From: Fibrella aestuarina BUZ 2
GTDB lineage: Bacteria; Bacteroidota; Bacteroidia; Cytophagales; Spirosomataceae
Reading direction: 5' to 3'
Assembly: GCF_000331105.1 (NCBI RefSeq)
Contig: NC_020054.1
Span: 541,001 to 605,000 of the forward strand
DNA length: 64,000 nucleotides
In this document: positions 1 through 64,000 of the stretch, piece after piece
Layout of the letters: each line of letters opens with the position of its first letter
How positions within the stretch are numbered: position 1 is the first letter of the stretch
Notes under the pieces: model-generated
What the model saw: only the letters and a program-made list of their open reading frames with translations
Told to the model about the DNA's origin: nothing
Databases searched by the model: none
Made by a program: the position numbers and the translations under genes

Positions 1-734
1 GCCATCTCGACCATCCCAACGGCGCCGTCCACAATCTGTTTGCGGGCCGCCACTACCGCCGATGCCTGCTGCCGCTGCAACATAGCGCCGGCAATTTCGG
101 GCGCATAAGCCAGGTGGCTGATCCGCGCTTCGATGATCGTTACACCGGCCCGCTGCAAGCGTTCGTTTAGCTCCGTTTCGAGCACGTCGTTGATCCGGCC
201 CGTATTGTCGCGCAGGGTTACGTCGGCGTCTTCGTCTTCTGAATTGTCGTAGGCGTGTGAGTTGGCCAGATGCCGCACGGCGGCTTCCGACTGAATCTGC
301 ACGAACAGGGTATAGTCGTCGACCGAAAACAGCGCTTTGGCCGTGTCGGCCACCTGCCACACCACCACCGCCGCGATATCGATGGGGTTACCCATCTTGT
401 CGTTCACCTTCAGGGTTTGGCCGTTCAGGTTGCGGGCACGCAGGCTGATCTTCTTTTTCGAGTAAAACGGGTTTACCCACCGCAGCCCATTCTGTTTCAT
501 GGTCCCGGTATAATCGCCGAAAAATGTGGTTACTACCGCCTCGTTGGGATTGATGACCGACAGGCCGGTGAGCGTGATAAGGCCAGCAATAAACAGGAGG
601 CCACCAAAGATGCCCAAGCCAACGTTGGCCGTAACCACACCGGATATAACCAGAATGGGGCCAGCAATAAAGGCCAGCAAGCCAATCAACAGGGCCAGAT
701 AGCCCGAAATAGAGGTAAGATTTTTCTCGTTCAT
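1..734 (-). CDS. SPFH/Band 7 domain membrane protein (partial, C-terminus off the left edge)
   Basis: The 244 visible codons start at the ATG complementary to 732-734, and the reading frame stays open to the window edge. Two hydrophobic segments lie at about residues 10-32 and 36-58. An SPFH/Band 7 domain follows, recognisable from [18 protein letters not shown], then NGLRWVNPF, and later the stretch ending [24 protein letters not shown] proteins form membrane-anchored oligomeric rings that organise microdomains or control membrane proteases; the specific role here cannot be read. The C-terminal coiled coil and tail are missing only because the window ends. Confidence 0.88.
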
Positions 735-788
735 GGTTCAGAAATTGTTATCATTTTGATAGCACAATACTAGCACATAAAACCAGAA

Positions 789-816
789 AGCCCGCTGCTT
801 TCTAGACCAGCGGGCT
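789..816 (-). terminator. Rho-independent terminator of the coiled-coil gene
   Basis: A perfect 9-bp stem, AGCCCGCTG (789-797) with CAGCGGGCT (808-816), encloses a 10-nt loop. It lies just past the stop of the gene ending at 847 on the minus strand. The minus-strand sequence after the stem is T-rich (ttctggtttt). Confidence 0.75.
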
Positions 817-846
817 GTTTATTGGTTGAGTGGTCGCCGGGAACGT

Positions 847-1785
847 TCAGGCCTGTTCCAGGTACGTTCGGAGAGCGTGGGTACGTTGTGTTTGATCGGC
901 GATGGCCGTTTCGTGCTGCTTAGTAACCGCATCCAGCGCCTGACCGAGTTGCGCCTGTAGCTGCTGGGCGTTGGTTTGTGCTTTCTCGATGCGCCGTTGG
1001 ACCGAAAAGTCGGTGAACACATTGTCGAAGAAGATATCCACGAACCGCGTCAGTCCATCGTCAAACGTCCACTCGCCGTGCAGCTGCTGATGTACATCGG
1101 CCAGTTCTGACCGGAACCGGTTTACACCGTACGCCACCCGCTGAGACTGATCGCGGACGTCGTCTAGCTTGCCGTACTTCATCGCCGACAGCAATGACGA
1201 ACTGGTGAACATGTCCCAGTTACCCAGCCTGTGCGCATCCCCGATCAATCGGATGAGTGCCTCCACTTCATGAGCGGCCTGCCGACCCGCCTGCCGCGCT
1301 TCGGTCAGTTCGGTTACCTGCTGTTCAGCTGTGGTAAGCGCATCAGCCAGCCGCTGATAGGCCGTATCCTGCTGTTCCTGAACGGCCTGCTTTTTGTCCT
1401 GCATCAGCTGCGTGTACGCCGATTCAACATCCGCGTAGGTCGCTAACCGCGTCTGTAGCGCCGCTAGCTGCTGCGTTAGGGCCTCAACCTCAGCGTTGAT
1501 CGCATCGTAGTCGAGGCGGGCGCGCTGGGCTTCAGCCTGTTCTTTGGTCAGTTGCTCGTCGTGGCGGTTAAGCAGGTTATAATAGATCGAGGCCCAGCTT
1601 AGTCGTTCCAGCCGGTCGACGTCGGCTTGTTCATGGCTCCACCGTTCGTATAGAGCGGCCTGCTGGGTACGTTGTTTCTCGATCGTCTTGGTGAGCGTGG
1701 CGAGTTGTTGCGCTAACGCGATGCGCTCACCCCGGCGGCGGATGAGCGTAAGGAGGTTTTCCTGTTGCGTGGATGTCCAGGTCAT
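847..1785 (-). CDS. Hypothetical coiled-coil protein, 312 aa
   Basis: I do not recognise the family. The protein is almost all charged and Gln/Ala/Leu-rich heptad-like sequence, for example TKTIEKQRTQQAALYERWSH near residue 35 and QLAALQTRLATYADVESAY near 107, so it should be largely alpha-helical coiled coil. A less repetitive stretch, around LIRLIGDAHRLGNWDMFTSS (about 175-195), may be a small folded core. There is no signal peptide and no membrane segment, so it is probably cytoplasmic. It is a single gene with its own downstream hairpin. The start at MTWTSTQQ is the first ATG in frame. Confidence 0.7.
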   Translation of the reverse strand: MTWTSTQQENLLTLIRRRGERIALAQQLATLTKTIEKQRTQQAALYERWSHEQADVDRLERLSWASIYYNLLNRHDEQLTKEQAEAQRARLDYDAINAEVEALTQQLAALQTRLATYADVESAYTQLMQDKKQAVQEQQDTAYQRLADALTTAEQQVTELTEARQAGRQAAHEVEALIRLIGDAHRLGNWDMFTSSSLLSAMKYGKLDDVRDQSQRVAYGVNRFRSELADVHQQLHGEWTFDDGLTRFVDIFFDNVFTDFSVQRRIEKAQTNAQQLQAQLGQALDAVTKQHETAIADQTQRTHALRTYLEQA

Positions 1786-1917
1786 AGAAATAGGTCAGTC
1801 TGTAAGCGCAAAGCAAAGGAGGCACCGCGTTTGTAACCAGCCAATCTGGACAAGTGGCGTTGGGAGCGGCTCAACAATCCGCCGACCCTTACAGAAGGCG
1901 CATAGCTAATTCTGACG

Positions 1918-1925
1918 TACTTTTG
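1918..1925 (+). promoter_or_regulatory. Possible Bacteroidota -7 promoter element upstream of lysS
   Basis: TACTTTTG fits the Bacteroidota -7 consensus TAnnTTTG and lies 51 bp before the lysS ATG. I found no convincing TTG -33 element at the usual spacing, so this is only a weak prediction. Confidence 0.3.
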
Positions 1926-1976
1926 CACCTCTATTTTTACGGCCGTAGCCATTTCCCGTAAAAACCTCAGTCTCCG

Positions 1977-3764
1977 ATGCTTAGTGAACAAGAAGTAAAT
2001 AGACGACAGAAACGCGAAGAACTCATGCGGCTGGGCATCGACCCCTACCCCGCCGAACTCTTCGACGTTACCCACACCATCGCTCAACTCCGCGACGCCT
2101 TCGCCGACAAGGCCGGCCAGGACACGCAGGGCGGGTATGAAGCCCACCTCGATCTGGCGGGCGACCCTGCCTGGGGTCAGGTACGTCTGGCGGGCCGCCT
2201 GATGGGCTTCCGCATCATGGGTAGCGCGTCGTTTGCCGAAATGCAGGATAGCAGCGGCCGGATGCAGCTGTATTTCCGCCGCGACGACCTGTGCCCCGGC
2301 GACGATAAGACGCTCTACAACACCGTTTTCAAAAAACTGCTCGATATCGGCGATATCGTCGGGGTGGAAGGCAACATCTTCACCACGCAGACCGGCGAAC
2401 TGTCGCTCTACGTACGGTCGTTCAAGGTACTGACCAAATCGCTGCGGCCGCTGCCGGTGGTGAAAGAGGTGGTGAACGAACAGACCGGCGAAAAAGAAAC
2501 CTACGACGCTTTTACCGATCCCGAACTGCGCTACCGGCAGCGGTACGTTGACCTGATCGTGAATCCGCAGGTACGTGAGGTGTTCATCAAGCGGAGCAAG
2601 CTGGTCAACTCAATCCGTCACTACCTGACGGGTAAGGGCTACCTGGAAGTGGAAACACCTATTTTGCAGCCAATCCACGGGGGTGCCACGGCGCGGCCGT
2701 TTAAAACGCACCACAACACGCTCGACATGACGCTCTACCTGCGTATTGCCAACGAGCTGTACCTGAAGCGGTTGATCGTGGGCGGGTATGACGGCGTGTT
2801 CGAATTTGCCAAAGACTTCCGCAACGAAGGCATGGACCGGACGCACAACCCCGAGTTCACGCAGGTTGAGTTCTACGTCGCCTACAAAGACTATAACTGG
2901 ATGATGGACACCATCGAAGAAATGGTGGAAAAAGTAGCGCTCGACGTGGCCGGTACCACCAAAGTGACCGTCGGCGACAATGTGATCGACTTCAAACGCC
3001 CCTGGAAACGCCTTACCATGTTTGAGGCTATTCAGGAATACACCGGCGTCGACGTGTCGAACATGGGCGAAGACGAACTGCGGCAAACGGCCGAAAGCCG
3101 GGGCATCAAAACGGATTCGTCGATGGGCAAATCGAAGCTGATCGACGAACTGTTTGGCGAAGCCTGCGAGCCGAACCTGATTCAGCCGACGTTCATCACC
3201 GATTACCCCGTCGAGATGTCGCCGCTGACTAAAAAGCACCGTAGCAAGCCGGGTTTAGTGGAGCGTTTCGAAGCGATCTGCAACGGCAAAGAGATTGCCA
3301 ACGCTTATTCGGAGCTAAACGACCCGCTCGACCAACGGGCACGTTTCGAAGAGCAGCTTGAGCTGGCCAAACGCGGCGACGACGAAGCGATGGCGATGGA
3401 CGAAGACTTTTTGCGGGCGCTCGAATACGGCATGCCACCCACGGCCGGCGTAGGCCTCGGCATCGACCGGCTCACGATGATCATGACTAATCAGCCGAGC
3501 ATTCAGGAAGTGCTGTTCTTTCCGCAGATGCGCCCGGAGAAAAAGGAAGAAGGCGCCACCGAAGCCGACTTTGTGGCAGCGGGCGTACCCGAAGCGTGGG
3601 TGCCGGCGCTACAAAAACTGGGTTACCTGACCATCGCGCAGCTACACGCCGCCAGTCCCAACAAACTTTTCAACGACCTCGGCGGCGTGCGGAAGAAACT
3701 AAAAATGACCGACGTACCCATGCCAAGCATCGCCGACGTACACGGCTGGACGGGGCATAAATGA
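1977..3764 (+). CDS. lysS: Lysyl-tRNA synthetase, class II
   Basis: Charges tRNA-Lys with lysine in an ATP-dependent reaction. An N-terminal OB-fold anticodon-binding domain (about residues 60-170, with [18 protein letters not shown]) is followed by the class II catalytic core: motif 1 near 219-240 ([19 protein letters not shown]), motif 2 near 281 ([19 protein letters not shown]) and motif 3 near 490 ([13 protein letters not shown]). At 595 aa it is longer than the typical 500-aa bacterial enzyme. The extra length is a helical SAP-like insertion near 366-392 and a C-terminal tail of about 77 residues after the motif 3 region. I recall such extensions in other Bacteroidota enzymes. It appears to be monocistronic and ends before a long inverted repeat. 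Confidence 0.97.
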
Positions 3765-3777
3765 GTTTAAGGTGTCA

Positions 3778-3845
3778 AGTTTGGTATTTGACGTTGGCTG
3801 ACGTGCCAGCGTAATCGGACGTCAGCTAACGTCAAATACCAAACT
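3778..3845. terminator. 27-bp inverted repeat between convergent lysS and csp genes
   Basis: The arms 3778-3804 and 3819-3845 are complementary over 27 nt with one mismatch, around a 14-nt loop. The hairpin sits between the lysS stop and the stop of the minus-strand cold-shock gene, where a bidirectional terminator is expected. It is longer than a standard terminator and has no strong T tract, so it may belong to an intergenic hairpin family also seen near 4.5 kb and 44.2 kb. Confidence 0.7.
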
Positions 3846-3851
3846 CAAAAC

Positions 3852-4049
3852 TTAGTTGGCTTTCCGTACGTTGGTCGCGTTGAGGCCTTTTTTACCTTCA
3901 ACGATTTCGTATTCGACCCGGTCTTTTTCTTTGATGGCAATCCCGTTCAGGCCGGTAATATGGACGAAAATGTCTTTGCCCGTTGCGTCGTCTACAATGA
4001 ACCCAAATCCTTTACTTTCATTAAAGAATTTCACTACACCTGTTTGCAT
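3852..4049 (-). CDS. Cold-shock domain protein (CspA family)
   Basis: A 65-aa single cold-shock OB-fold that should bind single-stranded RNA/DNA as an RNA chaperone. Both nucleic-acid-binding motifs are intact: RNP1 as KGFGFI (residues 13-18) and RNP2 as DIFVHI (26-31). The length and the start MQTGVVKFFNESKGFGFIV are canonical. The gene is convergent with lysS and divergent from the PspC-like gene. The roughly 180-bp upstream region is AT-rich and probably carries its promoter and 5' UTR. Confidence 0.95.
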   Translation of the reverse strand: MQTGVVKFFNESKGFGFIVDDATGKDIFVHITGLNGIAIKEKDRVEYEIVEGKKGLNATNVRKAN

Positions 4050-4229
4050 AGCACTGGTACGAATTGATAGTCAGTTAATAAAATTTAGCGCAGTCATGAC
4101 GAATGACCTTGCGCAAATAAAAAAATAAGTTTAAAATGTGGAGAAGTAGCGGCCCGAAAAAACAACGGGTCAGCTAAGTTTTTTGAGTTACTGGTAGAAA
4201 TAGACGAACAAACTGCAACCGCAAACGTT

Positions 4230-4490
4230 ATGTTTGCCAGCAATATCAACAAACGTATGGATCAGGTACTTAACAGGCTTCGGTTCTTTGTCGAGCAACA
4301 GGCATTCGGTGTCTGTGCCCACTTAGGCCAGCGGATGAACATTCCGGCCAATAGTATTCGGCTATACTTTATCTACACGTCGTGCCTCACGCTGGGCTCG
4401 CCCGTTATTCTCTATCTGATTGCCGCCTTCTGGCTCGAACTCCGCACGCACCTCCGCCGCCGAGCTAACCCAACTATCTGGGACCTTTAA
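4230..4490 (+). CDS. PspC domain protein, small inner-membrane protein
   Basis: An 86-aa protein whose central part, GVCAHLGQRMNIPANSIRLY followed by a hydrophobic helix with GSPVILYLIAAFWLE, matches the PspC fold (GVCxGLAxxF...LxRlxFv...YlilwlxlP). It should be a membrane protein of the phage-shock/envelope-stress type. No pspA/B partner is nearby, so a stress role is by family only. The TAA stop lies inside the left arm of a 44-bp inverted repeat. Confidence 0.78.
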   Translation: MFASNINKRMDQVLNRLRFFVEQQAFGVCAHLGQRMNIPANSIRLYFIYTSCLTLGSPVILYLIAAFWLELRTHLRRRANPTIWDL

Positions 4491-4587
4491 TGTATAGTGT
4501 ATAATGCACGATGTATAATGGGGCTGGCGCGCAGGCATACTACCGCGCCAGCCCCATTATACATCGTGCATTATACACTATACATTA
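4488..4587. terminator. Perfect 44-bp inverted repeat joining two convergent stop codons
   Basis: The left arm 4488-4531 is exactly complementary to the right arm 4544-4587, with a 12-nt loop. The outer part is AT-rich (tgtatagtgtataatgcacg) and the inner part GC-rich (ggggctggcgcg). The first three bases are the PspC-gene TAA, and the last three form the stop codon of the opposing DUF2480 gene. It probably acts as a bidirectional terminator, but it is far longer than needed for that alone. Confidence 0.8.
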
Positions 4588-5100
4588 ACTACTCTTTCGC
4601 TTAAAGAGGGGAACCGTGCTGCAGGGCTCACCAAATAACAGACTCTGCACGACGGGAGCTAACCGGCGCGTGAGTTCGACGTAGGCCGCCGTTGGAACGG
4701 GAACTTTGCTACAGCCTTTTACGACTACCTTTTTGTCCTGATAATCGGCCGGGTCGATGTGGGCGATGGCGTCGAAGTACAGTTTCTCGTCCAGATCCTG
4801 TAGGGAGCCATAAACGACCGTGTTGGCGTAGGGCTGAAGCTGTAACGTCAGCAGCATATAGGCCCAGGTCGGGATAATGGCGTCTTCGGTGCAGGTAATG
4901 GCCACGTTCTTACCGGCATATTGGCTCCAGTCGTGTTCTTTCAGAAACGCCCGGAAGTCTTTTTCCTTTAAGATCATGCCCATAAACAGATTGTCTTTCA
5001 AGTCATAGACAAGCCGTTCGCCGGGATGATAGTACTCTTCCAGATCGAGGGTAATCAGGCCGCTATTGGCCACGCGGTTAACAATGGGTGCCGTTTCCAT
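4585..5100 (-). CDS. DUF2480 family protein
   Basis: A 171-aa soluble protein. The opening IVNRVANSGLITLDLEEYYH, the block LFMGMILKEKDFRAFLKEHD (about 39-58) and the later KVVVKGCSKVPVPTAAYVEL (about 124-143) are what I remember of DUF2480, a conserved Bacteroidota family of unknown function. There is no signal peptide or membrane segment. It lies 60 bp upstream of the BioF-like gene on the same strand, so the two could be cotranscribed in the order BioF-like then DUF2480? The order on the minus strand is in fact BioF-like first, then this gene. I infer no function. Confidence 0.83.
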   Translation of the reverse strand: METAPIVNRVANSGLITLDLEEYYHPGERLVYDLKDNLFMGMILKEKDFRAFLKEHDWSQYAGKNVAITCTEDAIIPTWAYMLLTLQLQPYANTVVYGSLQDLDEKLYFDAIAHIDPADYQDKKVVVKGCSKVPVPTAAYVELTRRLAPVVQSLLFGEPCSTVPLFKRKSS

Positions 5101-5160
5101 ACCTCAGCAACGCTACAGCGCTACTTTGAGTTTGGTTAATCACCCCGCTGTTACCACCCC

Positions 5161-6321
5161 TTAGGCAGCACTGCGAATAGTGTCTAGCAGGCCCCGGATT
5201 TCGTCTTCTGTATTGAAGCTGTGCAGACAAAGCCGTAGCCGCTCCTGCCCCGGCGGCACAGTGGGGCTTACGATGGGGCGTACATCATAGCCTGCCGCCT
5301 GCGCCCGCCCGGCCACCGCCCGCACGGCTTCGTTACCGGGTACGATAAGCCCCTGAATCGGTGAGGTACTTTCGAGCCATGGCAAGCTCGGCGCTAACTG
5401 CGCTGCCGTTTTCTGGAAACAAGCAATCAGTTCGTGCAGCCGATGAATGGGGCTAGTGTCCTGAGCCAGCACTTCGTGAGCGCAACGGATGGCCAATAGC
5501 GCATGGGGCGGTAACGCGGTTGTATAAATAAAGGAACGCGCCGTATTGATGAGGTAGTCGCGCAGGAGCGTTGGCCCGACCACAACGGCCCCGTGCACAC
5601 CCAGCGCTTTCCCAAACGTATGGATGCGCGCAAAGACCCGATCCTGCAACCCATAAGCAACCACCAATCCCGGCGCCGTTCCGTCGGCTTCGTTCAGCCC
5701 ATACACGCCCGACGCATGCGCTTCATCCACCAGCAACGCCGCTCCGTATTGGTCGCACAGATCGGCTAATGCCCGCAGCGGGGCTTCGTCGCCATCCATC
5801 GAGTACACCGACTCGACCACGACAAATACCCGGCCGCTCGCCTGTTGCAGCTTTTGTTCCAGATCGGCCAAGTCGTTGTGGGCGAAGCGTTGGCGGGTGG
5901 CGTAGCTGAGGCGCGCGCCGTCGATCAGGCTAGCGTGAATTAATTCATCCGTCAGCAGGGTATCGCCGCGCTGTGGCAGGCAGGCCAGCAGCCCCACGTT
6001 GGCGTTGTAGCCAGAGTTGAACACCAGCGCCGACTCGGCCCGATAAACATGCGCCAGATAGTGCTCTACCGATTCGGCCAGTTCGCTGTTACCAGCCAGG
6101 AGCCGCGAGCCAGTAGCACCGTTGCGCTCTGCCCCGATGGTTTGCTGCTGAATATGTTGTGCCAAAGCCGGCGACCGGGCCAGGCCAAGGTAGTCGTTCG
6201 ACGTAAAATCAATGGTATTGGCTAGGGCGAGTCGGCGAAGCAAGCCGCTCTGCTGCCGACGCGTAAGCTCCTGCTCCAGCCGCGCCGCCAGCCACTCGGT
6301 GGTTGATGTCCCCACATTCAT
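5161..6321 (-). CDS. PLP-dependent alpha-oxoamine synthase, 8-amino-7-oxononanoate synthase-like
   Basis: A 386-aa class II PLP enzyme that condenses an acyl-CoA with an amino acid. Family landmarks are DFTSNDYLGLARSP, TGSRLLAGN, LLVDEAHASGVYG (cofactor Asp and His) and the lysine of HTFGKALGVHGAVVVG near residue 236. Biotin synthesis (BioF: pimeloyl-CoA/ACP plus alanine) is most likely, since the length and TGSR/GN motif fit BioF, but 2-amino-3-ketobutyrate CoA ligase is related. No other bio genes are nearby. A longer in-frame ATG exists at 6399, but the 26 extra residues do not look like BioF and the region holds paired DnaA boxes, so I chose the ATG at 6321. Confidence 0.85.
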   Translation of the reverse strand: MNVGTSTTEWLAARLEQELTRRQQSGLLRRLALANTIDFTSNDYLGLARSPALAQHIQQQTIGAERNGATGSRLLAGNSELAESVEHYLAHVYRAESALVFNSGYNANVGLLACLPQRGDTLLTDELIHASLIDGARLSYATRQRFAHNDLADLEQKLQQASGRVFVVVESVYSMDGDEAPLRALADLCDQYGAALLVDEAHASGVYGLNEADGTAPGLVVAYGLQDRVFARIHTFGKALGVHGAVVVGPTLLRDYLINTARSFIYTTALPPHALLAIRCAHEVLAQDTSPIHRLHELIACFQKTAAQLAPSLPWLESTSPIQGLIVPGNEAVRAVAGRAQAAGYDVRPIVSPTVPPGQERLRLCLHSFNTEDEIRGLLDTIRSAA

Positions 6322-6385
6322 AGCCACAAAAATAACAGATACAGCTTCGGTGGCATTTTGTATCAGTGAATTACCCCAAACACAG

Positions 6386-6410
6386 TTATCCACAGACAAA
6401 ATGTGGATAA
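6386..6410. promoter_or_regulatory. Inverted pair of exact DnaA boxes
   Basis: TTATCCACA (6386-6394) and TGTGGATAA (6402-6410) are exact DnaA-box consensus sequences in opposite orientations, 7 bp apart. They lie in the roughly 330-bp AT-rich region between the BioF-like gene and the secreted Thr-rich gene. That region contains no other gene I can support. The pair could be a DnaA-controlled promoter or a DnaA-titrating site. Confidence 0.5.
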
Positions 6411-6655
6411 GTAGCCTTAATGTGCATATATACAGGCCTTTATCCCCTATTTACTTAGCCTATAGCCAAAACAATTTAGCCAATACTTTATAGTGCCCTT
6501 CAGCGTGGCTTACCGACCCGATCATATATCATACTAAATCTATAGGCTGACATTAAAATTTCACTCATTTATACGAAATCCCCTAACAACCGCGTGGGAC
6601 TGAGGGTTATAACGATGTCAAACGACAAAGACTATAGACAAAACAACTTAACGTT

Positions 6656-7228
6656 ATGAAAAAGGGAATGATTTTGGTTGCTATGCTGCTTGCCGGTGTA
6701 GTTGCCAACGCACAGACGACGCCAACGACAACACCTACGAGCCCTACCACCCCTAATACGCCAGTAGGCACCACGGGTACAGGCCAAACAGGTACGTATA
6801 GCAACGGGCAGCCTACCCAGTCGACGGGTACGTACAACAACCCGACGAACACAGGCACCACTACAGGTACGTATCAGACTCAACCCGGTACCACAACTGG
6901 TAACGGCGTAGGCACGTACCCGCAGAATCAGAGCACAAACACGGGTAATTACAATACCCAGCAGTCGACCAGCCAAAACCCGGTAGGTGGCAGCAGCACA
7001 GGTACGTCGCAGAGCGGCACAACGGGTTCTTATTCGACCCAATCAGGCCGGACCATGCAGAGTGGCAACACGAACACTACCGGCACCCGCTCAACAGATC
7101 GCACAACGATGGACCAGATGGATTCGAACAGCAACAACGGCTCAACGAATCGGTCGAATACACGGACGCGTAATTCGCGCACGAACAGCACCACGACAAC
7201 GACTCGTCCGAACTCGACGACGTACTAG
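6656..7228 (+). CDS. Secreted Thr/Gly/Asn/Ser-rich low-complexity protein
   Basis: A 190-aa protein with a clear Sec signal peptide (MKKGMILVAMLLAGVVANAQ). The rest is almost entirely T, G, N, S, Q and P, with a recurring GTY unit (about six copies) and an Arg-rich tail, TRNSRTNSTTTTTRPNSTTY. No folded domain is visible. It could be an exported matrix-like or disordered surface protein. Several GTY/GTS units are encoded by the GGTACGT word that is over-represented across the window. The gene stands alone and is followed by a good terminator. Confidence 0.75.
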   Translation: MKKGMILVAMLLAGVVANAQTTPTTTPTSPTTPNTPVGTTGTGQTGTYSNGQPTQSTGTYNNPTNTGTTTGTYQTQPGTTTGNGVGTYPQNQSTNTGNYNTQQSTSQNPVGGSSTGTSQSGTTGSYSTQSGRTMQSGNTNTTGTRSTDRTTMDQMDSNSNNGSTNRSNTRTRNSRTNSTTTTTRPNSTTY

Positions 7229-7250
7229 TCTGCCCAGTGCTTCATAGAAA

Positions 7251-7289
7251 AGGCTCAGGGGTTTATAAGCCTCTGAGCCTTTTTGTTTT
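7251..7289 (+). terminator. Rho-independent terminator after the Thr-rich gene
   Basis: The stem AGGCTCAGGGG (7251-7261) with CCTCTGAGCCT (7270-7280) is followed by ttttgtttt. It begins 22 bp past the stop codon. Confidence 0.85.
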
Positions 7290-7377
7290 CGTATCGAGAT
7301 GGTCATTCCGCGCCAGCCGCCATTTCGAAGCTAGTAGCACAGGACGTATAGGCGCCCGCGTGCACAGACCCGAGCAC

Positions 7378-8658
7378 TCAGGCTGTCGGGTGAATGGGGA
7401 AACGTACCCGAATCAGGGTTCCAGCCCCCAGGCGGGTTTCGACGTCCAGACTCGCGTTGAGCAGTTCGCAAAGCCGTTTTACGATATACAGACCAATTCC
7501 TTCGCCTCCCGACCGGATACCCTCCGTAACCACTTCATCGGCCGAAGGGGCGGGGGTTGGCTGTGTTTTTTCCGGCGTATTTTCGTTGAAAAGCGCAACC
7601 GAATCGACCGTAGGCCGCAGTTGGTCAGACAGCCACATGGTAGCTCCCGACGACAACCCGGGCCCTGTATCCTGCACACTCAGCATCCAGCGAAACTGGT
7701 TTTCGTTTGACCAAGATACCGATACCTGCCCTTCCTGCGTGTTCTTAAGCGCGTTGGTCAGCAGATTCTGGGCAATACGATACACTTTTGTGGCATCACC
7801 CATAACAGGCAAGTGTGCCGGGCCGTCGCCTTTCAGAAACAGATTGCGTTCCTGCGCCAGCGGCTGAGCCGACTCAATCAAGCCGCGCATGGTTTCGGCC
7901 ACGTCGAACGGTTTGACGTTGATATTTTCCCGGCCTGCTTCCAGCCGGGCCAGATCCATCAGTTCGGTCAGCATAGAGGCCAACCTCGGGAAGTTGCGGT
8001 TCAGAATCTGCAACATCTCCGAGCGCTCCTGTTCCGTATTGTCAGGCATATCGAGCAACGAAGCCGCCCCCTGAATCACGCTGAAGCTACTACGAAGATC
8101 GTGTGAGGCAATGCGCAACATGGCACTGCGTTTCCGACCCAGCTCATTTACGTTATCGAGGGCCCGTTGCAGATTCAGCGCCCGTTCGGTAGCCTCCGCT
8201 TTCTGAAACTCATCGTATTGGGCAATGCTGCCCCCAATGGCTTCGTGGATTAGCGCGCCAATGCGCTGATGCGCGATGAGCAATACGTCGTGGTCGATAT
8301 TGGGCTGATGGTGCCAGAACGTACCCAACTCGCTAAGCAGGCTTTGGTGCAGGTGCGCCAGTTCGTTAAGCAATTCGTGCAGCGCATAGCCTTTGTGCCA
8401 TCGGTGCAGCCCATGCTCGCGGGCAACCTGGTAGGGTAACACGCTATCCTGTTCGTTTCGTAAGCGCTTATCAAGCACCGTCAGCATGACCGGAATTTGA
8501 TCCGTAAACTCTTCACGAGTAAGGCCCGCAACTACTTTCAGATTGGAATCGCTGGCGCAGGTCGTATGCCAGTTCGTTAGGATTGCTTCGCGGCGGCTGA
8601 ACAGAAACGTAGCCAACTGACTTAACTGAGCGTCTGTTGAAATCGGTCTTTGTATCAT
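7378..8658 (-). CDS. Sensor histidine kinase with an RsbRD-like N-terminal domain
   Basis: A 426-aa cytoplasmic kinase from the ATG at 8658 (an upstream ATG at 8715 would add 19 residues). The N-terminal helical half (about 10-150) resembles the RsbRD_N domain of some sensor kinases. It is followed by HisKA with RIASHDLRSSFSVIQG (phospho-acceptor His near 185) and HATPase_c with N box NLLTNALKNTQEG (near 299), G1 QDTGPGLSSG and G2 GEGIGLYIVKRL. There are no membrane segments, so it should sense an intracellular cue. It is divergent from the single-domain response regulator starting at 8939, its likely partner. Confidence 0.88.
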   Translation of the reverse strand: MIQRPISTDAQLSQLATFLFSRREAILTNWHTTCASDSNLKVVAGLTREEFTDQIPVMLTVLDKRLRNEQDSVLPYQVAREHGLHRWHKGYALHELLNELAHLHQSLLSELGTFWHHQPNIDHDVLLIAHQRIGALIHEAIGGSIAQYDEFQKAEATERALNLQRALDNVNELGRKRSAMLRIASHDLRSSFSVIQGAASLLDMPDNTEQERSEMLQILNRNFPRLASMLTELMDLARLEAGRENINVKPFDVAETMRGLIESAQPLAQERNLFLKGDGPAHLPVMGDATKVYRIAQNLLTNALKNTQEGQVSVSWSNENQFRWMLSVQDTGPGLSSGATMWLSDQLRPTVDSVALFNENTPEKTQPTPAPSADEVVTEGIRSGGEGIGLYIVKRLCELLNASLDVETRLGAGTLIRVRFPIHPTA

Positions 8659-8938
8659 CGTGTAGCGAAAGTTTGTATCGACAAAGCTATGGTGGTTTAC
8701 TAAATGTTGCTGCAATCCCTTTCTAGGTTAGTAGCAAGCGAAAATACTTAACGGTCTCAATCATTAAAAGTATTTCATGTGTAAAGGGAGCATTTACCAA
8801 GTTGTTACTGCACGGAACTGGAGGTAGAGTAGCCGGGCACTCTTACCTGATTTCATCGTTATATTTGCCATAACAGGTATTTGTTTCGTTAGTCTGACCG
8901 ACGCACCTGTACCTTCTTAACAAACCGCGTTTTGTACC

Positions 8939-9379
8939 GTGACCAAATCATCCCGCAATCAAACGTTATTAGTTGTTGAAGATAACCCTGATCATCAGGT
9001 ACTTCTCCGCTATGTGATACAGCGCAGTCTCGCCAACACCACCCCTGTATTTACCGATTCAGCCGATCAGGCGATGGCTTACCTTACTCAGTGCGTTCAA
9101 AATGATTTGGCCACCCCTCGACTTGTACTGCTTGATTTGTACCTACCCCAGGCCGAGAATGGCTGGCAATTTTTGCGGGAAGTAAAACAGATTCCGGCCT
9201 CGATGCGGCCACCCGTGGTGGTTCTGAGCGTATCGCATGAGGAAGACGACATTGCGCAGGCGTATCAGTTGGGGGCAACGTCCTTTATCTCCAAACCCAT
9301 TGGCGACGCCGAATGGCTGGGTTACTTCGAGATCATTCGTCGGTACTGGTGGGAAACCGTTACGTTACCCAATCAATAA
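8939..9379 (+). CDS. Single-domain response regulator
   Basis: A 146-aa receiver domain without an output domain. It shows the acidic pocket VVEDNPDH, the phospho-acceptor Asp in LVLLDLYLP (near residue 64), the switch Ser in VVLSVSHEED and the Lys in FISKPIGD (near 118). The start is a GTG, since no ATG is available before the conserved beta1 strand. It probably relays or sinks phosphate from the divergently encoded histidine kinase. The roughly 280-bp shared upstream region should hold both promoters; TATATTTG at 8860-8867 is a possible -7 element. Confidence 0.88.
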   Translation: MTKSSRNQTLLVVEDNPDHQVLLRYVIQRSLANTTPVFTDSADQAMAYLTQCVQNDLATPRLVLLDLYLPQAENGWQFLREVKQIPASMRPPVVVLSVSHEEDDIAQAYQLGATSFISKPIGDAEWLGYFEIIRRYWWETVTLPNQ

Positions 9380-9438
9380 GCAACCGGTTTGGCAGCCATG
9401 CGCTGTCTCCCCATCTACCGAACCCGTTGTTCACGCTT

Positions 9439-10176
9439 ATGAAGAAGCTTTTTCTAGTTGCCTCCCTCCTGCTGAGCGCCTGCCAGACGGCCTACCACGT
9501 GGCGGGGCAGCAAAGCAACCGGCTGACGGTCGACGCCGCCGTTCGGGCCGACAGCAGCACCACAAGCTGGCTGGCGCCCTACAAACAGGGACTCGACCGT
9601 AGCATGAACGAGCCCCTGCTCACGCTGACCGAACGCCTGGAGAAACGGGCGCCCGAGTCGGCGCTGGATGATCTGCTCGCCGACGCGCTCCTGGTGCAGG
9701 CCGCGCAACGGTACGGCAAACCCATCGACGTGTCGCACCTCAATTACGGCGGCATCCGGAGTGGACTCCCCAGCGGAGCCGTGACGACCGGTAACATCTT
9801 CGAGGTAATGCCGTTTGACAACCAGTTGGTGGTGTTAACGCTCAGCGGCACCGATCTGATGCGTTTTCTGAATCACTTCGCGTCGCACGACGATGCACTG
9901 GTCATTGGTGGCGCCCGGGTGAGTATCCAGAACAAAGCCATCCGTACGGCTACGCTGACCAACGGCCGCTCCATCGTTCCCGATCAGACCTACACCGTCG
10001 CCATGAGCGATTACATCGCCAATGGCGGGGGCGATGCCGATTTCCTGAAAACTATTACCCAGCGCGACAACGTCAATTACCTCATCCGCGATGCCCTGAT
10101 CGACTACTTCCGGCAGCAGGGCAAAGCAGGCAACCCATTAACTCCCCAAATCGATGGACGCATTACGCTCGACTAG
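9439..10176 (+). CDS. 5'-nucleotidase C-terminal domain lipoprotein
   Basis: A 245-aa protein beginning with a lipoprotein signal, MKKLFLVASLLLSACQT (lipobox LSAC), so it is probably membrane-anchored. The body is the substrate-binding C-terminal domain of 5'-nucleotidases: SHLNYGGIRSGLPSGAVT, NIFEVMPFDNQLVVLTLSG and VAMSDYIANGGGDADF. It lacks the metallophosphatase domain, which is supplied by the next gene (overlap 23 bp), so the two chains probably form one periplasmic nucleotidase. I chose the start at the signal peptide and not an upstream in-frame ATG at 9313, which would overlap the response regulator. Confidence 0.9.
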   Translation: MKKLFLVASLLLSACQTAYHVAGQQSNRLTVDAAVRADSSTTSWLAPYKQGLDRSMNEPLLTLTERLEKRAPESALDDLLADALLVQAAQRYGKPIDVSHLNYGGIRSGLPSGAVTTGNIFEVMPFDNQLVVLTLSGTDLMRFLNHFASHDDALVIGGARVSIQNKAIRTATLTNGRSIVPDQTYTVAMSDYIANGGGDADFLKTITQRDNVNYLIRDALIDYFRQQGKAGNPLTPQIDGRITLD

Positions 10177-11086
10177 ACGCCAGTTTCTGAAGCACGTTGG
10201 TGTGGCAGCGGTTGTTGGCACGGCCATGCCCTCGGCGTTACTGGCGGCCCCCAAACCCACCGTGTTGACTATTTTGCACACCAATGATCAGCACAGCCGC
10301 CTCGATCCGTTTCCGATGGATGGCAGCCGCAACGCCGGCCGGGGTGGTATTGCCCGCCGGATGACCCTGATTCAGCAGATCAGGGCCGAACAGGCGGCGG
10401 GGTCGTCGCGCCATGTGCTGCTCTTCGACGCAGGCGACATCTTTCAGGGAACGCCCTATTTCAACCTCTACAAAGGCGAGCCGGAGATCCTGGCAATGAA
10501 CCGACTCGGATACGACGCGGGCACCATCGGCAACCACGATTTCGACGCGGGTATCGACAACATGCGGGATCAGTTTGCCAAAGCCACCTTCCCGATCCTG
10601 ATCGCCAATTACGATTTCAGGAATACGGTGATGGCCGAACGTACCCAGCCCTACAAGATCTTCAAAAGAGACGGGGTGCGTGTGGGCGTATTTGGGCTGG
10701 GCATTCAACCCAAAGGCCTCATCCCGGAAACGCTGTACAAAGAAACGGTTTACCTCGACCCCATCGAGACCAGCACCGACGTAGCCCGGAAACTACGCAC
10801 CGACGAGCACTGCGATTACGTAATCTGCCTGTCGCACCTGGGCTATAAATACAACGACTCGACCGTTTCGGATCAGGTGCTCGCGGCTAAAAGCCGGGAT
10901 ATCGATCTCATCATCGGCGGGCACACCCACACCTTCCTGGATGCGCCCGTAACGGTACCCAACGCCAACGGCAAACCCATTCTGGTGAATCAGGTTGGGT
11001 TTGGGGGTATCAATCTCGGCCGAATCGACCTGACGTTTGAGCGTGGCAAAGCCCCCTCGGCCAACGGCAAAGCCGTTTCCGTGTAA
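10154..11086 (+). CDS. 5'-nucleotidase metallophosphatase domain protein with a Tat signal
   Basis: A 310-aa metallophosphoesterase. The N-terminus STRRQFLKHVGVAAVVG is a twin-arginine signal, implying export in folded, metal-loaded form. Metal ligands are visible in TILHTNDQHSRL, FDAGDIFQGTPYF, GTIGNHDFDAG and IIGGHTHTFLDA, which match UshA/5'-nucleotidase N-domains. It overlaps the preceding C-domain lipoprotein gene by 23 bp, so the two are translationally linked. Substrate specificity cannot be read. Confidence 0.92.
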   Translation: MDALRSTRRQFLKHVGVAAVVGTAMPSALLAAPKPTVLTILHTNDQHSRLDPFPMDGSRNAGRGGIARRMTLIQQIRAEQAAGSSRHVLLFDAGDIFQGTPYFNLYKGEPEILAMNRLGYDAGTIGNHDFDAGIDNMRDQFAKATFPILIANYDFRNTVMAERTQPYKIFKRDGVRVGVFGLGIQPKGLIPETLYKETVYLDPIETSTDVARKLRTDEHCDYVICLSHLGYKYNDSTVSDQVLAAKSRDIDLIIGGHTHTFLDAPVTVPNANGKPILVNQVGFGGINLGRIDLTFERGKAPSANGKAVSV

Positions 11087-11113
11087 AACGACTATACAGT
11101 ACGCTGATGACGA

Positions 11114-12088
11114 CTAAACGCTCAGGATTTTCACCATCCTGAGCAGGTCTTCATTGATCGGTTTGGGCAACCGGATGGTGTCGCGGAACGGCGTGTAGAC
11201 TAGTTCGTTGTTGATTACACCCGCCATTACGTTCTTCTCGCCATTGAGTAGGCCTTCCAGCGCACCCAGCCCCAACCGGCTTGCCAGAATGCGGTCGTAG
11301 GCCGTTGGAATACCGCCGCGCTGAATGTGGCCCAGGGTGGTCACGCGCATGTCCAGTTCGCCTTCAATCAGCTTGCTGATTTTCTCGGCTACTTCGGCGG
11401 CACTTCCCTCCTCTTCGCCTTCAGCCACAACTACAATCGACGACGATTTACTGCGGTTAAAACCCGCCTGAAGCGTTTTCACGACTTCGGAGATGGGCGT
11501 CAGCACTTCGGGCACCATCACCAGCTCAGCACCACCCGCAATCCCCGATTGGATAGCGATATAGCCCGAGTCGCGGCCCATCACCTCGATCAGGAAGATC
11601 CGGTCGTGGGAGTCGGCAGTATCACGAATTTTATCGATGGCTTCCAGGGCCGTGTTCACCGCCGTGTCGAAGCCAATGGTATAGTCAGTACCGTAGAGGT
11701 CGTTATCAATGGTGCCGGGTGCACCAACCGTCGGGATACCGAACTCGTCGAAGAAGAGCGTAGCACCGGTGAACGTACCATTACCGCCAATAGCGACAAG
11801 ACCTTCAATGCCGAACTTCTGCAATTGTTCGTGGGCGCGCTGCCGCCCTTCGGGGGTCATGAACTCCTTGCTGCGGGCCGATTTCAGGATGGTACCACCC
11901 CGCTGCACGATGTTGCTCACCGAGTGAGAGGTCATCTGAAAGATGTCGCCATTGATCATCCCGTTATACCCCCGGCGGATACCGAACACTTCAATATCGT
12001 GGTAAACGGCTCCGCGCACAACTGCCCGAATGCAGGCGTTCATGCCCGGTGCGTCTCCCCCAGAGGTAAACACAGCAATACGTTTCAT
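11114..12088 (-). CDS. pfkA: ATP-dependent 6-phosphofructokinase
   Basis: A 324-aa glycolytic enzyme converting fructose 6-phosphate to fructose 1,6-bisphosphate. Landmarks are TSGGDAPGMNACIRAVVRG, RRGYNGMI, APGTIDNDLYGTDYTIGFDT (catalytic TxDND), EVMGRDSGYIA and GHIQRGGIPTAYDR. Glycines at the two positions that separate ATP from pyrophosphate enzymes indicate ATP use. One oddity is that the usual GGDGS/T motif reads GGNGTFTGA, so the Mg-ATP-contacting aspartate is Asn. It is convergent with the nucleotidase operon; I saw no hairpin in the 27-bp gap. Confidence 0.95.
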   Translation of the reverse strand: MKRIAVFTSGGDAPGMNACIRAVVRGAVYHDIEVFGIRRGYNGMINGDIFQMTSHSVSNIVQRGGTILKSARSKEFMTPEGRQRAHEQLQKFGIEGLVAIGGNGTFTGATLFFDEFGIPTVGAPGTIDNDLYGTDYTIGFDTAVNTALEAIDKIRDTADSHDRIFLIEVMGRDSGYIAIQSGIAGGAELVMVPEVLTPISEVVKTLQAGFNRSKSSSIVVVAEGEEEGSAAEVAEKISKLIEGELDMRVTTLGHIQRGGIPTAYDRILASRLGLGALEGLLNGEKNVMAGVINNELVYTPFRDTIRLPKPINEDLLRMVKILSV

Positions 12089-12161
12089 TAGGTCTCAAGG
12101 TTTCGTCACTACAACAACTATCCGCTGCTCAGGTGGACGAGCAGCGTTTTCAAAAACCACG

Positions 12162-12169
12162 CAAAATTA
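12162..12169 (-). promoter_or_regulatory. Possible Bacteroidota -7 element of pfkA
   Basis: On the minus strand this reads TAATTTTG, matching TAnnTTTG, about 74 bp upstream of the pfkA ATG. No clear TTG -33 element was found. Confidence 0.3.
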
Positions 12170-12268
12170 CCCTCATTTTCAGATTTGCCGCCACTACGCT
12201 TTTAATTAACGAGCATTTCCGCTGTTTTTCTGTGAAATAGGCAAATCGTGGCTTTTGGGCCTTAGCTA

Positions 12269-12299
12269 TGAAAAAGCCGCACCAGGTCGATGCGGCTTT
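12269..12299 (-). terminator. Rho-independent terminator of the choice-of-anchor I gene
   Basis: The stem AAAGCCGCA (12273-12281) with TGCGGCTTT (12291-12299) is followed on the minus strand by a run of T (aaaaa at 12271-12275 on the plus strand). It lies just beyond the stop at 12319. Confidence 0.82.
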
Positions 12300-12318
12300 C
12301 TACCAAAAAAGACTGAAT

Positions 12319-13830
12319 TTACGGCTTATCGGGCTGGTACACTTTTACCGTGCCATCGCCTTCACTGCTGACTATCAACAAGCTACGTTTGGTAGGGCTT
12401 TGGCTTGCCGGCACAAACAGCACGCCTTCGGGTGCATCGCCGGTGGGTAATACTTGCAGAAACTGCGGGTTCGTGGGGTCGGCAAGGCTGTAGATGGCAA
12501 CCGCGTCGGCTCGTTCCAGCCCGACAAAAGCTACGGGTTGCCCGTTGATCATGCCCACTGTTACGCCCTCAGCCTCAACGCCTTTGTCGTCGGAGCGCGT
12601 GTCGTCGTAGAGATTGGCCGCTACAACACGCTCTTCGAGGCTTTTCCCGGAGAAATAAACACGCTGACCCGTAGCCGTATTAAAAATGCTGAAGCCACGG
12701 CCTCCAATGGCATACAGCGCGTCATAATCGCCGTCGTTATCGGTGTCGCCCAGGCTCTTCGTTACGATCAGCCGACCCAGATTGGTGAGTTGTTTCAACA
12801 CGCTGCCCGTCGGGAAGGCCGTGGGGTCGAGGGTCAACGTGCTGATGCGGGCCTCTTCGCTATAACCGGCGTAGTCGCGGGTGTCACCTTCGTCGGCGGT
12901 GATCACGTAATTGGTACCGTTTACCGTGAAGGGCGCAATGGCGTCGGGCAGGTAAAACGATCGGATCGGCCAGTTAGAGAACGCGATTTTGCTGTCGCGG
13001 TCGCTGGGGTCGATGGCGTTGCTGGGTACGTTGATGTCTTTGGTACCCAACGGCCAGATTTTCAGGATACTGCCGCCAACCAGATCCACCTCAGCGATGG
13101 CATTATTTTCCTGAAGCGTTACCCACGCCCGGCGCGAATCGGGCGAAATCGCCACGTATTCAGGCTCCACATCCTGCGCCAGACTGGCCTTTGGGCCAAA
13201 CAACCGGAAACCGCCCGCCAGCAGCGTGGCGCGTTGCGACTCGAAGCCCTCGAACGTCAATGTCTGCACGCTATAATCGGCCTGCGTATCGATGATCGAA
13301 ATCGAGCCTACCGGGTCGACGGTGTAAGCGGCATTGGGCTCACCCTCGTCGGCCGTGACAATGTAGCGGCCATCGGGGCTAAACGTGACCATGTCGGGCA
13401 TAGCGCCAACCGGAATGGTCCGCAGAATCGCCAGTGTGCGCGTGTCAACGATTACGACGCTGCCGTTGGCCTGTTTGTCAGCGGCTTCCAGCGCGATAGC
13501 TAACCGGCCGCGGCTGACGGCGACGCTGTTGGCCACACCTCCCAGCGCCGAGACGTTGATGGGCGTGAGTTTGTTGATCGTGTAGGCGGCGGTCAGTTCG
13601 AGCACTTCCACCTTCGGCGTGGCGGCGGTTTCGTTGTTGACCGTGAAAATGCGGCGGGTCAGGGTATCGTAGGCCGATATTTCGGAAGCCGCCGTTCCGC
13701 CCAGATCGACCGAGGCGATTTCGCGGAACGTACCTGCGTTTTCAATCGGGTCCAGATCGGTGCGGTGGTCGCAGGCAACGAGAAGGCCTACGGCCAGGGT
13801 AAAGCCAAGTAGGTAACGGAGTTGAGTCAT
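12319..13830 (-). CDS. Choice-of-anchor I family lipoprotein (beta-propeller-like)
   Basis: A 503-aa secreted lipoprotein: MTQLRYLLGFTLAVGLLVAC has a lipobox ending at Cys20. The body shows repeating propeller-like blades, such as VTFSPDGRYIVTADEGEPN, EYVAISPDSRRAWVTLQENN and FTVNGTNYVITADEGDTRDY. These ADEGE/ADEGD signatures are typical of the choice-of-anchor I family, which is often annotated near alkaline phosphatase/phytase-like proteins. The enzymatic role is unknown. I chose the ATG at 13830 over one ten codons upstream because it starts the signal peptide. A terminator follows. Confidence 0.85.
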   Translation of the reverse strand: MTQLRYLLGFTLAVGLLVACDHRTDLDPIENAGTFREIASVDLGGTAASEISAYDTLTRRIFTVNNETAATPKVEVLELTAAYTINKLTPINVSALGGVANSVAVSRGRLAIALEAADKQANGSVVIVDTRTLAILRTIPVGAMPDMVTFSPDGRYIVTADEGEPNAAYTVDPVGSISIIDTQADYSVQTLTFEGFESQRATLLAGGFRLFGPKASLAQDVEPEYVAISPDSRRAWVTLQENNAIAEVDLVGGSILKIWPLGTKDINVPSNAIDPSDRDSKIAFSNWPIRSFYLPDAIAPFTVNGTNYVITADEGDTRDYAGYSEEARISTLTLDPTAFPTGSVLKQLTNLGRLIVTKSLGDTDNDGDYDALYAIGGRGFSIFNTATGQRVYFSGKSLEERVVAANLYDDTRSDDKGVEAEGVTVGMINGQPVAFVGLERADAVAIYSLADPTNPQFLQVLPTGDAPEGVLFVPASQSPTKRSLLIVSSEGDGTVKVYQPDKP

Positions 13831-14012
13831 GGAAGCGAACGCTGTTAAGTGAATCCGCAAAGATTAAAACCCCGTTAACAGCGTCCGACCCCTTCATTAT
13901 TTCATAACACTACACCCCTTTAACACACTGTCCATCAATTAGTTACAGACAATGTTAACAGAAATATAACAATGGCCGACTCTGTGTTACGAGCAGATCA
14001 ATGACCGGCTTT

Positions 14013-16631
14013 TCATTCGCGCATAAAGCGCAGGGCTTTCACCCGATCGCCATCGGTGAAGCGAAGCAGGTACTGTCCTTTCATCAGGTCGTAAATGGGC
14101 AGGTCGAGCCAGAAAAGGCCCTGCCGATGACGCATCTCCTGCGAGGAACTCACTTGACGCCCCCATAGATCGACGATCCCGACGGTAACCTGCGAGGCGC
14201 CCGGCCGGACGTATCGGATATAGAGCGTCTGAACGGCCGGGTTCGGGTACGCCACCAGCACGCTGTCGGCCTGATCGAACGACAGCAGCGAATCGGGCAG
14301 GGACGTGACGCCCGCCCACGACGACCACCGCACGGGCTTCTCGTCGGACCAGCCGCTGCACTGCTGCTGCGACACTTTCAGCCGATACGTACCTGGCTCA
14401 TCGACCAACAGCCACTGCCTGTTTGCATTGGACAGAGGTTGGCTGCCTTTGTACCAGGCATACCGAAACTGATCGCCCGTGGGTCCCTGCAAGCGAACGG
14501 TGGCGCCACCGGGTATCAGAATGGTATTGTCGGCGGGCAGGATACGTACCTGATCCAGCGTAGCCGGGCGGGCCGTCACTTCCTGCGAAAAGGTGCGGCA
14601 CCCCTGTTGCGTGAGTTGAGCCCGGTACTGCCCCGCCTGACTAACCGTCAGCGTCTGACTCGTGGCGTTGGCAATCAGTTGCCCATTTCGTAGCCAGTTG
14701 ACGGTTATGCCTTTACCCGTTTCGACAGTGGCCACTAGTTGGGCCGGTGCCTGTTCGGGGCAGAGGTAGACCGTTTGGGCGGGCGTAAGCTGCACGGTTG
14801 GAGCCGCCACCGACACCCTGACGGGTGCACTCAGGCCTACGCAGCCATTCCGGTCGGTAAAGCGCACGTTGTACAGCCCGGCTGTTGACACGGCACAGAC
14901 GGACGTCGTAGCTTGAGCGATGGGCTGGTTATCGCGCAGCCATTCATAGCGCAAGCCGGGCAGATCGTCGGCTTGCAGGCTGAAGGTAGCTCCCGCGCAG
15001 ATAAGCGTGTCGGCCGGGGTGAGCAGGGGCCGTTGTGGCAACGTGCACGGGCTGTGCTTGCGCCCACTCACAAGCAGCGAAAAGGGCTGTACGCCGTTCT
15101 GCAACGTGTTTTTGTGACTAACCCGAATCGTGTAGGTTTGCCCAGCAACGGGGTTGGGGATATAGACCTGCTCGACGTTGTCGCGGACGTTATCGCCACG
15201 GGTGGCCACATCGGCGGGGCGGTCTGGGTTCAGCACGAAGGGCAGCACCGTTTGGTTGCCCAGGGTTACGCGCACGTCGAGGTCATTGATGAGCTTGGGC
15301 GTACGGCGGTTGAGGGCCTGCGGGGTTAGCGTCGTCACGCTGCCTTCGGGGTCGGTCCAGCAGAGGGTGATCGTAAGCGGCTCGCCCCCCTGCGCTACCG
15401 CCGTTGTGGTCCAGCTTTGCCCCTGCACCAGGCGCTGCTCGGTGATCTGGTGCGCCTGATTGGCATTCTGAATAACGGCCGCTGCAGCTTCGGTATTCAG
15501 TAGGCCCCACCCCTGCCGGTAGTCGGGACCATTGGCAGGCGCCAGGCGGTCGGCGGTATGGATGGCCAACCCTCGCACTGTCGCTGCCAGCAAAAAGCGC
15601 CCGTTAGTCTGGCGGGCAACGAGTTCTTGCAACAACAGCAATGAACCCGTCACGTTGGCCGCCGCCATCGACGTACCTGTGCTCAGGCCATAGGCCGATG
15701 TATTGGTCGATACCGTTGAATACACATCCGTTCCGATGCCCAACAGGTCGGGTTTGATTCGTCCGTCGTCGGTGGGGCCCCAGCCACTGTAGGGCGACGA
15801 CGCCAAGTGAATCAACCGGTTGTCATCGTCGAGCGTTACGTCGGCGGCACCGATGGTCAGCACGTTTTTGGCCGTTGCTTCCCCCGGAATTACGTCGTAG
15901 GCATCATTGCGATTGCGGGGCAGGCGACTCTGCTGATTGGTGTTATTGAGGTAATAGGGCGTGTTGGCGGGTGGCCCCGTCTCCGACCGCTTGTTATCGG
16001 CCGACCGCACCATCAGGTATGTCGGGTTCTGGTAAGCGATGTGGTCAATTCGTTGGGCGGTGGTATTGTAGTAGCCAAAGAGGTAATCTTCGCTGTTACT
16101 GACGGCGTCATTTCCCCACCACTCCCATTTCTGGTTTGGGTCGGTGCCGGGCCGGTCCAGGTTCAGCACCCAGCCCGACAGCGGGCCGTAGGCATGTACA
16201 GAAAGTAACAGATTTGGCGCGGCGGTGGTCAGTTCGGTTAGGTCGTTGGTGTAATCCCACACCTGAAGGTTGGCGTTATAGGCCATACCCCGCGCTTTGG
16301 GGTCGATACCGGACGCCACCAACGTACCGGCAAGGTGCGTCGCGTGGTCGTTCAACTGGCTGGCGGTGTTGCGCATCTGCACCCGTCCGGTCAGCTCACG
16401 GTGAGTCGTCAGCACGCCGCCGCCATCCCACAAGCCTAGTTTTCCCGACACAAAAGCGCTCTGACCGCTCAGCGACAGCCCCGTGGCGTTTCGGCCATAC
16501 AGCGGCTGGGTACGTGTGCCGGTGGCCGCTTCGACATTGTGAAGCCTGATTGGACGCGGTAAAGCCGGTTGAGCCCAGGCCGATGTGCCCATGACGCCGC
16601 TAAACACCAACAGGCGCCGGACAAGAGCCAT
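14013..16631 (-). CDS. S8 (subtilisin-like) serine peptidase with Ig-like repeats and a T9SS sorting domain
   Basis: An 872-aa secreted protease. Signal peptide MALVRRLLVFSGVMGTSAWA begins at the ATG at 16631; a longer in-frame start at 16694 would hide it. The S8 triad is readable: Asp in LGLWDGGGVLTTH, His in NDHATHLAGTL and Ser in GTSMAAANVTGS. A jelly-roll P-like domain follows, then Ig-like modules built on VRLQGPTG / YEWLRDNQ / YAWYKGSQ segments. The C-terminus, VLVAYPNPAVQTLYIRYVRP through RVKALRFMRE, is a type A T9SS sorting domain, so export to the cell surface or medium through type IX secretion is expected. It lies 74 bp downstream of a larger paralogue. Confidence 0.9.
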   Translation of the reverse strand: MALVRRLLVFSGVMGTSAWAQPALPRPIRLHNVEAATGTRTQPLYGRNATGLSLSGQSAFVSGKLGLWDGGGVLTTHRELTGRVQMRNTASQLNDHATHLAGTLVASGIDPKARGMAYNANLQVWDYTNDLTELTTAAPNLLLSVHAYGPLSGWVLNLDRPGTDPNQKWEWWGNDAVSNSEDYLFGYYNTTAQRIDHIAYQNPTYLMVRSADNKRSETGPPANTPYYLNNTNQQSRLPRNRNDAYDVIPGEATAKNVLTIGAADVTLDDDNRLIHLASSPYSGWGPTDDGRIKPDLLGIGTDVYSTVSTNTSAYGLSTGTSMAAANVTGSLLLLQELVARQTNGRFLLAATVRGLAIHTADRLAPANGPDYRQGWGLLNTEAAAAVIQNANQAHQITEQRLVQGQSWTTTAVAQGGEPLTITLCWTDPEGSVTTLTPQALNRRTPKLINDLDVRVTLGNQTVLPFVLNPDRPADVATRGDNVRDNVEQVYIPNPVAGQTYTIRVSHKNTLQNGVQPFSLLVSGRKHSPCTLPQRPLLTPADTLICAGATFSLQADDLPGLRYEWLRDNQPIAQATTSVCAVSTAGLYNVRFTDRNGCVGLSAPVRVSVAAPTVQLTPAQTVYLCPEQAPAQLVATVETGKGITVNWLRNGQLIANATSQTLTVSQAGQYRAQLTQQGCRTFSQEVTARPATLDQVRILPADNTILIPGGATVRLQGPTGDQFRYAWYKGSQPLSNANRQWLLVDEPGTYRLKVSQQQCSGWSDEKPVRWSSWAGVTSLPDSLLSFDQADSVLVAYPNPAVQTLYIRYVRPGASQVTVGIVDLWGRQVSSSQEMRHRQGLFWLDLPIYDLMKGQYLLRFTDGDRVKALRFMRE

Positions 16632-16705
16632 TGACCAGTGAGCCGTTTTGGCCCAACACCCAATGGCCCCGCTCCGACGCCCGGTTATCTCCATTCAACT
16701 GTGTT

Positions 16706-19700
16706 TTATTGTTTCAGCACTGCTTTGACCGCCAGCGGCTTCGTGGGATCATGCAGTATCTGAACAAAAAACATACCAGCGGGTAGGTTAGCCAGCTCCA
16801 GAATGACCTGGTATTTCGAGCCCTGTTGAGCCATTAGCTGTTGTTGCTGCAGAGCCCCCCGTACATCGAGCAGCCGCACGGTTGGTGTCGTGGCTGAGGC
16901 CGCTGCGTCGATTTCAACCGTCAGCCGGTTAGCCGTTGGGTTAGGGAACACCCGCAGACTCGCACTCAGCGCGGGTTCGACGGCCAGGATGGTCACGAAG
17001 GTTTCGGCCGACGTAGCCTCGCCGCAACCACCCACGTTGGCCCGTACCGAGTAGCGCCCCGTTTGCGTCGCTACGTAGGTCTGGCTCGTTGCCCCGGCAA
17101 TCGGCACGCCGGCCAGTAACCACTGGTTCCCCGTCAGGGCATTGGACGACAGCACGTTTCCGCTTTGCGCAACCGTGGGCTGCTGGGCAGGACGGACAGT
17201 TACGGCGATGGCCGACGATGAAATGGGCGAACAACTACTGATGAGTTGTAACGAGTAGCTGCCCGCTTCGGAGGCCGCGTAGGTCAAACTCGTGGCGCCA
17301 GCAATAGGCTGCCCGTCGCGTAGCCATTGATAACCAAACGTTTCGCCGGCTACGGCCGTCGTGGCAGTGCCCAGCAACGTCACGGCCCCACCCTGGCAAA
17401 CCGAGGTGCTGCCGATAGCCGAGGCTCTGACCGTTGGCGCTGGCCGCACCGACGGCGTCACGGCTACGCGTTGGGCCGAGGGACAATCGAGCGGGCGCAG
17501 TTGCATGTCATAGAAGTAATACCAGGCGGTTCGCAGGGTATCCATTACACCCGTGGCCTGCTGAAAGAGCGAACCTTTTGAACTGGCAATCACATCGCCC
17601 GACTGGCTACGTAGCTGATAAGGAAACGAAAAGCCCGCCGTAGCCGAGTTGCTGCGGAAGATAGTGACGCCCTCTTCGTATTCGATCGCGATTTTGTAAT
17701 CGCCCGGCTCGGGAATCGACAGGTTGAGCGGATAAACCGCGCCCTGATCGTTGGGGTCGTTGGCCTGTTGCCCACCCGCTATCGTGGCCGAAGCGGGCAA
17801 CGTACGGGTCGCCTGCACGTCGAGCGTAACGCTGGAGATCACGGTTTCGTCGAAGCGGCGTACCGAGAACGTCAATCGCCCCGCCGCACCGGTGTAGATC
17901 CGTGCCCGATCGATCCGCAGCGGCACGTTGGTCGAGATAAGCGGCTGCGGGCCGAAGTTACCCGCGTAGCTGCCTCCCTGGAAATCGGTTTTGCTCACCG
18001 GCCCCAACCGCCCGGCAAAGTCGTTCAGGCTGGCGTAAACCGTGGGGCGGCTGGCAATGCTGGTTCGGTTACCGGCGGCCAGCAACGTACCGCCAACAGC
18101 AGCATCGTACCAGAACGCCGTGCCCTGACCCGTGTTCTGCAATTGCAGGGCCGGGTCGCCCGTGCAGGTCACCGCGGCGAAATTGCCGACCAACGAACTG
18201 GCCCCTACGGTGCGGGTTTCGGTGAAGCTGTTGTTCGTCGTATCCTGATCACTCGGTAGCTGGATACGCGTGGTGAACCGATACGTCTGTCCCGGCAACA
18301 GCGTCACCGACGTGGGTAGCGTAAACGCCAGTTGAGTGTCGCGGTAGGCGCGCAGTTGCGTGATGGTGGAGTTGAAGGTCGCGACGGGCTGATTATCGCG
18401 TGTTACGGTCACCGTCACGGGCAGGTTGGCTTGGTCATTTCCGCCCAGGTTGCGCACCCGTACCGATACCGTTTCGGTGCCAGCGCAAAGCGGACTGGCC
18501 GAGGGCAGCGTCGTGACGGCCACATCATTCTGCGACCGGATGATGCGCAGCAGGTAGTCCTGCGTTTCGCCCGCGCCATAATTACCGCAGGGTTGCACGG
18601 CGTTGGCATCGGCCGTTTCGACCACCACAATGCGCAGCCGCACAATCGAGCCCGCCGTTACGCTGGCCGGCGCCGTAAGGCTCCCGACGAACGTACCCGG
18701 CCCGGTCAGGACTGTCGACGTACCCAGCAGCTCACCCGCGTCGGTAAACGATCCGTTGGCGTTCCAGTCGGCAAACGTTTTTACCACCACCGACCGCGCC
18801 GCGCCGCAGGTGCCGGTCGTGACGGTGATGGGCACTGGCTGACTCGGCTGCACCTCGGCTACGGTTGTTGCGCTCGTAAAATCGGTGTAGGTGGTGCAGC
18901 CCGTCGCCCCCGCCTGATCGACATTGGCAAACTGAACGCGGGCAATCTTGCTATCACCCGACGACGAGGCCGCCGACGCGCAATAGGCCACGCCACCCGC
19001 GCCACTTATTACCAGCCCATAATCCTGGGCGTTATTGCGGAGCGTGCCTTTATGGCTGATCGTGAGCACGTAGGTACGTCCCGGCACCGGGTTAGCGACG
19101 TATACCTGCTCGACGTTGTCGCGGATGTTGTCGCCACGGGTAGCGGCGCTTGCCGGATTTTCGGGGTCAAGTACCCAGGGCGAAGTGGTCGTTGTGCCAT
19201 CCGCCAGGCGAAGATCCAGGTCGTTGACCAGCTTGGGGGTGCGGTCGTTGATCCGGGCAGCACCCGTCTGAGCGGTGCCTTCGGGATCGGTCCAGGCGAT
19301 GGTCGCTACGAGTGGCCCCCGCCCCGACGCCACCACCGACAGCGAGTAGGTTGCCCCCTGCGCCAGTGTCCGTTCATCGAGCACATGGGTGCGTTCGGCG
19401 TTGCGAATCACCTGCGCCGCTTTTTCTACGTTCAGCAGCCCCCAGCCAAAGCGGTAATCGGGACCGGGCGCGTCACCCGCCTCATCGGCCGTGTGCAACA
19501 CCAATGCTTTCAGGGTGCTGGCCCGCATCACTTTGCTGGCGTTCAGCGACGCGAAATATTCCTGTAACAGCAACAGCGACCCCGACACATTGGGCGACGA
19601 CATCGACGTGCCGCTCTCGGTCCCATACGCAAACGATGCCGACGACACGGTCGAGGTTACGTTGACGCCCATCCCCACAATGTCGGGCTTGATACGGCCA

Positions 19701-20761
19701 TCGTCGGTGGGCCCCCAACTGCTAAACGAAGCAATGCTAACGTCGCCCGGCCGATTGTAGCCGTTGCTCAGCCGCGACACCGCCCCGACGGTCAGAATGT
19801 TCTTGGCGTTGCCGTAGGTCGGAATGTTGTCGTAACCAACCTGCGTTTCGCGGGGCGTCGTACTCCGGCGGCTGCTGTGTTGTACCAGAAAATACGCCTC
19901 CCCCGCCGGGGGGCCGCCCTCAGCGTGGTTGTTACCAGCCGATTTGGTGATCAGGTAATAAGGGGCGGCTGCCGCCACGACATCCCAGGCGCGAGCCGTG
20001 TTGTCGTATTGTCCGAATTTGAAATCCTGGGTGGCGCTCAGGGTTGTATCGCCCCACCACTCCCATTTGTTGGTTGTCGTGCGCGACGAATTGTAGCGCC
20101 AGCCCGCAATGCTGCCGTACGAGTGGTTGGACAGGAGCAGATTCTGGCCCGCGCCGGTCATTTCCGATACATCACTGCTGGCATCCCAGGCTTTGAGGTT
20201 CGCGCCGCTCGCCATGCCCCGCACCAGCGGATTCAGCCCGGCGGCCACCAGTGTGCCGCCCACGTGGGTGGCGTGGTTAACGTCGTCGGCTTCCCGGTCG
20301 ATACTGCTGGTAATATCCTGCTGCACTACCCGGCCCTGAAACTCGGGATGCCCCGTGTAGGTCGCCGCAATTTCCCACATGCCCAGCCGGTCTTTCACCG
20401 AGGCCGAACCACCCCGCAGATTCACGCCGAGGCTGCCCCCACTGTAGAGGCTGGTGGTGCGGGTGGTTTCGGCCGCGCGTACGTTGGTAAAGGAGATATC
20501 GTAGAGCAGATTGCCCGTGATTTCGTCAATCCCGCGCAGGATCTGCACGTGACCGTTACCAGCCGGCTCTATGGCCTGGCGACCACGTTGGGTAGCCACG
20601 GTAAGGGCTCTCTGGTAATTACTGGTTTGTTCCTGTGATAGCGTCTGTTGAAGAGCTTGAAGGCGACTGCGTTGTGCCGCGCTGTATTGGGGCAGCGGTT
20701 GTGCCAGCACCGAACTGCTCAGGAAAGCCAGCAGCCCGGCAAGCCGGTAAAATTGAGTCAT
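16706..20761 (-). CDS. Large S8-family peptidase paralogue with GEVED/Ig-like domains and a T9SS sorting domain
   Basis: A 1351-aa protein with signal peptide MTQFYRLAGLLAFLSSSVLA. His (NHATHVGGTLVAAG), oxyanion Asn (TKSAGNNHAEGG) and Ser (GTSMSSPNVSGS) are in place. The segment that should carry the catalytic Asp reads LGMWEIAATYTGHPEF, with Glu where the neighbouring paralogue has LGLWDGGGV. After the peptidase and P-like domains come a GEVED domain (AGELLGTSTVL, CGNYGAGETQDYLLRI), a CARDB-like region and Ig-like repeats (YQWLRDGQPIAGATSLTY). A T9SS sorting domain (LRVFPNPTANRLTVEI) ends the protein. It is cotranscribed with, and a probable duplicate of, the downstream 872-aa protease. Confidence 0.9.
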   Translation of the reverse strand: MTQFYRLAGLLAFLSSSVLAQPLPQYSAAQRSRLQALQQTLSQEQTSNYQRALTVATQRGRQAIEPAGNGHVQILRGIDEITGNLLYDISFTNVRAAETTRTTSLYSGGSLGVNLRGGSASVKDRLGMWEIAATYTGHPEFQGRVVQQDITSSIDREADDVNHATHVGGTLVAAGLNPLVRGMASGANLKAWDASSDVSEMTGAGQNLLLSNHSYGSIAGWRYNSSRTTTNKWEWWGDTTLSATQDFKFGQYDNTARAWDVVAAAAPYYLITKSAGNNHAEGGPPAGEAYFLVQHSSRRSTTPRETQVGYDNIPTYGNAKNILTVGAVSRLSNGYNRPGDVSIASFSSWGPTDDGRIKPDIVGMGVNVTSTVSSASFAYGTESGTSMSSPNVSGSLLLLQEYFASLNASKVMRASTLKALVLHTADEAGDAPGPDYRFGWGLLNVEKAAQVIRNAERTHVLDERTLAQGATYSLSVVASGRGPLVATIAWTDPEGTAQTGAARINDRTPKLVNDLDLRLADGTTTTSPWVLDPENPASAATRGDNIRDNVEQVYVANPVPGRTYVLTISHKGTLRNNAQDYGLVISGAGGVAYCASAASSSGDSKIARVQFANVDQAGATGCTTYTDFTSATTVAEVQPSQPVPITVTTGTCGAARSVVVKTFADWNANGSFTDAGELLGTSTVLTGPGTFVGSLTAPASVTAGSIVRLRIVVVETADANAVQPCGNYGAGETQDYLLRIIRSQNDVAVTTLPSASPLCAGTETVSVRVRNLGGNDQANLPVTVTVTRDNQPVATFNSTITQLRAYRDTQLAFTLPTSVTLLPGQTYRFTTRIQLPSDQDTTNNSFTETRTVGASSLVGNFAAVTCTGDPALQLQNTGQGTAFWYDAAVGGTLLAAGNRTSIASRPTVYASLNDFAGRLGPVSKTDFQGGSYAGNFGPQPLISTNVPLRIDRARIYTGAAGRLTFSVRRFDETVISSVTLDVQATRTLPASATIAGGQQANDPNDQGAVYPLNLSIPEPGDYKIAIEYEEGVTIFRSNSATAGFSFPYQLRSQSGDVIASSKGSLFQQATGVMDTLRTAWYYFYDMQLRPLDCPSAQRVAVTPSVRPAPTVRASAIGSTSVCQGGAVTLLGTATTAVAGETFGYQWLRDGQPIAGATSLTYAASEAGSYSLQLISSCSPISSSAIAVTVRPAQQPTVAQSGNVLSSNALTGNQWLLAGVPIAGATSQTYVATQTGRYSVRANVGGCGEATSAETFVTILAVEPALSASLRVFPNPTANRLTVEIDAAASATTPTVRLLDVRGALQQQQLMAQQGSKYQVILELANLPAGMFFVQILHDPTKPLAVKAVLKQ

Positions 20762-20951
20762 ACAAGAAGTTGATAGTTAACGAATCACCTATATAAACAA
20801 AGCTACTTTGCATACGTCAAACCACCGCGAACCGTTGTCGGCACGCCACAACTTTATTATCAGGTTTAGCAAAGGCAGCCACAAGATAATCGACTGCTTA
20901 TGTTGATTGAATCTAAATAAACTATAAATTTGATGTACTTTATCGACTATC

Positions 20952-21098
20952 ATGCAACACGACACCGACAACGACGCTTTTCCGACCACGCTGATTGCGC
21001 TACCTTTAATCACCCGCAACGTACCTGACTGCGTATTTAAGACCTGTTGCAAAAAGTACAAGAAGGGGAAACGCTGCAAAAGCTGCCCTAAAAAATAG
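20952..21098 (+). CDS. Small Cys/Lys-rich conserved protein, 48 aa
   Basis: A short gene (MQHDTDNDAFPTTLIALPLI to the C-terminal tail CCKKYKKGKRCKSCPKK) lying 49 bp upstream of hemW. The tail has four cysteines in a CC-x8-C-x2-C pattern surrounded by lysines, suggesting a metal- or nucleic-acid-binding tail. I recall similar short CKKYKKGKxCKxCPK proteins in Bacteroidota, but have not verified it. An ORF on the opposite strand is less convincing. Confidence 0.65.
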   Translation: MQHDTDNDAFPTTLIALPLITRNVPDCVFKTCCKKYKKGKRCKSCPKK

Positions 21099-21147
21099 GC
21101 CAAACCGCCGATGCAACTAACTGCCAGTAGCCGGTCGTTAGCTTCGT

Positions 21148-22290
21148 ATGCATCTGTATTTGCACATTCCCTTTTGCCGGCAGGCCTGCCATTACTGCGA
21201 CTTCCATTTCAGCACCAATCAGCAACAGCGCCGGGCGGTGGTGGAGGCGATGGCGCGCGAAATCGACCTGCGGCATACGTACCTACCTGCCCAAACACCT
21301 CTCCAGACGGTCTATTTTGGCGGGGGTACCCCTTCCCTACTCACCGAAGCCGAGCTGACGTACCTGCTCGACGCCATTCACCGTCACTTCACCGTCGAGC
21401 CTGACGCCGAAATTACTCTTGAAGCCAACCCCGACGACCTGGCAGACGCGGCTCACCTGGCGATGCTCCGCCGCTACGTCAATCGATTAAGCATTGGTAT
21501 TCAGACATTTGACGAAGCTACGTTGCGCTGGATGAACCGCGCTCACAACGCCGCCGAAGCCGAAGCCTGCGTGCCCCGCGCCCGCGACGCTGGTTTCGAG
21601 AACCTCAGCATTGACCTCATTTACGGTATTTCGGAGACGATCTGGCCCCGCGATCTGGATAAAGCGCTGGCGCTAGACGTACCTCACCTCTCGGCCTACA
21701 ACCTCACCATTGAACCCGACACGGCCTTTGGACGCTGGATGGCTAAGGGTCGGCTGACGTCTGTCGATGAAGCGTTATCGGCCAACCAGTTTGCCGAACT
21801 GGTGACCGCCCTCAAGGCCGCTGGGTACGTGCATTACGAGATTTCCAACTTTGCCCGGCAGATCGGCTCCACCGTCCAATACGCCCGCCACAACACGGCC
21901 TACTGGCAACGCCGCCCCTACCTGGGCATCGGCCCCTCGGCCCACTCCTACGACATTCAAAGCCGTCAATACAATGTTGCTAACAATGCGCTGTACGTAA
22001 AGGCGCTGCATGAGGGCGCCGAGCTGACCGACGTACCCAGCGAACGCGAAGCGCTAACTCCCGCCGATCAGGTCAACGATTATTTGCTGACGGGCCTACG
22101 TACCCAGTGGGGTTGCCAGTTGAGCGAACTCGACGCGCTGCTCGGTGCGTCCTTCTCAGCCGAGCAGGCTACGACGTTGGCTCAGTTGACACAGACGGGC
22201 TGGCTCGTTCAAACAGAAAACAGCCTTACGCTCACCGAATCGGGCAAACTCTTCGCCGATCGCGTGGCGAGTGAGTTATTCGTAGGTTAA
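21148..22290 (+). CDS. hemW: HemW-like radical SAM heme chaperone
   Basis: A 380-aa radical SAM protein with the cluster motif CRQACHYCDF (CxxxCxxC, residues 10-17) just after the start MHLYLHIPF. It also shows TVYFGGGTPSLL, the SAM-binding LEANPDDL, LSIGIQTFDEATLRWMNRAH and NFARQIGSTVQYARHNTAYW in the C-terminal HemN-like domain. Single-Cys spacing and length fit HemW, formerly called an oxygen-independent coproporphyrinogen oxidase homologue, which inserts heme. It follows the 48-aa gene. Confidence 0.93.
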   Translation: MHLYLHIPFCRQACHYCDFHFSTNQQQRRAVVEAMAREIDLRHTYLPAQTPLQTVYFGGGTPSLLTEAELTYLLDAIHRHFTVEPDAEITLEANPDDLADAAHLAMLRRYVNRLSIGIQTFDEATLRWMNRAHNAAEAEACVPRARDAGFENLSIDLIYGISETIWPRDLDKALALDVPHLSAYNLTIEPDTAFGRWMAKGRLTSVDEALSANQFAELVTALKAAGYVHYEISNFARQIGSTVQYARHNTAYWQRRPYLGIGPSAHSYDIQSRQYNVANNALYVKALHEGAELTDVPSEREALTPADQVNDYLLTGLRTQWGCQLSELDALLGASFSAEQATTLAQLTQTGWLVQTENSLTLTESGKLFADRVASELFVG

Positions 22291-22401
22291 GTTTGTAACA
22301 ATCCGGTTCGATTTTCTGGCTGCGGTATTCTGTTGTCGGCTATGGCCGAGAGGAGCCGGGCCCAAAGACCGTAGACGGAAAACAGTGAACAGCACCATAC
22401 C

Positions 22402-23346
22402 ATGCCGCCCGAAAAGCGCGTTAATCGCCTACGAACGCCTGCCCCCGACCCTCGGTTAACTCCGCCGCCTATGCCGCCCAGCAACCAGCCTGGCAACCGC
22501 CCCTATTCCGGCTCGTCACCATCGGGTCAGTCGCGCCGCGAATCGCCCCGAACGAAACCGTCGGGTACGTCGTCGGGGCTGTATAAGAGCGCGCTGGGTA
22601 AGGCGGTTCGGCAGCGGTGGCAGCAGACAAAGACCTACGTTCGGCGGCATCCCATGCTGGTGGTCGTTTACTGGTTTTTGGTTAAAACCATGCTGGTGCT
22701 ATTCCTGGGTTCGGTGGCCTGGGTGGTTGTGCTGAAGTACGTTCCGGTTTGGTTTACACCCTTAACCATCAGCCGCAAGTGGGACGCGATGGGCACCGAT
22801 CAGCCCAGTGAGATTCACAAAACCTGGCGGTCGTTCGATGAGATCAATAAGGAAGCCGCCCTGGCCGTCGTAGCCTCCGAAGATCAGCAGTTTCCGTACC
22901 ACTGGGGGTTCGACTTCGACGAAATTCAGGATGCGATCCGCGAAAACCAGTACCGCAAACGGCCGCGTGGGGCCAGCACCATCTCGCAGCAGGTGGCCAA
23001 GAATGTGTTTCTCTGGACGGGCCGCAGCTACATCCGAAAGGGGCTCGAAGTGTACTTCACGGTGCTCATCGAACTGATCTGGGGCAAAAAACGCATTCTG
23101 GAAGTGTACCTGAACGTTGCCGAAACCGGCCCGATGACCTTCGGAGTCGAAGCCGCCTCTGAACGGTTCTATGGGCACTCGGCCAGCAGCCTAAGTCGCA
23201 GCGAAGCCGCCCGGATTGCCGCCGTGCTGCCCAATCCGAACAAGTTTTCGGTCAAGAATCCGTCGGCCTACATTCAGCGCCGCACCCGCCAGATCTCCCG
23301 GCAGATGCGCGCGCTGGGCGGCCAGAAATACATTCGAAACCTGTGA
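22402..23346 (+). CDS. mtgA: Monofunctional biosynthetic peptidoglycan glycosyltransferase (GT51)
   Basis: A 314-aa inner-membrane enzyme that polymerises lipid II into glycan strands. A Pro/Ser-rich basic cytoplasmic N-terminus (about 80 residues) precedes one transmembrane helix (VYWFLVKTMLVLFLGSVAWV, about 90-112). The GT51 domain follows with the catalytic Glu in ASEDQQFPYHWGFD and the motifs RGASTISQQVAKNVFLW, KKRILEVYLN and SEAARIAAVLPNP. No transpeptidase domain is present. The N-terminal tail is longer than in E. coli MtgA. The gene stands in a plus-strand run with hemW and rsmA. Confidence 0.95.
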   Translation: MPPEKRVNRLRTPAPDPRLTPPPMPPSNQPGNRPYSGSSPSGQSRRESPRTKPSGTSSGLYKSALGKAVRQRWQQTKTYVRRHPMLVVVYWFLVKTMLVLFLGSVAWVVVLKYVPVWFTPLTISRKWDAMGTDQPSEIHKTWRSFDEINKEAALAVVASEDQQFPYHWGFDFDEIQDAIRENQYRKRPRGASTISQQVAKNVFLWTGRSYIRKGLEVYFTVLIELIWGKKRILEVYLNVAETGPMTFGVEAASERFYGHSASSLSRSEAARIAAVLPNPNKFSVKNPSAYIQRRTRQISRQMRALGGQKYIRNL

Positions 23347-23400
23347 TCGCGGCGGAGCCCGGCATGCGTCTCTACGGAACGTGCATCGTACCTTCGCAGC

Positions 23401-24261
23401 ATGAAGTCACGCCATTCCGTCAATCGCGCTGGAAAACGTTCGGGTCCGGTTAGTAGCCACGCCAATTACGTTACACCTAAAAAAGCCTTGGGTCAGCATT
23501 TTCTGACCGATATGAGCGTTTCGCAGCGGATTGCCGACCTGCTCAGTGGCCACGCCGGTATCGACGGAGTGCCCTACAAACATGTGCTCGAAATTGGCCC
23601 TGGCACGGGCGTGCTGACTCAGTTTTTGCTCAAAGACAGTCGGTTTCAACTCGATGTGGTGGAGATCGACACCGAATCGGTCACGTACCTGAAGCGCAAC
23701 GTACCTGAGTTGAACGGGCACATTATCGAAGGCGACTTTCTGCAAATGGACCCTACGCAGCTATACGGCGATTCGGCGGCTCCATTCGCGGTCATCGGTA
23801 ATTTTCCGTACAACATTTCAAGCCAGATTTTCTTTAAAGTACTCGAGATGCGCGAGCAGGTGCCCGAGGTGGTGGGCATGTTGCAGCGTGAGGTGGCCCA
23901 ACGGCTCGCCTCGGGACCAGGTAGCCGCGACTATGGTATTTTGAGCGTGTTCCTACAAGCCTGGTACGACGTCAAATACGAATTTACGGTGGGGCCGGAA
24001 GTGTTTAACCCGCCCCCCAAAGTGCATTCGGGCGTGATCAGTTGCCGCCGTAATAGCCGTACCGACCTGGGCTGCGATGAGCGTAAATTTACCAACGTGG
24101 TGAAACATGGGTTCAATCAGCGACGCAAAACGCTCCGCAATGCACTCAAACCCCTCGGTATTACGGAAGCAGCCGCCGCCAGCCCATTCATGGATAAACG
24201 CGCCGAACAACTCAGCGTGGCCGATTTCGTCGAATTGACGTTGCTGATGGAACGCGGATGA
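23401..24261 (+). CDS. rsmA: 16S rRNA (adenine 1518/1519-N6,N6) dimethyltransferase
   Basis: A 286-aa KsgA/RsmA enzyme that dimethylates two adenosines in helix 45 of 16S rRNA. Family motifs are KKALGQHFLTD (about 28-38), the SAM site VLEIGPGTGVLTQFL, VEIDTES and the catalytic NFPYNIS (usually NLPYNIS). The C-terminal domain includes FNQRRKTLRNALKPLG. The first 25 residues are a basic extension, and a slightly later start cannot be excluded. The TGA stop lies inside one arm of an inverted repeat whose other arm precedes mgtE. Confidence 0.96.
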   Translation: MKSRHSVNRAGKRSGPVSSHANYVTPKKALGQHFLTDMSVSQRIADLLSGHAGIDGVPYKHVLEIGPGTGVLTQFLLKDSRFQLDVVEIDTESVTYLKRNVPELNGHIIEGDFLQMDPTQLYGDSAAPFAVIGNFPYNISSQIFFKVLEMREQVPEVVGMLQREVAQRLASGPGSRDYGILSVFLQAWYDVKYEFTVGPEVFNPPPKVHSGVISCRRNSRTDLGCDERKFTNVVKHGFNQRRKTLRNALKPLGITEAAAASPFMDKRAEQLSVADFVELTLLMERG

Positions 24262-24380
24262 AGCGGACTTTGATGGATCGATACCACTTTTAGGCGCTTA
24301 GGCAACCTAGAAGCAACCTGCTGTGAAGCTGCTTTTCTGACTACCCGCATACGCCTTTCCATTCGCTTCATCCGCGTTCC
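24249..24380. repeat. Separated 17-bp inverted repeat spanning the rsmA end and the mgtE leader
   Basis: GGAACGCGGATGAAGCG (24249-24265) is exactly complementary to 24364-24380, with 98 bp between the arms. The left arm overlaps the rsmA stop codon; the right arm ends 11 bp before the mgtE ATG. In a read-through transcript it could sequester the mgtE start region. I do not recognise a known Mg2+ riboswitch in the intervening sequence. Confidence 0.5.
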
Positions 24381-24391
24381 CATTCTTTTCC

Positions 24392-25744
24392 ATGACCTTC
24401 GAACTTACCAAAGAATACCTCGACCGGATTCAGACGGCAATCGACGCAGGCGACGAAACGACCCTTCGCGCCGACATGGACGAGCTGTATCCGGCCGATA
24501 TTTCGGGGATTCTGTATGAACTGGACACGACTTCGGCCCGCTACCTGCTGAGTTTACTCGACAAAAACGTGGGTGCCGAGATTCTGGTGAACCTCGACGA
24601 GTCAATTCGGGATGGATTCATCGCGTCGTTTACATCGGAAGAGCTAGCCCCGTTTGTCGAGGAAATGGATTCCGATGATGCCGTTGACTTGCTCAACGAG
24701 CAGCCGGTGCAACTGCGCGAAGAGGTGATTGGCCTGCTCAACGACCGCGAACAGGCCCGGTTTATCATCGACCTGCTCCACTACGACGAAGACGTGGCCG
24801 GGGGCCTCATGCAGAAGGAGTTGGTTAAGATTCAAGTCGACACCAACGTCAATCAGTGCATCGAGGAGATCCGGCAGCAGGCCGAAAACGTGGAGAAAGT
24901 CTACGCCGTCTACGTGGTCGATGAAGCGGGCAAGTTGCTTGGCTTTGTGTCGCTGAAAAAGATCGTGCTGGCCCGGAAATACGCCAAAATTGCGGACATC
25001 TACGAGCAGGACGTAGTCGCTGTAGAAACCTACCGGCCCGTGACCGAGGTCGCTGAGATCATGCAGAAATATGACCTCGACGCGGTGCCCGTCGTGAACG
25101 TACAGGGCCGCCTTTTGGGCCGGATCACCATCGATGATATCGTCGACGTGATTACCGAACAGGCTGAAGACGACATTCAGGCGATTTCGGGTCTGTCGGG
25201 TGAAGTAGAGGAAGACGATACGCTCTGGGTACGTGCTAAAGCGCAGCTCCCTTGGCTGCTGGCCGGGGCCGTGGGTAGCTTGATGGCCGCCACGGTGATC
25301 AACGGTTTTCAGAGCGAACTGGGCAAGATTGCGGCTTTGGCGGCATTTATCCCCATTATCGGTTCGACGGGTGGCAACGTAGGCATTCAGACGGCCTCGC
25401 TCATCGTGCAGAGCCTTTCCGATTCATCGGGACTGACCTATTCCTTGGGGCAGCGGTTGCTCCGAACGCTCGTGCTGGCGCTGGTCAACGGTGCCGTAGT
25501 GGGCTTATTGGCGGGTTCCTACACGCTCCTGATCGGCGAACCTCGGCTGTTTTCTGTCGTGGGTCTTTCGCTGTTGAGCGTGGTGCTGCTGGCGTCGTTC
25601 ATGGGTACCATTACGCCCTTGCTCCTCAACCGAATTGGCATCAACCCGGCGGTGGCGTCGGGGCCATTTATTACCACCGCCAATGACCTGATCGGCATCG
25701 GCGTGTACTTCCTGATTGCCGAATACCTGCTGGCTGAATTGTAA
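24392..25744 (+). CDS. mgtE: Magnesium transporter MgtE
   Basis: A 450-aa Mg2+ channel/transporter. The N-terminal helical domain (about 1-130; DLLNEQPVQLREEVIGLLND) is followed by two CBS domains (about 135-255, with VYAVYVVDEAGKLLGFVSL and DLDAVPVVNVQGRLLGRITI). Five transmembrane helices follow, starting at WLLAGAVGSLMAATVI. The pore signature GSTGGNVGIQTASLIV is present. The cytosolic N and CBS domains gate the channel by sensing Mg2+. Length and order are standard. Confidence 0.96.
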   Translation: MTFELTKEYLDRIQTAIDAGDETTLRADMDELYPADISGILYELDTTSARYLLSLLDKNVGAEILVNLDESIRDGFIASFTSEELAPFVEEMDSDDAVDLLNEQPVQLREEVIGLLNDREQARFIIDLLHYDEDVAGGLMQKELVKIQVDTNVNQCIEEIRQQAENVEKVYAVYVVDEAGKLLGFVSLKKIVLARKYAKIADIYEQDVVAVETYRPVTEVAEIMQKYDLDAVPVVNVQGRLLGRITIDDIVDVITEQAEDDIQAISGLSGEVEEDDTLWVRAKAQLPWLLAGAVGSLMAATVINGFQSELGKIAALAAFIPIIGSTGGNVGIQTASLIVQSLSDSSGLTYSLGQRLLRTLVLALVNGAVVGLLAGSYTLLIGEPRLFSVVGLSLLSVVLLASFMGTITPLLLNRIGINPAVASGPFITTANDLIGIGVYFLIAEYLLAEL

Positions 25745-25760
25745 CGTACCCTCCAGTCTC

Positions 25761-26216
25761 GTGCTCGTTTATCAAACACATACCACGCTACCACCCGAAC
25801 CGCTGCTGAGTACGTTGCTCGACCTGCTCACGGCGGTATTCGCGAATCAGTCACGTGCAGAATGGCTCGACGACCTGACGCGCAAGGCTACGCACCCGGC
25901 TTTTCAGCTGCTACTGGCCCTTGATGGCCAACGGGTGGTAGGCTGCAAGATTGGGTATGAGTGGCAGTCGGGTACGTTTTATAGCTGGCTGGGAGGCGTC
26001 GATCCGGCCTGGCGCGGACGGGGTATCGCTGCCGAACTGATGTGCCGACAACATGACGCCTGCCGCCTCGCTGGGTACGTTACCATCCGCACGCACACCT
26101 ACAACCAATGGCGGTCTATGCTGATCCTGAACATCCGGCATGGTTTCGACGTGGTTGGCACCCAACCCGGCAAACACGGGCTGACGATTATGCTGGAGAA
26201 GCCGCTACGCGGATAG
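25761..26216 (+). CDS. GNAT-family N-acetyltransferase
   Basis: A 151-aa protein from the GTG at 25761, 17 bp after the mgtE stop. An in-frame ATG at 25716 would overlap mgtE by 29 bp and add residues unlike the family. The acetyl-CoA binding motif is recognisable in WLGGVDPAWRGRGIAAELM (motif A), preceded by a beta-hairpin VVGCKIGYEWQSGTFYSW. The C-terminal beta strand ends KHGLTIMLEKPL. The acceptor substrate cannot be predicted. It is probably cotranscribed with mgtE and is convergent with the flippase gene. Confidence 0.83.
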   Translation: MLVYQTHTTLPPEPLLSTLLDLLTAVFANQSRAEWLDDLTRKATHPAFQLLLALDGQRVVGCKIGYEWQSGTFYSWLGGVDPAWRGRGIAAELMCRQHDACRLAGYVTIRTHTYNQWRSMLILNIRHGFDVVGTQPGKHGLTIMLEKPLRG

Positions 26217-26230
26217 AGCTGTCAGCGGAT

Positions 26231-27667
26231 TTACAGCGCCTGCCGTAGGCCTTTCAGCTCACGAATCGACACTTTGAATGCGAGTGTGAGCGCCCCGTAA
26301 ATACCGCCCCCGATGGCGATTTCAGCCAACGCATTCGCAATGCCTTCATGCCCGAAGAAGGCTTTGTAAACCGCAACCCCGCCAACCATCAGGATGCAGA
26401 ACAGCAGTGGTCGTACGATGTTCCGCAGGAACGTACCCATAAACGACCCAACGAGGTAGTGAACGATGGCGAAGTTGACCAGCAGATTGAAGGCGGTTGC
26501 CAGCAGAAACGCGGTCGCGGCGCCCTTTACGCCGTATTCGCGCCCCAGCCAGTATACCAGCGGAATCTTGATTAGCAGGGTAGCGAGATTCAGGTAGAAG
26601 AGCAGGTTGGGCTTGCCTTTCGTAAACGCCAGCGTAAAGAGGGGGTGGCTCAGGCACATCAACGTACCCACGAACACGAAGATGTGAATCAGGTCGACGG
26701 TAGACTCCCAACCCGGCCCGTAAAGGAGCGGCACCACCGTATCAGCCGTAATGAACAGACCGGCCAACAGGGGCATGTTGCAGTAACTCAGGATGTCGAG
26801 GATTTTCAGATACGACCGTTTCAATTCGGCATTATTGTCCTGCATTTTAGCCAGCACCGGGTACGCCACCTGCAGGATAATCGGGTTGAGCTTGGTGATG
26901 GGGTACACGGCCAGTTGGTAGGCCAGTGTGTAGAAACCCAGCATCTCGTTGCCCAGAATAAACCCGATAAACAGGTTGTCGTAGTTAGACTGCACGAAGC
27001 CCAGAATGCCATCACCGAGCGTATACAGGCCAAACCGCAGGTGTTCGCGCACTTCGCGCAGGACCATCTGAAACCGGGGCACAAACAGCGGGTAACCCAG
27101 CAACACTTGTAGCGTTGTGCGCAGCGCCTGCCCAACCAGCTGCCCTATCACCAGCGACAGTTCGTGCATGCCCCGGAACGCCAGCACAAGCGTGGTGCCT
27201 GTACCGACTACCGTGCCGACAATGTCAATGATCGCGATGGTTCGGAACCGCAGTTCCTTTTCCATCAGAAATAAGTAAAGTTGCCCAATGTAGACGATCA
27301 AAAAATAGAACGACGACAGGTGCAATACCCGCTCCAGACGGGGCTCGTGGTTGTAGCTGGCAATAGTGGGGGCCGAAAACTGGAGTACGGTGAAGATCAA
27401 CACGCCAAGACTGATGTTGAGCCAGTATAGGGTTGACAGCACCGTGCGATCGCTCTCCTGTTTGTAGATGATCGATCCCGAAAAACCAAGGTTAGTGAAT
27501 AGCTGAAAGAAGGTGAGAATCAAGTTACTGAGGGCCACTAACCCAAATTCGGTAGGCGAGAGCAGCCGGGCCAGTACCGTCACCTGACCAAACTGAAAGA
27601 CCGTTGAGATTACCGTCGCGATGGTAATCCACTTACCTCCATTCAGGGCTGCACTTTTTGTACTCAT
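26231..27667 (-). CDS. Polysaccharide flippase / lipopolysaccharide biosynthesis membrane protein (MOP superfamily)
   Basis: A 478-aa polytopic membrane protein with roughly 12-14 hydrophobic helices. The N-terminal segments GGKWITIATVISTVFQFGQ and VLARLLSPTEFGLVALSNLI are typical of Wzx-like exporters (WzxC group) that flip lipid-linked sugar repeats across the inner membrane. It is expected to act with the nearby glycosyltransferases at 31-34 kb, although it lies on the other strand. No polymerase (wzy) gene is recognisable here. Confidence 0.88.
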   Translation of the reverse strand: MSTKSAALNGGKWITIATVISTVFQFGQVTVLARLLSPTEFGLVALSNLILTFFQLFTNLGFSGSIIYKQESDRTVLSTLYWLNISLGVLIFTVLQFSAPTIASYNHEPRLERVLHLSSFYFLIVYIGQLYLFLMEKELRFRTIAIIDIVGTVVGTGTTLVLAFRGMHELSLVIGQLVGQALRTTLQVLLGYPLFVPRFQMVLREVREHLRFGLYTLGDGILGFVQSNYDNLFIGFILGNEMLGFYTLAYQLAVYPITKLNPIILQVAYPVLAKMQDNNAELKRSYLKILDILSYCNMPLLAGLFITADTVVPLLYGPGWESTVDLIHIFVFVGTLMCLSHPLFTLAFTKGKPNLLFYLNLATLLIKIPLVYWLGREYGVKGAATAFLLATAFNLLVNFAIVHYLVGSFMGTFLRNIVRPLLFCILMVGGVAVYKAFFGHEGIANALAEIAIGGGIYGALTLAFKVSIRELKGLRQAL

Positions 27668-27736
27668 TTAAGAAAGGGGAATTGACCACTGTAGGCCTTA
27701 TGACCACTGCTAACCGTTGACGACGTCATGAATGGC

Positions 27737-29827
27737 TTATTGGCCGATGACAAAGATAGGTGTCTCACTTACCGGTATAACTACATCACCATTTAGACTT
27801 ATCATTCGCTGTTTTGTCATATGGTCGCGGCCAATTTGAGGTAAAAAAAGTTCGACGGCCCGTCCCTTGGGTACGTTCAGCCGGTAGGTGGCCGTTCGTC
27901 CCCGCTCGTCGGGCACCAGCAGCACGTAGGCTAGCTGGCGCGACCCGTCAGGCAGTGTTCGTTCATACTGGTCAACGATAGGGTCGCGGCTAATCGTCTT
28001 CTGGTACGTAAAGTTGCCAATCAGCTGGGTGGCCTGATACAGGTAGTCGGCGGCGGGTTTGCGGGTTTTGTCGCCGTTGATAAGCCCCATCGAACTAAAC
28101 TGCGTTGGGTTGGCGGGGTTTTCGTCGTACATCTGGTAAAAGAAGACCCGGTCGATGCCTTCCCGAAGGTAGAGCAAAGCCGTCCGCAGAATCCAGTCGG
28201 CCTGCGTTTCCAATACCGACTTCCGCCCGATGGGTATAGCGCGGAATGGACTGCCCTGATTTGTGTCGTAGCCGGCTTCGGTTATCCAGACGGGCATATC
28301 GCCGCAGAGCTCGTGTGAGAGCTGCACAAAGGCCCGCGCCTGCTCGCCAACACCAGCCCGCTCGGGGGCGGCTCCACGTGAAGCGTTTGCCTGTTGTCCC
28401 ATCAGGCCATTCTGCGACGACTGCTCATCGTTGGCGTATAAATGCTGGTTCATAACGTCCCAGCATAGATTCACACGGCCATCGGGGTGGTAACCGCGAA
28501 ACTCGCGACACCAGTCGACCATGGCCCGCACATAATCGGTGGTGTGCGCCGCCAGCCCCCCAATGACCACCGTGATGGTCGGATCGGCGTTTTTCACGCC
28601 CGCGCCGGGGCCAAGCGTATGCTTATGGCCATCATAAAAAGCCGACAGGTTCGCGGCGTATTCGCGGGCGGTCTGGTAGCCCTGCCGTCCCTTCCAGGTT
28701 TTGTCGCGCTCGTTTTCGCATTCGATGTACCGAATCAGCCCCAGCCCGATTTTCTTCTGGTTGGCGGGGGCCCAGTGCGGGTGTTCAGTCGTTATCTTCA
28801 CCAGCGCCGGGTCGATCCGTTTGTTGGACCCATAACGGGCCGCGTACTGGAAAGCCACCCGCGCCTGTTCGAGGTAGGAGCGGGGCTGGCTCAGGTCGGC
28901 CCCGTAGCGAACGGGATTGTTGCCATAGTCGCGCTGATCGGGCGGATACAGGTTTTCCAGCCATTTCGGAATGGTTTTGAGGCAAGCCAACACGTCGATA
29001 TGCTCGGCTTTGAGTCGCTCATACATAGCGTCGTAATTCCAGCCGCCACTCAGCGTCATGTTGTACGAATATTCGCCCGGTTTGGCTTCCAGCTTTTCCC
29101 AGTCCATATAATGCCGAACGGCCGCGAAACTGCGCATGGCGGGCATCCGGCTTTCGTCGACCTCCCACGATCGATCGGCTTCTTCCATGTTCCATTCAAA
29201 CATGTTGACGCCCACCGCCTGCCGAAACGGCGTGTGCCGAACCGGCGGGGCCGTGTGTATGGCTTTTCCAGGTACGTATTGGCCATATAATTCCAGCTCC
29301 GACGGGTAGGCGCCCCAGGTGTTGATAACCAGAAACCGGGCGCCCGCAATGGGTTGTTTCAACCGGAATTCGCCGGGGCTCTTCGGGTCGGGGCCAACCC
29401 ATTCGTTGTATTTATCGCCCACGAAGCGCGCAATGGGTATTCGTTTCCAGTCGGCGGTGATGATCGAGAGCGTGAACGGCTTGTCGAGGTTCTGGTCGTT
29501 GAAATCGTACAGCCGGATGCGGTCGATGGTCATCTGTTCACCATCATGCAGCGGGTAATACGCATCGTAGTTGGGGATGAGCTTGTTCCAGCCCGTCTGT
29601 ACGCTTTCCTCCAGCTTGCCATCAAACAATCCCTCCAGGCCATTGCTGGCATTCACGACCTGATACCAGCGGCGGGCGTCAATAGGGATTCGGCCGGTAG
29701 CGGTAAAAACAGGCGTTTTGGGCAGGCCCGCCACCTGCGCCGGGTGGACACTTACGTCGTTGGGCCGATTTAGCACAAGCAAGCCAATGCCAAGAATGGC
29801 CACGCCAAAAAGGTACATTTGTTTCAT
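27737..29827 (-). CDS. Probable glycoside hydrolase with N-terminal discoidin-like domain
   Basis: A 696-aa exported or membrane-anchored protein (hydrophobic N-terminus MYLFGVAILGIGLLVLN). Residues about 45-190 look like a galactose-binding/discoidin beta-sandwich (WYQVVNASNGLEGLFDGKLE). The remainder looks like a TIM barrel, with FEWNMEEADRSWEVDESRM, a possible acid/base Glu in IRYIECENERDKTW near 370, and a possible nucleophile Glu in MPVWITEAGYDTNQG near 515. The clan GH-A pattern (Glu after strands 4 and 7) fits, but I cannot name the GH family. Its place beside a flippase suggests a role on surface polysaccharide. Confidence 0.68.
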   Translation of the reverse strand: MKQMYLFGVAILGIGLLVLNRPNDVSVHPAQVAGLPKTPVFTATGRIPIDARRWYQVVNASNGLEGLFDGKLEESVQTGWNKLIPNYDAYYPLHDGEQMTIDRIRLYDFNDQNLDKPFTLSIITADWKRIPIARFVGDKYNEWVGPDPKSPGEFRLKQPIAGARFLVINTWGAYPSELELYGQYVPGKAIHTAPPVRHTPFRQAVGVNMFEWNMEEADRSWEVDESRMPAMRSFAAVRHYMDWEKLEAKPGEYSYNMTLSGGWNYDAMYERLKAEHIDVLACLKTIPKWLENLYPPDQRDYGNNPVRYGADLSQPRSYLEQARVAFQYAARYGSNKRIDPALVKITTEHPHWAPANQKKIGLGLIRYIECENERDKTWKGRQGYQTAREYAANLSAFYDGHKHTLGPGAGVKNADPTITVVIGGLAAHTTDYVRAMVDWCREFRGYHPDGRVNLCWDVMNQHLYANDEQSSQNGLMGQQANASRGAAPERAGVGEQARAFVQLSHELCGDMPVWITEAGYDTNQGSPFRAIPIGRKSVLETQADWILRTALLYLREGIDRVFFYQMYDENPANPTQFSSMGLINGDKTRKPAADYLYQATQLIGNFTYQKTISRDPIVDQYERTLPDGSRQLAYVLLVPDERGRTATYRLNVPKGRAVELFLPQIGRDHMTKQRMISLNGDVVIPVSETPIFVIGQ

Positions 29828-29957
29828 TGCGTGTTTGATGGCTAACCAAGCGCCAGGCTCGCTTTACGACTCGTTGCGTAATTCCATTTTGACCATATGT
29901 CGTCCGCTTCGTCACCCCGGGGCTGCGTGTAAGCTGACGCTATTCAACTTCATCGCC

Positions 29958-30722
29958 ATGTCTTTTGCCACACTGATCTGCCAACCTGCACCCAGCCTTA
30001 CTTGGCAGCCCTGGACCGGCGCAGCCAGCCCGCCGAACGTACCTGGCCCGGATGGATCGCTGATCGTACGGTATCAACTCGACTCATCGGGCTCTTTTCA
30101 GAATAGCCTGCTTGCCTTGTTAACTCCCGCCGAACAGCTCAGGGCCAGTCGGTTTCGGCAGGAGATCGACCGACAGCGCTTCATCGTGGGTAGGGGAGGG
30201 CTCCGCTGGCTGGCCGGTCAACTGCTGGGGCAACCGGCCGCGACGGTCGAGTTGACGATGGGAAAGCATGACAAACCCGACCTGGTCAATAATCTGGGTT
30301 GGCAAAGCAACGTGTCGCACGCGGGCGAGTGGGTGGTGTGGGCGTTTGGAAAGCAGCCGGTCGGAGTTGATGTGGAACGGCTTAAAGCTGGGTTCGCCTA
30401 CGACGAACTGATTTCGTTCTGCTTCGGCCCCACCGAACAACAGGCATTGCAACAGGCAGGGCAACCGGGCGATGAAGCCCATCAACGGCTGTTCTACACT
30501 CTCTGGACGCGCAAAGAAGCCATTTTGAAAGCCACCGGCCTTGGCCTGACCGACCAGTTGACCGCCATTTCGGTCCTCGACGGGGAGCAGGCCGTGCTGT
30601 CGTCGACCATCGGTGCGGCAGGTACGTGGCATATCGTTAGCTTTCCTGTTTCCGAGACACATCTGGCTGCCTTAGCCTGCCAGCAACCGGGGCCCGTATC
30701 GGCGTTTACACTGACGACCTGA
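29958..30722 (+). CDS. 4'-phosphopantetheinyl transferase superfamily protein
   Basis: A 254-aa Sfp-type enzyme that attaches the phosphopantetheine arm of CoA to carrier proteins. Motifs are GRGGLRWLAGQLLGQPA, SNVSHAGEWVVWAFGKQ, the Mg2+ site GVDVERLKAGF and FYTLWTRKEAILKATGLGL (WxxKEA). I chose the ATG at 29958; an upstream in-frame start would run antisense through the hydrolase promoter. No carrier protein, PKS or NRPS gene is nearby, so the target is unknown. Confidence 0.9.
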   Translation: MSFATLICQPAPSLTWQPWTGAASPPNVPGPDGSLIVRYQLDSSGSFQNSLLALLTPAEQLRASRFRQEIDRQRFIVGRGGLRWLAGQLLGQPAATVELTMGKHDKPDLVNNLGWQSNVSHAGEWVVWAFGKQPVGVDVERLKAGFAYDELISFCFGPTEQQALQQAGQPGDEAHQRLFYTLWTRKEAILKATGLGLTDQLTAISVLDGEQAVLSSTIGAAGTWHIVSFPVSETHLAALACQQPGPVSAFTLTT

Positions 30723-31046
30723 CTAGCAGCGGGTGCGGGAAGCCCACTCATCAGCAACTGACCGCCAGCTTGTTTTCTGACCCATTCAAAAGGTTATTAT
30801 GAGCTTGTCGTCTGTTCAGTCCGCTACTCCTTGCTACTGTTCCAGCACTCATAAACAGCCGCTTCCGGGCCATTTTTCAGTCTTCAGGGTATAGGGCAGC
30901 GACATTCCTTGTGGTTGACATATGAAAAAACGCCGTGACGTAACCGGGAGGAGCGCGGTCTAAACGGGTCAGGGAAAAGCAGTAGTTAAAAACAGCGTGT
31001 CTTAACGCCTGCACACGCAATAGGAAGCCTCTAAGAGGTCGATCGG
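30723..31046. other. 324-bp intergenic stretch with no supported gene
   Basis: This lies between the phosphopantetheinyl transferase and the first glycosyltransferase, both on the plus strand. I see no hairpin with a T tract, no tRNA-like fold and no convincing promoter. A 31-codon ORF beginning at about 30798 is too short and unremarkable to call. Confidence 0.5.
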
Positions 31047-32165
31047 ATGAGAATTGGGATAGAGGCGCAGCGGTTGTTACGCCCACATAAACATGGTATG
31101 GACATAGTAGCCAAAGAGACCATCTGGGCTTTGGCCGACCACCATGAACACGAGTTTGTTGTCTTTGTTAAGCCAGATAGCGATCGGGCCTGCCTGCCCA
31201 GCGCCCCCAACGTGCAGGTAGTGGAGCTAAACGGCGGTCCCTATCCGGTTTGGGAACAGTCGGCTTTACCTAAAGCCGTTCGGTCAGCGGGCGTATCGGT
31301 ACTCAACTGCACGGCCAATACGGCTCCGCTTAATTGCCCCGCCCCGCTGGTGCTTACCCTCCACGACATTATTTTTCTCGAAAAAGCCATCGTGGGTGGC
31401 AACGCCTATCAGCGCTTTGGCAATCTCTACCGCCGCTGGAACGTACCCCGCGTGGTCAAACGCAGCCACCGCGTGGTGACGGTTTCCGACTACGAACGGC
31501 AACGCATCATCGACCACCTTGGCGTGGCACCCGACAAAGTCGTGACGGTGCATAATGCCGTTAGCCGCCAGTTTCGGGTTATCGACGATACCGCGTTGCT
31601 GGCTCAGGTACGTTCCCAGTTCAACTTACCGGCCGAATTTATTTTTTTCCTCGGCAACACCGACCCGAAAAAGAACGTACCCAATGTGCTGAAGGCGCTG
31701 GCTATCCTGAAACAGCGCGGGCAGCTGACGCTCCCGCTGGTGATGGCCAACGTTTCGGCCGATTACGTCACCGGCGTGCTCACCCAGATCGGCCATCCTG
31801 ACCTGATGGCCAACATTGTGTTGTGTGGCTACATTCCGAACGCACTGTTGCCGGTGGTGTACAATGCAGCGTCGGTATTTCTGTGTCCGTCGTTGCGCGA
31901 AAGCTTCGGCTTACCCATTCTGGAGGCGATGGCCTGCGGTACGCCCGTGCTGACGGCCAACACCTCGGCCATGCCCGAAGTGGCCGGCGACGCCGCCCTG
32001 CTGGCCGATCCGTCATCGCCCGAAGCCATGGCTGAGCCAATCAACCGGTTACTGACCGATACGGATTTACGGAAGAATCTCCGGCACTACGGCCTCGAAC
32101 GAGCCGACCGCTTTTCGTGGGCCAATACGGCCAACAAACTGGTCGCCGTTTACGAAAACCTGTAG
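31047..32165 (+). CDS. Glycosyltransferase family 4 (GT-B) protein
   Basis: A 372-aa GT-B glycosyltransferase. The N-domain has the start MRIGIEAQRLLRPHKHGMD and LVLTLHDIIFLEKAI. The C-domain shows FIFFLGNTDPKKNVPNVLKA, VLCGYIPNALLPVVYNAASV and the donor-binding block CPSLRESFGLPILEAMACG (the EX7E motif), followed by TSAMPEVAGDAALL. This is the family-4 pattern of mannosyl-, glucosyl- or rhamnosyl-transferases in capsule and exopolysaccharide synthesis. It heads a plus-strand run with two further sugar-transfer genes. Confidence 0.92.
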   Translation: MRIGIEAQRLLRPHKHGMDIVAKETIWALADHHEHEFVVFVKPDSDRACLPSAPNVQVVELNGGPYPVWEQSALPKAVRSAGVSVLNCTANTAPLNCPAPLVLTLHDIIFLEKAIVGGNAYQRFGNLYRRWNVPRVVKRSHRVVTVSDYERQRIIDHLGVAPDKVVTVHNAVSRQFRVIDDTALLAQVRSQFNLPAEFIFFLGNTDPKKNVPNVLKALAILKQRGQLTLPLVMANVSADYVTGVLTQIGHPDLMANIVLCGYIPNALLPVVYNAASVFLCPSLRESFGLPILEAMACGTPVLTANTSAMPEVAGDAALLADPSSPEAMAEPINRLLTDTDLRKNLRHYGLERADRFSWANTANKLVAVYENL

Positions 32166-32249
32166 GAAGCGCCCGCGTTGATCCACTCGTTGTGGTGCTT
32201 TCATGTGATGTTGATAGCTCGTCTTCTGAAGCGATTCTAACCCTCCACT

Positions 32250-33206
32250 ATGCTTCAAAAATTAGTTTTAAAATCGCTCTATGTGCTGGCGGCGGTGCGT
32301 TACCCCCGCTACCGGCCCGACCTGCGGTATTTTGTGCGCGACAACTACTTTGCCCGGCTTAGCCAGGTACGTTACTGGTGGGCCGACCGGATGGCGAAGC
32401 GGCCGTACAAGGTGATTGAGTTTTACGGGGAGTTTGATCAGGAAGTGCGCTATGCGATGCCGTTTGCTTACTGGCACTACCTCAACGGCACGCTGAAACA
32501 GACCATTGGGGCCAAAAGCACGCGCCCATTCTACTTTTTTAGCCCTGATCACGTCGAGAAACACGACAAACGGGTTTGGGAAGCGGGGTACGGCAACTAC
32601 ACCATTCCGAACATGACGCACGCGCCGACCTACGACTTCTCGAAGTGGGCGCGGGTGCCGTTCAAGGCCCATTACCGCAACGACCTGTTCGTTTACGACA
32701 AACCATTGCTGGTCATTGCCAATAAGTACAACATCGAGTGGGACAAGCCGCCCATCAATTACCTCGACATCGCCACCCTCGACCGGCTGATCACGTACCT
32801 GAAACCTCGTTACCAGATCGTTTACAACCGGCCGCTGGGCAGTCAGATCGTGCTGGATAACAGCGAGATTATGGACCTCGGCGAGCACGACTGGCTCCGC
32901 GAACACCACCCCGATGTTGTGCAGTTAAACGATCTGTTTGAGCAGCACCACGATCGGGTCGAAAACTTCAACCACTTGCAACTCATGGTTTACGCCAACG
33001 CCGACCGCTTTATTTCGATGCACGGAGGCACCGCCGCGCTGGCCAGTTGCTTTGGTGGTATCAACGCGCTGCTATCGCATCCCGGCGGCGGTTTTGAACA
33101 TGATTTCGACGAATACAAAAACCTGTTTCCTAACCTCTCCGGGGCCACTATCTTCCACGCCCGCAACCGCGAGGAACTGGTCGAGTACGTTGAGGCCCAC
33201 TATTAA
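32250..33206 (+). CDS. Probable glycosyltransferase (GT61-like features), uncertain family
   Basis: A 318-aa protein without signal peptide. I do not recognise it firmly. The C-terminal segment DRFISMHGGTAALASCFGG, then ALLSHPGGGFEHDFDEY, resembles the HGA-type nucleotide-sugar site near the end of GT61/O-fucosyl-type transferases. A motif VYNRPLGSQIV precedes it. The position between a GT4 and a fucosyltransferase gene (gaps of about 85 bp) strongly suggests a role in building the same glycan. A structure prediction would settle the fold. Confidence 0.62.
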   Translation: MLQKLVLKSLYVLAAVRYPRYRPDLRYFVRDNYFARLSQVRYWWADRMAKRPYKVIEFYGEFDQEVRYAMPFAYWHYLNGTLKQTIGAKSTRPFYFFSPDHVEKHDKRVWEAGYGNYTIPNMTHAPTYDFSKWARVPFKAHYRNDLFVYDKPLLVIANKYNIEWDKPPINYLDIATLDRLITYLKPRYQIVYNRPLGSQIVLDNSEIMDLGEHDWLREHHPDVVQLNDLFEQHHDRVENFNHLQLMVYANADRFISMHGGTAALASCFGGINALLSHPGGGFEHDFDEYKNLFPNLSGATIFHARNREELVEYVEAHY

Positions 33207-33293
33207 TTGATCTGCCATTCGTCTTTTGTTGTCGGCTTCATACGCCTGGTGACCTAACAAATGACGGCAAACAGAGTACTCGTAAACAGTCCT

Positions 33294-34163
33294 ATGGTTA
33301 TCGCCAAAATCACGTCTGGGTTAGGAAATCAGCTGTTTCAGTATGCGCTGGGGCGGCATCTGGCGTTGCAGGGCAACACGTCGCTCTGGTTCGACCTGCG
33401 TTATTTCCATCAGGAATACGCGACCGATACCCCCCGGAAATTCAAGCTCGACCGGTTCAACGTTCGCTACAACCTGCTCGATTCATCGCCCTGGCTCTAC
33501 GCCTCAAAAGCAACGCGCCTGCTGCCGGGCCGCTCGCTACGGCCGCTGATCGACACGCGCTTCGAAGCTGATTTTCACTTCGACCCGACGGTGATCCGGC
33601 CCGCCGCGCCGCTGACCATCCTGTGGGGTTTCTGGCAGTCGGAAAAGTATTTTGCCCAAAGCACACCTCAGATTCGGCAAGAACTGACGTTCAACCGACC
33701 ACTGAGCGATACGTTTGTGGGGTACCAACAGCAAATTGAGCAGGCCGAGGTACCCATCTCGGTACATGTTCGGCGGGGCGACTACGTCACGCATCCGGAG
33801 TTCAGCCAGTCGTTTGGCTTTGTTGGGCTGGCCTATTACCAAAAAGCACTGGCTCATTTACAAGACCTTTTCCCCAACGCCACACTCTTCTTTTTCAGCG
33901 ACGACCCCGACTGGGTACGTGCCAATATCGTGACGGAACAGCCCCACGTCTTTGTGCAGAATAGCGGTCCCGACGCCGATGTCGATGATCTTCAGTTGAT
34001 GAGCCTGTGCCATCATCACGTGATTGCCAACAGCTCGTTTAGCTGGTGGGGGGCCTGGCTCAATCCGCGCCCCGACAAGGTCGTGATTGGGCCGCAGCGC
34101 TGGTTTGCCAACAAACCCTGGGATACCAAAGATCTGCTACCCTCGGGCTGGCTCCGGCTTTAA
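33294..34163 (+). CDS. Alpha-1,2-fucosyltransferase family (GT11) protein
   Basis: A 289-aa GT11 enzyme. The start MVIAKITSGLGNQLFQYALG is the family's N-terminal signature, so I chose the ATG at 33294 over one 11 codons upstream. The GDP-fucose motif is VHVRRGDYVTHPEFSQ (about 160), followed by FFFSDDPDWV and the C-terminal ANSSFSWWGAWLNPRPDKVV. It should add fucose (or a related GDP-sugar) to a surface glycan. It is the last intact gene of the polysaccharide run. Confidence 0.93.
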   Translation: MVIAKITSGLGNQLFQYALGRHLALQGNTSLWFDLRYFHQEYATDTPRKFKLDRFNVRYNLLDSSPWLYASKATRLLPGRSLRPLIDTRFEADFHFDPTVIRPAAPLTILWGFWQSEKYFAQSTPQIRQELTFNRPLSDTFVGYQQQIEQAEVPISVHVRRGDYVTHPEFSQSFGFVGLAYYQKALAHLQDLFPNATLFFFSDDPDWVRANIVTEQPHVFVQNSGPDADVDDLQLMSLCHHHVIANSSFSWWGAWLNPRPDKVVIGPQRWFANKPWDTKDLLPSGWLRL

Positions 34164-34191
34164 GTGAGCATAAACTCCTTATTCCTACCTA

Positions 34192-34302
34192 TGAATCTGA
34201 AACGCTTCACCAACCGGCTAATCCCATCGCGGGAAGACCGGACCAGGCGCTGGGTACGTTAATTCATCAACCCATTTGTGCACCGTTGGCAAGACGACTG
34301 AC
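34192..34302 (+). pseudogene. Possible remnant of an acyltransferase gene
   Basis: Starting 28 bp after the fucosyltransferase stop, a frame reads MNLKRFTNRLIPSREDRTRR then WVR, an in-frame TAA at 34261-34263, then FINPFVHRWQDD and TGA. From memory this resembles the N-terminus of Bacteroidota hexapeptide-repeat acyltransferases, in which a basic start is followed by WxRxxINPFxHxxGxG. If so, it is a decayed gene with a nonsense codon and loss of everything downstream. The next 135 bp show no continuing homology that I can see. Confidence 0.4.
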
Positions 34303-34438
34303 ATGATTGAGACCGCACTTCCCGTATTGGGCGTTTCGGCTTAATCGGACCATCGAGACGCCGGAACGACCGTTTAACCAATTTACAGCTGGTAAGGCTG
34401 ATTCGTCTGCTAGGTTTAGGTAGACAAATCAACTGCCC

Positions 34439-34822
34439 ATGAAACGTATTCTGGCTACGGCCGCGCTGCTGATTGGCGCTTATGCCGCCAACGCCCAAAC
34501 GAAGGCAACTACTCCCGAGACAGCCAAACTCGACTCGCTGATGAAGCTGTCGCAGCGGTATGTAAACGCTCAACAGCCCGACTCGCTGTATGCGCTGATG
34601 GGCAACGATTTCAAGAAGCAGATTTCGCTGGAACAGGCCAAACAGATTACCACCCAAATCCACGATCAGCTGGGTAGCTGGAACTCGCATGAACTGAAGA
34701 GCGTCACCGACGGAGTTGCCAAATACAGAGCCATTTTCGCCAATGCGCCGCTCGATGTGTACATCAGCCGCGATGCCGAGGGCAAGATATACACCTTCCT
34801 GTTTCAGCCCGCTAAAGACTAG
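34439..34822 (+). CDS. Secreted DUF3887-like protein
   Basis: A 127-aa exported protein with signal peptide MKRILATAALLIGAYAANA. The mature part (KLDSLMKLSQRYVNAQQPDS, then LYALMGNDFKKQISLEQAK, LGSWNSHELKSV and TFLFQPAKD) looks like a small NTF2-like DUF3887 domain, a family often found fused to hydrolases. A similar domain precedes the beta-lactamase fold in the next gene. Function is unknown. A good terminator follows. Confidence 0.72.
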   Translation: MKRILATAALLIGAYAANAQTKATTPETAKLDSLMKLSQRYVNAQQPDSLYALMGNDFKKQISLEQAKQITTQIHDQLGSWNSHELKSVTDGVAKYRAIFANAPLDVYISRDAEGKIYTFLFQPAKD

Positions 34823-34842
34823 CGGTTGGATCAAGCCATTCA

Positions 34843-34880
34843 AAACAGCTCATAATCCATTGATTGTGGGCTGTTTGGTT
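34843..34880 (+). terminator. Rho-independent terminator after the DUF3887-like gene
   Basis: The 15-bp stem 34843-34857 with 34862-34876 includes two G-U pairs and a 4-nt loop (catt). It is followed by ggttttg. It begins 21 bp after the stop codon. Confidence 0.78.
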
Positions 34881-34951
34881 TTGTAGCAGTCGCTTGATTG
34901 TTCACTTCGTCGGCCAACTCACCCAAAAACGTCACTAGTGGCCTTCTGCCT

Positions 34952-36358
34952 ATGCATGCCTTTACCTACTTTTTTAGTTTCCTGCTGATGCTGCCGGTGG
35001 CTCTGTCGGCGCAACCAGTTACCGCATCGGTACAGATGCAGCGTACGCTGTTCAATGAGCGCAACAGCAAGGCACTCTACGCCCGGCTTACCGGTGAGCT
35101 ACAACGGAAAATGCCGCGCGACTCTTTTTCCAGGCTTATTACCCATTACGCTAAGCTGGGTACGTGGCGTTCGGCCGAGCCTGGGCCAACCCTACAGGGC
35201 ACGTACCATTATAAAGTCCAGTTTGACCGCGAAACGATGGATCTTGCTTTCGGCCTTGACCAGAAAGCGCGGCTAACGTCTTTTTCACTCACGCCCTGGA
35301 AGCCGCTCACGCCCGATCCGCCCCATGCACCGCTACCTTCCAGCAATGCCCTCGCAACGAACTTCGACCGCCGCCTGGATAGCCTGGTGCGGCAAGTAAT
35401 CGATCAAAAGCGGCCGACTAGCCTGTCAATTGGTATCATCGACGGCTTGACTCGCCGGACGTATGGGTATGGCGAAACGTTTGCTGGCAGTGGGCAAATC
35501 CCTGATACAACGACCGTCTATGAAATAGGGTCGATCACCAAAACAATGACCGCCACACTACTGGCGTTGGCGATTCAGGCTAAAAAGCTTACGTTGAAAA
35601 CGCCGGTCAATACATTTTTGCCTGACTCCATACCGCTGCTACAGCGTGACAGCGTGGTGGTTACGGTCGAGACGCTCGCCAACCATACCTCCGGCCTGCC
35701 CCGCTTGCCTACAACCATTGGCACAGGAACGTTCGACCCGCAGGATCCGTACCGGCACTTCGATCGCCAGCGGCTGTTCAGCTACCTGCGCACGGCCACA
35801 CTGGCCAGCAAACCGGGCACGACCTATCAGTATTCCAACCTGGGGGCGGGGCTGTTGGGTACGTTACTCGAAATCGTCTGGGGGCGATCCTACGAGCAAC
35901 TTATTCAGGAGCAAATCTGTCGGCCCTTGCACCTGACCAAAACGAGCAGTCAGCTCATTGCTAGCCTCGAAGCGACTATGGCTCAGGGGTTTGATGATCA
36001 GTTCCGGCCGATGTCGGCCTGGCGATTCCAATCCTTGGCTGGTGCTGGAGCCGTCCGTTCAACCATAGCGGATATGATTCGCTACGCACAGGCTCAGTTA
36101 GCCAGTACGACGCCACTCAGTCAGGCCATGACGATCGCGCAAGAACCCACTTTCGCTAAAAACGGCGTACCGGTTATTGGCCTGGGCTGGCATTACATGC
36201 CCAACGGCTGGATTTGGCACAACGGGGGCACCGGGGGGTACTCCAGCTTCATCTGTTTGAATCGCCGCACTCAGCAAGCGATAGTGGTGCTGACGAACAA
36301 GTCGGGGGGTATTGCTGATGCACTGGCTGTACCTTTGCAGCGAATCGTCACAAACTGA
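34952..36358 (+). CDS. Serine hydrolase, beta-lactamase/class C fold, with N-terminal DUF3887-like domain
   Basis: A 468-aa exported protein with signal peptide MHAFTYFFSFLLMLPVALSA. An upstream ATG at 34898 would bury it. Residues about 30-125 resemble the preceding DUF3887-like protein (LYARLTGELQRKMPRDSFSR, LGTWRSAEPGP). The beta-lactamase domain has SxxK in IGSITKTMTATLL (near 194), YxN in TYQYSNLGAGLLG (near 293) and the HxG-type motif WHNGGTGGYSS (near 422). The family includes esterases, D-aminopeptidases and DD-peptidases, so the substrate is open. Confidence 0.9.
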   Translation: MHAFTYFFSFLLMLPVALSAQPVTASVQMQRTLFNERNSKALYARLTGELQRKMPRDSFSRLITHYAKLGTWRSAEPGPTLQGTYHYKVQFDRETMDLAFGLDQKARLTSFSLTPWKPLTPDPPHAPLPSSNALATNFDRRLDSLVRQVIDQKRPTSLSIGIIDGLTRRTYGYGETFAGSGQIPDTTTVYEIGSITKTMTATLLALAIQAKKLTLKTPVNTFLPDSIPLLQRDSVVVTVETLANHTSGLPRLPTTIGTGTFDPQDPYRHFDRQRLFSYLRTATLASKPGTTYQYSNLGAGLLGTLLEIVWGRSYEQLIQEQICRPLHLTKTSSQLIASLEATMAQGFDDQFRPMSAWRFQSLAGAGAVRSTIADMIRYAQAQLASTTPLSQAMTIAQEPTFAKNGVPVIGLGWHYMPNGWIWHNGGTGGYSSFICLNRRTQQAIVVLTNKSGGIADALAVPLQRIVTN

Positions 36359-36445
36359 TCAGCACGTTACAACGTTTATCCAATAACTTGCGTCTATATC
36401 CATATCAGACGAATTGCTGCTCATCTCGTTAATCACTGCCAATAC

Positions 36446-36874
36446 ATGCTCCGGGTTCTACTTTTCTGCACCGTTCTGTTTATCTCGGCAGCCTGTGGGC
36501 GCGAGAGCGACATTGCCCCTACGTTGGCCACCGAGGTAGCCGGTGACTACCAGACCAACGGGTTTCTTGATTACCTCTGCCTTGCACTACCAGCCGATAA
36601 GATGCCAACGGCTACCCTGCGCGAAGAATCGGCCAATTCGGTGACGCTGACCTACCGGCAACAGTACCCGACAACGCGGCTGCTGACCATCGAACAGGTG
36701 CAACTTCAGCGCTTGCCTGATAACAGCGTGCAGCTCGTTCAACAGGGTGAGATCCTTGGCACAGTTCGTACCGACCGGGCTTTCGGTAACAACGGTCTTG
36801 AGCGGCAGGCGTTGGTGCTGCGGGTGCAACGGCAGGGCAACAACGATAGCTTTACCTTCACAGGCGCCAAATAA
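36446..36874 (+). CDS. Hypothetical lipoprotein, 142 aa
   Basis: The signal peptide MLRVLLFCTVLFISAACG ends in a lipobox SAAC. The mature part (EVAGDYQTNGFLDYLCLALP, SVTLTYRQQYPTTRLLTIE and NDSFTFTGAK) looks like a small all-beta protein of the kind often seen as Bacteroidota outer-membrane lipoproteins. I cannot assign a function. A strong terminator follows. Confidence 0.72.
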   Translation: MLRVLLFCTVLFISAACGRESDIAPTLATEVAGDYQTNGFLDYLCLALPADKMPTATLREESANSVTLTYRQQYPTTRLLTIEQVQLQRLPDNSVQLVQQGEILGTVRTDRAFGNNGLERQALVLRVQRQGNNDSFTFTGAK

Positions 36875-36908
36875 AATATCCTGACAAACTTGTACGCATT
36901 ACCAAACA

Positions 36909-36939
36909 AAAAACCCGATCCATAACAGATCGGGTTTTT
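36909..36939. terminator. Bidirectional Rho-independent terminator
   Basis: The perfect 12-bp stem AAAAACCCGATC (36909-36920) with GATCGGGTTTTT (36928-36939) encloses a 7-nt loop. It lies between the convergent lipoprotein gene and the coiled-coil gene and has T-rich ends on both strands. Confidence 0.88.
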
Positions 36940-37022
36940 GTCATTTATGGGTTTCGCTTGACGTGAGCCGCTGATCGTGTCGCCACAGTCAGGCCCAACT
37001 CAACTAGCTCAACCTAAATCGC

Positions 37023-37967
37023 TTACCGGACGGCGAATTCACCAGCGCCGATCTTGAAGCCTTCGCTATACAGTTCTACCGTGTATTTACCGGGGCGGTA
37101 CTGGGTGCCACGTGAGTAGAGCAGTTCAACGCTCTTCCCGTTGCGGTCGTAATTGACCGTTTGTTTCACAGTGTACACCATTTCGTCGCCACCGGCCGAG
37201 AACGTACCTGAGCCATTGGCCATGTCGGATACGACGGCACCGTCGGGATCAAGGACCCGCACAAACACGTCTTTGGGTTCTTCAGCAGTCAGCGGGTTGT
37301 CGAGTAGGGCGTATGTCAGCTTGATCTTGTCGATCCGCTTGGCTTTATACTCATCGTCCTCTTTCACTTTACCGCGGCTGTTAACAGCGTATACCTTCAC
37401 GTTCTGCGCTTTCAAAGCCGATGCCCGCGTCACCTTCGTAGCCAGTTCCTGATTTTGCGTGGCCACAAGCGCGACGGTATCTTCCAGTTGCTGACGACGT
37501 GTTTTCAGCGTCGTGTTTTCTGTGTTCAGGGTGCTATTATCAGCCACCAACACTTCTTTCTCACGTTGCAGGTTAGCAATCAACGTATCCTTTTCGGCCA
37601 GATACGCCATGTATTCGCGAATCTTACCCTCATAGCTGGCAATGGCTGAGCGTGACAGCTTGGCACCACGCGCCAATGAGGCTTTATCGGCTTCCAGCTT
37701 GGCCTTCACGTTCTGAAGCTCAGTTACGTCACCACCCAGCTTCTGCACCTCGGCAATCTTTGCGTCGAGGGCCGTTGAAATCGAATCTAATTTTACGCGG
37801 GTATTCGATAGCTCTTCTACGCGTTCGGCGATCGTCACCTCCTGCGTTTCGGCTACACCTTTTTTATCGAAATAAAGATAGCTAGTAACACCGGCCAGGC
37901 CAGTCATCAAAACAAGGGCAGCCAAAAGAGCACCATTTGTTTTCGGTCTTTGCTGATTACTCTCCAT
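37023..37967 (-). CDS. Membrane-anchored coiled-coil protein, 314 aa
   Basis: From the ATG at 37967 (MESNQQRPKTNGALLAALVL) there is a short cytoplasmic tail and one transmembrane helix (about 12-33). A long coiled coil follows (about 40-190; VEELSNTRVKLDSISTALDA, LKTRRQQLEDTVALVATQNQ). The C-terminal beta-rich domain (DKIKLTYALLDNPLTAEEPK, VDYDRN-like, and YRPGKYTVELYSEGF) looks like an Ig-type module. I recall similar proteins as conserved hypotheticals in Bacteroidota. The N-terminal extension available up to 38147 is not protein-like. A type II membrane protein with periplasmic domain is the simplest reading. Confidence 0.78.
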   Translation of the reverse strand: MESNQQRPKTNGALLAALVLMTGLAGVTSYLYFDKKGVAETQEVTIAERVEELSNTRVKLDSISTALDAKIAEVQKLGGDVTELQNVKAKLEADKASLARGAKLSRSAIASYEGKIREYMAYLAEKDTLIANLQREKEVLVADNSTLNTENTTLKTRRQQLEDTVALVATQNQELATKVTRASALKAQNVKVYAVNSRGKVKEDDEYKAKRIDKIKLTYALLDNPLTAEEPKDVFVRVLDPDGAVVSDMANGSGTFSAGGDEMVYTVKQTVNYDRNGKSVELLYSRGTQYRPGKYTVELYSEGFKIGAGEFAVR

Positions 37968-38241
37968 AATAGTAGTACGGATTTTAAGTTGAACAAACAC
38001 AAATTGAGGTACTACGTAGAGTAATTCGATAGGCAAATAGTGGTGTTTTAGTAAAACGATATGGGTATAACGCAATTCGATGCAAAAATATTTCAGCTTT
38101 GAGCAAACGGCTTCATTAAAAAGCGTTTGCGGCCCCCCAGCGCCCACACGAAAGCGGCTTTTCAGCAGCGTGAGTTAAGTAAAACGTAGCGCCAATTTCT
38201 TAGCTTTAACCCCCATTTTCACCACCAACTTGTCTTTTTTT

Positions 38242-39783
38242 ATGCTGGCAAAAACCTTTGGAGCTGCCGTTTATGGCGTCAATGCAACCATCATTACCAT
38301 TGAAGTAACGGCAGGGCAGGGGATGAAATTTTTTATGGTGGGCCTGCCCGACAGTGCCGTCAAAGAGAGCGAACAGCGGGTCGAAGCCTCCTTGAAGTAT
38401 GCCGGCTACCGCATGCCCCGCCAGAAGGTCGTGGTTAACCTGGCACCGGCCGATATCCGCAAGGAAGGTTCGGCCTACGACCTACCCATTGCCCTCTGCG
38501 TATTGAAAGCCTCGGAGCAAGTGAACCTGGCCAAAAACCTGGAGGACTACGTGATTATGGGCGAACTGGCGCTCGACGGTTCACTCCGGCCTATCAAAGG
38601 TGTGCTACCGATCGCCATCGAAGCTCGTAAACAGGGCTATAAAGGGTTTGTGCTGCCCGCTGAAAACGCCCACGAAGCTGCTATCGTCAATAATCTCGAC
38701 GTGATTCCGGTACAAACGATGGCCGAGGCACTGGCTTTCTTCGACGGCACGCACACCATCGAACCGCTGCTTATCGACACGCGGGATCTCTTTTTCACGA
38801 GCGTCAACGCTTACGATGCTGATTTTGCCCACGTGCAGGGACAGGAAAACATCAAGCGAGCCCTGGAAATTGCCGCCGCCGGAGGCCACAACGTCATCAT
38901 GATCGGGCCGCCGGGGGCTGGTAAGACCATGCTTGCCAAACGGTTGCCCACGATTCTGCCGCCGATGACCTTGCAGGAAGCCCTTGAGACTACCAAAATT
39001 CACTCCGTAGCGGGCAAACTAGGCAAGAAAGCTACACTGATCGCTCAGCGCCCTTATCGCGCCCCACATCACACCATTTCGGATGCGGCGCTGGTCGGTG
39101 GTGGCGGTTTTCCGCAGCCGGGCGAAATCTCGCTGGCTCACAATGGCGTGCTCTTTCTCGACGAACTGCCCGAGTTCAAGCGTTCGGCGCTGGAGGTGAT
39201 GCGGCAACCGCTGGAAGAACGCCTTGTGAGCATCTCGCGCGCCCGCTGGGCGGTGGAGTTCCCGGCCAATTTTATGCTCATCGCCAGCATGAACCCCTGC
39301 CCGTGCGGCTACTACAACCACCCCGACAAAGAGTGCGTCTGCGGGCCCGGCGTAGTGCAGAAGTACCTCAACAAAGTTAGTGGGCCACTGCTCGACCGGA
39401 TCGATTTGCACGTGGAAGTTACGCCCGTTTCGTTCGATCAGATGACCGCCAACCGGCCCGCCGAAACTTCCGAAGCAATCCGCGAGCGCGTCATCAGAGC
39501 CCGCGACCGGCAAACAAAGCGATTTGAGGAACAGGAGGGGATTTATTCCAATGCCATGATGCCCTCGCAGATGGTGAAAGAGATTTGCGCCATCAATGAC
39601 GCGGGTCGGATTCTGCTGAAAACGGCGATGGAGCGGCTTGGCCTCTCGGCGCGGGCCTACGACCGGATTCTGAAGGTATCACGCACTATCGCCGATCTGG
39701 CCGATGCAGACGAGATCCGGATCGAGCACTTAGCCGAAGCTATTCAGTACCGCAGCCTCGACCGCGAAAATTGGGCGGGATAA
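38242..39783 (+). CDS. YifB/ComM-family Mg chelatase-like AAA+ ATPase
   Basis: A 513-aa protein from MLAKTFGAAVYGVNA (ATG 38242; a TTG four codons earlier is possible). The N-terminal Lon-like domain (FMVGLPDSAVKESEQRVEAS, then LAPADIRKEGSAYDLPIAL) precedes the AAA+ core with Walker A IGPPGAGKTMLAKRLP, Walker B LFLDELPEFKRSALEVM and a zinc-type CPCGYYNHPDKECVC insert. The C-terminal Mg-chelatase domain ends AEAIQYRSLDRENW. ComM homologues act as helicases that extend branch migration of integrated single strands during natural transformation. That is relevant if the window's ACGTACC word is an uptake sequence. Confidence 0.94.
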   Translation: MLAKTFGAAVYGVNATIITIEVTAGQGMKFFMVGLPDSAVKESEQRVEASLKYAGYRMPRQKVVVNLAPADIRKEGSAYDLPIALCVLKASEQVNLAKNLEDYVIMGELALDGSLRPIKGVLPIAIEARKQGYKGFVLPAENAHEAAIVNNLDVIPVQTMAEALAFFDGTHTIEPLLIDTRDLFFTSVNAYDADFAHVQGQENIKRALEIAAAGGHNVIMIGPPGAGKTMLAKRLPTILPPMTLQEALETTKIHSVAGKLGKKATLIAQRPYRAPHHTISDAALVGGGGFPQPGEISLAHNGVLFLDELPEFKRSALEVMRQPLEERLVSISRARWAVEFPANFMLIASMNPCPCGYYNHPDKECVCGPGVVQKYLNKVSGPLLDRIDLHVEVTPVSFDQMTANRPAETSEAIRERVIRARDRQTKRFEEQEGIYSNAMMPSQMVKEICAINDAGRILLKTAMERLGLSARAYDRILKVSRTIADLADADEIRIEHLAEAIQYRSLDRENWAG

Positions 39784-39868
39784 CGGGTAAAAACAGGCTT
39801 GGCAACGACGATTCTGCCTATTTTGTGGTCTCGAAACAAGTGCACTTTTCACCAAAACAACAACTACT

Positions 39869-40258
39869 ATGGCAACTTCAGCCGCTACCGAATCCAGCAG
39901 CTTGCTCGGCCTGCGAACCGTGATTTATGCGGCCCCCAACCTCGACGAGCTTAAAGCCTGGTACACCGCCGTACTCGGCTTCGAGCCCTATTTCGATCAG
40001 CCATTTTACGTTGGGTTCAACGTAGGCGGTTATGAGTTGGGCCTCGATCCGGATGCGACAGTACAGGCGGGCAGCACCCTTACCTATTGGGGTGTGGCCT
40101 CCATTGAGGCCGCTTACGACCGAATCCATAGTCTAGGGGCTACGGCAGGAGATCCCATTACTGATGTCGGCGATGGCATAAAGGTGGCCACACTGAAAGA
40201 CCCGGCGGGTAACGTATTCGGCTTGATCGAGAACCCGCACTTCAGCCTCGCTCAATAG
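39869..40258 (+). CDS. VOC (glyoxalase/bleomycin-resistance) family protein
   Basis: A 129-aa vicinal-oxygen-chelate fold protein: LRTVIYAAPNLDELKAWYTA at the start, FNVGGYELGLDPDA in the middle, and the closing KDPAGNVFGLIENPHF carrying a metal-ligand-type Glu. Only the typical two beta-alpha-beta-beta-beta units are present. The substrate is unknown; members include glyoxalases, dioxygenases and thiol transferases. It is convergent with the mla operon across a very strong hairpin. Confidence 0.88.
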   Translation: MATSAATESSSLLGLRTVIYAAPNLDELKAWYTAVLGFEPYFDQPFYVGFNVGGYELGLDPDATVQAGSTLTYWGVASIEAAYDRIHSLGATAGDPITDVGDGIKVATLKDPAGNVFGLIENPHFSLAQ

Positions 40259-40291
40259 CCGCCTTATTGGCTAACATACGTTTATGTTCTT

Positions 40292-40328
40292 AACCAAAAA
40301 AGGCCTGCTGACCAGGCCTTTTTTGGTT
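40292..40328. terminator. Bidirectional Rho-independent terminator
   Basis: The perfect 16-bp stem 40292-40307 with 40313-40328 carries six-base A and T tracts on its flanks (aaaaaa / tttttt), plus a 5-nt loop. It separates the convergent VOC gene and the MlaD-like gene; the stop codon of the latter is at its right edge. Confidence 0.93.
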
Positions 40329-41349
40329 AGCGAGTTGTGGTGTCGGTTGGTGCCGTACCCCCGTTTTTCTCTGCTTCTTTAGCGGCTTTTGCCTTCGCTT
40401 TCTCCTGCTTGCGGAAATAGCCCCGGAATAGGAAATTGCTTTTCAGGGCCTCCATGTTCTGATCCAGCTTCTGGGTGCTGCTGTTGAGGTTGCGGATGGT
40501 GCTGCGAATGTCGTTCCCAACGGATAGGTCGCTCGTTAGTACACCGATGGCGCTATTGCCGTTATTCAGTTTTTGGGTAGCCTGCTTCACGTCGGCGATC
40601 GCCTCGTTAGCCTGATTGGCCATCTGCCGCAAACGCGCCGTTGAGCTACGAATGTCGCGCACAATAGCCGTGTCGGTCACGAGGTCGTTGGCCAACGTAC
40701 CTGGCCGGTTGAGCTTGGCCGTGAAGGTGCTGAGCGAGTTGGTCATCTGCACGGCGTTGTTGGAAGCGCGTTGCAGGCTCGCCATCGAATTCTTGAAATT
40801 GAGCAGCACAGTCGTGTCGGTAAGCAACGCACCCGCCAACCCACGGCCGTTCTTGACCCGGGTTACGACCGACCCCACATCCTGCGTGATTTTCAACAGG
40901 TTCCGGTTGGTTACCTGTAGGGTATCGATGATAGCCTCAGTACTCAGCGCCTCGCGGGCCCGCAGCACATCGCCGTCTTCGATGGTGCCCGCCCGGTTGG
41001 TACCGCCCACGATCACAATCAGCTTGTTGCCGATGAGCCCGTCGGAGCCAAGCGTAGCCTGCGCATCCTTACGGATAAACTCGGCCGAGCTCTCTTCGAT
41101 ATTCATGTCGACTTCGACCTGCGAGTTGCTCGTGAACCGGATGCGTTTGACCGTACCGATTTTTACGCCCGAAAACCAGACGTTATTCCCTGTTTTCAGG
41201 CCGGCCACGTCTTTGAATACAGCCTTCAATTGGATGGTCGACGTAAAGCGTTTTTGCTGCCCGCCCAAGAACAGGATACCCGCAACGAGTAGAACGAGGC
41301 CAAGTAAAACAAACAGGCCAACTGTAACAGCCCGACGATTCGATTTCAT
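40327..41349 (-). CDS. MlaD/MCE-domain lipid transport protein
   Basis: A 340-aa membrane-anchored periplasmic protein. The N-terminal helix (AVTVGLFVLLGLVLLVAGIL, about 7-28) precedes an MCE domain (VFKDVAGLKTGNNVWFSGVK, then DAQATLGSDGLIGNKLIVI). A long helical C-terminus (ASLQRASNNAVQMTNSLSTF) and a basic Lys/Ala tail follow. MlaD forms a hexameric ring binding phospholipid, working with MlaE and MlaF. It is the last gene of a three-gene operon in the order mlaE, mlaF, mlaD. Confidence 0.92.
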   Translation of the reverse strand: MKSNRRAVTVGLFVLLGLVLLVAGILFLGGQQKRFTSTIQLKAVFKDVAGLKTGNNVWFSGVKIGTVKRIRFTSNSQVEVDMNIEESSAEFIRKDAQATLGSDGLIGNKLIVIVGGTNRAGTIEDGDVLRAREALSTEAIIDTLQVTNRNLLKITQDVGSVVTRVKNGRGLAGALLTDTTVLLNFKNSMASLQRASNNAVQMTNSLSTFTAKLNRPGTLANDLVTDTAIVRDIRSSTARLRQMANQANEAIADVKQATQKLNNGNSAIGVLTSDLSVGNDIRSTIRNLNSSTQKLDQNMEALKSNFLFRGYFRKQEKAKAKAAKEAEKNGGTAPTDTTTR

Positions 41350-41455
41350 AGGTTGTGTGTAATTTTTTGACGGGATTTATGCGATGAACAGAACACGGCG
41401 GATGGGTTAGCTGGCTGATGATGAAGCGATCTCCGTGGCATCCTGTTCAGAAAAA

Positions 41456-42220
41456 TCATTCAGTGAAATTGTAGTGATAAAATTGTTGAACCCGTTCATC
41501 GTCGGTGCTGAATACCTCGTCGAACGTACCTACCCGTTGGAACTGCCCATCAAACAGCATGGCAACGCGGTCGCCGGTTTGTTTGGCGCAGGTCAGGTCG
41601 TGCGTAATCACGATCGACGAGGCCCCGTGGCGCTCCTGCACTTCGTTGATCAGGTTATTAATTTCGATACACGTGATTGGGTCAAGGCCCGCCGTTGGTT
41701 CATCATAGAGCATGATCTCAGGCCTGAGCATTAGCGTTCGGGCAATCCCGATCCGTTTCCGCTGCCCACCCGATAATTCCGACGGCATCTGGTTGATCGT
41801 CTGTTTCAGGCCCACGTCGTCGAGGGCTTCTTCAACAGCCCGGTCAATCTCGGCCCGACTGAGGTTACGCACATTACGAACGAGCGGGAATTCCAGGTTT
41901 TCCCGAACAGTCATGCTGTCATACAGGGCGCTGTTCTGAAACGAGAAACCCACCTTGAGCCGCAGCTTTTCCAGCTCGACCGCCGACAGCGACAAGACAT
42001 CCTGCTCCAGCACACGTACCTGACCCGAATCGGGGGCCAGCAGCCCGACGATGATTTTGATCAGCACCGATTTACCCGTACCCGAGCGGCCCAAGACAAC
42101 GAGGTTTTCCCCTTTAAACAAGTCCAGATTAACCCCACGCAGCACGTAGTTGTCGCCAAAGGCAACGTGCAGGTCCTTGATCTCAATAACCCGTTCGGGC
42201 GTGTTTGTCGATGGTGTCAT
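41456..42220 (-). CDS. ABC transporter ATP-binding protein, MlaF-type
   Basis: A 254-aa ATPase with Walker A VLGRSGTGKSVLIKIIVG (about 41-58), Q-loop FSFQNSALYDSMTV, signature MPSELSGGQRKRIGIAR, Walker B MLYDEPTAGLDPITC and switch His in SIVITHDLT. The GRSGxGKS form and the downstream MCE protein identify the Mla/MCE importer class, which moves phospholipids between outer and inner membrane. Cotranscribed with the permease upstream (31-bp gap). Confidence 0.95.
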   Translation of the reverse strand: MTPSTNTPERVIEIKDLHVAFGDNYVLRGVNLDLFKGENLVVLGRSGTGKSVLIKIIVGLLAPDSGQVRVLEQDVLSLSAVELEKLRLKVGFSFQNSALYDSMTVRENLEFPLVRNVRNLSRAEIDRAVEEALDDVGLKQTINQMPSELSGGQRKRIGIARTLMLRPEIMLYDEPTAGLDPITCIEINNLINEVQERHGASSIVITHDLTCAKQTGDRVAMLFDGQFQRVGTFDEVFSTDDERVQQFYHYNFTE

Positions 42221-42250
42221 ATACCTAAAAACGAGGCGCTAAAGGCAGCC

Positions 42251-43099
42251 CTATACACTTCGCAATGCATTTACAATTTGCAGCGATAGCAGTTCTTCAA
42301 TAAAAATGAGGAACATCGACGTCACCACCGACGCGTTGGCGGCTTTACCGACGCCCTCTGTTCCTTTCGATGAATTATAGCCTTTATAACAGCCAACCAT
42401 GCCAATGGTAAACCCAAACACAAACGATTTTATCACGGAAGAGAAGATATCCAGGAACGTGATGGCCCCGAAAACCTCTTCGATAAACGTCCGGAAGCTG
42501 GTAGCCTCATTGGCGCTGATGTTCAGGTAGGAGCCCACCATCCCGACGGCAACCGTGTAGACCATCAGGGTCGGGATCATCAGCGTAGTAGCCAACACCC
42601 GGCTGACGACCAGAAATTTAAACGGATTGGTAGCCGACACCTCCATGGCGTCGATCTGCTCGGTCACGCGCATAGACCCCAGCTCCGCCCCGATGTTGGA
42701 CCCGACCCGGCCTGCCGCAATCAGGGCCGTAACCAGGGGGGCTAGCGCCCGTACCAGCGCGATGGCGATGAGCGACGGCAGCCACGATGTAGCGCCAAAC
42801 TGCGCCAGCGACGGTCGCGACTGATTGGTAAAGACAATGCCCGTGATGAAGCCTGTCAGGGAGATAAGCGGCAGCGAACGTACCCCCACGTCGTAACATT
42901 GCCGGATGATCTCGCGGCCTTCGTAGGGGGGGAGCAACACTTCCCGAAAAAAGCGCAGTACAAATTGCCAGACATCGTTCAGCGTTAGCAATACCTGATC
43001 AATACGGGTCGAAATCAGGGGTTTTTCAGTATTTGGTGCCGGAGGAAACATTAACGGGACGTCAGAATGGTTGTATTCAGGATCGAACTGAGTAAACAC
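42251..43099 (-). CDS. MlaE-family ABC transporter permease
   Basis: A 282-aa permease. The MlaE signature region (LPLISLTGFITGIVFTNQSR, then ALAPLVTALIAAGRVGSNIG and AELGSMRVTEQIDAMEVSA) is complete, with further helices around IPTLMVYTVAVGMVGSYLNI and near VTSMFLIFIEELLSLQIVNA. There is a hydrophilic N-terminal tail of about 45 residues; an internal ATG at residue 17 is an alternative start. First gene of the mla-like operon, divergent from the dioxygenase gene. Confidence 0.94.
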   Translation of the reverse strand: MFTQFDPEYNHSDVPLMFPPAPNTEKPLISTRIDQVLLTLNDVWQFVLRFFREVLLPPYEGREIIRQCYDVGVRSLPLISLTGFITGIVFTNQSRPSLAQFGATSWLPSLIAIALVRALAPLVTALIAAGRVGSNIGAELGSMRVTEQIDAMEVSATNPFKFLVVSRVLATTLMIPTLMVYTVAVGMVGSYLNISANEATSFRTFIEEVFGAITFLDIFSSVIKSFVFGFTIGMVGCYKGYNSSKGTEGVGKAANASVVTSMFLIFIEELLSLQIVNALRSV

Positions 43100-43251
43100 G
43101 CAGTAGAAGAAGTGGTTTAACTTAATGAGTTACGGGTGTTCGACACGCTGCTCTGAAGGAATACATCCTATTCAAATTAGAAGTTTGTGAACTTTATAAA
43201 GCCATTGTATGTATCAACATTAAATACACTGGAAAATAAACAAGATTCCTT

Positions 43252-44184
43252 ATGAGCACCCTCGTCAATGGCCTTCACCACGTAACTGCGCTGGCAGGCG
43301 ACACGCAACGCAACGTTGATTTTTACACGCATATCCTCGGTTTGCGGCTGGTTAAAAAGACGGTCAATTTCGACGCTCCAGATGTCTATCACCTGTACTA
43401 TGGCGACGAAACGGGTTCACCCGGCAGCATCATGACGTTCTTCCCGTATGGAGGCATACCACGCGGCCGCAAAGGGGCGGGGCAGCTTACTTACACGGCG
43501 TTTTCGGTCCCTGTAGCCGGGATGCAGTTCTGGCTCGATCGGTTGCAGCAGTTCCAGGTTGCACATACCATGCCACTTCGGCGGTTTGAGGAAAGCTATA
43601 TCCGCTTCGACGATTTCGACGGCACCGGCATTGAATTGGTTTTTAACGATAACGATACACGTCCCGGCTACAGCAATGGCCAGATTCCCGCCGAATTTGC
43701 CGTTCGTGGTTTCCACACCGTCACGCTGGAGCAAATTCGCCCCGAACGGACGATCGAGTTGCTCACCAACCCGATGCAGCACCGCCTCGTAGCCGAAGAA
43801 GCCGATCTGATGCGTTTCGAAGCCGGTGTAGGTGGCTCAGGTAATTACATTGACATCCACGTAAACCCCAATGCCCTGCGGGCGTTGCAAGGGGCGGGTT
43901 CGGTCCACCACGTCGCTTTTTCGACCGATACCGACGAGACGCAGGTACAGATTCAGCAGTTACTGGCCGAAGGCGGGTATCAGGTAACGCCGGTTCAGGA
44001 TCGTAACTACTTCCACAGCATCTACTTCCGCGAGCCGGGTGGGGTGCTGTTCGAGATCGCCACGAATCCGCCGGGGTTTGCCATCGACGAACCCGTCGAA
44101 TCGCTGGGTACGTCGCTGAAACTGCCTCCACAATATGAAGCGCGCCGGGCTAAACTGGAAGAGGTGCTGCCGGTGATTAAGTAG
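43252..44184 (+). CDS. Ring-cleaving dioxygenase, MhqO/LinE-type VOC protein
   Basis: A 310-aa two-module VOC enzyme. Metal ligands fit His in NGLHHVTALAGDTQRNVDFY, His in GAGSVHHVAFSTDTDET and Glu in PGGVLFEIATNPPGF. The length and sequence match the ring-cleaving dioxygenases (MhqO) that open hydroquinones or catechols. An alpha/beta hydrolase gene follows, as in the Bacillus mhq detoxification system. The 152-bp divergent upstream region is AT-rich and likely regulated, although I did not find a clear operator and no MarR gene is present here. Confidence 0.93.
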   Translation: MSTLVNGLHHVTALAGDTQRNVDFYTHILGLRLVKKTVNFDAPDVYHLYYGDETGSPGSIMTFFPYGGIPRGRKGAGQLTYTAFSVPVAGMQFWLDRLQQFQVAHTMPLRRFEESYIRFDDFDGTGIELVFNDNDTRPGYSNGQIPAEFAVRGFHTVTLEQIRPERTIELLTNPMQHRLVAEEADLMRFEAGVGGSGNYIDIHVNPNALRALQGAGSVHHVAFSTDTDETQVQIQQLLAEGGYQVTPVQDRNYFHSIYFREPGGVLFEIATNPPGFAIDEPVESLGTSLKLPPQYEARRAKLEEVLPVIK

Positions 44185-44192
44185 TTGAGTTC

Positions 44193-44268
44193 AAAGTCCA
44201 ATGTCTAACGTTCAAGGTTAGCCGACGCACCAATAAGTCTAGCCTGCCAACCTTGGACATTGGACCTT
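44193..44268 (+). repeat. Imperfect intergenic hairpin
   Basis: The arm 44193-44219 (aaagtccaatgtc, spacer, caaggtt) pairs with 44249-44268 (aaccttggacattgg plus acctt), leaving a short bulge on the left arm. It lies between two genes on the same strand. Its sequence style (caatgtccaaggtt) is that of simple intergenic hairpins also seen near 3.8 and 4.5 kb. Confidence 0.55.
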
Positions 44269-44281
44269 CTCTTTCCAAACC

Positions 44282-44911
44282 ATGATTCATAACCCAAACA
44301 ATGTGCTCACGGCCGGTGTACCGCTTGAAGAAGCTACGCGGGCAATGGTGCTGGTGCACGGGCGCGGTGGCTCAGCGCAGGATATCCTGTCACTCACGTC
44401 GTATCTGACCAATACGGAAGGCATGGCTTTTCTGGCCCCGCAGGCAAGCGGCGGCACCTGGTACCCGTATTCATTCCTGCAACCGACTGAGCGTAACGAG
44501 CCGTACCTGTCGTCGGCGTTGACGGTGTTGAAAATGCTGTTAGCCCGCTTGCAGAGCGATTTCAATTTCAAGACGCCGCAACTCTACTGGCTGGGTTTCT
44601 CGCAGGGAGCCTGTCTGACGCTGGAATTTCTGGCGCAGAATCCAGGTACGTATGGCGGCATTTTCGGCCTCAGTGGTGGGCTGATAGGACCCGATGGTAC
44701 GGCCCGCGAGTATGATGGCACCTTCGGGCAAACACCGGTCCTGTTGGGCTGCTCCGATATCGACTCGCACATTCCGAAAGCACGTGTATTGGAGACCGAC
44801 GCCGTTTTCTCACGCATGGACGCCAACGTTACCACCCGACTCTATCCCAACGCGCCGCACAGTGTGAACGAAGACGAGCTAACTTTGATTAATACGATAC
44901 TGGCCAGCTAA
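44282..44911 (+). CDS. Alpha/beta hydrolase, phospholipase/carboxylesterase (MhqD-like)
   Basis: A 209-aa serine esterase: oxyanion region VLVHGRGGSAQDILSL, nucleophile Ser in YWLGFSQGACLTLEF (near 106), Asp in LLGCSDIDSHIP (near 158) and His in YPNAPHSVNED (near 193). This is the MhqD/YtpE-like carboxylesterase group. Together with the upstream dioxygenase it mirrors the mhqO-mhqD pairing for quinone and ring-cleavage product detoxification. The gap to the upstream gene is 97 bp and contains a hairpin. Confidence 0.92.
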   Translation: MIHNPNNVLTAGVPLEEATRAMVLVHGRGGSAQDILSLTSYLTNTEGMAFLAPQASGGTWYPYSFLQPTERNEPYLSSALTVLKMLLARLQSDFNFKTPQLYWLGFSQGACLTLEFLAQNPGTYGGIFGLSGGLIGPDGTAREYDGTFGQTPVLLGCSDIDSHIPKARVLETDAVFSRMDANVTTRLYPNAPHSVNEDELTLINTILAS

Positions 44912-44940
44912 TTGGCTGGTTATTAATCAACCTGGAAGCT

Positions 44941-45234
44941 ATGAGTCATTTTATGGTCGAGATTGCATTGGCCGATATGGATGAAGCGTTCATGGAGAAA
45001 GTCCCCGAGCAGCGTGCCAAAATCAATGAGATGATGGAACAAGGCCGGATTTTGTCGTATTCGCTCGCCGCCGATCGCTCGAAATTATGGTGCATCGTTA
45101 GTGCAGATTCAGAGCTTGCCGTATTGGAAGCGCTCGCTGAATTCCCACTGATCGACTATATGACCCCCGACATCATTGAGTTGATGTTCAGCAACGTTGT
45201 CTCGCTGCGGGTGCCGATGTTCTCGCTGAATTAA
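44941..45234 (+). CDS. YciI / muconolactone isomerase-like small protein
   Basis: A 97-aa ferredoxin-like fold protein (MSHFMVEIALADMDEAFMEK, RAKINEMMEQGRILSYSLAA and FPLIDYMTPDIIELMF). It resembles muconolactone delta-isomerase-like and YciI-like dimeric alpha-beta barrel proteins. It starts 29 bp after the esterase stop, so it is probably the third gene of the detoxification unit and may act on a lactone or a ring-cleavage product. The catalytic role is inferred from neighbours only. Confidence 0.72.
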   Translation: MSHFMVEIALADMDEAFMEKVPEQRAKINEMMEQGRILSYSLAADRSKLWCIVSADSELAVLEALAEFPLIDYMTPDIIELMFSNVVSLRVPMFSLN

Positions 45235-45258
45235 GTAGCCATTTCAGTAGCCACGTCG

Positions 45259-45744
45259 ATGCCTTCTTATTTACGCTCGTTTTTTCTATTTGCCTGCCTG
45301 TTCATCGGTTCGTCGCTGTTGGCCGACTGCCAGTCGCAAGCTCAACGCGACGAATCGACCGAACAGGCGTCTCAGAGGCCGTCACGCAAAAAGCATAATC
45401 GGCATCACCGTAAACGGTCCTCTGATTCCTATCAGGCCAATACGGCACAGTCGCAAGCAAAAGCTGGCCAGATTCCGCGGAAGGTTTACGACGTGTTGGC
45501 GTATGTAAACGCCAACGGCCGGGCGATGGCTGGGTACGTTGGTGGGCGGCGGTTTGGTAATTTTGAAAACCATTTACCCCGAAGCGATACCGACGGCAAG
45601 CCCATTCGTTACCAGGAATGGGACGTAAACCCGAAGATGAGCGGACGCAACCGGGGCACCGAACGTCTGGTGACGGGCTCCGACGGCCGGGCCTGGTACA
45701 CCAATGATCATTATAACACCTTTGTCGAAGTTACCGTAAACTGA
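45259..45744 (+). CDS. Secreted guanyl-specific ribonuclease, barnase/RNase Sa family
   Basis: A 161-aa protein with a signal-like N-terminus ([20 protein letters not shown], with Cys soon after), a basic linker ([18 protein letters not shown]) and a C-terminal RNase fold. The catalytic residues match barnase/RNase Sa: Glu in RYQEWDVNP (near 119), Arg in [11 protein letters not shown] (near 135) and His in [13 protein letters not shown] (near 150). It should cleave RNA after guanosine. The following barstar gene overlaps by one base (TGATG), a toxin-inhibitor arrangement. Confidence 0.9.
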
Positions 45745-46187
45745 TGGCAGCCAACTTTATTCTGTCAACGTCTGAGGCCGCATTGGCCGACCGTTTTCCT
45801 GATCATTTCGTCGCGCACATCGATGGGAGCAAGGCCCGGACGCTAAAGCAATTTTATGCCGAGATCGCCGACGTGCTCGAGTTTCCAGCTTTCGGCAATA
45901 ACCTCGACGCACTCAACGACGCCTTGAACGACCTACAGTGGCTCGAAGACGAGAAGATTGTGCTTTATTTCACCAACACCGATCAACTCGTCAGTCAGGA
46001 GCGCGACCCCAAGAAAATGGCGTCGATTCTGGCCATTCTGGAAGCCACCGTCGAAGATTGGAAATGGATGGCCGACGATGAAGAAGACCTCGCCGACCAC
46101 AAAGAGTTTAGCGTTGTTTTCGAGAAAAGCCCCCGTATCGAATCGCTGCTGGCCGAGGAAGGCATTGCCTTTGAACTCGTCGGCTAA
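45744..46187 (+). CDS. Barstar-family ribonuclease inhibitor
   Basis: A 147-aa acidic cytoplasmic protein. The Barstar landmarks are DGSKARTLKQFYAEIADVLE and FPAFGNNLDALNDALNDLQW, which form the interface with barnase-type enzymes, followed by EDEKIVLYFTNTDQLV. The C-terminal stretch is longer than in classical barstar (about 90 aa), as in many family members. It starts in the TGATG overlap with the ribonuclease stop codon, so translation is coupled. It should protect the cell from its own unexported nuclease. A terminator follows about 100 bp downstream. Confidence 0.93.
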   Translation: MAANFILSTSEAALADRFPDHFVAHIDGSKARTLKQFYAEIADVLEFPAFGNNLDALNDALNDLQWLEDEKIVLYFTNTDQLVSQERDPKKMASILAILEATVEDWKWMADDEEDLADHKEFSVVFEKSPRIESLLAEEGIAFELVG

Positions 46188-46290
46188 ACGGCGTTTAGTC
46201 AACCTGATTTTTTTGCTGTAAGGCGCTAAGAATACGTCCGTACGCTCAGGCAAAACGGAACATTTCCCGTGTGTTTGGGTTTCTCTTTAT

Positions 46291-46320
46291 GCCGCCGGGT
46301 TGTCTAGCCCGGCGGCTTTT
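46291..46320 (+). terminator. Hairpin terminator between barstar and mfd genes
   Basis: The perfect GC-rich 9-bp stem GCCGCCGGG (46291-46299) with CCCGGCGGC (46308-46316) encloses an 8-nt loop and is followed by TTTT. It lies only about 40 bp before the probable mfd start, so it may instead be a leader hairpin of mfd. Confidence 0.75.
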
Positions 46321-46359
46321 CGTGTTCATTTACTGGCTTACCGAAGCAAACCTAACGCT

Positions 46360-49300
46360 TTGACAACGAATCAGTTATTGTCCTTATATACTGAGGACCC
46401 GTTCATACAAATTCTGGCGAAACCGTTGCAGGAACGTACCCAGCCGGGTGCAAGCGATCCGGTACGTGTGCAGGTAAAGGGCGTCGCTGGAAGCCTCGAC
46501 GCCATTTTGGCGGCCTCGCTCACGAAGCTGCTCGGAGGCAACCATCTGTTTGTGCTGACCGACCGCGAAGAAGCGTCTTTTTTCTTCAACGATCTGCAAA
46601 ACATACTCGGCCTAACCGACCGCCCCGATTCGTCGCGCACCGACGTAACGGCCGATACACACGGCAACGTGTTGCTCTTTCCGATGTCGTACAAGAAGCC
46701 GTACCAGTACGAAGAGGTCGAGAACGCCAACGTGCTGCTACGGGCCGAAGTGCTGAACCGCATCAGCCTTAACCCGAAAGAAGGGAGCCTGATTGTAACG
46801 TACCCGGAGGCCTTATTTGAGAAGGTGATCAATAAGAAATCACTGAAAGCAAATACGTTGGCCGTCCGCATTGGCGACAAGATCGATTCCAGCTTCGTGG
46901 CCGAGCTGCTTCAATCCTACGAATTTGAGAAGACCGATTTTGTCTACGAAGCGGGGCAGTTTTCCATCCGTGGGGGCATTATCGACGTCTTTTCCTTTGC
47001 CAGCGAGTTTCCGTACCGAATCGAGCTGTTTGGCGATGAGGTTGAAAGCCTCCGCCATTTCAATCCCGAAACACAGCTATCGACCGATCGGCTCGATCAG
47101 ATCAGCATCATTCCGAACGTACAGACGCGCCTCACGCAGGAGAACCGCGAATCGTTTCTGAACTTCCTGCCCAAAGACACCTGCGCCTGGTTTAAAGACG
47201 TAGAATTTGCGCTCGAAATCATTGAGAAATGCTTCGAACGCGCCGAGCAGAGTCTGGAACAGGTAACGAGTGGGGGCGGCAATATTCAGATCGTGGAAGA
47301 TCCCGAGCGCCTGTTTGAAACACGCCGAGCCTTCCTGAATCAGATTAAGGGCCTGAGCACGGTCGAGTTTGGACGCAAGTTTTATTTCAAAACCGAGACG
47401 AAACTAACGTACCCATCCAAGCCGCAGCCGTCGTTCAATAAAGATTTCAAGCGCGTTGCCGACGCCCTCACCGACAATCAGAGCCGAGGATACACCAACG
47501 TTTTGGTAGCTGAGTCGTACAAGCAATTGGAGCGGCTCAAAGTGATTTTCGATGAAGTCGACCCGTTCCTTAAATTCCAGACCATGCAGGTGGGTATTCG
47601 GGAAGGGTTCATTGACGACACGACCAAGATTGTCTGCTTCACCGACCACCAGATTTTCGACCGGTACTTCAAATACCGGGTACGTGACAAGTTCAGCAAG
47701 TCGAAGGCGCTCACCCTGCGCGAGCTGAAAACGCTTCAGCCCGGCGACTACGTGACGCACGTCGATCACGGTATTGGCCGGTTTGCCGGCATGGAGAAAG
47801 TTGATGTAGGCGGTAACGAACAGGAGGCGATCCGGCTTATTTACCGCGACAACGATATGCTGCTGGTGAGCATCCACGCCCTGCATAAAATTGCCAAATA
47901 CAGCGGAAAGGAGGGAGGCCCACCCACAATGAGCAAGCTTGGCTCGCAGGAGTGGGAGTTGAAGAAATCGAAAGTCAGGAAGCAGGTCAAAGACATTGCC
48001 CGCGAGCTGATCACGCTCTACGCCAAACGCCGTAACGCGCCCGGCTTCCGTTACTCGCCCGATTCGTTCCTGCAAGCCGAACTGGAATCGTCGTTTATCT
48101 ACGAAGACACGCCCGATCAGGCCAAAGCTACGGCCGACGTGAAGACCGACATGGAGCGGCCCCACCCAATGGACCGGCTCGTTTGCGGCGACGTGGGTTT
48201 TGGCAAAACTGAAGTGGCGATTCGGGCGGCATTTAAGGCGGTTACCGATAATAAGCAAGTGGCCGTACTCGTGCCAACGACCATCTTAGCGATGCAGCAT
48301 TACAACACTTTCAAAGATCGCCTCGCACAGTTTCCGGTCAAGGTGGGCTACATCAATCGGTTTAAATCGGCCGCGCAGATCAAAGAAACGCTGCGGCAGG
48401 CAGCTTCCGGCGAATTGGGTATCCTGATTGGTACGCACCGGATCGTAAACAAGGATATCAAGTTTAAAGACCTGGGCCTGCTGATCATCGACGAAGAGCA
48501 GAAGTTTGGGGTAAAAACCAAAGATCGGCTTAAAGAAATGCGGGTCGAGGTTGATGTACTGACGCTCACGGCCACGCCTATTCCACGCACGCTGCATTTC
48601 TCGCTGATGGGTGCGCGCGATTTGTCGGTCATTGCAACCCCGCCGCCCAACCGGCAGCCGGTAACGACCGAGATTCACGCTTTCAGCGACACTATTCTGC
48701 GCGATGCCGTCAGCTATGAACTGAAACGGGGCGGACAGGTATTTATGGTGCACAATCGGGTCAGCGATATCGAGTCGATCGGCAACAAAATTATGCGGCT
48801 GGTGCCCGACGCCCGGATTGGTATTGCTCACGGACAGATGGAAGGCGACCGGCTTGAAAAGGTGATGACACGTTTCATCGAAGGTGAAACCGACGTGCTT
48901 GTGTCGACCAACATCATCGAATCGGGCCTCGACATTCCGAACGCCAACACGATCATTATCAATCAGGCGCACAACTTTGGCTTATCGGATCTTCATCAGA
49001 TGCGCGGTCGGGTAGGGCGGTCCAACAAGAAAGCGTTCTGTTACCTGCTGACGCCGCCTGCCTCGGTGCTTACGTCTGATGCCCGCAAGCGCCTGCAAAC
49101 GCTTGAAGATTTCTCGGATCTCGGCGAAGGCTTCAAGATTGCCATGCGCGATCTCGACATCCGGGGCGCGGGCAATTTGCTGGGGGCTGAACAGAGCGGT
49201 TTTGTCAACGACCTCGGTTACGAGATGTACCATCAGATTCTGGATGAGTCGGTGCAGGAACTGCGCGAAACCGAATTCAAAGAGCTTTTCCAGGAGACGC

Positions 49301-49785
49301 CGGACGTGTTCAAACCCATGTTGCCCGACACCGTTATCGAGACGGATCTGGAAGTGTTGATTCCCGAAACATACGTGACAAACATCTCCGAACGGCTATC
49401 TTTGTATACGCGTCTGGACAACATCAAAGACAAGGCTGAACTTCAGGCGTTTAAGAAAGAAGTAGCCGATCGGTTCGGTCCTCCGCCAGCGGGGGTCGAC
49501 AATCTGTTCAAAATGGTGGCCGTTCGCTGGAAAGCCGAGGAGTTACACCTTGAAAAACTGTCGCTTAAGAATACGATAATGAAGGGAAGCTTCGTTTCTT
49601 CCGAGAAAGATAGCCGGGCAGACGCCTTCTTTTCGTCGGACCGATTTGGCAAGGTAATTGACTACGTCAAAGCACACCCCAAATCATGCTCCCTGCGAGA
49701 CGTTAAAAACCGGCTGATTTTTACGCATGAAGGGGTCAGGACGATCGATCAACTGAACGAAATTCTGTCTGAACTTACCAGTTAG
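46360..49785 (+). CDS. mfd: Transcription-repair coupling factor Mfd
   Basis: A 1141-aa SF2 translocase that removes RNA polymerase stalled at DNA damage and recruits UvrA. The order is UvrB-like domains (about 1-350; RGGIIDVFSFASEFPYRIEL), the RNAP-interacting CarD-like domain (near 470; GDYVTHVDHGIGRFAGMEKV), the translocase with Walker A CGDVGFGKTEVAIRAAF, DEEQKFGVKTKDRL, TLTATPIPRTLHFSLMG and QMRGRVGRSNKKAFCYLL, then a TRCF C-domain. Length is normal. No ATG fits the start; I propose the TTG at 46360 (LTTNQLLSLYTEDPF). A TTG at 46300 lies in a terminator loop and seems unlikely. Confidence 0.96.
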   Translation: MTTNQLLSLYTEDPFIQILAKPLQERTQPGASDPVRVQVKGVAGSLDAILAASLTKLLGGNHLFVLTDREEASFFFNDLQNILGLTDRPDSSRTDVTADTHGNVLLFPMSYKKPYQYEEVENANVLLRAEVLNRISLNPKEGSLIVTYPEALFEKVINKKSLKANTLAVRIGDKIDSSFVAELLQSYEFEKTDFVYEAGQFSIRGGIIDVFSFASEFPYRIELFGDEVESLRHFNPETQLSTDRLDQISIIPNVQTRLTQENRESFLNFLPKDTCAWFKDVEFALEIIEKCFERAEQSLEQVTSGGGNIQIVEDPERLFETRRAFLNQIKGLSTVEFGRKFYFKTETKLTYPSKPQPSFNKDFKRVADALTDNQSRGYTNVLVAESYKQLERLKVIFDEVDPFLKFQTMQVGIREGFIDDTTKIVCFTDHQIFDRYFKYRVRDKFSKSKALTLRELKTLQPGDYVTHVDHGIGRFAGMEKVDVGGNEQEAIRLIYRDNDMLLVSIHALHKIAKYSGKEGGPPTMSKLGSQEWELKKSKVRKQVKDIARELITLYAKRRNAPGFRYSPDSFLQAELESSFIYEDTPDQAKATADVKTDMERPHPMDRLVCGDVGFGKTEVAIRAAFKAVTDNKQVAVLVPTTILAMQHYNTFKDRLAQFPVKVGYINRFKSAAQIKETLRQAASGELGILIGTHRIVNKDIKFKDLGLLIIDEEQKFGVKTKDRLKEMRVEVDVLTLTATPIPRTLHFSLMGARDLSVIATPPPNRQPVTTEIHAFSDTILRDAVSYELKRGGQVFMVHNRVSDIESIGNKIMRLVPDARIGIAHGQMEGDRLEKVMTRFIEGETDVLVSTNIIESGLDIPNANTIIINQAHNFGLSDLHQMRGRVGRSNKKAFCYLLTPPASVLTSDARKRLQTLEDFSDLGEGFKIAMRDLDIRGAGNLLGAEQSGFVNDLGYEMYHQILDESVQELRETEFKELFQETPDVFKPMLPDTVIETDLEVLIPETYVTNISERLSLYTRLDNIKDKAELQAFKKEVADRFGPPPAGVDNLFKMVAVRWKAEELHLEKLSLKNTIMKGSFVSSEKDSRADAFFSSDRFGKVIDYVKAHPKSCSLRDVKNRLIFTHEGVRTIDQLNEILSELTS

Positions 49786-49869
49786 CGACCATCATTCGTT
49801 ATTGTAGGCCCGCCCTGGAATAATGAGCACCAAAACTTTAGCATTTACGCCTGCACACAATACACAACA

Positions 49870-51138
49870 ATGAGTCAGAAGTATCAACTGAAACGCGCTG
49901 CTTACGTGCTACTGGCTGTGGCAGCTTTCGCGGCTTGTAAGACCAAACACCCGACGAGTGTGAAGCCGGGTAAGACGAGTACCGCTACGGGCATCGCCTA
50001 TAACCAGAAAGAAGGTTTTCAGGTCAAGAAGTTTTCGGGTCCGAAAGCTGGCCCGAACCTCGTTTTCATTGAAGGTGGGCGCTTTACCTTGGGTGCATTG
50101 GAAGAAGACGTAATGAACAGCCGCGATAACCGCGAGCGTACCGTCTCGATTCAGTCATTCTACATGGATGAAACCGAAATTGCGAACATCCACTACCTGG
50201 AATACCTCGAAGCGATTCGCCGCGATTCGTCGGAAGAAGTGTATTCACGGGCGTTGCCTGACACTACCGTTTGGGCTAACCCGCTCTCGTTCAACGACTC
50301 ATACGTGACGCAGTACCTCCGTTACCCATCATTCCGGTACTATCCGGTAGTTGGTGTTTCGTGGGTACAGGCCAATGACTACGCTGCCTGGCGTACGGGT
50401 GCCGTCAACGCCGATCTGTACAAGAAAGGTAATGGGAGTGGGAAGAAGAGCGGAGGAATGAAGTTGAGCCGCAAATCGAAGAAAGACCCGGCGGCTGAAA
50501 CCGTACAAGGTGCCGAGTCGAACGTGGCTGCCAATAAACCAAGCCTCGAAAGTGGCCTGATCTTGCCCGATTATCGCCTTCCGACGGAAGCCGAGTGGGA
50601 ATACGCCGCTAAAGCCCTGATTGGTACGCAGTACGTCGACGAAAACCAATCGAATCAGCGGATCTATCCGTGGGATGGTTCGTCGGTACGTAACCCGAAG
50701 AAAGGGCGCAAGCAAGGCCAGATGCTTTCGAACTTCAAACGCGGTCGGGGTGACTACGCCGGTATCGCTGGTCGGTCGAACGACGGTGCGATCATCACTG
50801 AACAGATTTACGCCTACCCCGCCAACGATTTCGGCTTGTATAACATGGCCGGTAATGTAAACGAGTGGGTGTATGACGTATACCGTCCGCTGTCATTCCA
50901 GGTTGAGAGTGACCTAAACCCGATCCGTCGGAATGGTTACCTCGATGAGGCTAAGAACTACGACAAAAAAGGCAATCAGTCGATCATCGATGATAAGCTG
51001 CGTGTTTACAAAGGTGGCTCATGGAATGATGTAGCCTACTGGCTGGCGCCTGGTACGCGCCGCTTTATGGATCAGGATTCAGCTACGGCTACGATTGGCT
51101 TCCGTTGCGCCATGATCGGCGTCGGTCGGAATCGCTAA
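49870..51138 (+). CDS. gldJ: GldJ-type gliding/T9SS lipoprotein (SUMF1/FGE-sulfatase fold)
   Basis: A 422-aa lipoprotein with signal MSQKYQLKRAAYVLLAVAAFAAC (Cys ends the lipobox). The body is an FGE-sulfatase domain: LVFIEGGRFTLGALEEDV, SFYMDETEIANIHYLEYL, YPVVGVSWVQANDYAAWRTG, RLPTEAEWEYAAKAL and the C-terminal GGSWNDVAYWLAPGTRRFMD. The N-terminal part and the PDTTVWANPLSFNDSYV block match GldJ better than GldK. GldJ supports the outer-membrane T9SS/gliding machinery in Bacteroidota. The two proteases at 14-21 kb carry T9SS signals, so the pathway should be active. A terminator follows. Confidence 0.85.
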   Translation: MSQKYQLKRAAYVLLAVAAFAACKTKHPTSVKPGKTSTATGIAYNQKEGFQVKKFSGPKAGPNLVFIEGGRFTLGALEEDVMNSRDNRERTVSIQSFYMDETEIANIHYLEYLEAIRRDSSEEVYSRALPDTTVWANPLSFNDSYVTQYLRYPSFRYYPVVGVSWVQANDYAAWRTGAVNADLYKKGNGSGKKSGGMKLSRKSKKDPAAETVQGAESNVAANKPSLESGLILPDYRLPTEAEWEYAAKALIGTQYVDENQSNQRIYPWDGSSVRNPKKGRKQGQMLSNFKRGRGDYAGIAGRSNDGAIITEQIYAYPANDFGLYNMAGNVNEWVYDVYRPLSFQVESDLNPIRRNGYLDEAKNYDKKGNQSIIDDKLRVYKGGSWNDVAYWLAPGTRRFMDQDSATATIGFRCAMIGVGRNR

Positions 51139-51158
51139 GCGACGACTCGTTTTATTGC

Positions 51159-51194
51159 AAGCCCCGCTTTCTCAGGAAAGCGGGGCTTTGTTTT
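51159..51194. terminator. Rho-independent terminator between gldJ and comF
   Basis: The perfect 13-bp stem 51159-51171 with 51176-51188 has a tetraloop tcag and is followed by tgttttt on the plus strand. The convergent genes suggest it may work both ways. Confidence 0.88.
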
Positions 51195-51200
51195 TGTGGC

Positions 51201-51902
51201 TCAGCGGGTTGTTGCTATCACGAGTATCCCGACCGTTGCTGCGCCAGCCGCCCGTAATTCGCCGACGCAAGCTTCCAGCGTAGCACCCGTTGTCAGTACA
51301 TCATCCACGAGGATTAGGTGTCGACCACGTACCTGCTCTGGTTTGATCACGCTAAATACAGTACTCACATTTTCCCAACGTTCGGTACGACTTTTCCGGG
51401 TTTGCGACGCCTGAAATTTGGTACGCCAGAGCAGGTCTGTACGCATGTTGATACCCAGCGCCTGCATCAATCCGGTTGCGATTTCTTCACTCTGATTGTA
51501 GCCCCGCTGCCGACGACGGGCAGGGTGGAGCGGCACCGGCACTAGCCAATCCGCATCTAAATGTGGACCGTTCTTACGAGCCAGCTCAGTACCAAACCAG
51601 ACGCCTAACTCATGGCCCAGCCTGGTTTTTCCGCGATATTTTAGCTGGTGAATCAGCCGTTGTATCAGCCCTTTTTTCGCGAAATAGGTATAAGCATAGG
51701 CGTAATCGACAACTACACGCCCGGCAAATTTTTGAAGCAACGCTAACTGTTCTTCTTCCGTCGTTACATAGGGTAGACGCATTCGGCAGGCCGTACAAAC
51801 TTCCTTTTCTTCGCCGTACATCATTCGAAAACAACCCGCACAAAGTGTGGGAAAAAGGATGTACACAAAGTTTTGGAACACCGACCGGATAAACGCGTTC
51901 AT
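51201..51902 (-). CDS. ComF family phosphoribosyltransferase-like protein
   Basis: A 233-aa ComF-type protein: zinc-ribbon-like CAGCFRMMYGEEKEVCTACR near the start, LVPVPLHPARRRQRGYNQSE in the middle, and the PRPP-site motif HLILVDDVLTTGATLEACV near the end. ComF is needed for natural transformation in several bacteria. Together with the ComM-like ATPase at 38-40 kb it is a hint of competence, though ComF homologues are common. It is convergent with gldJ and divergent from the DUF4175 operon. Confidence 0.93.
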   Translation of the reverse strand: MNAFIRSVFQNFVYILFPTLCAGCFRMMYGEEKEVCTACRMRLPYVTTEEEQLALLQKFAGRVVVDYAYAYTYFAKKGLIQRLIHQLKYRGKTRLGHELGVWFGTELARKNGPHLDADWLVPVPLHPARRRQRGYNQSEEIATGLMQALGINMRTDLLWRTKFQASQTRKSRTERWENVSTVFSVIKPEQVRGRHLILVDDVLTTGATLEACVGELRAAGAATVGILVIATTR

Positions 51903-52000
51903 AGCCTACCGACGTTATGCGCTAAATGATGTAATTTAGTGTAAAGTCATTGGGCAACTGCCTATTGCAACGTTTAGGGCGGTTGACTGACCAATTACCT

Positions 52001-52342
52001 ATGAATGACGAACTTACAACTTCCTGGGAATTACTGCTCAATCAATTGGAAGCCGTTGTTGGCAAACGGCCAACCGATCTGAATGGCGTGCTTTTTTTGA
52101 TTGGTTTGCAGGAATTGGGCCGAGGCCCGAAACGCTTTTCCAAGGAGCAAAAACAGGATTTATTACACGTGGCTGTTTGCACCGTCTTGAGTCAGTCGGG
52201 CTATTATAAACCGACTGGTGTGGACAAAGATGGATGGCCCCAATTTGAGCTATTAAAGCCGCTACCTACTGGCGACATTCTTGCTCAGGAAGATTTATTG
52301 AAAGCTAACGCGCTTCGCTATTTCAACTCACAGTTTGCCTAA
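52001..52342 (+). CDS. Conserved hypothetical protein, 113 aa, upstream of DUF4175 gene
   Basis: From the ATG at 52001 (MNDELTTSWELLLNQLEAVV) the protein is a small helical soluble protein containing NGVLFLIGLQELGRGPKRF, SKEQKQDLLHVAVCTVLSQ, GYYKPTGVDKDGWPQFELL. I recall similar unnamed proteins beside DUF4175 genes in Bacteroidota. The next gene begins 6 bp after its stop, so the two are one operon. Function unknown. Confidence 0.8.
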   Translation: MNDELTTSWELLLNQLEAVVGKRPTDLNGVLFLIGLQELGRGPKRFSKEQKQDLLHVAVCTVLSQSGYYKPTGVDKDGWPQFELLKPLPTGDILAQEDLLKANALRYFNSQFA

Positions 52343-52348
52343 CAAACT

Positions 52349-55300
52349 ATGGCTACTTCATCTTTTGCTGCGATTATGCAGCAGATCGACGAATATAAAC
52401 GTCGGTACTTTCAGAATAAGCTGATCAAAGGCTCCCTGCTTTTCGTCGGCTTACTGCTGGCAACGTACCTGCTTATTAACACCCTGGAATACTACGGGCG
52501 CTTCAGTACGCCCGTTCGCGCTACGCTGTTTTTTGGCTTCGTAGGCCTTTTTCTGGCTGGTGCTTACGGCTATATCATTCAGCCGCTGTTGGGCTTGTAT
52601 GGGCTACGTAAACCAATCTCCGACGAAGTAGCGGCCCAACAGATCGGGCAGTTTTTTCCCGAGATTGGCGACAAGCTGCTGAACACACTTCAGCTACGGC
52701 AGTTGACCAATGATCAAAGCGATCTGCTGCGGGCCAGTATCGAGCAGCGATCGAGTCAGCTGTTGATTACCCGGTTTTCGTCGGCTATTCAGCTCAACAA
52801 GAATCAGCGCTTCTTAAAGTTTGCGTTGGCCCCCGCTCTGATCATCGGTGGCATCTTATTGGTGTACCCAGCCTTCTTTACAAAGAGTTCGACGCGGTTG
52901 GTTCAGTATAACCGCGAGTTTGTTGAAGAGGCACCTTTTCAGTTTGTGCTCGACTCAAAACGGCTTCAGGCATTTCGGAACGAAGATTTTACATTAAAGC
53001 TTCATTTGGAAGGCGACGCTATCCCGCAGACGGTTTATCTGCTCTTAAATGACACGCGCTTCAAGCTCGACAACGTTGGTAAGAACACATATGCCTACAC
53101 GTTCGACAACGTACAGCGTGATCTTGACTTCAAACTGGAAGCCGCTGGATTCAGCTCACCCAGCTACGAACTCGAACTGCTTGACCGGCCGTCGGTCTTG
53201 TCGTTTGACGTTTTCTTAACGTACCCAGCCTATCTGGGCAAACCCGCTGAACAACTGTCGAACGTTGGCAATCTGTTGGTGCCGGAAGGCACGTCGATCC
53301 GTTGGAAGTTCCTGGCCGATCATGCCGACTCGTTGGCGGTACGTTTCGTACCAGGTAACACGGTGCGCGCTCAGGAAACGGAGACTAATGCGTTCGGGCT
53401 TACGCACCGTGCCACTCAGTCAGGTACGTATTCGCTGAACCTGATGAACAGCCACGCCCGTAATGGGGGAGACCTGACCTATGCGATTCAAGTTATCCCG
53501 GATCGGTATCCACAGATCAGTTTGCAGAAAACGCAGGATTCCGTTGCCTACAATTTTATTGGGCTTTACGGCCTTATTACCGACGACTATGGCTTCTCGA
53601 ATTTGAAATTAGTCGCTACGGTTACGCGGGCAGGTTCACCCGCGAAGCAGACGTTTACACGGCCTATCTCGATCAATACAGGCACCACGTCGCAGAATTA
53701 CGTTTACAACTGGGCATTAGATAGCCTGAAGCTTCAGCCTAGCGACAAGATTGATTACTACGTGCAGGTGGCCGATAATGACGGCGTACATGGTCCTAAA
53801 ACGACCCGTTCGGCCGTTATGACCTTCGCCGTGCCTTCAGTCGATCAGTTGCAAAAACAGGTTGATCAGTCTGCCGAAAAAACAGAGCAACAGATGCAGG
53901 AGGCGCTCAACACAGCTCAACAGATCAAGAAAGAATTGAACGAGTTGGAAGAGCGGCTTCGCACGAAGAAATCGTCTGATTTTCAGGACAAAAAGCAGCT
54001 ACAGGATATTCTTCAGAAACGTGAGGAGTTGATGCAAGAGATTGAAAAGCTACAGCAGCAATTCCAGAAAACGCAGGATACGCAGCAACGCATGAATCCA
54101 CAGCAACAGGAAAGCCTGAAGCAGAAGATGGAACAGTTGCAGAAGTTGCTGGAAAACATGGTTGACCCTGAATCGAAAAAGCTATACGAAGAGCTTAAGC
54201 AGATGATGGAGAAAAAGCAGGACGAGCGCGCTTCGGAGTTAATGAACAAATTGAATCGGAAGGAACGCAACCTCGAAAAAGAGCTTGACCGTGCCCTCAA
54301 GATGTTCAAGCAGATGCAACAGAATCAGAAGTTTGAGAACGCGATCAAACAACTTGAACAGCAGGCCGATAAGCAGGATAAACTGGCTGAGCAAAACGCG
54401 AAGGAGGAAGCAAAGAAAGATCCGGCCGACTTGGAGAAGCAGAAGCAAGAGCAACAGAAGGCAGAGGAGGACTTTAAAAAGCTGATGGAACAGCTCGAGA
54501 AAATGCAGCAGGAAGCCGAGAAAGAGAAACTTCAGGCTCCCGATAAGCAGGAAAATGAGCAGTCAGAAATCCAGAAGCAGATGGAGCAATCGAAGCAGGA
54601 GCTGGATAAAAAGGATCAAAAGAACGCGTCAAAATCACAGCAGAAAACGTCGAAATCGATGCGCAATATGGCCAAGTCGATGTCGGAGTCGATGGAAGGC
54701 ATGGACATGAAGAGCATGTCGGAGAACCTGGATGACCTGCGCAATTTGCTCGACAACCTGATCTCACTTTCCTTTTCGCAAGAGCGGCTGATGCGTGATT
54801 TCCGGAGCATGAGCCTGCAAGATCCGCGGGTGCTCAAGCTGTCGCAGGAACAGGTCCGTTTGCAGGATAACGCCAAAGTCATTGAAGACAGCTTGAACTC
54901 ATTGGCTAAACGCGAGCCGCAAATTCAGTCTTTTGTGACGCGCGAACTCACCAATATGCGCTATTACATGGATGAGAGTTCACGTTTCCTGAAGGAGCGT
55001 AAGTTGAGTTATGCCTCTGCCCGTCAGCAATCGGCTATGACGTCGATTAACAACTTGTCCTTGATGTTGAATGATGCCTTCAAGCAAATGCAGGATCAGA
55101 TGAACGCTATGTCAATGCCGGGCTCTGGTAAAAGCAAGGGGAAAAGCAAAGGTAGTCAGCCAATGCCGGGCATCGGTGAGCAGCAACAACAGCTGAATGA
55201 ACGCATGCAGCAGCTATCACAAAGTGGCAAATCGGGGCGTGCTTTGTCTGAGGAATTATCTCAATTGGCCGCTGAGCAAAGTGCATTGCGTGATATGTTG

Positions 55301-55675
55301 AAGCAGTTGCAGGAAAAGGCGAAAGGAACCGAAGCAGGCAAATCGCAGGCTCAGCAAGTCGAAGATTTGCAGAAGAAAATGGAGGAGACCGAAACTGATT
55401 TGGTTAATAAGCGGCTAAACCCATCGGTCATCAACCGGCAAAAAGATGTCCTGACCCGCCTGCTTGAATCGGAGAAAGCGTTGCGCCAACAAGAAGAGGA
55501 TCCAAAACGTCAGGCAGAAGCGGCTAAACAACAGAAAGTTAGTCAGCCTTCGTTTGTGTTGCCCGACTCACAGAATCGTTCTCGTCAAGTTGAAGCATTG
55601 CGAACTGTTTCACCAGCTTATAACTTATTCTATAAGCGTGAGTCGAACCGTTATTTGCAAAAGCTCACCAAGTGA
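52349..55675 (+). CDS. DUF4175 family protein: large membrane-anchored coiled-coil protein
   Basis: A 1108-aa protein. Two transmembrane helices near the N-terminus (LLFVGLLLATYLLINTLEYY and FFGFVGLFLAGAYGYIIQPL) and a third near 165-185 (FALAPALIIGGILLVYPAFF) precede beta-rich domains (about 190-500). A very long Gln/Lys/Glu/Met-rich coiled coil follows (about 500-1000; QQFQKTQDTQQRMNPQQQES). The family is conserved in Bacteroidota, and its role is not established to my knowledge. It resembles an envelope-spanning scaffold. It follows the 113-aa gene directly, and codon use is less GC-rich than in neighbouring genes. Confidence 0.85.
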   Translation: MATSSFAAIMQQIDEYKRRYFQNKLIKGSLLFVGLLLATYLLINTLEYYGRFSTPVRATLFFGFVGLFLAGAYGYIIQPLLGLYGLRKPISDEVAAQQIGQFFPEIGDKLLNTLQLRQLTNDQSDLLRASIEQRSSQLLITRFSSAIQLNKNQRFLKFALAPALIIGGILLVYPAFFTKSSTRLVQYNREFVEEAPFQFVLDSKRLQAFRNEDFTLKLHLEGDAIPQTVYLLLNDTRFKLDNVGKNTYAYTFDNVQRDLDFKLEAAGFSSPSYELELLDRPSVLSFDVFLTYPAYLGKPAEQLSNVGNLLVPEGTSIRWKFLADHADSLAVRFVPGNTVRAQETETNAFGLTHRATQSGTYSLNLMNSHARNGGDLTYAIQVIPDRYPQISLQKTQDSVAYNFIGLYGLITDDYGFSNLKLVATVTRAGSPAKQTFTRPISINTGTTSQNYVYNWALDSLKLQPSDKIDYYVQVADNDGVHGPKTTRSAVMTFAVPSVDQLQKQVDQSAEKTEQQMQEALNTAQQIKKELNELEERLRTKKSSDFQDKKQLQDILQKREELMQEIEKLQQQFQKTQDTQQRMNPQQQESLKQKMEQLQKLLENMVDPESKKLYEELKQMMEKKQDERASELMNKLNRKERNLEKELDRALKMFKQMQQNQKFENAIKQLEQQADKQDKLAEQNAKEEAKKDPADLEKQKQEQQKAEEDFKKLMEQLEKMQQEAEKEKLQAPDKQENEQSEIQKQMEQSKQELDKKDQKNASKSQQKTSKSMRNMAKSMSESMEGMDMKSMSENLDDLRNLLDNLISLSFSQERLMRDFRSMSLQDPRVLKLSQEQVRLQDNAKVIEDSLNSLAKREPQIQSFVTRELTNMRYYMDESSRFLKERKLSYASARQQSAMTSINNLSLMLNDAFKQMQDQMNAMSMPGSGKSKGKSKGSQPMPGIGEQQQQLNERMQQLSQSGKSGRALSEELSQLAAEQSALRDMLKQLQEKAKGTEAGKSQAQQVEDLQKKMEETETDLVNKRLNPSVINRQKDVLTRLLESEKALRQQEEDPKRQAEAAKQQKVSQPSFVLPDSQNRSRQVEALRTVSPAYNLFYKRESNRYLQKLTK

Positions 55676-55687
55676 GTTTTGTGAAAA

Positions 55688-55703
55688 GTTTCCACGTGAA
55701 ACA
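55688..55703. promoter_or_regulatory. parS-like ParB site upstream of mnmG
   Basis: GTTTCCACGTGAAACA matches the parS consensus TGTTnCACGTGAAACA at 14 of 16 positions; the two mismatches are the outermost left bases. It lies 18 bp upstream of the mnmG ATG. A DnaA-box-like TTTTCCACA follows at 55712-55720. Such sites cluster near chromosome origins. Confidence 0.5.
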
Positions 55704-55720
55704 TTTTTAGATTTTCCACA

Positions 55721-57598
55721 ATGTTCAATACGTACGATGTCATCGTAGTAGGAGCAGGGCATGCCGGTTGTGAAGCTGCTCATGCCGCGGGAACCATGGG
55801 TTCTTCGGTGCTTCTGATTACCATGAACATGCAAACCATCGCACAGATGTCGTGTAACCCCGCTATGGGTGGAGTTGCCAAAGGACAAATCGTGCGAGAG
55901 ATTGATGCCCTCGGCGGACAGTCAGGTATTATCAGCGACAAAACGATGATTCAGTTTCGCATGCTGAATCGGTCAAAAGGGCCTGCCATGTGGAGCCCGC
56001 GTTGTCAAAGCGACCGGATGCTGTTTGCGCAGGAATGGCGCGATACGCTCGAACGAAACCCGAACGTCGATTTTTGGCAGGATACGGTCAACGAAATTCT
56101 CGTTAAAGATGGCCGCGTGACTGGCGTGAAAACGGCAATGGGTGTCGAGATTATGGCCAAAACAGTTGTGCTCACCAACGGTACATTTCTGAACGGACGC
56201 ATGTTCATCGGCGAAAAAACGTTTGGTGGCGGCCGTACAGGCGAACGGTCAGCAACTGGTTTAACGGAGCAGTTAGTTCAACTAGGCTTCGAATCAGGCC
56301 GGATGAAAACCGGAACGCCCCCTCGAATTGACGGCCGAAGCCTCGATTATAGCCGTATGGAAGAACAGCCGGGCGACGAAATTCCCGGCAAATTTTCTTA
56401 CACGGATACTGTACCACTGACCAAACAACGGTCGTGTTGGATCACCTATACCGAACAAGGTGTACATGACGTACTGAAAGAAGGCTTCGAACAATCGCCC
56501 ATGTTTACCGGGCGAATCAAGGGTTTAGGGCCGCGTTATTGCCCATCAATCGAAGACAAAATCAATCGCTTTGCAGACAAAGATCGCCATCAGATCTTCG
56601 TGGAACCCGAAGGCTGGAACACGGTCGAGGTTTATGTAAACGGGTTTTCGACCTCATTGCCGGAGGTGATACAGTACAGGGCGTTAACGAAAATCGCCGG
56701 ATTTGAGAATGCAAAAATGTTCCGACCGGGCTATGCAGTCGAGTATGATTTCTTCCCACCGACTCAACTCAAGCCCACACTCGAAACACATATCGTTGCG
56801 AATCTCTTCTTTGCCGGGCAGATTAACGGAACAACGGGCTACGAAGAAGCGGCTTGCCAAGGCTTGATGGCTGGCATCAATGCACATCAAAATGCGCATG
56901 AAGAAAAGCCCTTCACAGTAGGCCGGTCAGAAGGGTACATCGGGGTGTTGATCGACGATCTGATTACAAAAGGGACCGAAGAGCCATACCGCATGTTCAC
57001 ATCGCGCGCTGAATTCCGCACCCTGCTGCGGCAAGACAATGCCGACCTGCGACTGACGGAAAAAGGTTACAGTATCGGCTTAGCCAGTGAAGACCGGGTG
57101 GAACGTACCCGGGCTAAACAGGCAGCAGTTGAGTCGCTAAGACAAGAACTGCGCGACATCAAACTTCGGCCCGACGAAGTCAACGGCTGGCTGGAAAGTA
57201 AAAACTCGTCGGCTCTTCGCGAAAAGGCACCGCTTTACAATCTGGTTAAGCGCCCAGAACTCGACACCGACGACATCGCGGAATTGATTGAGATGGCCTA
57301 CGAAAAAACAGATGGAGCCGCAGCGGTCTTGCTTTCACGCGACGTTTTGGAACAAACGGTCATCGAAGTGAAGTACGACGATTATCTGGCCAGAGAACGT
57401 GAGAACGCGGCCAAGCTCAGTCGCTGGGAAAACCTGGACATACCAGGTACGTTCGACTTTGACAAAGTGAAAGCCTTGTCTTTTGAAGGGCGTGAAAAAC
57501 TAAAAAAGCTTCGACCCAACACCATCGGTCAGGCTACCCGGATTAGTGGCGTCAGCCCATCCGACATTTCCATTTTGTTAGTTTACATGGGTCGTTGA
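55721..57598 (+). CDS. mnmG: tRNA uridine-5-carboxymethylaminomethyl(34) synthesis enzyme MnmG (GidA)
   Basis: A 625-aa FAD enzyme that, with MnmE, modifies the wobble uridine of several tRNAs. Motifs are the FAD-binding VIVVGAGHAGCEAAHAAGTM at the N-terminus, SCNPAMGGVAKGQIVREIDA, GQINGTTGYEEAACQGLMAG and GRSEGYIGVLIDDLITKGT. C-terminal helices end TRISGVSPSDISILLVYMG. Length and order are normal. The stop codon overlaps the region where the methyltransferase begins. gidA genes often lie beside oriC, and a candidate origin lies 2.6 kb downstream. Confidence 0.97.
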   Translation: MFNTYDVIVVGAGHAGCEAAHAAGTMGSSVLLITMNMQTIAQMSCNPAMGGVAKGQIVREIDALGGQSGIISDKTMIQFRMLNRSKGPAMWSPRCQSDRMLFAQEWRDTLERNPNVDFWQDTVNEILVKDGRVTGVKTAMGVEIMAKTVVLTNGTFLNGRMFIGEKTFGGGRTGERSATGLTEQLVQLGFESGRMKTGTPPRIDGRSLDYSRMEEQPGDEIPGKFSYTDTVPLTKQRSCWITYTEQGVHDVLKEGFEQSPMFTGRIKGLGPRYCPSIEDKINRFADKDRHQIFVEPEGWNTVEVYVNGFSTSLPEVIQYRALTKIAGFENAKMFRPGYAVEYDFFPPTQLKPTLETHIVANLFFAGQINGTTGYEEAACQGLMAGINAHQNAHEEKPFTVGRSEGYIGVLIDDLITKGTEEPYRMFTSRAEFRTLLRQDNADLRLTEKGYSIGLASEDRVERTRAKQAAVESLRQELRDIKLRPDEVNGWLESKNSSALREKAPLYNLVKRPELDTDDIAELIEMAYEKTDGAAAVLLSRDVLEQTVIEVKYDDYLARERENAAKLSRWENLDIPGTFDFDKVKALSFEGREKLKKLRPNTIGQATRISGVSPSDISILLVYMGR

Positions 57599-57600
57599 TT

Positions 57601-58482
57601 GTGGAAGAACTCACCACGTGCCCCGTCTGTGGAGGCGGGGCATTTACACCATACATTACTTGCCAGGATCATCTGGTCAGCCAGCAACCCTTCCAGATTC
57701 AGCGCTGCGAGCAGTGCCAGTTGCTCTTCACTAACCCGCGTCCTACACCCGACACTATCGGCTCGTATTACAAATCGGACGCTTACATTTCACACGACGA
57801 TACCCGCCAAGGGCTGATGGACACCGTGTACCGAATGGTGCGTTCCTACACCTTGCAGGAGAAAGAAAAGCTGATTCGTCGGCTTGCCGGTAGGGTAGGG
57901 GCTATGCTTGATTATGGCTGCGGCACGGGTGCCTTCCTAGCACAATGCCAGGAAAAAGGCTGGACAATCACCGGTTACGAACCCGACCCGGATGCTCGCC
58001 GTCTCGCTGAGCAACGTACCCAAACGACCGTCTTAAAAGACCTTAATGACATACAGGCCGTTGCAAGCCTCGACGTTATTACGTTGTGGCACGTGCTGGA
58101 ACACGTGCCTGATCTTCACAGTACACTTGCCCGTTTGGCATCATCGCTACGGTCAGGAGGTGCTTTGGTGATCGCAGTGCCTAATCCAGAATCGGTTGAT
58201 GCGAAGCAATACGAGACAAATTGGGCTGCCTACGACGTACCCAGACACCTGTACCATTTCACGCCAAAAGTCCTGAAAGCGTTGCTCGGGAAGCACGGTC
58301 TTACACTGGAACAACAATTACCCATGCGTTTCGATGCCTACTACATAGCCATGTTGAGCACGCAGCATCGAGACGGGAAAACCAATTATCTTGAAAGCCT
58401 GCAACAAGGCTGGCGATCCAATGCGTCGGCTAGTCGCACCGGCAATTACTCAAGCCTGACTTATGTATTCAGAAAACCCTAA
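57601..58482 (+). CDS. Class I SAM-dependent methyltransferase with zinc-ribbon N-terminus
   Basis: A 293-aa methyltransferase. The GTG at 57601 (VEELTTCPVCGGG) starts 3 bp after the mnmG stop; a TTG at 57595 is also possible. The N-terminal CPVCG and CEQCQ pairs form a probable zinc ribbon. The SAM-binding motif is MLDYGCGTGAFLAQC, with WHVLEHVPDLHSTLARLASS further on. This is the pattern of sugar C- or small-molecule methyltransferases (Methyltransf_11/23); the substrate is unknown. It overlaps the next gene by 20 bp. Confidence 0.88.
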   Translation: MEELTTCPVCGGGAFTPYITCQDHLVSQQPFQIQRCEQCQLLFTNPRPTPDTIGSYYKSDAYISHDDTRQGLMDTVYRMVRSYTLQEKEKLIRRLAGRVGAMLDYGCGTGAFLAQCQEKGWTITGYEPDPDARRLAEQRTQTTVLKDLNDIQAVASLDVITLWHVLEHVPDLHSTLARLASSLRSGGALVIAVPNPESVDAKQYETNWAAYDVPRHLYHFTPKVLKALLGKHGLTLEQQLPMRFDAYYIAMLSTQHRDGKTNYLESLQQGWRSNASASRTGNYSSLTYVFRKP

Positions 58483-60121
58483 TCTCAATCATCCTGCTGC
58501 TCAATATCGAACGCCCTCTTTGTGGGGCGTTTTCTTGTTACTCTTCATCGCCGTGATGGCCAGCCGCTGTGCGCAGGTAGCCCAACCACCAGGGGGTAAG
58601 AAAGACACACTGGCCCCTAAACTGATTGCCAGCATTCCAAAAATGCGAGCTACCAATGTAAAGCCGAAGCAGGTCGAGTTGTATTTTGATGAATACATCA
58701 ATGCCGAAAATTTTAGCCAGAAAACAATCATCACCCCTGGGAGCGGCATTACGTTCGACAGCCGGATTAAGCCTACCGGCGTGGTACTGATCTTTAATGA
58801 ACCACTGAAAGACAGTACTACCTACACCATCAGCTTCACGGATGGGATCAAGGATGCGAGCGAACGCAATCCAGCGACTAATCTGAAGTTGGTCTTCAGC
58901 ACCGGGCCTCAACTAGATTCGCTCAACATTAGTGGACGCGTGACAAACATCCTCAGCGGCACCACAGTGGAAGATGCCTTGGTGGGTCTGTACGCACCCA
59001 ATGATACGCTCGATGCCCAACGCACAAAGCCCATTTACTACAGCAAAACTGACACATCAGGGTTGTTTTCCATCGAAAATATCAAAGCGGGGGAGTACGA
59101 TATTCTGGCGTTCACCGATCGAAATTCCAACTTCGTTTTCAATCCGGACAAAGAGGAGATCGGCTTCTATAGCCAGCGAATCAGCCTGACGAAAAACGTG
59201 AATGACGTCGCACTGACGCTTTTTCCACAGAACACATCGCCAGTGCGCATTAGTCGAAGTGAGTCCCGATCGGACGCCTATACCATCAATCTAAACAAAG
59301 GTATCGCCAGCTATTCTGCTCGTTTTCGCAATTCAGCTGATAGTCTACCGTCGTTCCTGCAAAGCCCAACCCAGGTCAAATTTTTCCGTACCAAGCAGAC
59401 CACTGATACGCTCTCTATTCAACTTGCGGTGGAGGATTCGCTGGGGCAACGCTATTCGTTACGGCACACCATCAATTTTCGGCAAAAAAGCAAACGCGAA
59501 AAACCGGAGGATTTCGTCGTAAAAGTGTCACCGCCAAATAGCGATGCGGTTGAGCCCAACTTTGAGTGGACCGTCTCGTTCAGCAAGCCGGTAAAAACGA
59601 TTCGGAATGAACAAGTGCAGTTTTCGATCGACAGTCTTAGCACCGCCAATTTGGCTAGCTATACATCGGTACTTGGCCTGAGCGATACCGAACTCAAGAC
59701 GCAGGTAACGACCAAAGCCAAAAAATTCATTCGAATCAAATGGCAAAAAGACGCCTTCGAAAGTGTGCTAGGCGATACGGTCGCTGTGAATACAATAACG
59801 TACCCAATTGTTAACCCAGAGAATTTCGGTATCCTTCGCGGACGCGTTACCACCAAAGAGCCCAACTTCTTTGTAGAACTGGTGGATGAGCGACAAACGG
59901 TAATACGTACACTACGAAACACGGCCACTTATGAGTTCAAGAACCTAAAACCGGCCAAGTACCGGCTTCGGCTCATTATCGACCGAAACAACAATGGGAA
60001 ATGGGATACCGGGCGGTACGATCAGCGTCTACAGCCCGAACCCATCTACTACTATCCCGGCGGCCTGATCAACGTGAAGCAAAACTTTGAATTGGAGGAG
60101 ATCAACCTGAGCGATCAATAG
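58463..60121 (+). CDS. Ig-like (Big_5) domain lipoprotein
   Basis: A 552-aa exported lipoprotein with hydrophobic N-terminus LWGVFLLLFIAVMASRC (Cys after the helix). The sequence continues QPPGGKKDTLAPKLIASIPK and RATNVKPKQVELYFDEYINA, the start typical of Bacteroidota Big_5 lipoproteins. Several beta domains follow, including TYTISFTDGIKDASERNP and VEDALVGLYAPNDTLD. The C-terminal YRLRLIIDRNNNGKWDTGRY looks like a carboxypeptidase-regulatory-like domain. A surface or periplasmic structural role is likely. It overlaps the methyltransferase by 20 bp, so the mnmG, methyltransferase and lipoprotein genes form one operon. Confidence 0.85.
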   Translation: MYSENPNLNHPAAQYRTPSLWGVFLLLFIAVMASRCAQVAQPPGGKKDTLAPKLIASIPKMRATNVKPKQVELYFDEYINAENFSQKTIITPGSGITFDSRIKPTGVVLIFNEPLKDSTTYTISFTDGIKDASERNPATNLKLVFSTGPQLDSLNISGRVTNILSGTTVEDALVGLYAPNDTLDAQRTKPIYYSKTDTSGLFSIENIKAGEYDILAFTDRNSNFVFNPDKEEIGFYSQRISLTKNVNDVALTLFPQNTSPVRISRSESRSDAYTINLNKGIASYSARFRNSADSLPSFLQSPTQVKFFRTKQTTDTLSIQLAVEDSLGQRYSLRHTINFRQKSKREKPEDFVVKVSPPNSDAVEPNFEWTVSFSKPVKTIRNEQVQFSIDSLSTANLASYTSVLGLSDTELKTQVTTKAKKFIRIKWQKDAFESVLGDTVAVNTITYPIVNPENFGILRGRVTTKEPNFFVELVDERQTVIRTLRNTATYEFKNLKPAKYRLRLIIDRNNNGKWDTGRYDQRLQPEPIYYYPGGLINVKQNFELEEINLSDQ

Positions 60122-60177
60122 CCTTTTTAAGCTGTATCGGAAAAGGTCAATAAAAACTCGATTATTAGCCGATTTTG

Positions 60178-60578
60178 GGTGGAAAAGTAGGTGGAAAAGT
60201 AGCGCCTATACGTGGATAACGCTCAAGCTTCATCACCCGAAATGTGAATTACCAGCGCGTTCTTCACATTGGGGCCTTATCCACATCAGGCTGTGTTTAA
60301 AATTGGCGCTTCATCAACCGTTCCTGAACAGGTTATCAGCGATGTGAATTGTGGAGAGGTGCTATCCACATATACACCCTGCCAAAATGTGGATATGGTT
60401 GATAACTTTATAAAGCCTTGATAGAAACAGGAAAAGACGGTGAATATCTGTTAGATAGGTGTGGAAAACTCAAGCAGGTTGTTCACAGTTGGCATAGAAT
60501 TTAGTGGATAAAAACCTTGTTCACATATGCACAAGGCTAATACCTACAATAACGTTTTTAAAGAAACTTATTTATAAA
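60178..60578. other. Candidate chromosomal replication origin (oriC)
   Basis: This 400-bp intergenic stretch contains one exact DnaA box (TTATCCACA, 60277-60285) and about nine single-mismatch boxes: 60211-60219, 60243-60251, 60260-60268, 60362-60370, 60388-60396, 60460-60468, 60479-60487, 60503-60511 and 60517-60525. A direct repeat GGTGGAAAAGTA occurs twice at 60178-60202. The last 50 bp (60538-60590) are strongly AT-rich, as expected of an unwinding element. The TPR gene begins at the right edge. No terminator or other gene explains the pattern. Confidence 0.6.
60277..60285 (+). promoter_or_regulatory. Exact DnaA box
   Basis: TTATCCACA, the E. coli-type consensus, at the centre of the candidate origin. 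Confidence 0.7.
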
Positions 60579-62405
60579 ATGAAAAATAGGGTGTGTGGAA
60601 AGGTGTTGTTGCTTGTCTTGCTGCTGGCTGGCCCCTGGCTGCACGCACAAACCGAACAAGGGTTGGCCGATGAGTACTTTCGAAATGGGGAGTATGAGAA
60701 GGCCGCCGCCGAATACGGAAAGCATATTCAGAAAAACGAAGAACAGGGCGGTCCCTCGTGGCCAACGGTGGTCAAGTACATCACCAGCCTGGACCGGGCC
60801 AAGAAACGCGACGAGTCAGACCGGCAATTGAAAAAATGGTTGAAGGCTACGGGTAACCTCAAAACCTATGCGTTGGTGCTTACGGGTAGTCAGGCGCAGG
60901 AAAAGGGCGATTCCGTAGCGGCCAACAAAAACTTTTCAACGGCTTTTGAAGCGGTTAAGACCAACCCATTGCAAATTACCCGGCTTGGCGAACTGATGAC
61001 CGACGTTGGCGCGACCAACTGGGCCATCCAATCGTTTGAGCAGGCGCAAAAGGTCGTGGGTGACCCACTGTTGCGGGCAGAAGAGTTAGCGGCGCTCTAT
61101 CGCGCTAAAAACGACATAAAACGGTGGGTAGAGACCCTGCTGCCGCTCGCCCAACGTCCCGACAAGCGCGAGGCCGTTCAGATCGCTTATCAGGGCGTGA
61201 TCAACACCCGTGATGAGCCTATCCTTGAGCAGGTGCTTTATGACCGGGTGCAAAAGGAGCCGGAGTCGATCCCGACAAACGACATGCTGACCTGGTACTT
61301 TCTACAAAAGCAAAAGTTCAGCCGGGCACTTATGCAGGAGAAAGCCGTCGACAAACGGTTGAAGCTTTCCGGCGCCAAGGTATTTGAGTTGACCAATCTG
61401 GCGTTGACCAACCGGGAATACAAAACAGCTATCGACGGCTGCGAGTACATCATCGCCAACTACAGCAACGGCACATTCTACCCCTACGCCCGCCGGATGA
61501 TCATCAACGCCCGGGAAGAGCAGGTGAAGGCAACGTACCCGATCGATAAAAGTGAGATTCGGAAGTTGATCGGCGATTACCAGCGGATGTTGAATGAGGT
61601 GGGCATGACGCCCAAAACGCTGGAGGCGCTCCGTAGCTCAGCCAATTTGTACGCTAACTACCTCGACGAGAAGGACTCAGCCGTGGCTATTCTGGATAAA
61701 GCCATCCTGATGGGGAAAACTGATCCGCTATTTGTGGATAAGTGCAAACTTGACAAGGGCGACATTTATCTCCTGAAGAATGAGCCCTGGGAATCAACAC
61801 TGCTGTATTCGCAAGTGGAAAAGTCGCAGAAGGATGACTTACTGGGTTACGAAGCGAAACTGCGTAACGCCAAACTGCACTACTACAAAGGCGATTTCAC
61901 GCTGGCTAAATCGGTGCTGGACGTGCTAAAACTGGCCACATCCCGCGAAATCGCCAACGATGCCGAGCAACTGAGCATGCTGATTCTTGACAATACCGGG
62001 CTCGATAGCACTGAGAACGCTATGCGCGATTATGCTGCCATTGACCTGCTCTTGTTCCAGAACAAGCTCGACGAAGCCAATACGCAGATCAGCGCCATGC
62101 TAAAGAAGTACGACAAGCATACGCTGGCTGATGAATTGCTCTGGTTGCAGTCAAAGATTCTGGTGAAAGAAAACCGGCTCGACGATGCTATTGCCAATCT
62201 GCAACAGATCGTCAAATTGTACCCGCTCGATATTCTGGGTGACGATGCGCTGTACGAGGCCGCCAGACTGACCGACGAACGCAAGAAAGACGCGGTAGAG
62301 TCGCTGAAACTGTATCAACAGTTCCTGACAACGTACCCAGGCAGTATCTACGCGGCTGATGCCCGTAAACGCATCCGTCAGTTACGCGGCGATGCGGTAA
62401 ACTGA
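60579..62405 (+). CDS. Tetratricopeptide-repeat exported protein
   Basis: A 608-aa protein. The ATG at 60579 begins MKNRVCGKVLLLVLLLAGPW, a signal peptide, whereas an earlier ATG at 60504 falls in the DnaA-box region. TPR helices run through the length, for example EQGLADEYFRNGEYEKAAAE, FELTNLALTNREYKTAIDGC, DGLLGYEAK-type repeats, LDDAIANLQQIVKLYP and VESLKLYQQFLTTYPGSIYA. It is probably a periplasmic TPR scaffold (outer-membrane-protein assembly BamD-like or similar, by repeats only). An exact DnaA box at 61733-61741 lies inside the gene. A terminator follows. Confidence 0.85.
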   Translation: MKNRVCGKVLLLVLLLAGPWLHAQTEQGLADEYFRNGEYEKAAAEYGKHIQKNEEQGGPSWPTVVKYITSLDRAKKRDESDRQLKKWLKATGNLKTYALVLTGSQAQEKGDSVAANKNFSTAFEAVKTNPLQITRLGELMTDVGATNWAIQSFEQAQKVVGDPLLRAEELAALYRAKNDIKRWVETLLPLAQRPDKREAVQIAYQGVINTRDEPILEQVLYDRVQKEPESIPTNDMLTWYFLQKQKFSRALMQEKAVDKRLKLSGAKVFELTNLALTNREYKTAIDGCEYIIANYSNGTFYPYARRMIINAREEQVKATYPIDKSEIRKLIGDYQRMLNEVGMTPKTLEALRSSANLYANYLDEKDSAVAILDKAILMGKTDPLFVDKCKLDKGDIYLLKNEPWESTLLYSQVEKSQKDDLLGYEAKLRNAKLHYYKGDFTLAKSVLDVLKLATSREIANDAEQLSMLILDNTGLDSTENAMRDYAAIDLLLFQNKLDEANTQISAMLKKYDKHTLADELLWLQSKILVKENRLDDAIANLQQIVKLYPLDILGDDALYEAARLTDERKKDAVESLKLYQQFLTTYPGSIYAADARKRIRQLRGDAVN

Positions 62406-62424
62406 TCAGGTAAGACAAATGATA

Positions 62425-62467
62425 AAAGCCCCTGATTAAAGCTGTGTAGGCTTCAATTAGGGGCTTT
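62425..62467. terminator. Terminator between TPR and thrC genes
   Basis: The 13-bp stem AAAGCCCCTgATT (62425-62437) with AATTAGGGGCTTT (62455-62467) has one mismatch and a 17-nt loop. It lies between convergent genes. Confidence 0.8.
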
Positions 62468-62482
62468 CGTATGAACGAACGT

Positions 62483-63787
62483 TTATGCCGTTTGGAGAAG
62501 TGATTCTTTAAACGCCTCGAACGTACCTGGAATGGCAATCGCTTGTTTGGTGCGATTGGCCAGTATAGCAAGCCGCTCAGGTACGTCGACAGCTTGTCCC
62601 AAAATCTCGTCAACCGCCGGGCTAAATTTGGCTGGATGAGCAGTTGCCAACGCAATTCCACAGTTATCCACAGCAAAATGTTGATAACTTTCAAGGCCCA
62701 ATAAACCAACAGCCGTATGGGGACAAGCAACGTAGTTATACACATCGCGAAGCCTTTTTATCTCATCAATAGTCTGATCGTCAGTGAAATAGTAGCCTTT
62801 TATGCGATCGGTAATTGAAGCATAATCATCCCCCAGCAACCGTTTTAGCCGGCTGAAATTGCTTGGGTTACCTACATCCATCGCGTTGGAGAGCGTAGCC
62901 AGTGAAGCCATTGGTTCGTACGTACCTGACGACAGATAATCAGGCACAACTTTGTTCAAATTGGTCGCTGCCACAAAGGCCTCAACGGGTAGTCCCATTC
63001 GCCAGCCGAGAACCCCGGCGCTAAGGTTACCGAAGTTGCCCGAAGGCGTGGAGAAAACAACCGGCTTGTGGTTAGGTGCCAGTTGAGCCAAGGCGCGGAA
63101 ATAATAGAAGCTTTGCGGAATAAGCCGGAAGATGTTAATTGAATTAGCCGACGACAAGGCAAAAGTCTGGTTCAGTTCTTGATCCAGAAATGCCGTCTTG
63201 ACCAACGCCTGACAATCGTCGAACGAACCATCGACCTCAAAGGCCTGCACATTGCCGCCCAACGTCGTCAGCTGCTTTTCCTGCAACAAGCTGACCCGTC
63301 CTTTCGGATAGAGAATGGAAACCCGCACGCCAGGTACGTTGTGGAAACCCATCGCGACAGCTCCGCCCGTATCACCAGAGGTCGCCACCAGGATATGAAC
63401 CTCCTTATCATACGACGCCGAAAAGATCGACATCAAGCCAGCCATAAAACGAGCGCCCACATCTTTGAAAGCCAGCGAAGGACCGTGAAAGAGTTCAAGC
63501 ACGTATTTCCGGCCCGCTTCCAGCTCAACGAGGGGCGTGTCGAACGGGAAGGCCTGCTCGACTAATTGGGCTACTTGTGCGTCGGTCAGATCGCCGGTTA
63601 GCCAGAGCTTGGTCAGGTCGTAGGCAATGTCAGCAAACGATTTACCGGGCAGCGAATTCAGATAGCCAGCCGGTAACGCCGGAATTGCCGAGGGCATGTA
63701 TAATCCACGATCCTGGGGCATACTGTTAAACAATGCCTCCTGAACCGAAACAACATTTGTTGCGTCATTAGTACTGTAGAAAGTCAT
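62483..63787 (-). CDS. thrC: Threonine synthase
   Basis: A 434-aa PLP enzyme converting O-phosphohomoserine to threonine. From the ATG at 63787 it reads MTFYSTNDATNVVSVQEALF, the typical start; an earlier in-frame ATG at 63925 is unlikely. The PLP lysine lies in HGPSLAFKDVGARFMAG (near 106). Other landmarks are VATSGDTGGAVAMGFHNVPG, SSANSINIFRLIPQSFYYF and FSTPSGNFGNLSAGVLG. An exact DnaA box (62664-62672) lies within the gene. It is convergent with the TPR gene. Confidence 0.96.
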   Translation of the reverse strand: MTFYSTNDATNVVSVQEALFNSMPQDRGLYMPSAIPALPAGYLNSLPGKSFADIAYDLTKLWLTGDLTDAQVAQLVEQAFPFDTPLVELEAGRKYVLELFHGPSLAFKDVGARFMAGLMSIFSASYDKEVHILVATSGDTGGAVAMGFHNVPGVRVSILYPKGRVSLLQEKQLTTLGGNVQAFEVDGSFDDCQALVKTAFLDQELNQTFALSSANSINIFRLIPQSFYYFRALAQLAPNHKPVVFSTPSGNFGNLSAGVLGWRMGLPVEAFVAATNLNKVVPDYLSSGTYEPMASLATLSNAMDVGNPSNFSRLKRLLGDDYASITDRIKGYYFTDDQTIDEIKRLRDVYNYVACPHTAVGLLGLESYQHFAVDNCGIALATAHPAKFSPAVDEILGQAVDVPERLAILANRTKQAIAIPGTFEAFKESLLQTA

Positions 63788-63935
63788 AGCGTAATCGGGC
63801 AAAAGAGCACGCAAGTTACGTGCAAACAGTCGGTTACAGCATACCATGACTTCGTAAGCAACGTACCCGGGTAAGGGCTGGCTCTGGAAAGCGCCAACTT
63901 GTCGACTTACCTTTGTAGCAGACAATCATACCTTC

Positions 63936-64000
63936 ATGACAAACTCGATCACGGGCGTTCCAATGCCCCAGAATGAACCGGTTAAAGAGTACCGGGCTGG
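63936..64000 (+). CDS. pruA: Probable 1-pyrroline-5-carboxylate dehydrogenase (partial N-terminus)
   Basis: Only the first 21 codons are visible: MTNSITGVPMPQNEPVKEYR, then the frame runs off the window. The short Pro/Val pattern with NEPVKxY is the start I recall for Bacteroidota L-glutamate gamma-semialdehyde dehydrogenase (pruA). It is divergent from thrC. The call needs the downstream sequence. Confidence 0.5.
   Translation, partial: MTNSITGVPMPQNEPVKEYRA

Follow-up and report, generated by a model that had tools for sequence, protein, structure and literature searches.

The ACGTACC word in the window

The window, by which we mean the whole 64-kb stretch of Fibrella aestuarina BUZ 2 DNA analysed here, contains a YifB/ComM-like gene, a gene for a ComF-like phosphoribosyltransferase and 89 exact copies of the heptamer ACGTACC (50 on the plus and 39 on the minus strand), which span positions 861 to 63867 (Table 1). 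A preliminary description had pointed to the ComM-like and ComF genes, both of which were found, and had estimated 85–90 copies of the word, in agreement with the exact count. Dinucleotide shuffling of the window gave a mean of 7.25 copies (highest of 100 shuffles, 15), an excess of ~12-fold, so that the over-representation of about tenfold claimed earlier holds. The next two bases were TG after 32 and CA after 30 of the 89 copies, and any YR stood directly 3' of 76. Among the 21 one-mismatch neighbours, 19 had 6–17 copies in the window and two had a single copy each. Five copies are clustered locally, and one plus and one minus copy form an inverted pair (Table 1).

Table 1. Genes and copies of ACGTACC in the window, in window coordinates; every copy listed is an exact match.
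Feature	Position	Strand	Remark
YifB/ComM-like gene	38242-39783		
ComF-like phosphoribosyltransferase gene	51201-51902		
ACGTACC	861..867	-	
ACGTACC	880..886	-	
ACGTACC	1666..1672	-	
ACGTACC	2180..2186	-	
ACGTACC	2542..2548	-	
ACGTACC	2570..2576	-	
ACGTACC	3712..3718	+	
ACGTACC	6791..6797	-	in cluster 6791-7007
ACGTACC	6827..6833	-	
ACGTACC	6866..6872	-	
ACGTACC	6914..6920	+	
ACGTACC	7001..7007	-	
ACGTACC	7402..7408	+	
ACGTACC	8319..8325	+	
ACGTACC	10639..10645	+	
ACGTACC	11773..11779	+	
ACGTACC	13025..13031	-	
ACGTACC	13728..13734	+	
ACGTACC	14387..14393	+	
ACGTACC	14544..14550	+	
ACGTACC	15671..15677	+	
ACGTACC	16322..16328	+	
ACGTACC	16509..16515	-	
ACGTACC	18085..18091	+	
ACGTACC	18691..18697	+	
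ACGTACC	18718..18724	+	
ACGTACC	19073..19079	-	
ACGTACC	21019..21025	+	
ACGTACC	21277..21283	+	
ACGTACC	21358..21364	+	
ACGTACC	21677..21683	+	
ACGTACC	21824..21830	-	
ACGTACC	22031..22037	+	
ACGTACC	22098..22104	+	
ACGTACC	22564..22570	-	
ACGTACC	23683..23689	+	
ACGTACC	23699..23705	+	
ACGTACC	25228..25234	-	
ACGTACC	25744..25750	+	
ACGTACC	25971..25977	-	
ACGTACC	26074..26080	-	
ACGTACC	26431..26437	+	
ACGTACC	26662..26668	+	
ACGTACC	27870..27876	-	
ACGTACC	28003..28009	-	
ACGTACC	29271..29277	-	
ACGTACC	30037..30043	+	
ACGTACC	30621..30627	-	
ACGTACC	31441..31447	+	
ACGTACC	31607..31613	-	
ACGTACC	31675..31681	+	
ACGTACC	32366..32372	-	
ACGTACC	32793..32799	+	
ACGTACC	33914..33920	-	
ACGTACC	34253..34259	-	
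ACGTACC	35159..35165	-	
ACGTACC	35201..35207	+	
ACGTACC	35858..35864	-	
ACGTACC	37202..37208	+	
ACGTACC	40695..40701	+	
ACGTACC	41524..41530	+	
ACGTACC	42014..42020	+	
ACGTACC	42878..42884	+	
ACGTACC	44107..44113	-	
ACGTACC	44645..44651	-	
ACGTACC	45533..45539	-	
ACGTACC	46434..46440	+	
ACGTACC	46461..46467	-	inverted to 46434
ACGTACC	46798..46804	+	
ACGTACC	47407..47413	+	
ACGTACC	47679..47685	-	
ACGTACC	50685..50691	-	
ACGTACC	51327..51333	+	
ACGTACC	52463..52469	+	
ACGTACC	53219..53225	+	
ACGTACC	53338..53344	-	
ACGTACC	53423..53429	-	
ACGTACC	57103..57109	+	
ACGTACC	57446..57452	-	
ACGTACC	58014..58020	+	
ACGTACC	58235..58241	+	
ACGTACC	59798..59804	+	
ACGTACC	61533..61539	+	
ACGTACC	62331..62337	+	
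ACGTACC	62521..62527	+	
ACGTACC	62580..62586	-	
ACGTACC	62920..62926	+	
ACGTACC	63333..63339	-	
ACGTACC	63861..63867	+	

Genome-wide excess and its controls

The 6.94-Mb genome contains 8,209 copies of ACGTACC (4,060 and 4,149 on the two strands; 1.18 per kb, 1,183 per Mb), against 686 of the reversed word. Counting against a Markov model, as had been suggested, left the excess in place: at order 3, over 1.08 Mb, ACGTACC was raised 5.1-fold and two 9-mers 20- and 24-fold. Within-gene synonymous shuffling predicted 254 copies in 0.93 Mb of coding sequence, where 1,154 were observed, and under three codon-preserving nulls the excess was 3.9–5.0-fold for ACGTACC and 8.0–11.6-fold for ACGTACCYR. 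All six frame and strand combinations were enriched, as was intergenic DNA, although 88% of copies were coding (1,154/1,309) and intergenic density overall was not raised (1.01 vs 1.24 per kb). The earlier view that codon bias is not the explanation is thus borne out, and the excess neither disappears on correction for codon usage and composition nor is confined to the window, since it survives the Markov and codon-preserving nulls and extends genome-wide. Codon usage does lift the chance expectation, to ~17 per 64 kb by synonymous shuffling compared with 7.25 by dinucleotide shuffling, but an artefact of composition or codon usage is refuted as practically impossible by excesses of 3.9–22-fold, depending on word and null, under the codon-preserving nulls, by the order-3 Markov result, by one-mismatch neighbours at only 0.56–1.84 of expectation and by the conservation of orthologous copies (see below). 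We judge ACGTACC to be a maintained DNA-level recognition word, preserved by natural selection or some comparable force. The preliminary description knew of no published account of it, and none was found among the literature listings searched.

Shape of the word

On the chromosome the word extends to AACGTACC-YR, which is non-palindromic. Enrichment depended on the step following ACGTACC (TG 43-fold, CA 49-fold, TA 19-fold, CG 10-fold, CC 9-fold, GG 7-fold; the remaining ten dinucleotides at most 3.3-fold), an order (TG, CA > TA > CG, CC, GG) that is nearly strand-symmetric and therefore suggests that the word is read as double-stranded rather than single-stranded DNA. The consensus proposed previously, ACGTACC followed by TG or CA, had named the two strongest steps correctly and was too narrow, as TA and CG count too. 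Among one-mismatch variants the most raised was ACGTACT, a C-to-T change (1.84-fold, and 3.0-fold before YR); the other last-position variants, ACGTACA and ACGTACG, stood at 1.28 and 0.66 of expectation, and first-position variants at 0.82–1.16. Sites with one mismatch to ACGTACC-YR numbered 1,215, with 1,073 expected, beside 1,741 perfect sites. With five occurrences in 1.88 Mb, the palindromic double site ACGTACC-NN-GGTACGT is too rare to be the principal form, and AT-rich tracts next to the word, as in USS, were looked for and none was seen.

Placement along the chromosome

Of 89 chromosomal stretches sampled, the 79 with a GC content of at least 0.53 were used for placement statistics. Across these the word was distributed as in a Poisson process, averaging 1.24 per kb with an sd of 0.24 (0.25 under Poisson), and several low-GC stretches were poor in it (L058, 0.10; L056, 0.15; L039, 0.20 per kb). 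Short gaps were in excess (75 spacings of 15–30 bp vs 37), and spacing was not regular. A five-copy cluster in stretch L012 lies near the origin; it is not a special origin feature, as comparable clusters were found elsewhere (18 cluster starts vs 4.2 expected). Convergent intergenic gaps carried 2.24 copies per kb and divergent gaps 0.73. Judged by eye, only a few of the 34 copies between convergent genes formed hairpin-like pairs, and inverted-pair terminators were rejected as the main form.

DnaA-like boxes and GC skew indicated an origin at about 0.60 Mb. Relative to it, 1,046 copies lay on the leading and 1,104 on the lagging strand, and orientation on the arm from 0.6 to 4.0 Mb was balanced (543/526), which upholds the near balance and lack of replication polarity reported from the window. 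A first sample of 13 stretches at 4.2–6.1 Mb had hinted at a forward bias (199:89) that was not repeated in 13 more; pooled over 26 stretches the ratio was 310:243, with strong heterogeneity among stretches, and a replication-polar word was rejected. KOPS/FtsK words, which point towards the terminus, are likewise short and over-represented, and differ from the balanced ACGTACC in that polarity.

Related genomes

A survey of 222 genomes of the family, a repeat proposed in the preliminary description, found the excess in three, all of one genus of Fibrella/Fibrivirga type (G000, G001 and G003; 1.0–1.2 ACGTACC per kb). ACGTACCYR counts were 5,600–6,800 in these three, ~940 in two others of the genus (G002 and G004) and at most 764 in the remaining 217. 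Between word-rich species, orthologous copies were conserved 3.5–3.7 times above baseline: 14 of 30 G000 copies were kept in G003 (3.8 expected), 13 of 30 in G001 (3.5 expected), and 17 of 25 G001 copies in G003 (7-mer baseline 0.193), with 33 of 45 kept in a longer DNA alignment of the latter pair. At conserved pairs YR was present in both genomes in 13/13, 14/14 and 30/33 cases, which makes the step part of the site.

In the word-poor species conservation was at or near background, on small numbers: two of 29 G000 copies were kept in G002 and two of 29 in G004, and four of the five G002/G004 copies in the genes compared coincide with G000 copies. Genome-wide, the YR shares of the two were 0.51 and 0.53; over the 36 other genomes of the family that contain 300 words or more, the share averaged 0.28 (sd 0.042). 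These copies are apparent relics, and as such favour loss of the word in G002/G004, with the root of the genus uncertain: the three word-rich species join in a rooted protein tree (nine genes, 0.963), while a DNA tree placed G000 outside the other four members. No comparable dialect word was found in 100 kb each of G002 and G004. A candidate dialect in family member G027, AAGTACC, had 55 of its 61 copies in one 20-kb stretch and is therefore a local repeat. Two g18 genomes, G021 and G046, carry about 3,400–3,700 ACGTACC with a YR share of 0.21; being near order-3 expectation in samples (80 and 34 kb, at 0.26 and 0.15 per kb poorer than the whole genomes at 0.48 and 0.44), they were provisionally taken to reflect composition.

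Plasmids

A ranking of 7-mers over sampled portions of the plasmid of this genome and of three plasmids from Fibrella ES10 put ACGTACC first on each, at 1.03–1.12 per kb, except on one ES10 plasmid (0.66 per kb). These plasmids come from two strains, and two have annotated conjugation genes. Copies lacking the YR step were 3.0–4.3 times the codon null on this genome's plasmid and ES10 plasmids 1 and 3, against 1.5 times in six core and 1.0 times in six low-GC chromosomal stretches. The contrast was smaller by a Markov null (4.7–7.0 times on those plasmids vs 0.8–2.8 times on the G003, G001 and G000 chromosomes), by which a Spirosoma control plasmid reached 2.9 times on 10 copies.

What may read the word

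Only a small number of lineages are known to have highly iterated words. A putative intracellular protein that reads ACGTACC on double-stranded DNA, with HIP1-like behaviour, is our leading, if tentative, explanation, held with somewhat less than even confidence. Such a protein would act on every replicon, contacting ACGTACC base by base and recognising the next step through its deformability (YR in general, with TG and CA preferred). Sites would be kept either because loss of one is costly or because they are restored by repair or conversion; candidate roles of the bound protein are chromosome organisation, repair or strand marking, and modification. In the G002/G004 lineage the reader may have been lost and the sites left to decay. 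Counting against this reading, no reader protein was found for ACGTACC, the excess of short gaps would not be expected if the function required one site in every kb, and one reader with a single specificity does not account for the relaxed flank seen on certain plasmids.

HIP1 of cyanobacteria (GCGATCGC) resembles ACGTACC in occurring about once per kb genome-wide, and in both cases some close relatives lack the word or have another in its place; Table 2 of PMC4390886 gives 300–2700 HIP1 per Mb for most cyanobacteria outside group C1, compared with 1,183 here. Unlike HIP1, ACGTACC is no palindrome; it belongs to an asymmetric 10-mer whose YR step is degenerate. One-nucleotide deviations of HIP1 are biased to the first and last positions; for ACGTACC, last-position variants span 0.66–1.84 and first-position variants 0.82–1.16 of expectation. 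The purpose of HIP1 itself remains unsettled.

DNA uptake, in which competent cells favour word-bearing DNA for import and copies then spread through the genome by recombination, as for DUS (Neisseriaceae) and USS (Pasteurellaceae), is the main rival to an intracellular reader and on balance unlikely. The form fits, in a non-palindromic 9–10-mer at about one per kb in both orientations that is lineage-specific (3/222 genomes), common in permissive regions, denser in convergent than in divergent gaps, scarce in several low-GC stretches and sometimes placed in hairpin-like intergenic pairs; ComEC is encoded in all five genus members. DUS and USS are likewise non-palindromic, 9–12-mers found about once per kb on both strands, and, as with them, near-matches to ACGTACC-YR scarcely exceed background. 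DUS and USS often form inverted pairs at transcription terminators. However, the two word-poor species have ComEC as well, intergenic density is not raised, inverted pairs appear few by eye and plasmids are dense in the word (0.66–1.12 per kb), whereas uptake words are scarce on plasmids. Many bacteria that are not known to use uptake words also have YifB and ComF genes. Type IV pili are not generally known in Bacteroidota and are not expected in this phylum. Known or proposed uptake-word receptors are type IV pilins (PMC12616744, PMC3868556), uptake words are scarce on acquired islands (PMC7371117, PMC7811141), and kingDUS hits rise by 21% when one mismatch is allowed (PMC3630211), a figure for a longer word and not the same measure as ours. 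Of the uptake-like or HIP1-like class proposed earlier, the general character stands (DNA-level, balanced, non-polar); ComEC in the word-poor pair and word-rich plasmids speak against the first likeness, and the non-palindromic form and the lack of a methyltransferase group shared by the word-rich genomes among the hits compared against the second.

Quite unlikely, in our assessment, is a methyltransferase that marks ACGTACC, with methyl-dependent mismatch repair ratcheting up the number of sites, as in Elhai's proposal for HIP1. The density of 1.18 per kb is near the saturation of about once per 1000 nt in that model (PMC4390886), and the most raised variant, ACGTACT, is a C-to-T change; the copies, however, cluster over short distances instead of saturating. 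A search with Pfam PF01555, PF07669, PF02384, PF00145 and PF02086 revealed no orthologous group common to G000, G001 and G003 among the 38 of 41 hit loci compared, a comparison that took in hits of the first three families and a minority of those of PF00145. A methyltransferase of another family, or among the remaining PF00145 hits, may still act on the word. PF01555 and PF02384 were absent from G001 and PF02086 from G000 and G001, while the PF07669 and PF00145 hits compared gave no group shared by word-rich genomes. Low-scoring C5-methyltransferase-like hits occurred in all three, and the three compared were not orthologous: those of G000 and G003 were 38.5% identical, and neither matched that of G001 at the thresholds used. 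In the word-poor pair C5 hits were stronger in G004 and lacking in G002. The known correlate of HIP1, a cognate methyltransferase, thus has no counterpart common to the word-rich species among these hits; some HIP1-rich genomes also lack the CGATCG enzyme, according to Elhai (PMC4390886).

A Chi-like or self-marking word, carried by DNA that a nuclease or defence machine spares, appears very unlikely. Chi sites, for example the 7-mers of Gram-positive bacteria, attenuate the RecBCD/AddAB nuclease of the host and are strand-biased relative to replication. ACGTACC shares with Chi an asymmetric 7-mer core at high density, but has no such bias, has a nearly strand-symmetric flank preference that suggests double-stranded reading, and is abundant in only three surveyed species. 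The word is present on non-integrated replicons and almost missing from some low-GC stretches of the chromosome, and non-YR copies are more enriched on plasmids; the latter contrast is weaker by the Markov null, by which the Spirosoma plasmid is also raised. In a specific form that we consider quite improbable, a host DNA-processing or defence machine would spare, or a maintenance machine favour, DNA with ACGTACC about once per kb, so that a free replicon, for instance a conjugative plasmid, would need its own full set with any flank, DNA integrated into the word-rich chromosome would be sheltered and could do without the word, and the chromosome would be tuned to AACGTACC-YR. If true, ACGTACC would be an identity mark carried by the sequence itself and independent of methylation; we know of no such mark in this phylum.

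The genus offers a natural experiment, with word-rich species beside word-poor ones that hold apparent relics. Gene content compared across this divide could reveal the reader protein directly and help to decide whether such words serve uptake, methylation, chromosome organisation or self-recognition. The flank difference between plasmids and chromosome offers an uncommon means of telling recognition and selection apart.

Abundance and sequence context of the word

In the window, which spans C2:541001–605000, ACGTACC has 89 exact copies (50 on the plus strand, 39 on the minus strand) against a mean of 7.25 in 100 dinucleotide shuffles (maximum 15), bearing out the roughly tenfold over-representation first reported for it. 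The excess is genome-wide rather than confined to the window, as the genome of Fibrella aestuarina BUZ 2 (G000; chromosome of 6,775,444 bp and plasmid of 161,819 bp) holds 8,209 copies (4,060 forward, 4,149 reverse), as compared with 686 of the reversed word. Under an order-3 Markov model (1.08 Mb of G000), the 7-mer was 5.1-fold over-represented, ACGTACCCA 24-fold and ACGTACCTG 20-fold. In the same sample the palindromes GGGCCC, CCCGGG, CTGCAG and GCCGGC were 3- to 5-fold under expectation, as would follow from restriction avoidance.

Enrichment was next broken down by the two bases after the word. This used 1.88 Mb, made up of three plasmid stretches and 89 chromosomal ones (the window among them), and the background was estimated after the sites had been masked. 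The excess was 49-fold for CA, 43 for TG, 19 for TA, 10 for CG, 9 for CC, 7 for GG and at most 3.3 for the remaining ten, giving the fuller form ACGTACCYR, where YR is a pyrimidine-purine dinucleotide. With a preceding A the fold went from about 20 to 54 in this sample. One-mismatch neighbours lay at 0.56–1.84 of expectation, the highest being ACGTACT (1.84, and 3.0 before YR), and a search for AT tracts beside the sites found none. The preference order of the following dinucleotide is almost the same after reverse complementation; we therefore infer that the YR preference reflects recognition of a deformable double-stranded step.

Codon bias as the cause of the excess, already considered insufficient on its own in the preliminary description, was ruled out by three codon-preserving shuffles and by enrichment in all six frame/strand combinations (2.2- to 14-fold). 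In 861 genes predicted with a simple gene caller of our own (30 shuffles per null), ACGTACC had 1,154 coding copies. Synonymous shuffling within genes left 254, global shuffling 232, and shuffling that also kept boundary bases 298; the corresponding figures for ACGTACCYR were 896 against 91, 77 and 111. Density was 1.24 per kb in coding and 1.01 per kb in intergenic DNA.

Distribution along the chromosome

In 79 stretches with a GC content of at least 0.53 the density was 1.24 per kb with a standard deviation of 0.24 (Poisson 0.25). In the ten stretches below 0.53 it lay between 0.10 and 1.15 per kb, with the minima in L058, L056 and L039; these low-GC, word-variable stretches were taken as putatively, in part, acquired DNA. 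Short copy-to-copy gaps were more frequent than expected, and 18 starts of local clusters were counted against 4.2 at random placement. Among intergenic gaps of 20–600 bp, those between convergent genes were richer (34 copies in 15.2 kb) than divergent ones (31 in 42.3 kb).

The chromosomal origin probably lies within the window, because it contains the GC-skew minimum and a group of six DnaA-like boxes (see table); the putative oriC stretch contains no copy of ACGTACC. When strands were assigned from this origin to a terminus near 4.0 Mb, 1,046 copies fell on the leading and 1,104 on the lagging strand, which agrees with the balanced orientation noted earlier and with a word that is not replication-polar. 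Strand balance nevertheless differed between stretches beyond chance (p = 4e-5). At 4.15–6.15 Mb of the chromosome it was uneven among 20-kb stretches (p about 1e-6), without replichore polarity.

Locations of features in the window and in sampled stretches (L numbers)
Feature	Location	Remarks
Putative chromosomal oriC	window 60121–60600	intergenic; oriC probably at about 60,200–60,510; six DnaA-like boxes within ~300 bp (one exact TTATCCACA, five with one mismatch)
mnmG/gidA	window 55808–57598	two genes between it and putative oriC
dnaA	C2:400	~600 kb from putative oriC
Ribonuclease (PF00545) gene, barstar (PF01337) gene directly next	window 45259–46187	barnase-barstar-type toxin-immunity pair
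Apparent terminator-like hairpins between convergent genes	L045 ~4004–4025; L018 ~13792–13819; L021 ~12761	word copies inside; by eye
Plasmid stretches with relaxed flank (ES10 1 and 3, G000)	L261, L262, L264, L265, L268, L270, L011, L091, L092	
AAGTACC-rich 20-kb stretch of family member G027	L217, C1:1–20000	55 copies; probably local repetitive region

Taxonomic spread, conservation and probable loss

A survey of 222 family genomes found the word abundant in three, all of one genus, of which every surveyed genome is included here (G000–G004). ACGTACCYR counts were 6,795 in G003, 6,394 in G000 and 5,622 in G001, compared with 947 in G002 and 937 in G004; none of the remaining 217 genomes exceeded 764. 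In 38 genomes of the same order but other families, even ACGTACC alone stayed at or below 844. The genome-wide share of copies followed by YR was 0.78–0.84 in the three word-rich genomes, 0.51 in G002 and 0.53 in G004; the 36 other family genomes that carry 300 copies or more averaged 0.28 (sd 0.042, maximum 0.39).

Codon alignments of 21 to 22 genes from the window were used to assess retention; the expectation came from 7-mers matched for gene and frame (20,000 simulations). G000 copies were retained at 14 of 30 sites in G003 (expected 3.8) and 13 of 30 in G001 (expected 3.5), values reached in none of the simulations, as opposed to 2 of 29 each in word-poor G002 (expected 2.9) and G004 (expected 3.4). 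Among G001 copies, 17 of 25 were retained in G003 (baseline 0.193), and in a longer DNA alignment 33 of 45. YR followed the word in both genomes in 30 of 33 conserved pairs for G001–G003, 13 of 13 for G000–G001 and 14 of 14 for G000–G003. The aligned window genes hold three G002 and two G004 copies, small numbers, of which four match G000 copies and none is common to both species. Based on retention, these coinciding copies and the genome-wide YR shares, the word was probably present in the genus ancestor and ceased to be maintained in the lineage of G002 and G004. A protein tree of nine genes, S. luteum included, grouped the word-rich species at 0.963; a DNA tree placed G000 outside the other four members, disagreeing on the root.

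The word on plasmids

ACGTACC ranked first among 7-mers on the G000 plasmid (62 copies in the 60 kb sampled) and on three plasmids of Fibrella ES10: plasmid 1 (218 in 200 kb), plasmid 2 (33 in 50 kb) and plasmid 3 (91 in 81.6 kb). It did not rank first on two plasmids from Spirosoma, where 50 kb of one held 10 copies and 100 kb of the other held 23. Parts of the G000 plasmid match Fibrella sp. ES10-3-2-2 plasmids at about 80%; the ES10-3-2-2 sequence comes from the PacBio RSII platform (PMC11354047). Compared with the chromosome, the flank is relaxed on the G000 plasmid and ES10 plasmids 1 and 3 (1.03–1.12 copies per kb, YR share only 0.42–0.56). Under a codon-preserving null, which covered 150 kb of ES10 plasmid 1 and 50 kb of plasmid 3, non-YR copies there were 3.0- to 4.3-fold enriched; the chromosome gave 1.5 in six core stretches and 1.0 in six of low GC. 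The contrast was smaller under a Markov null (4.7–7.0 on these plasmids; chromosomal G000 2.8, G001 1.5, G003 0.8), under which the Spirosoma controls were not flat (S. oryzicola non-YR 2.9-fold, 10 copies; S. linguale YR 5.0-fold, 13 copies). ES10 plasmid 2 (L267, 0–50 kb) was chromosome-like (YR share 0.82, non-YR 2.5-fold), and its word orientation was skewed, 27 forward to 6 reverse. Conjugation genes are annotated on ES10 plasmids 1 and 3, which PLSDB types as non-mobilizable.

Candidate readers and interpretation

Among matches listed from the open-licence literature there was no account of ACGTACC or another iterated word in this lineage, in line with the preliminary description, and the literature searched held no paper on uptake words in Bacteroidetes. 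ACGTACC shows only some of the tested defining features of the uptake words of Neisseriaceae and Pasteurellaceae (DUS/USS), and likewise of the cyanobacterial HIP1; it is therefore filed in neither class. ComEC is encoded in all five genus genomes. A role in DNA uptake comes second among the readings and is rather unlikely.

Repair driven by methylation ranks lower and appears improbable. PF07669 methyltransferase matches occur in all five genus genomes; PF01555 and PF02384 are each absent from word-rich G001, PF02086 from G000, G001 and G002 (matches judged by place and score), and PF00145 from G002 (most matches elsewhere judged likewise). No orthologous methyltransferase group spanned G000, G001 and G003 among the 38 of 41 loci compared, with pairs reported at a minimum of 30% identity over at least 100 residues. 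C5-methyltransferase-like proteins of 527–729 aa with apparently repeated internal segments occur in three Fibrella-type genomes (L258, L259, L260) and are mutually non-orthologous. A Chi-like or self-mark role, also placed below uptake, is more doubtful still.

ACGTACC is a maintained, lineage-specific word at the level of DNA, presumably read by a protein. The plasmid load, the symmetry of the step and the occurrence in every reading frame agree best with an intracellular protein that binds the double-stranded word, and such a reader is, tentatively, what the word may serve in these bacteria.
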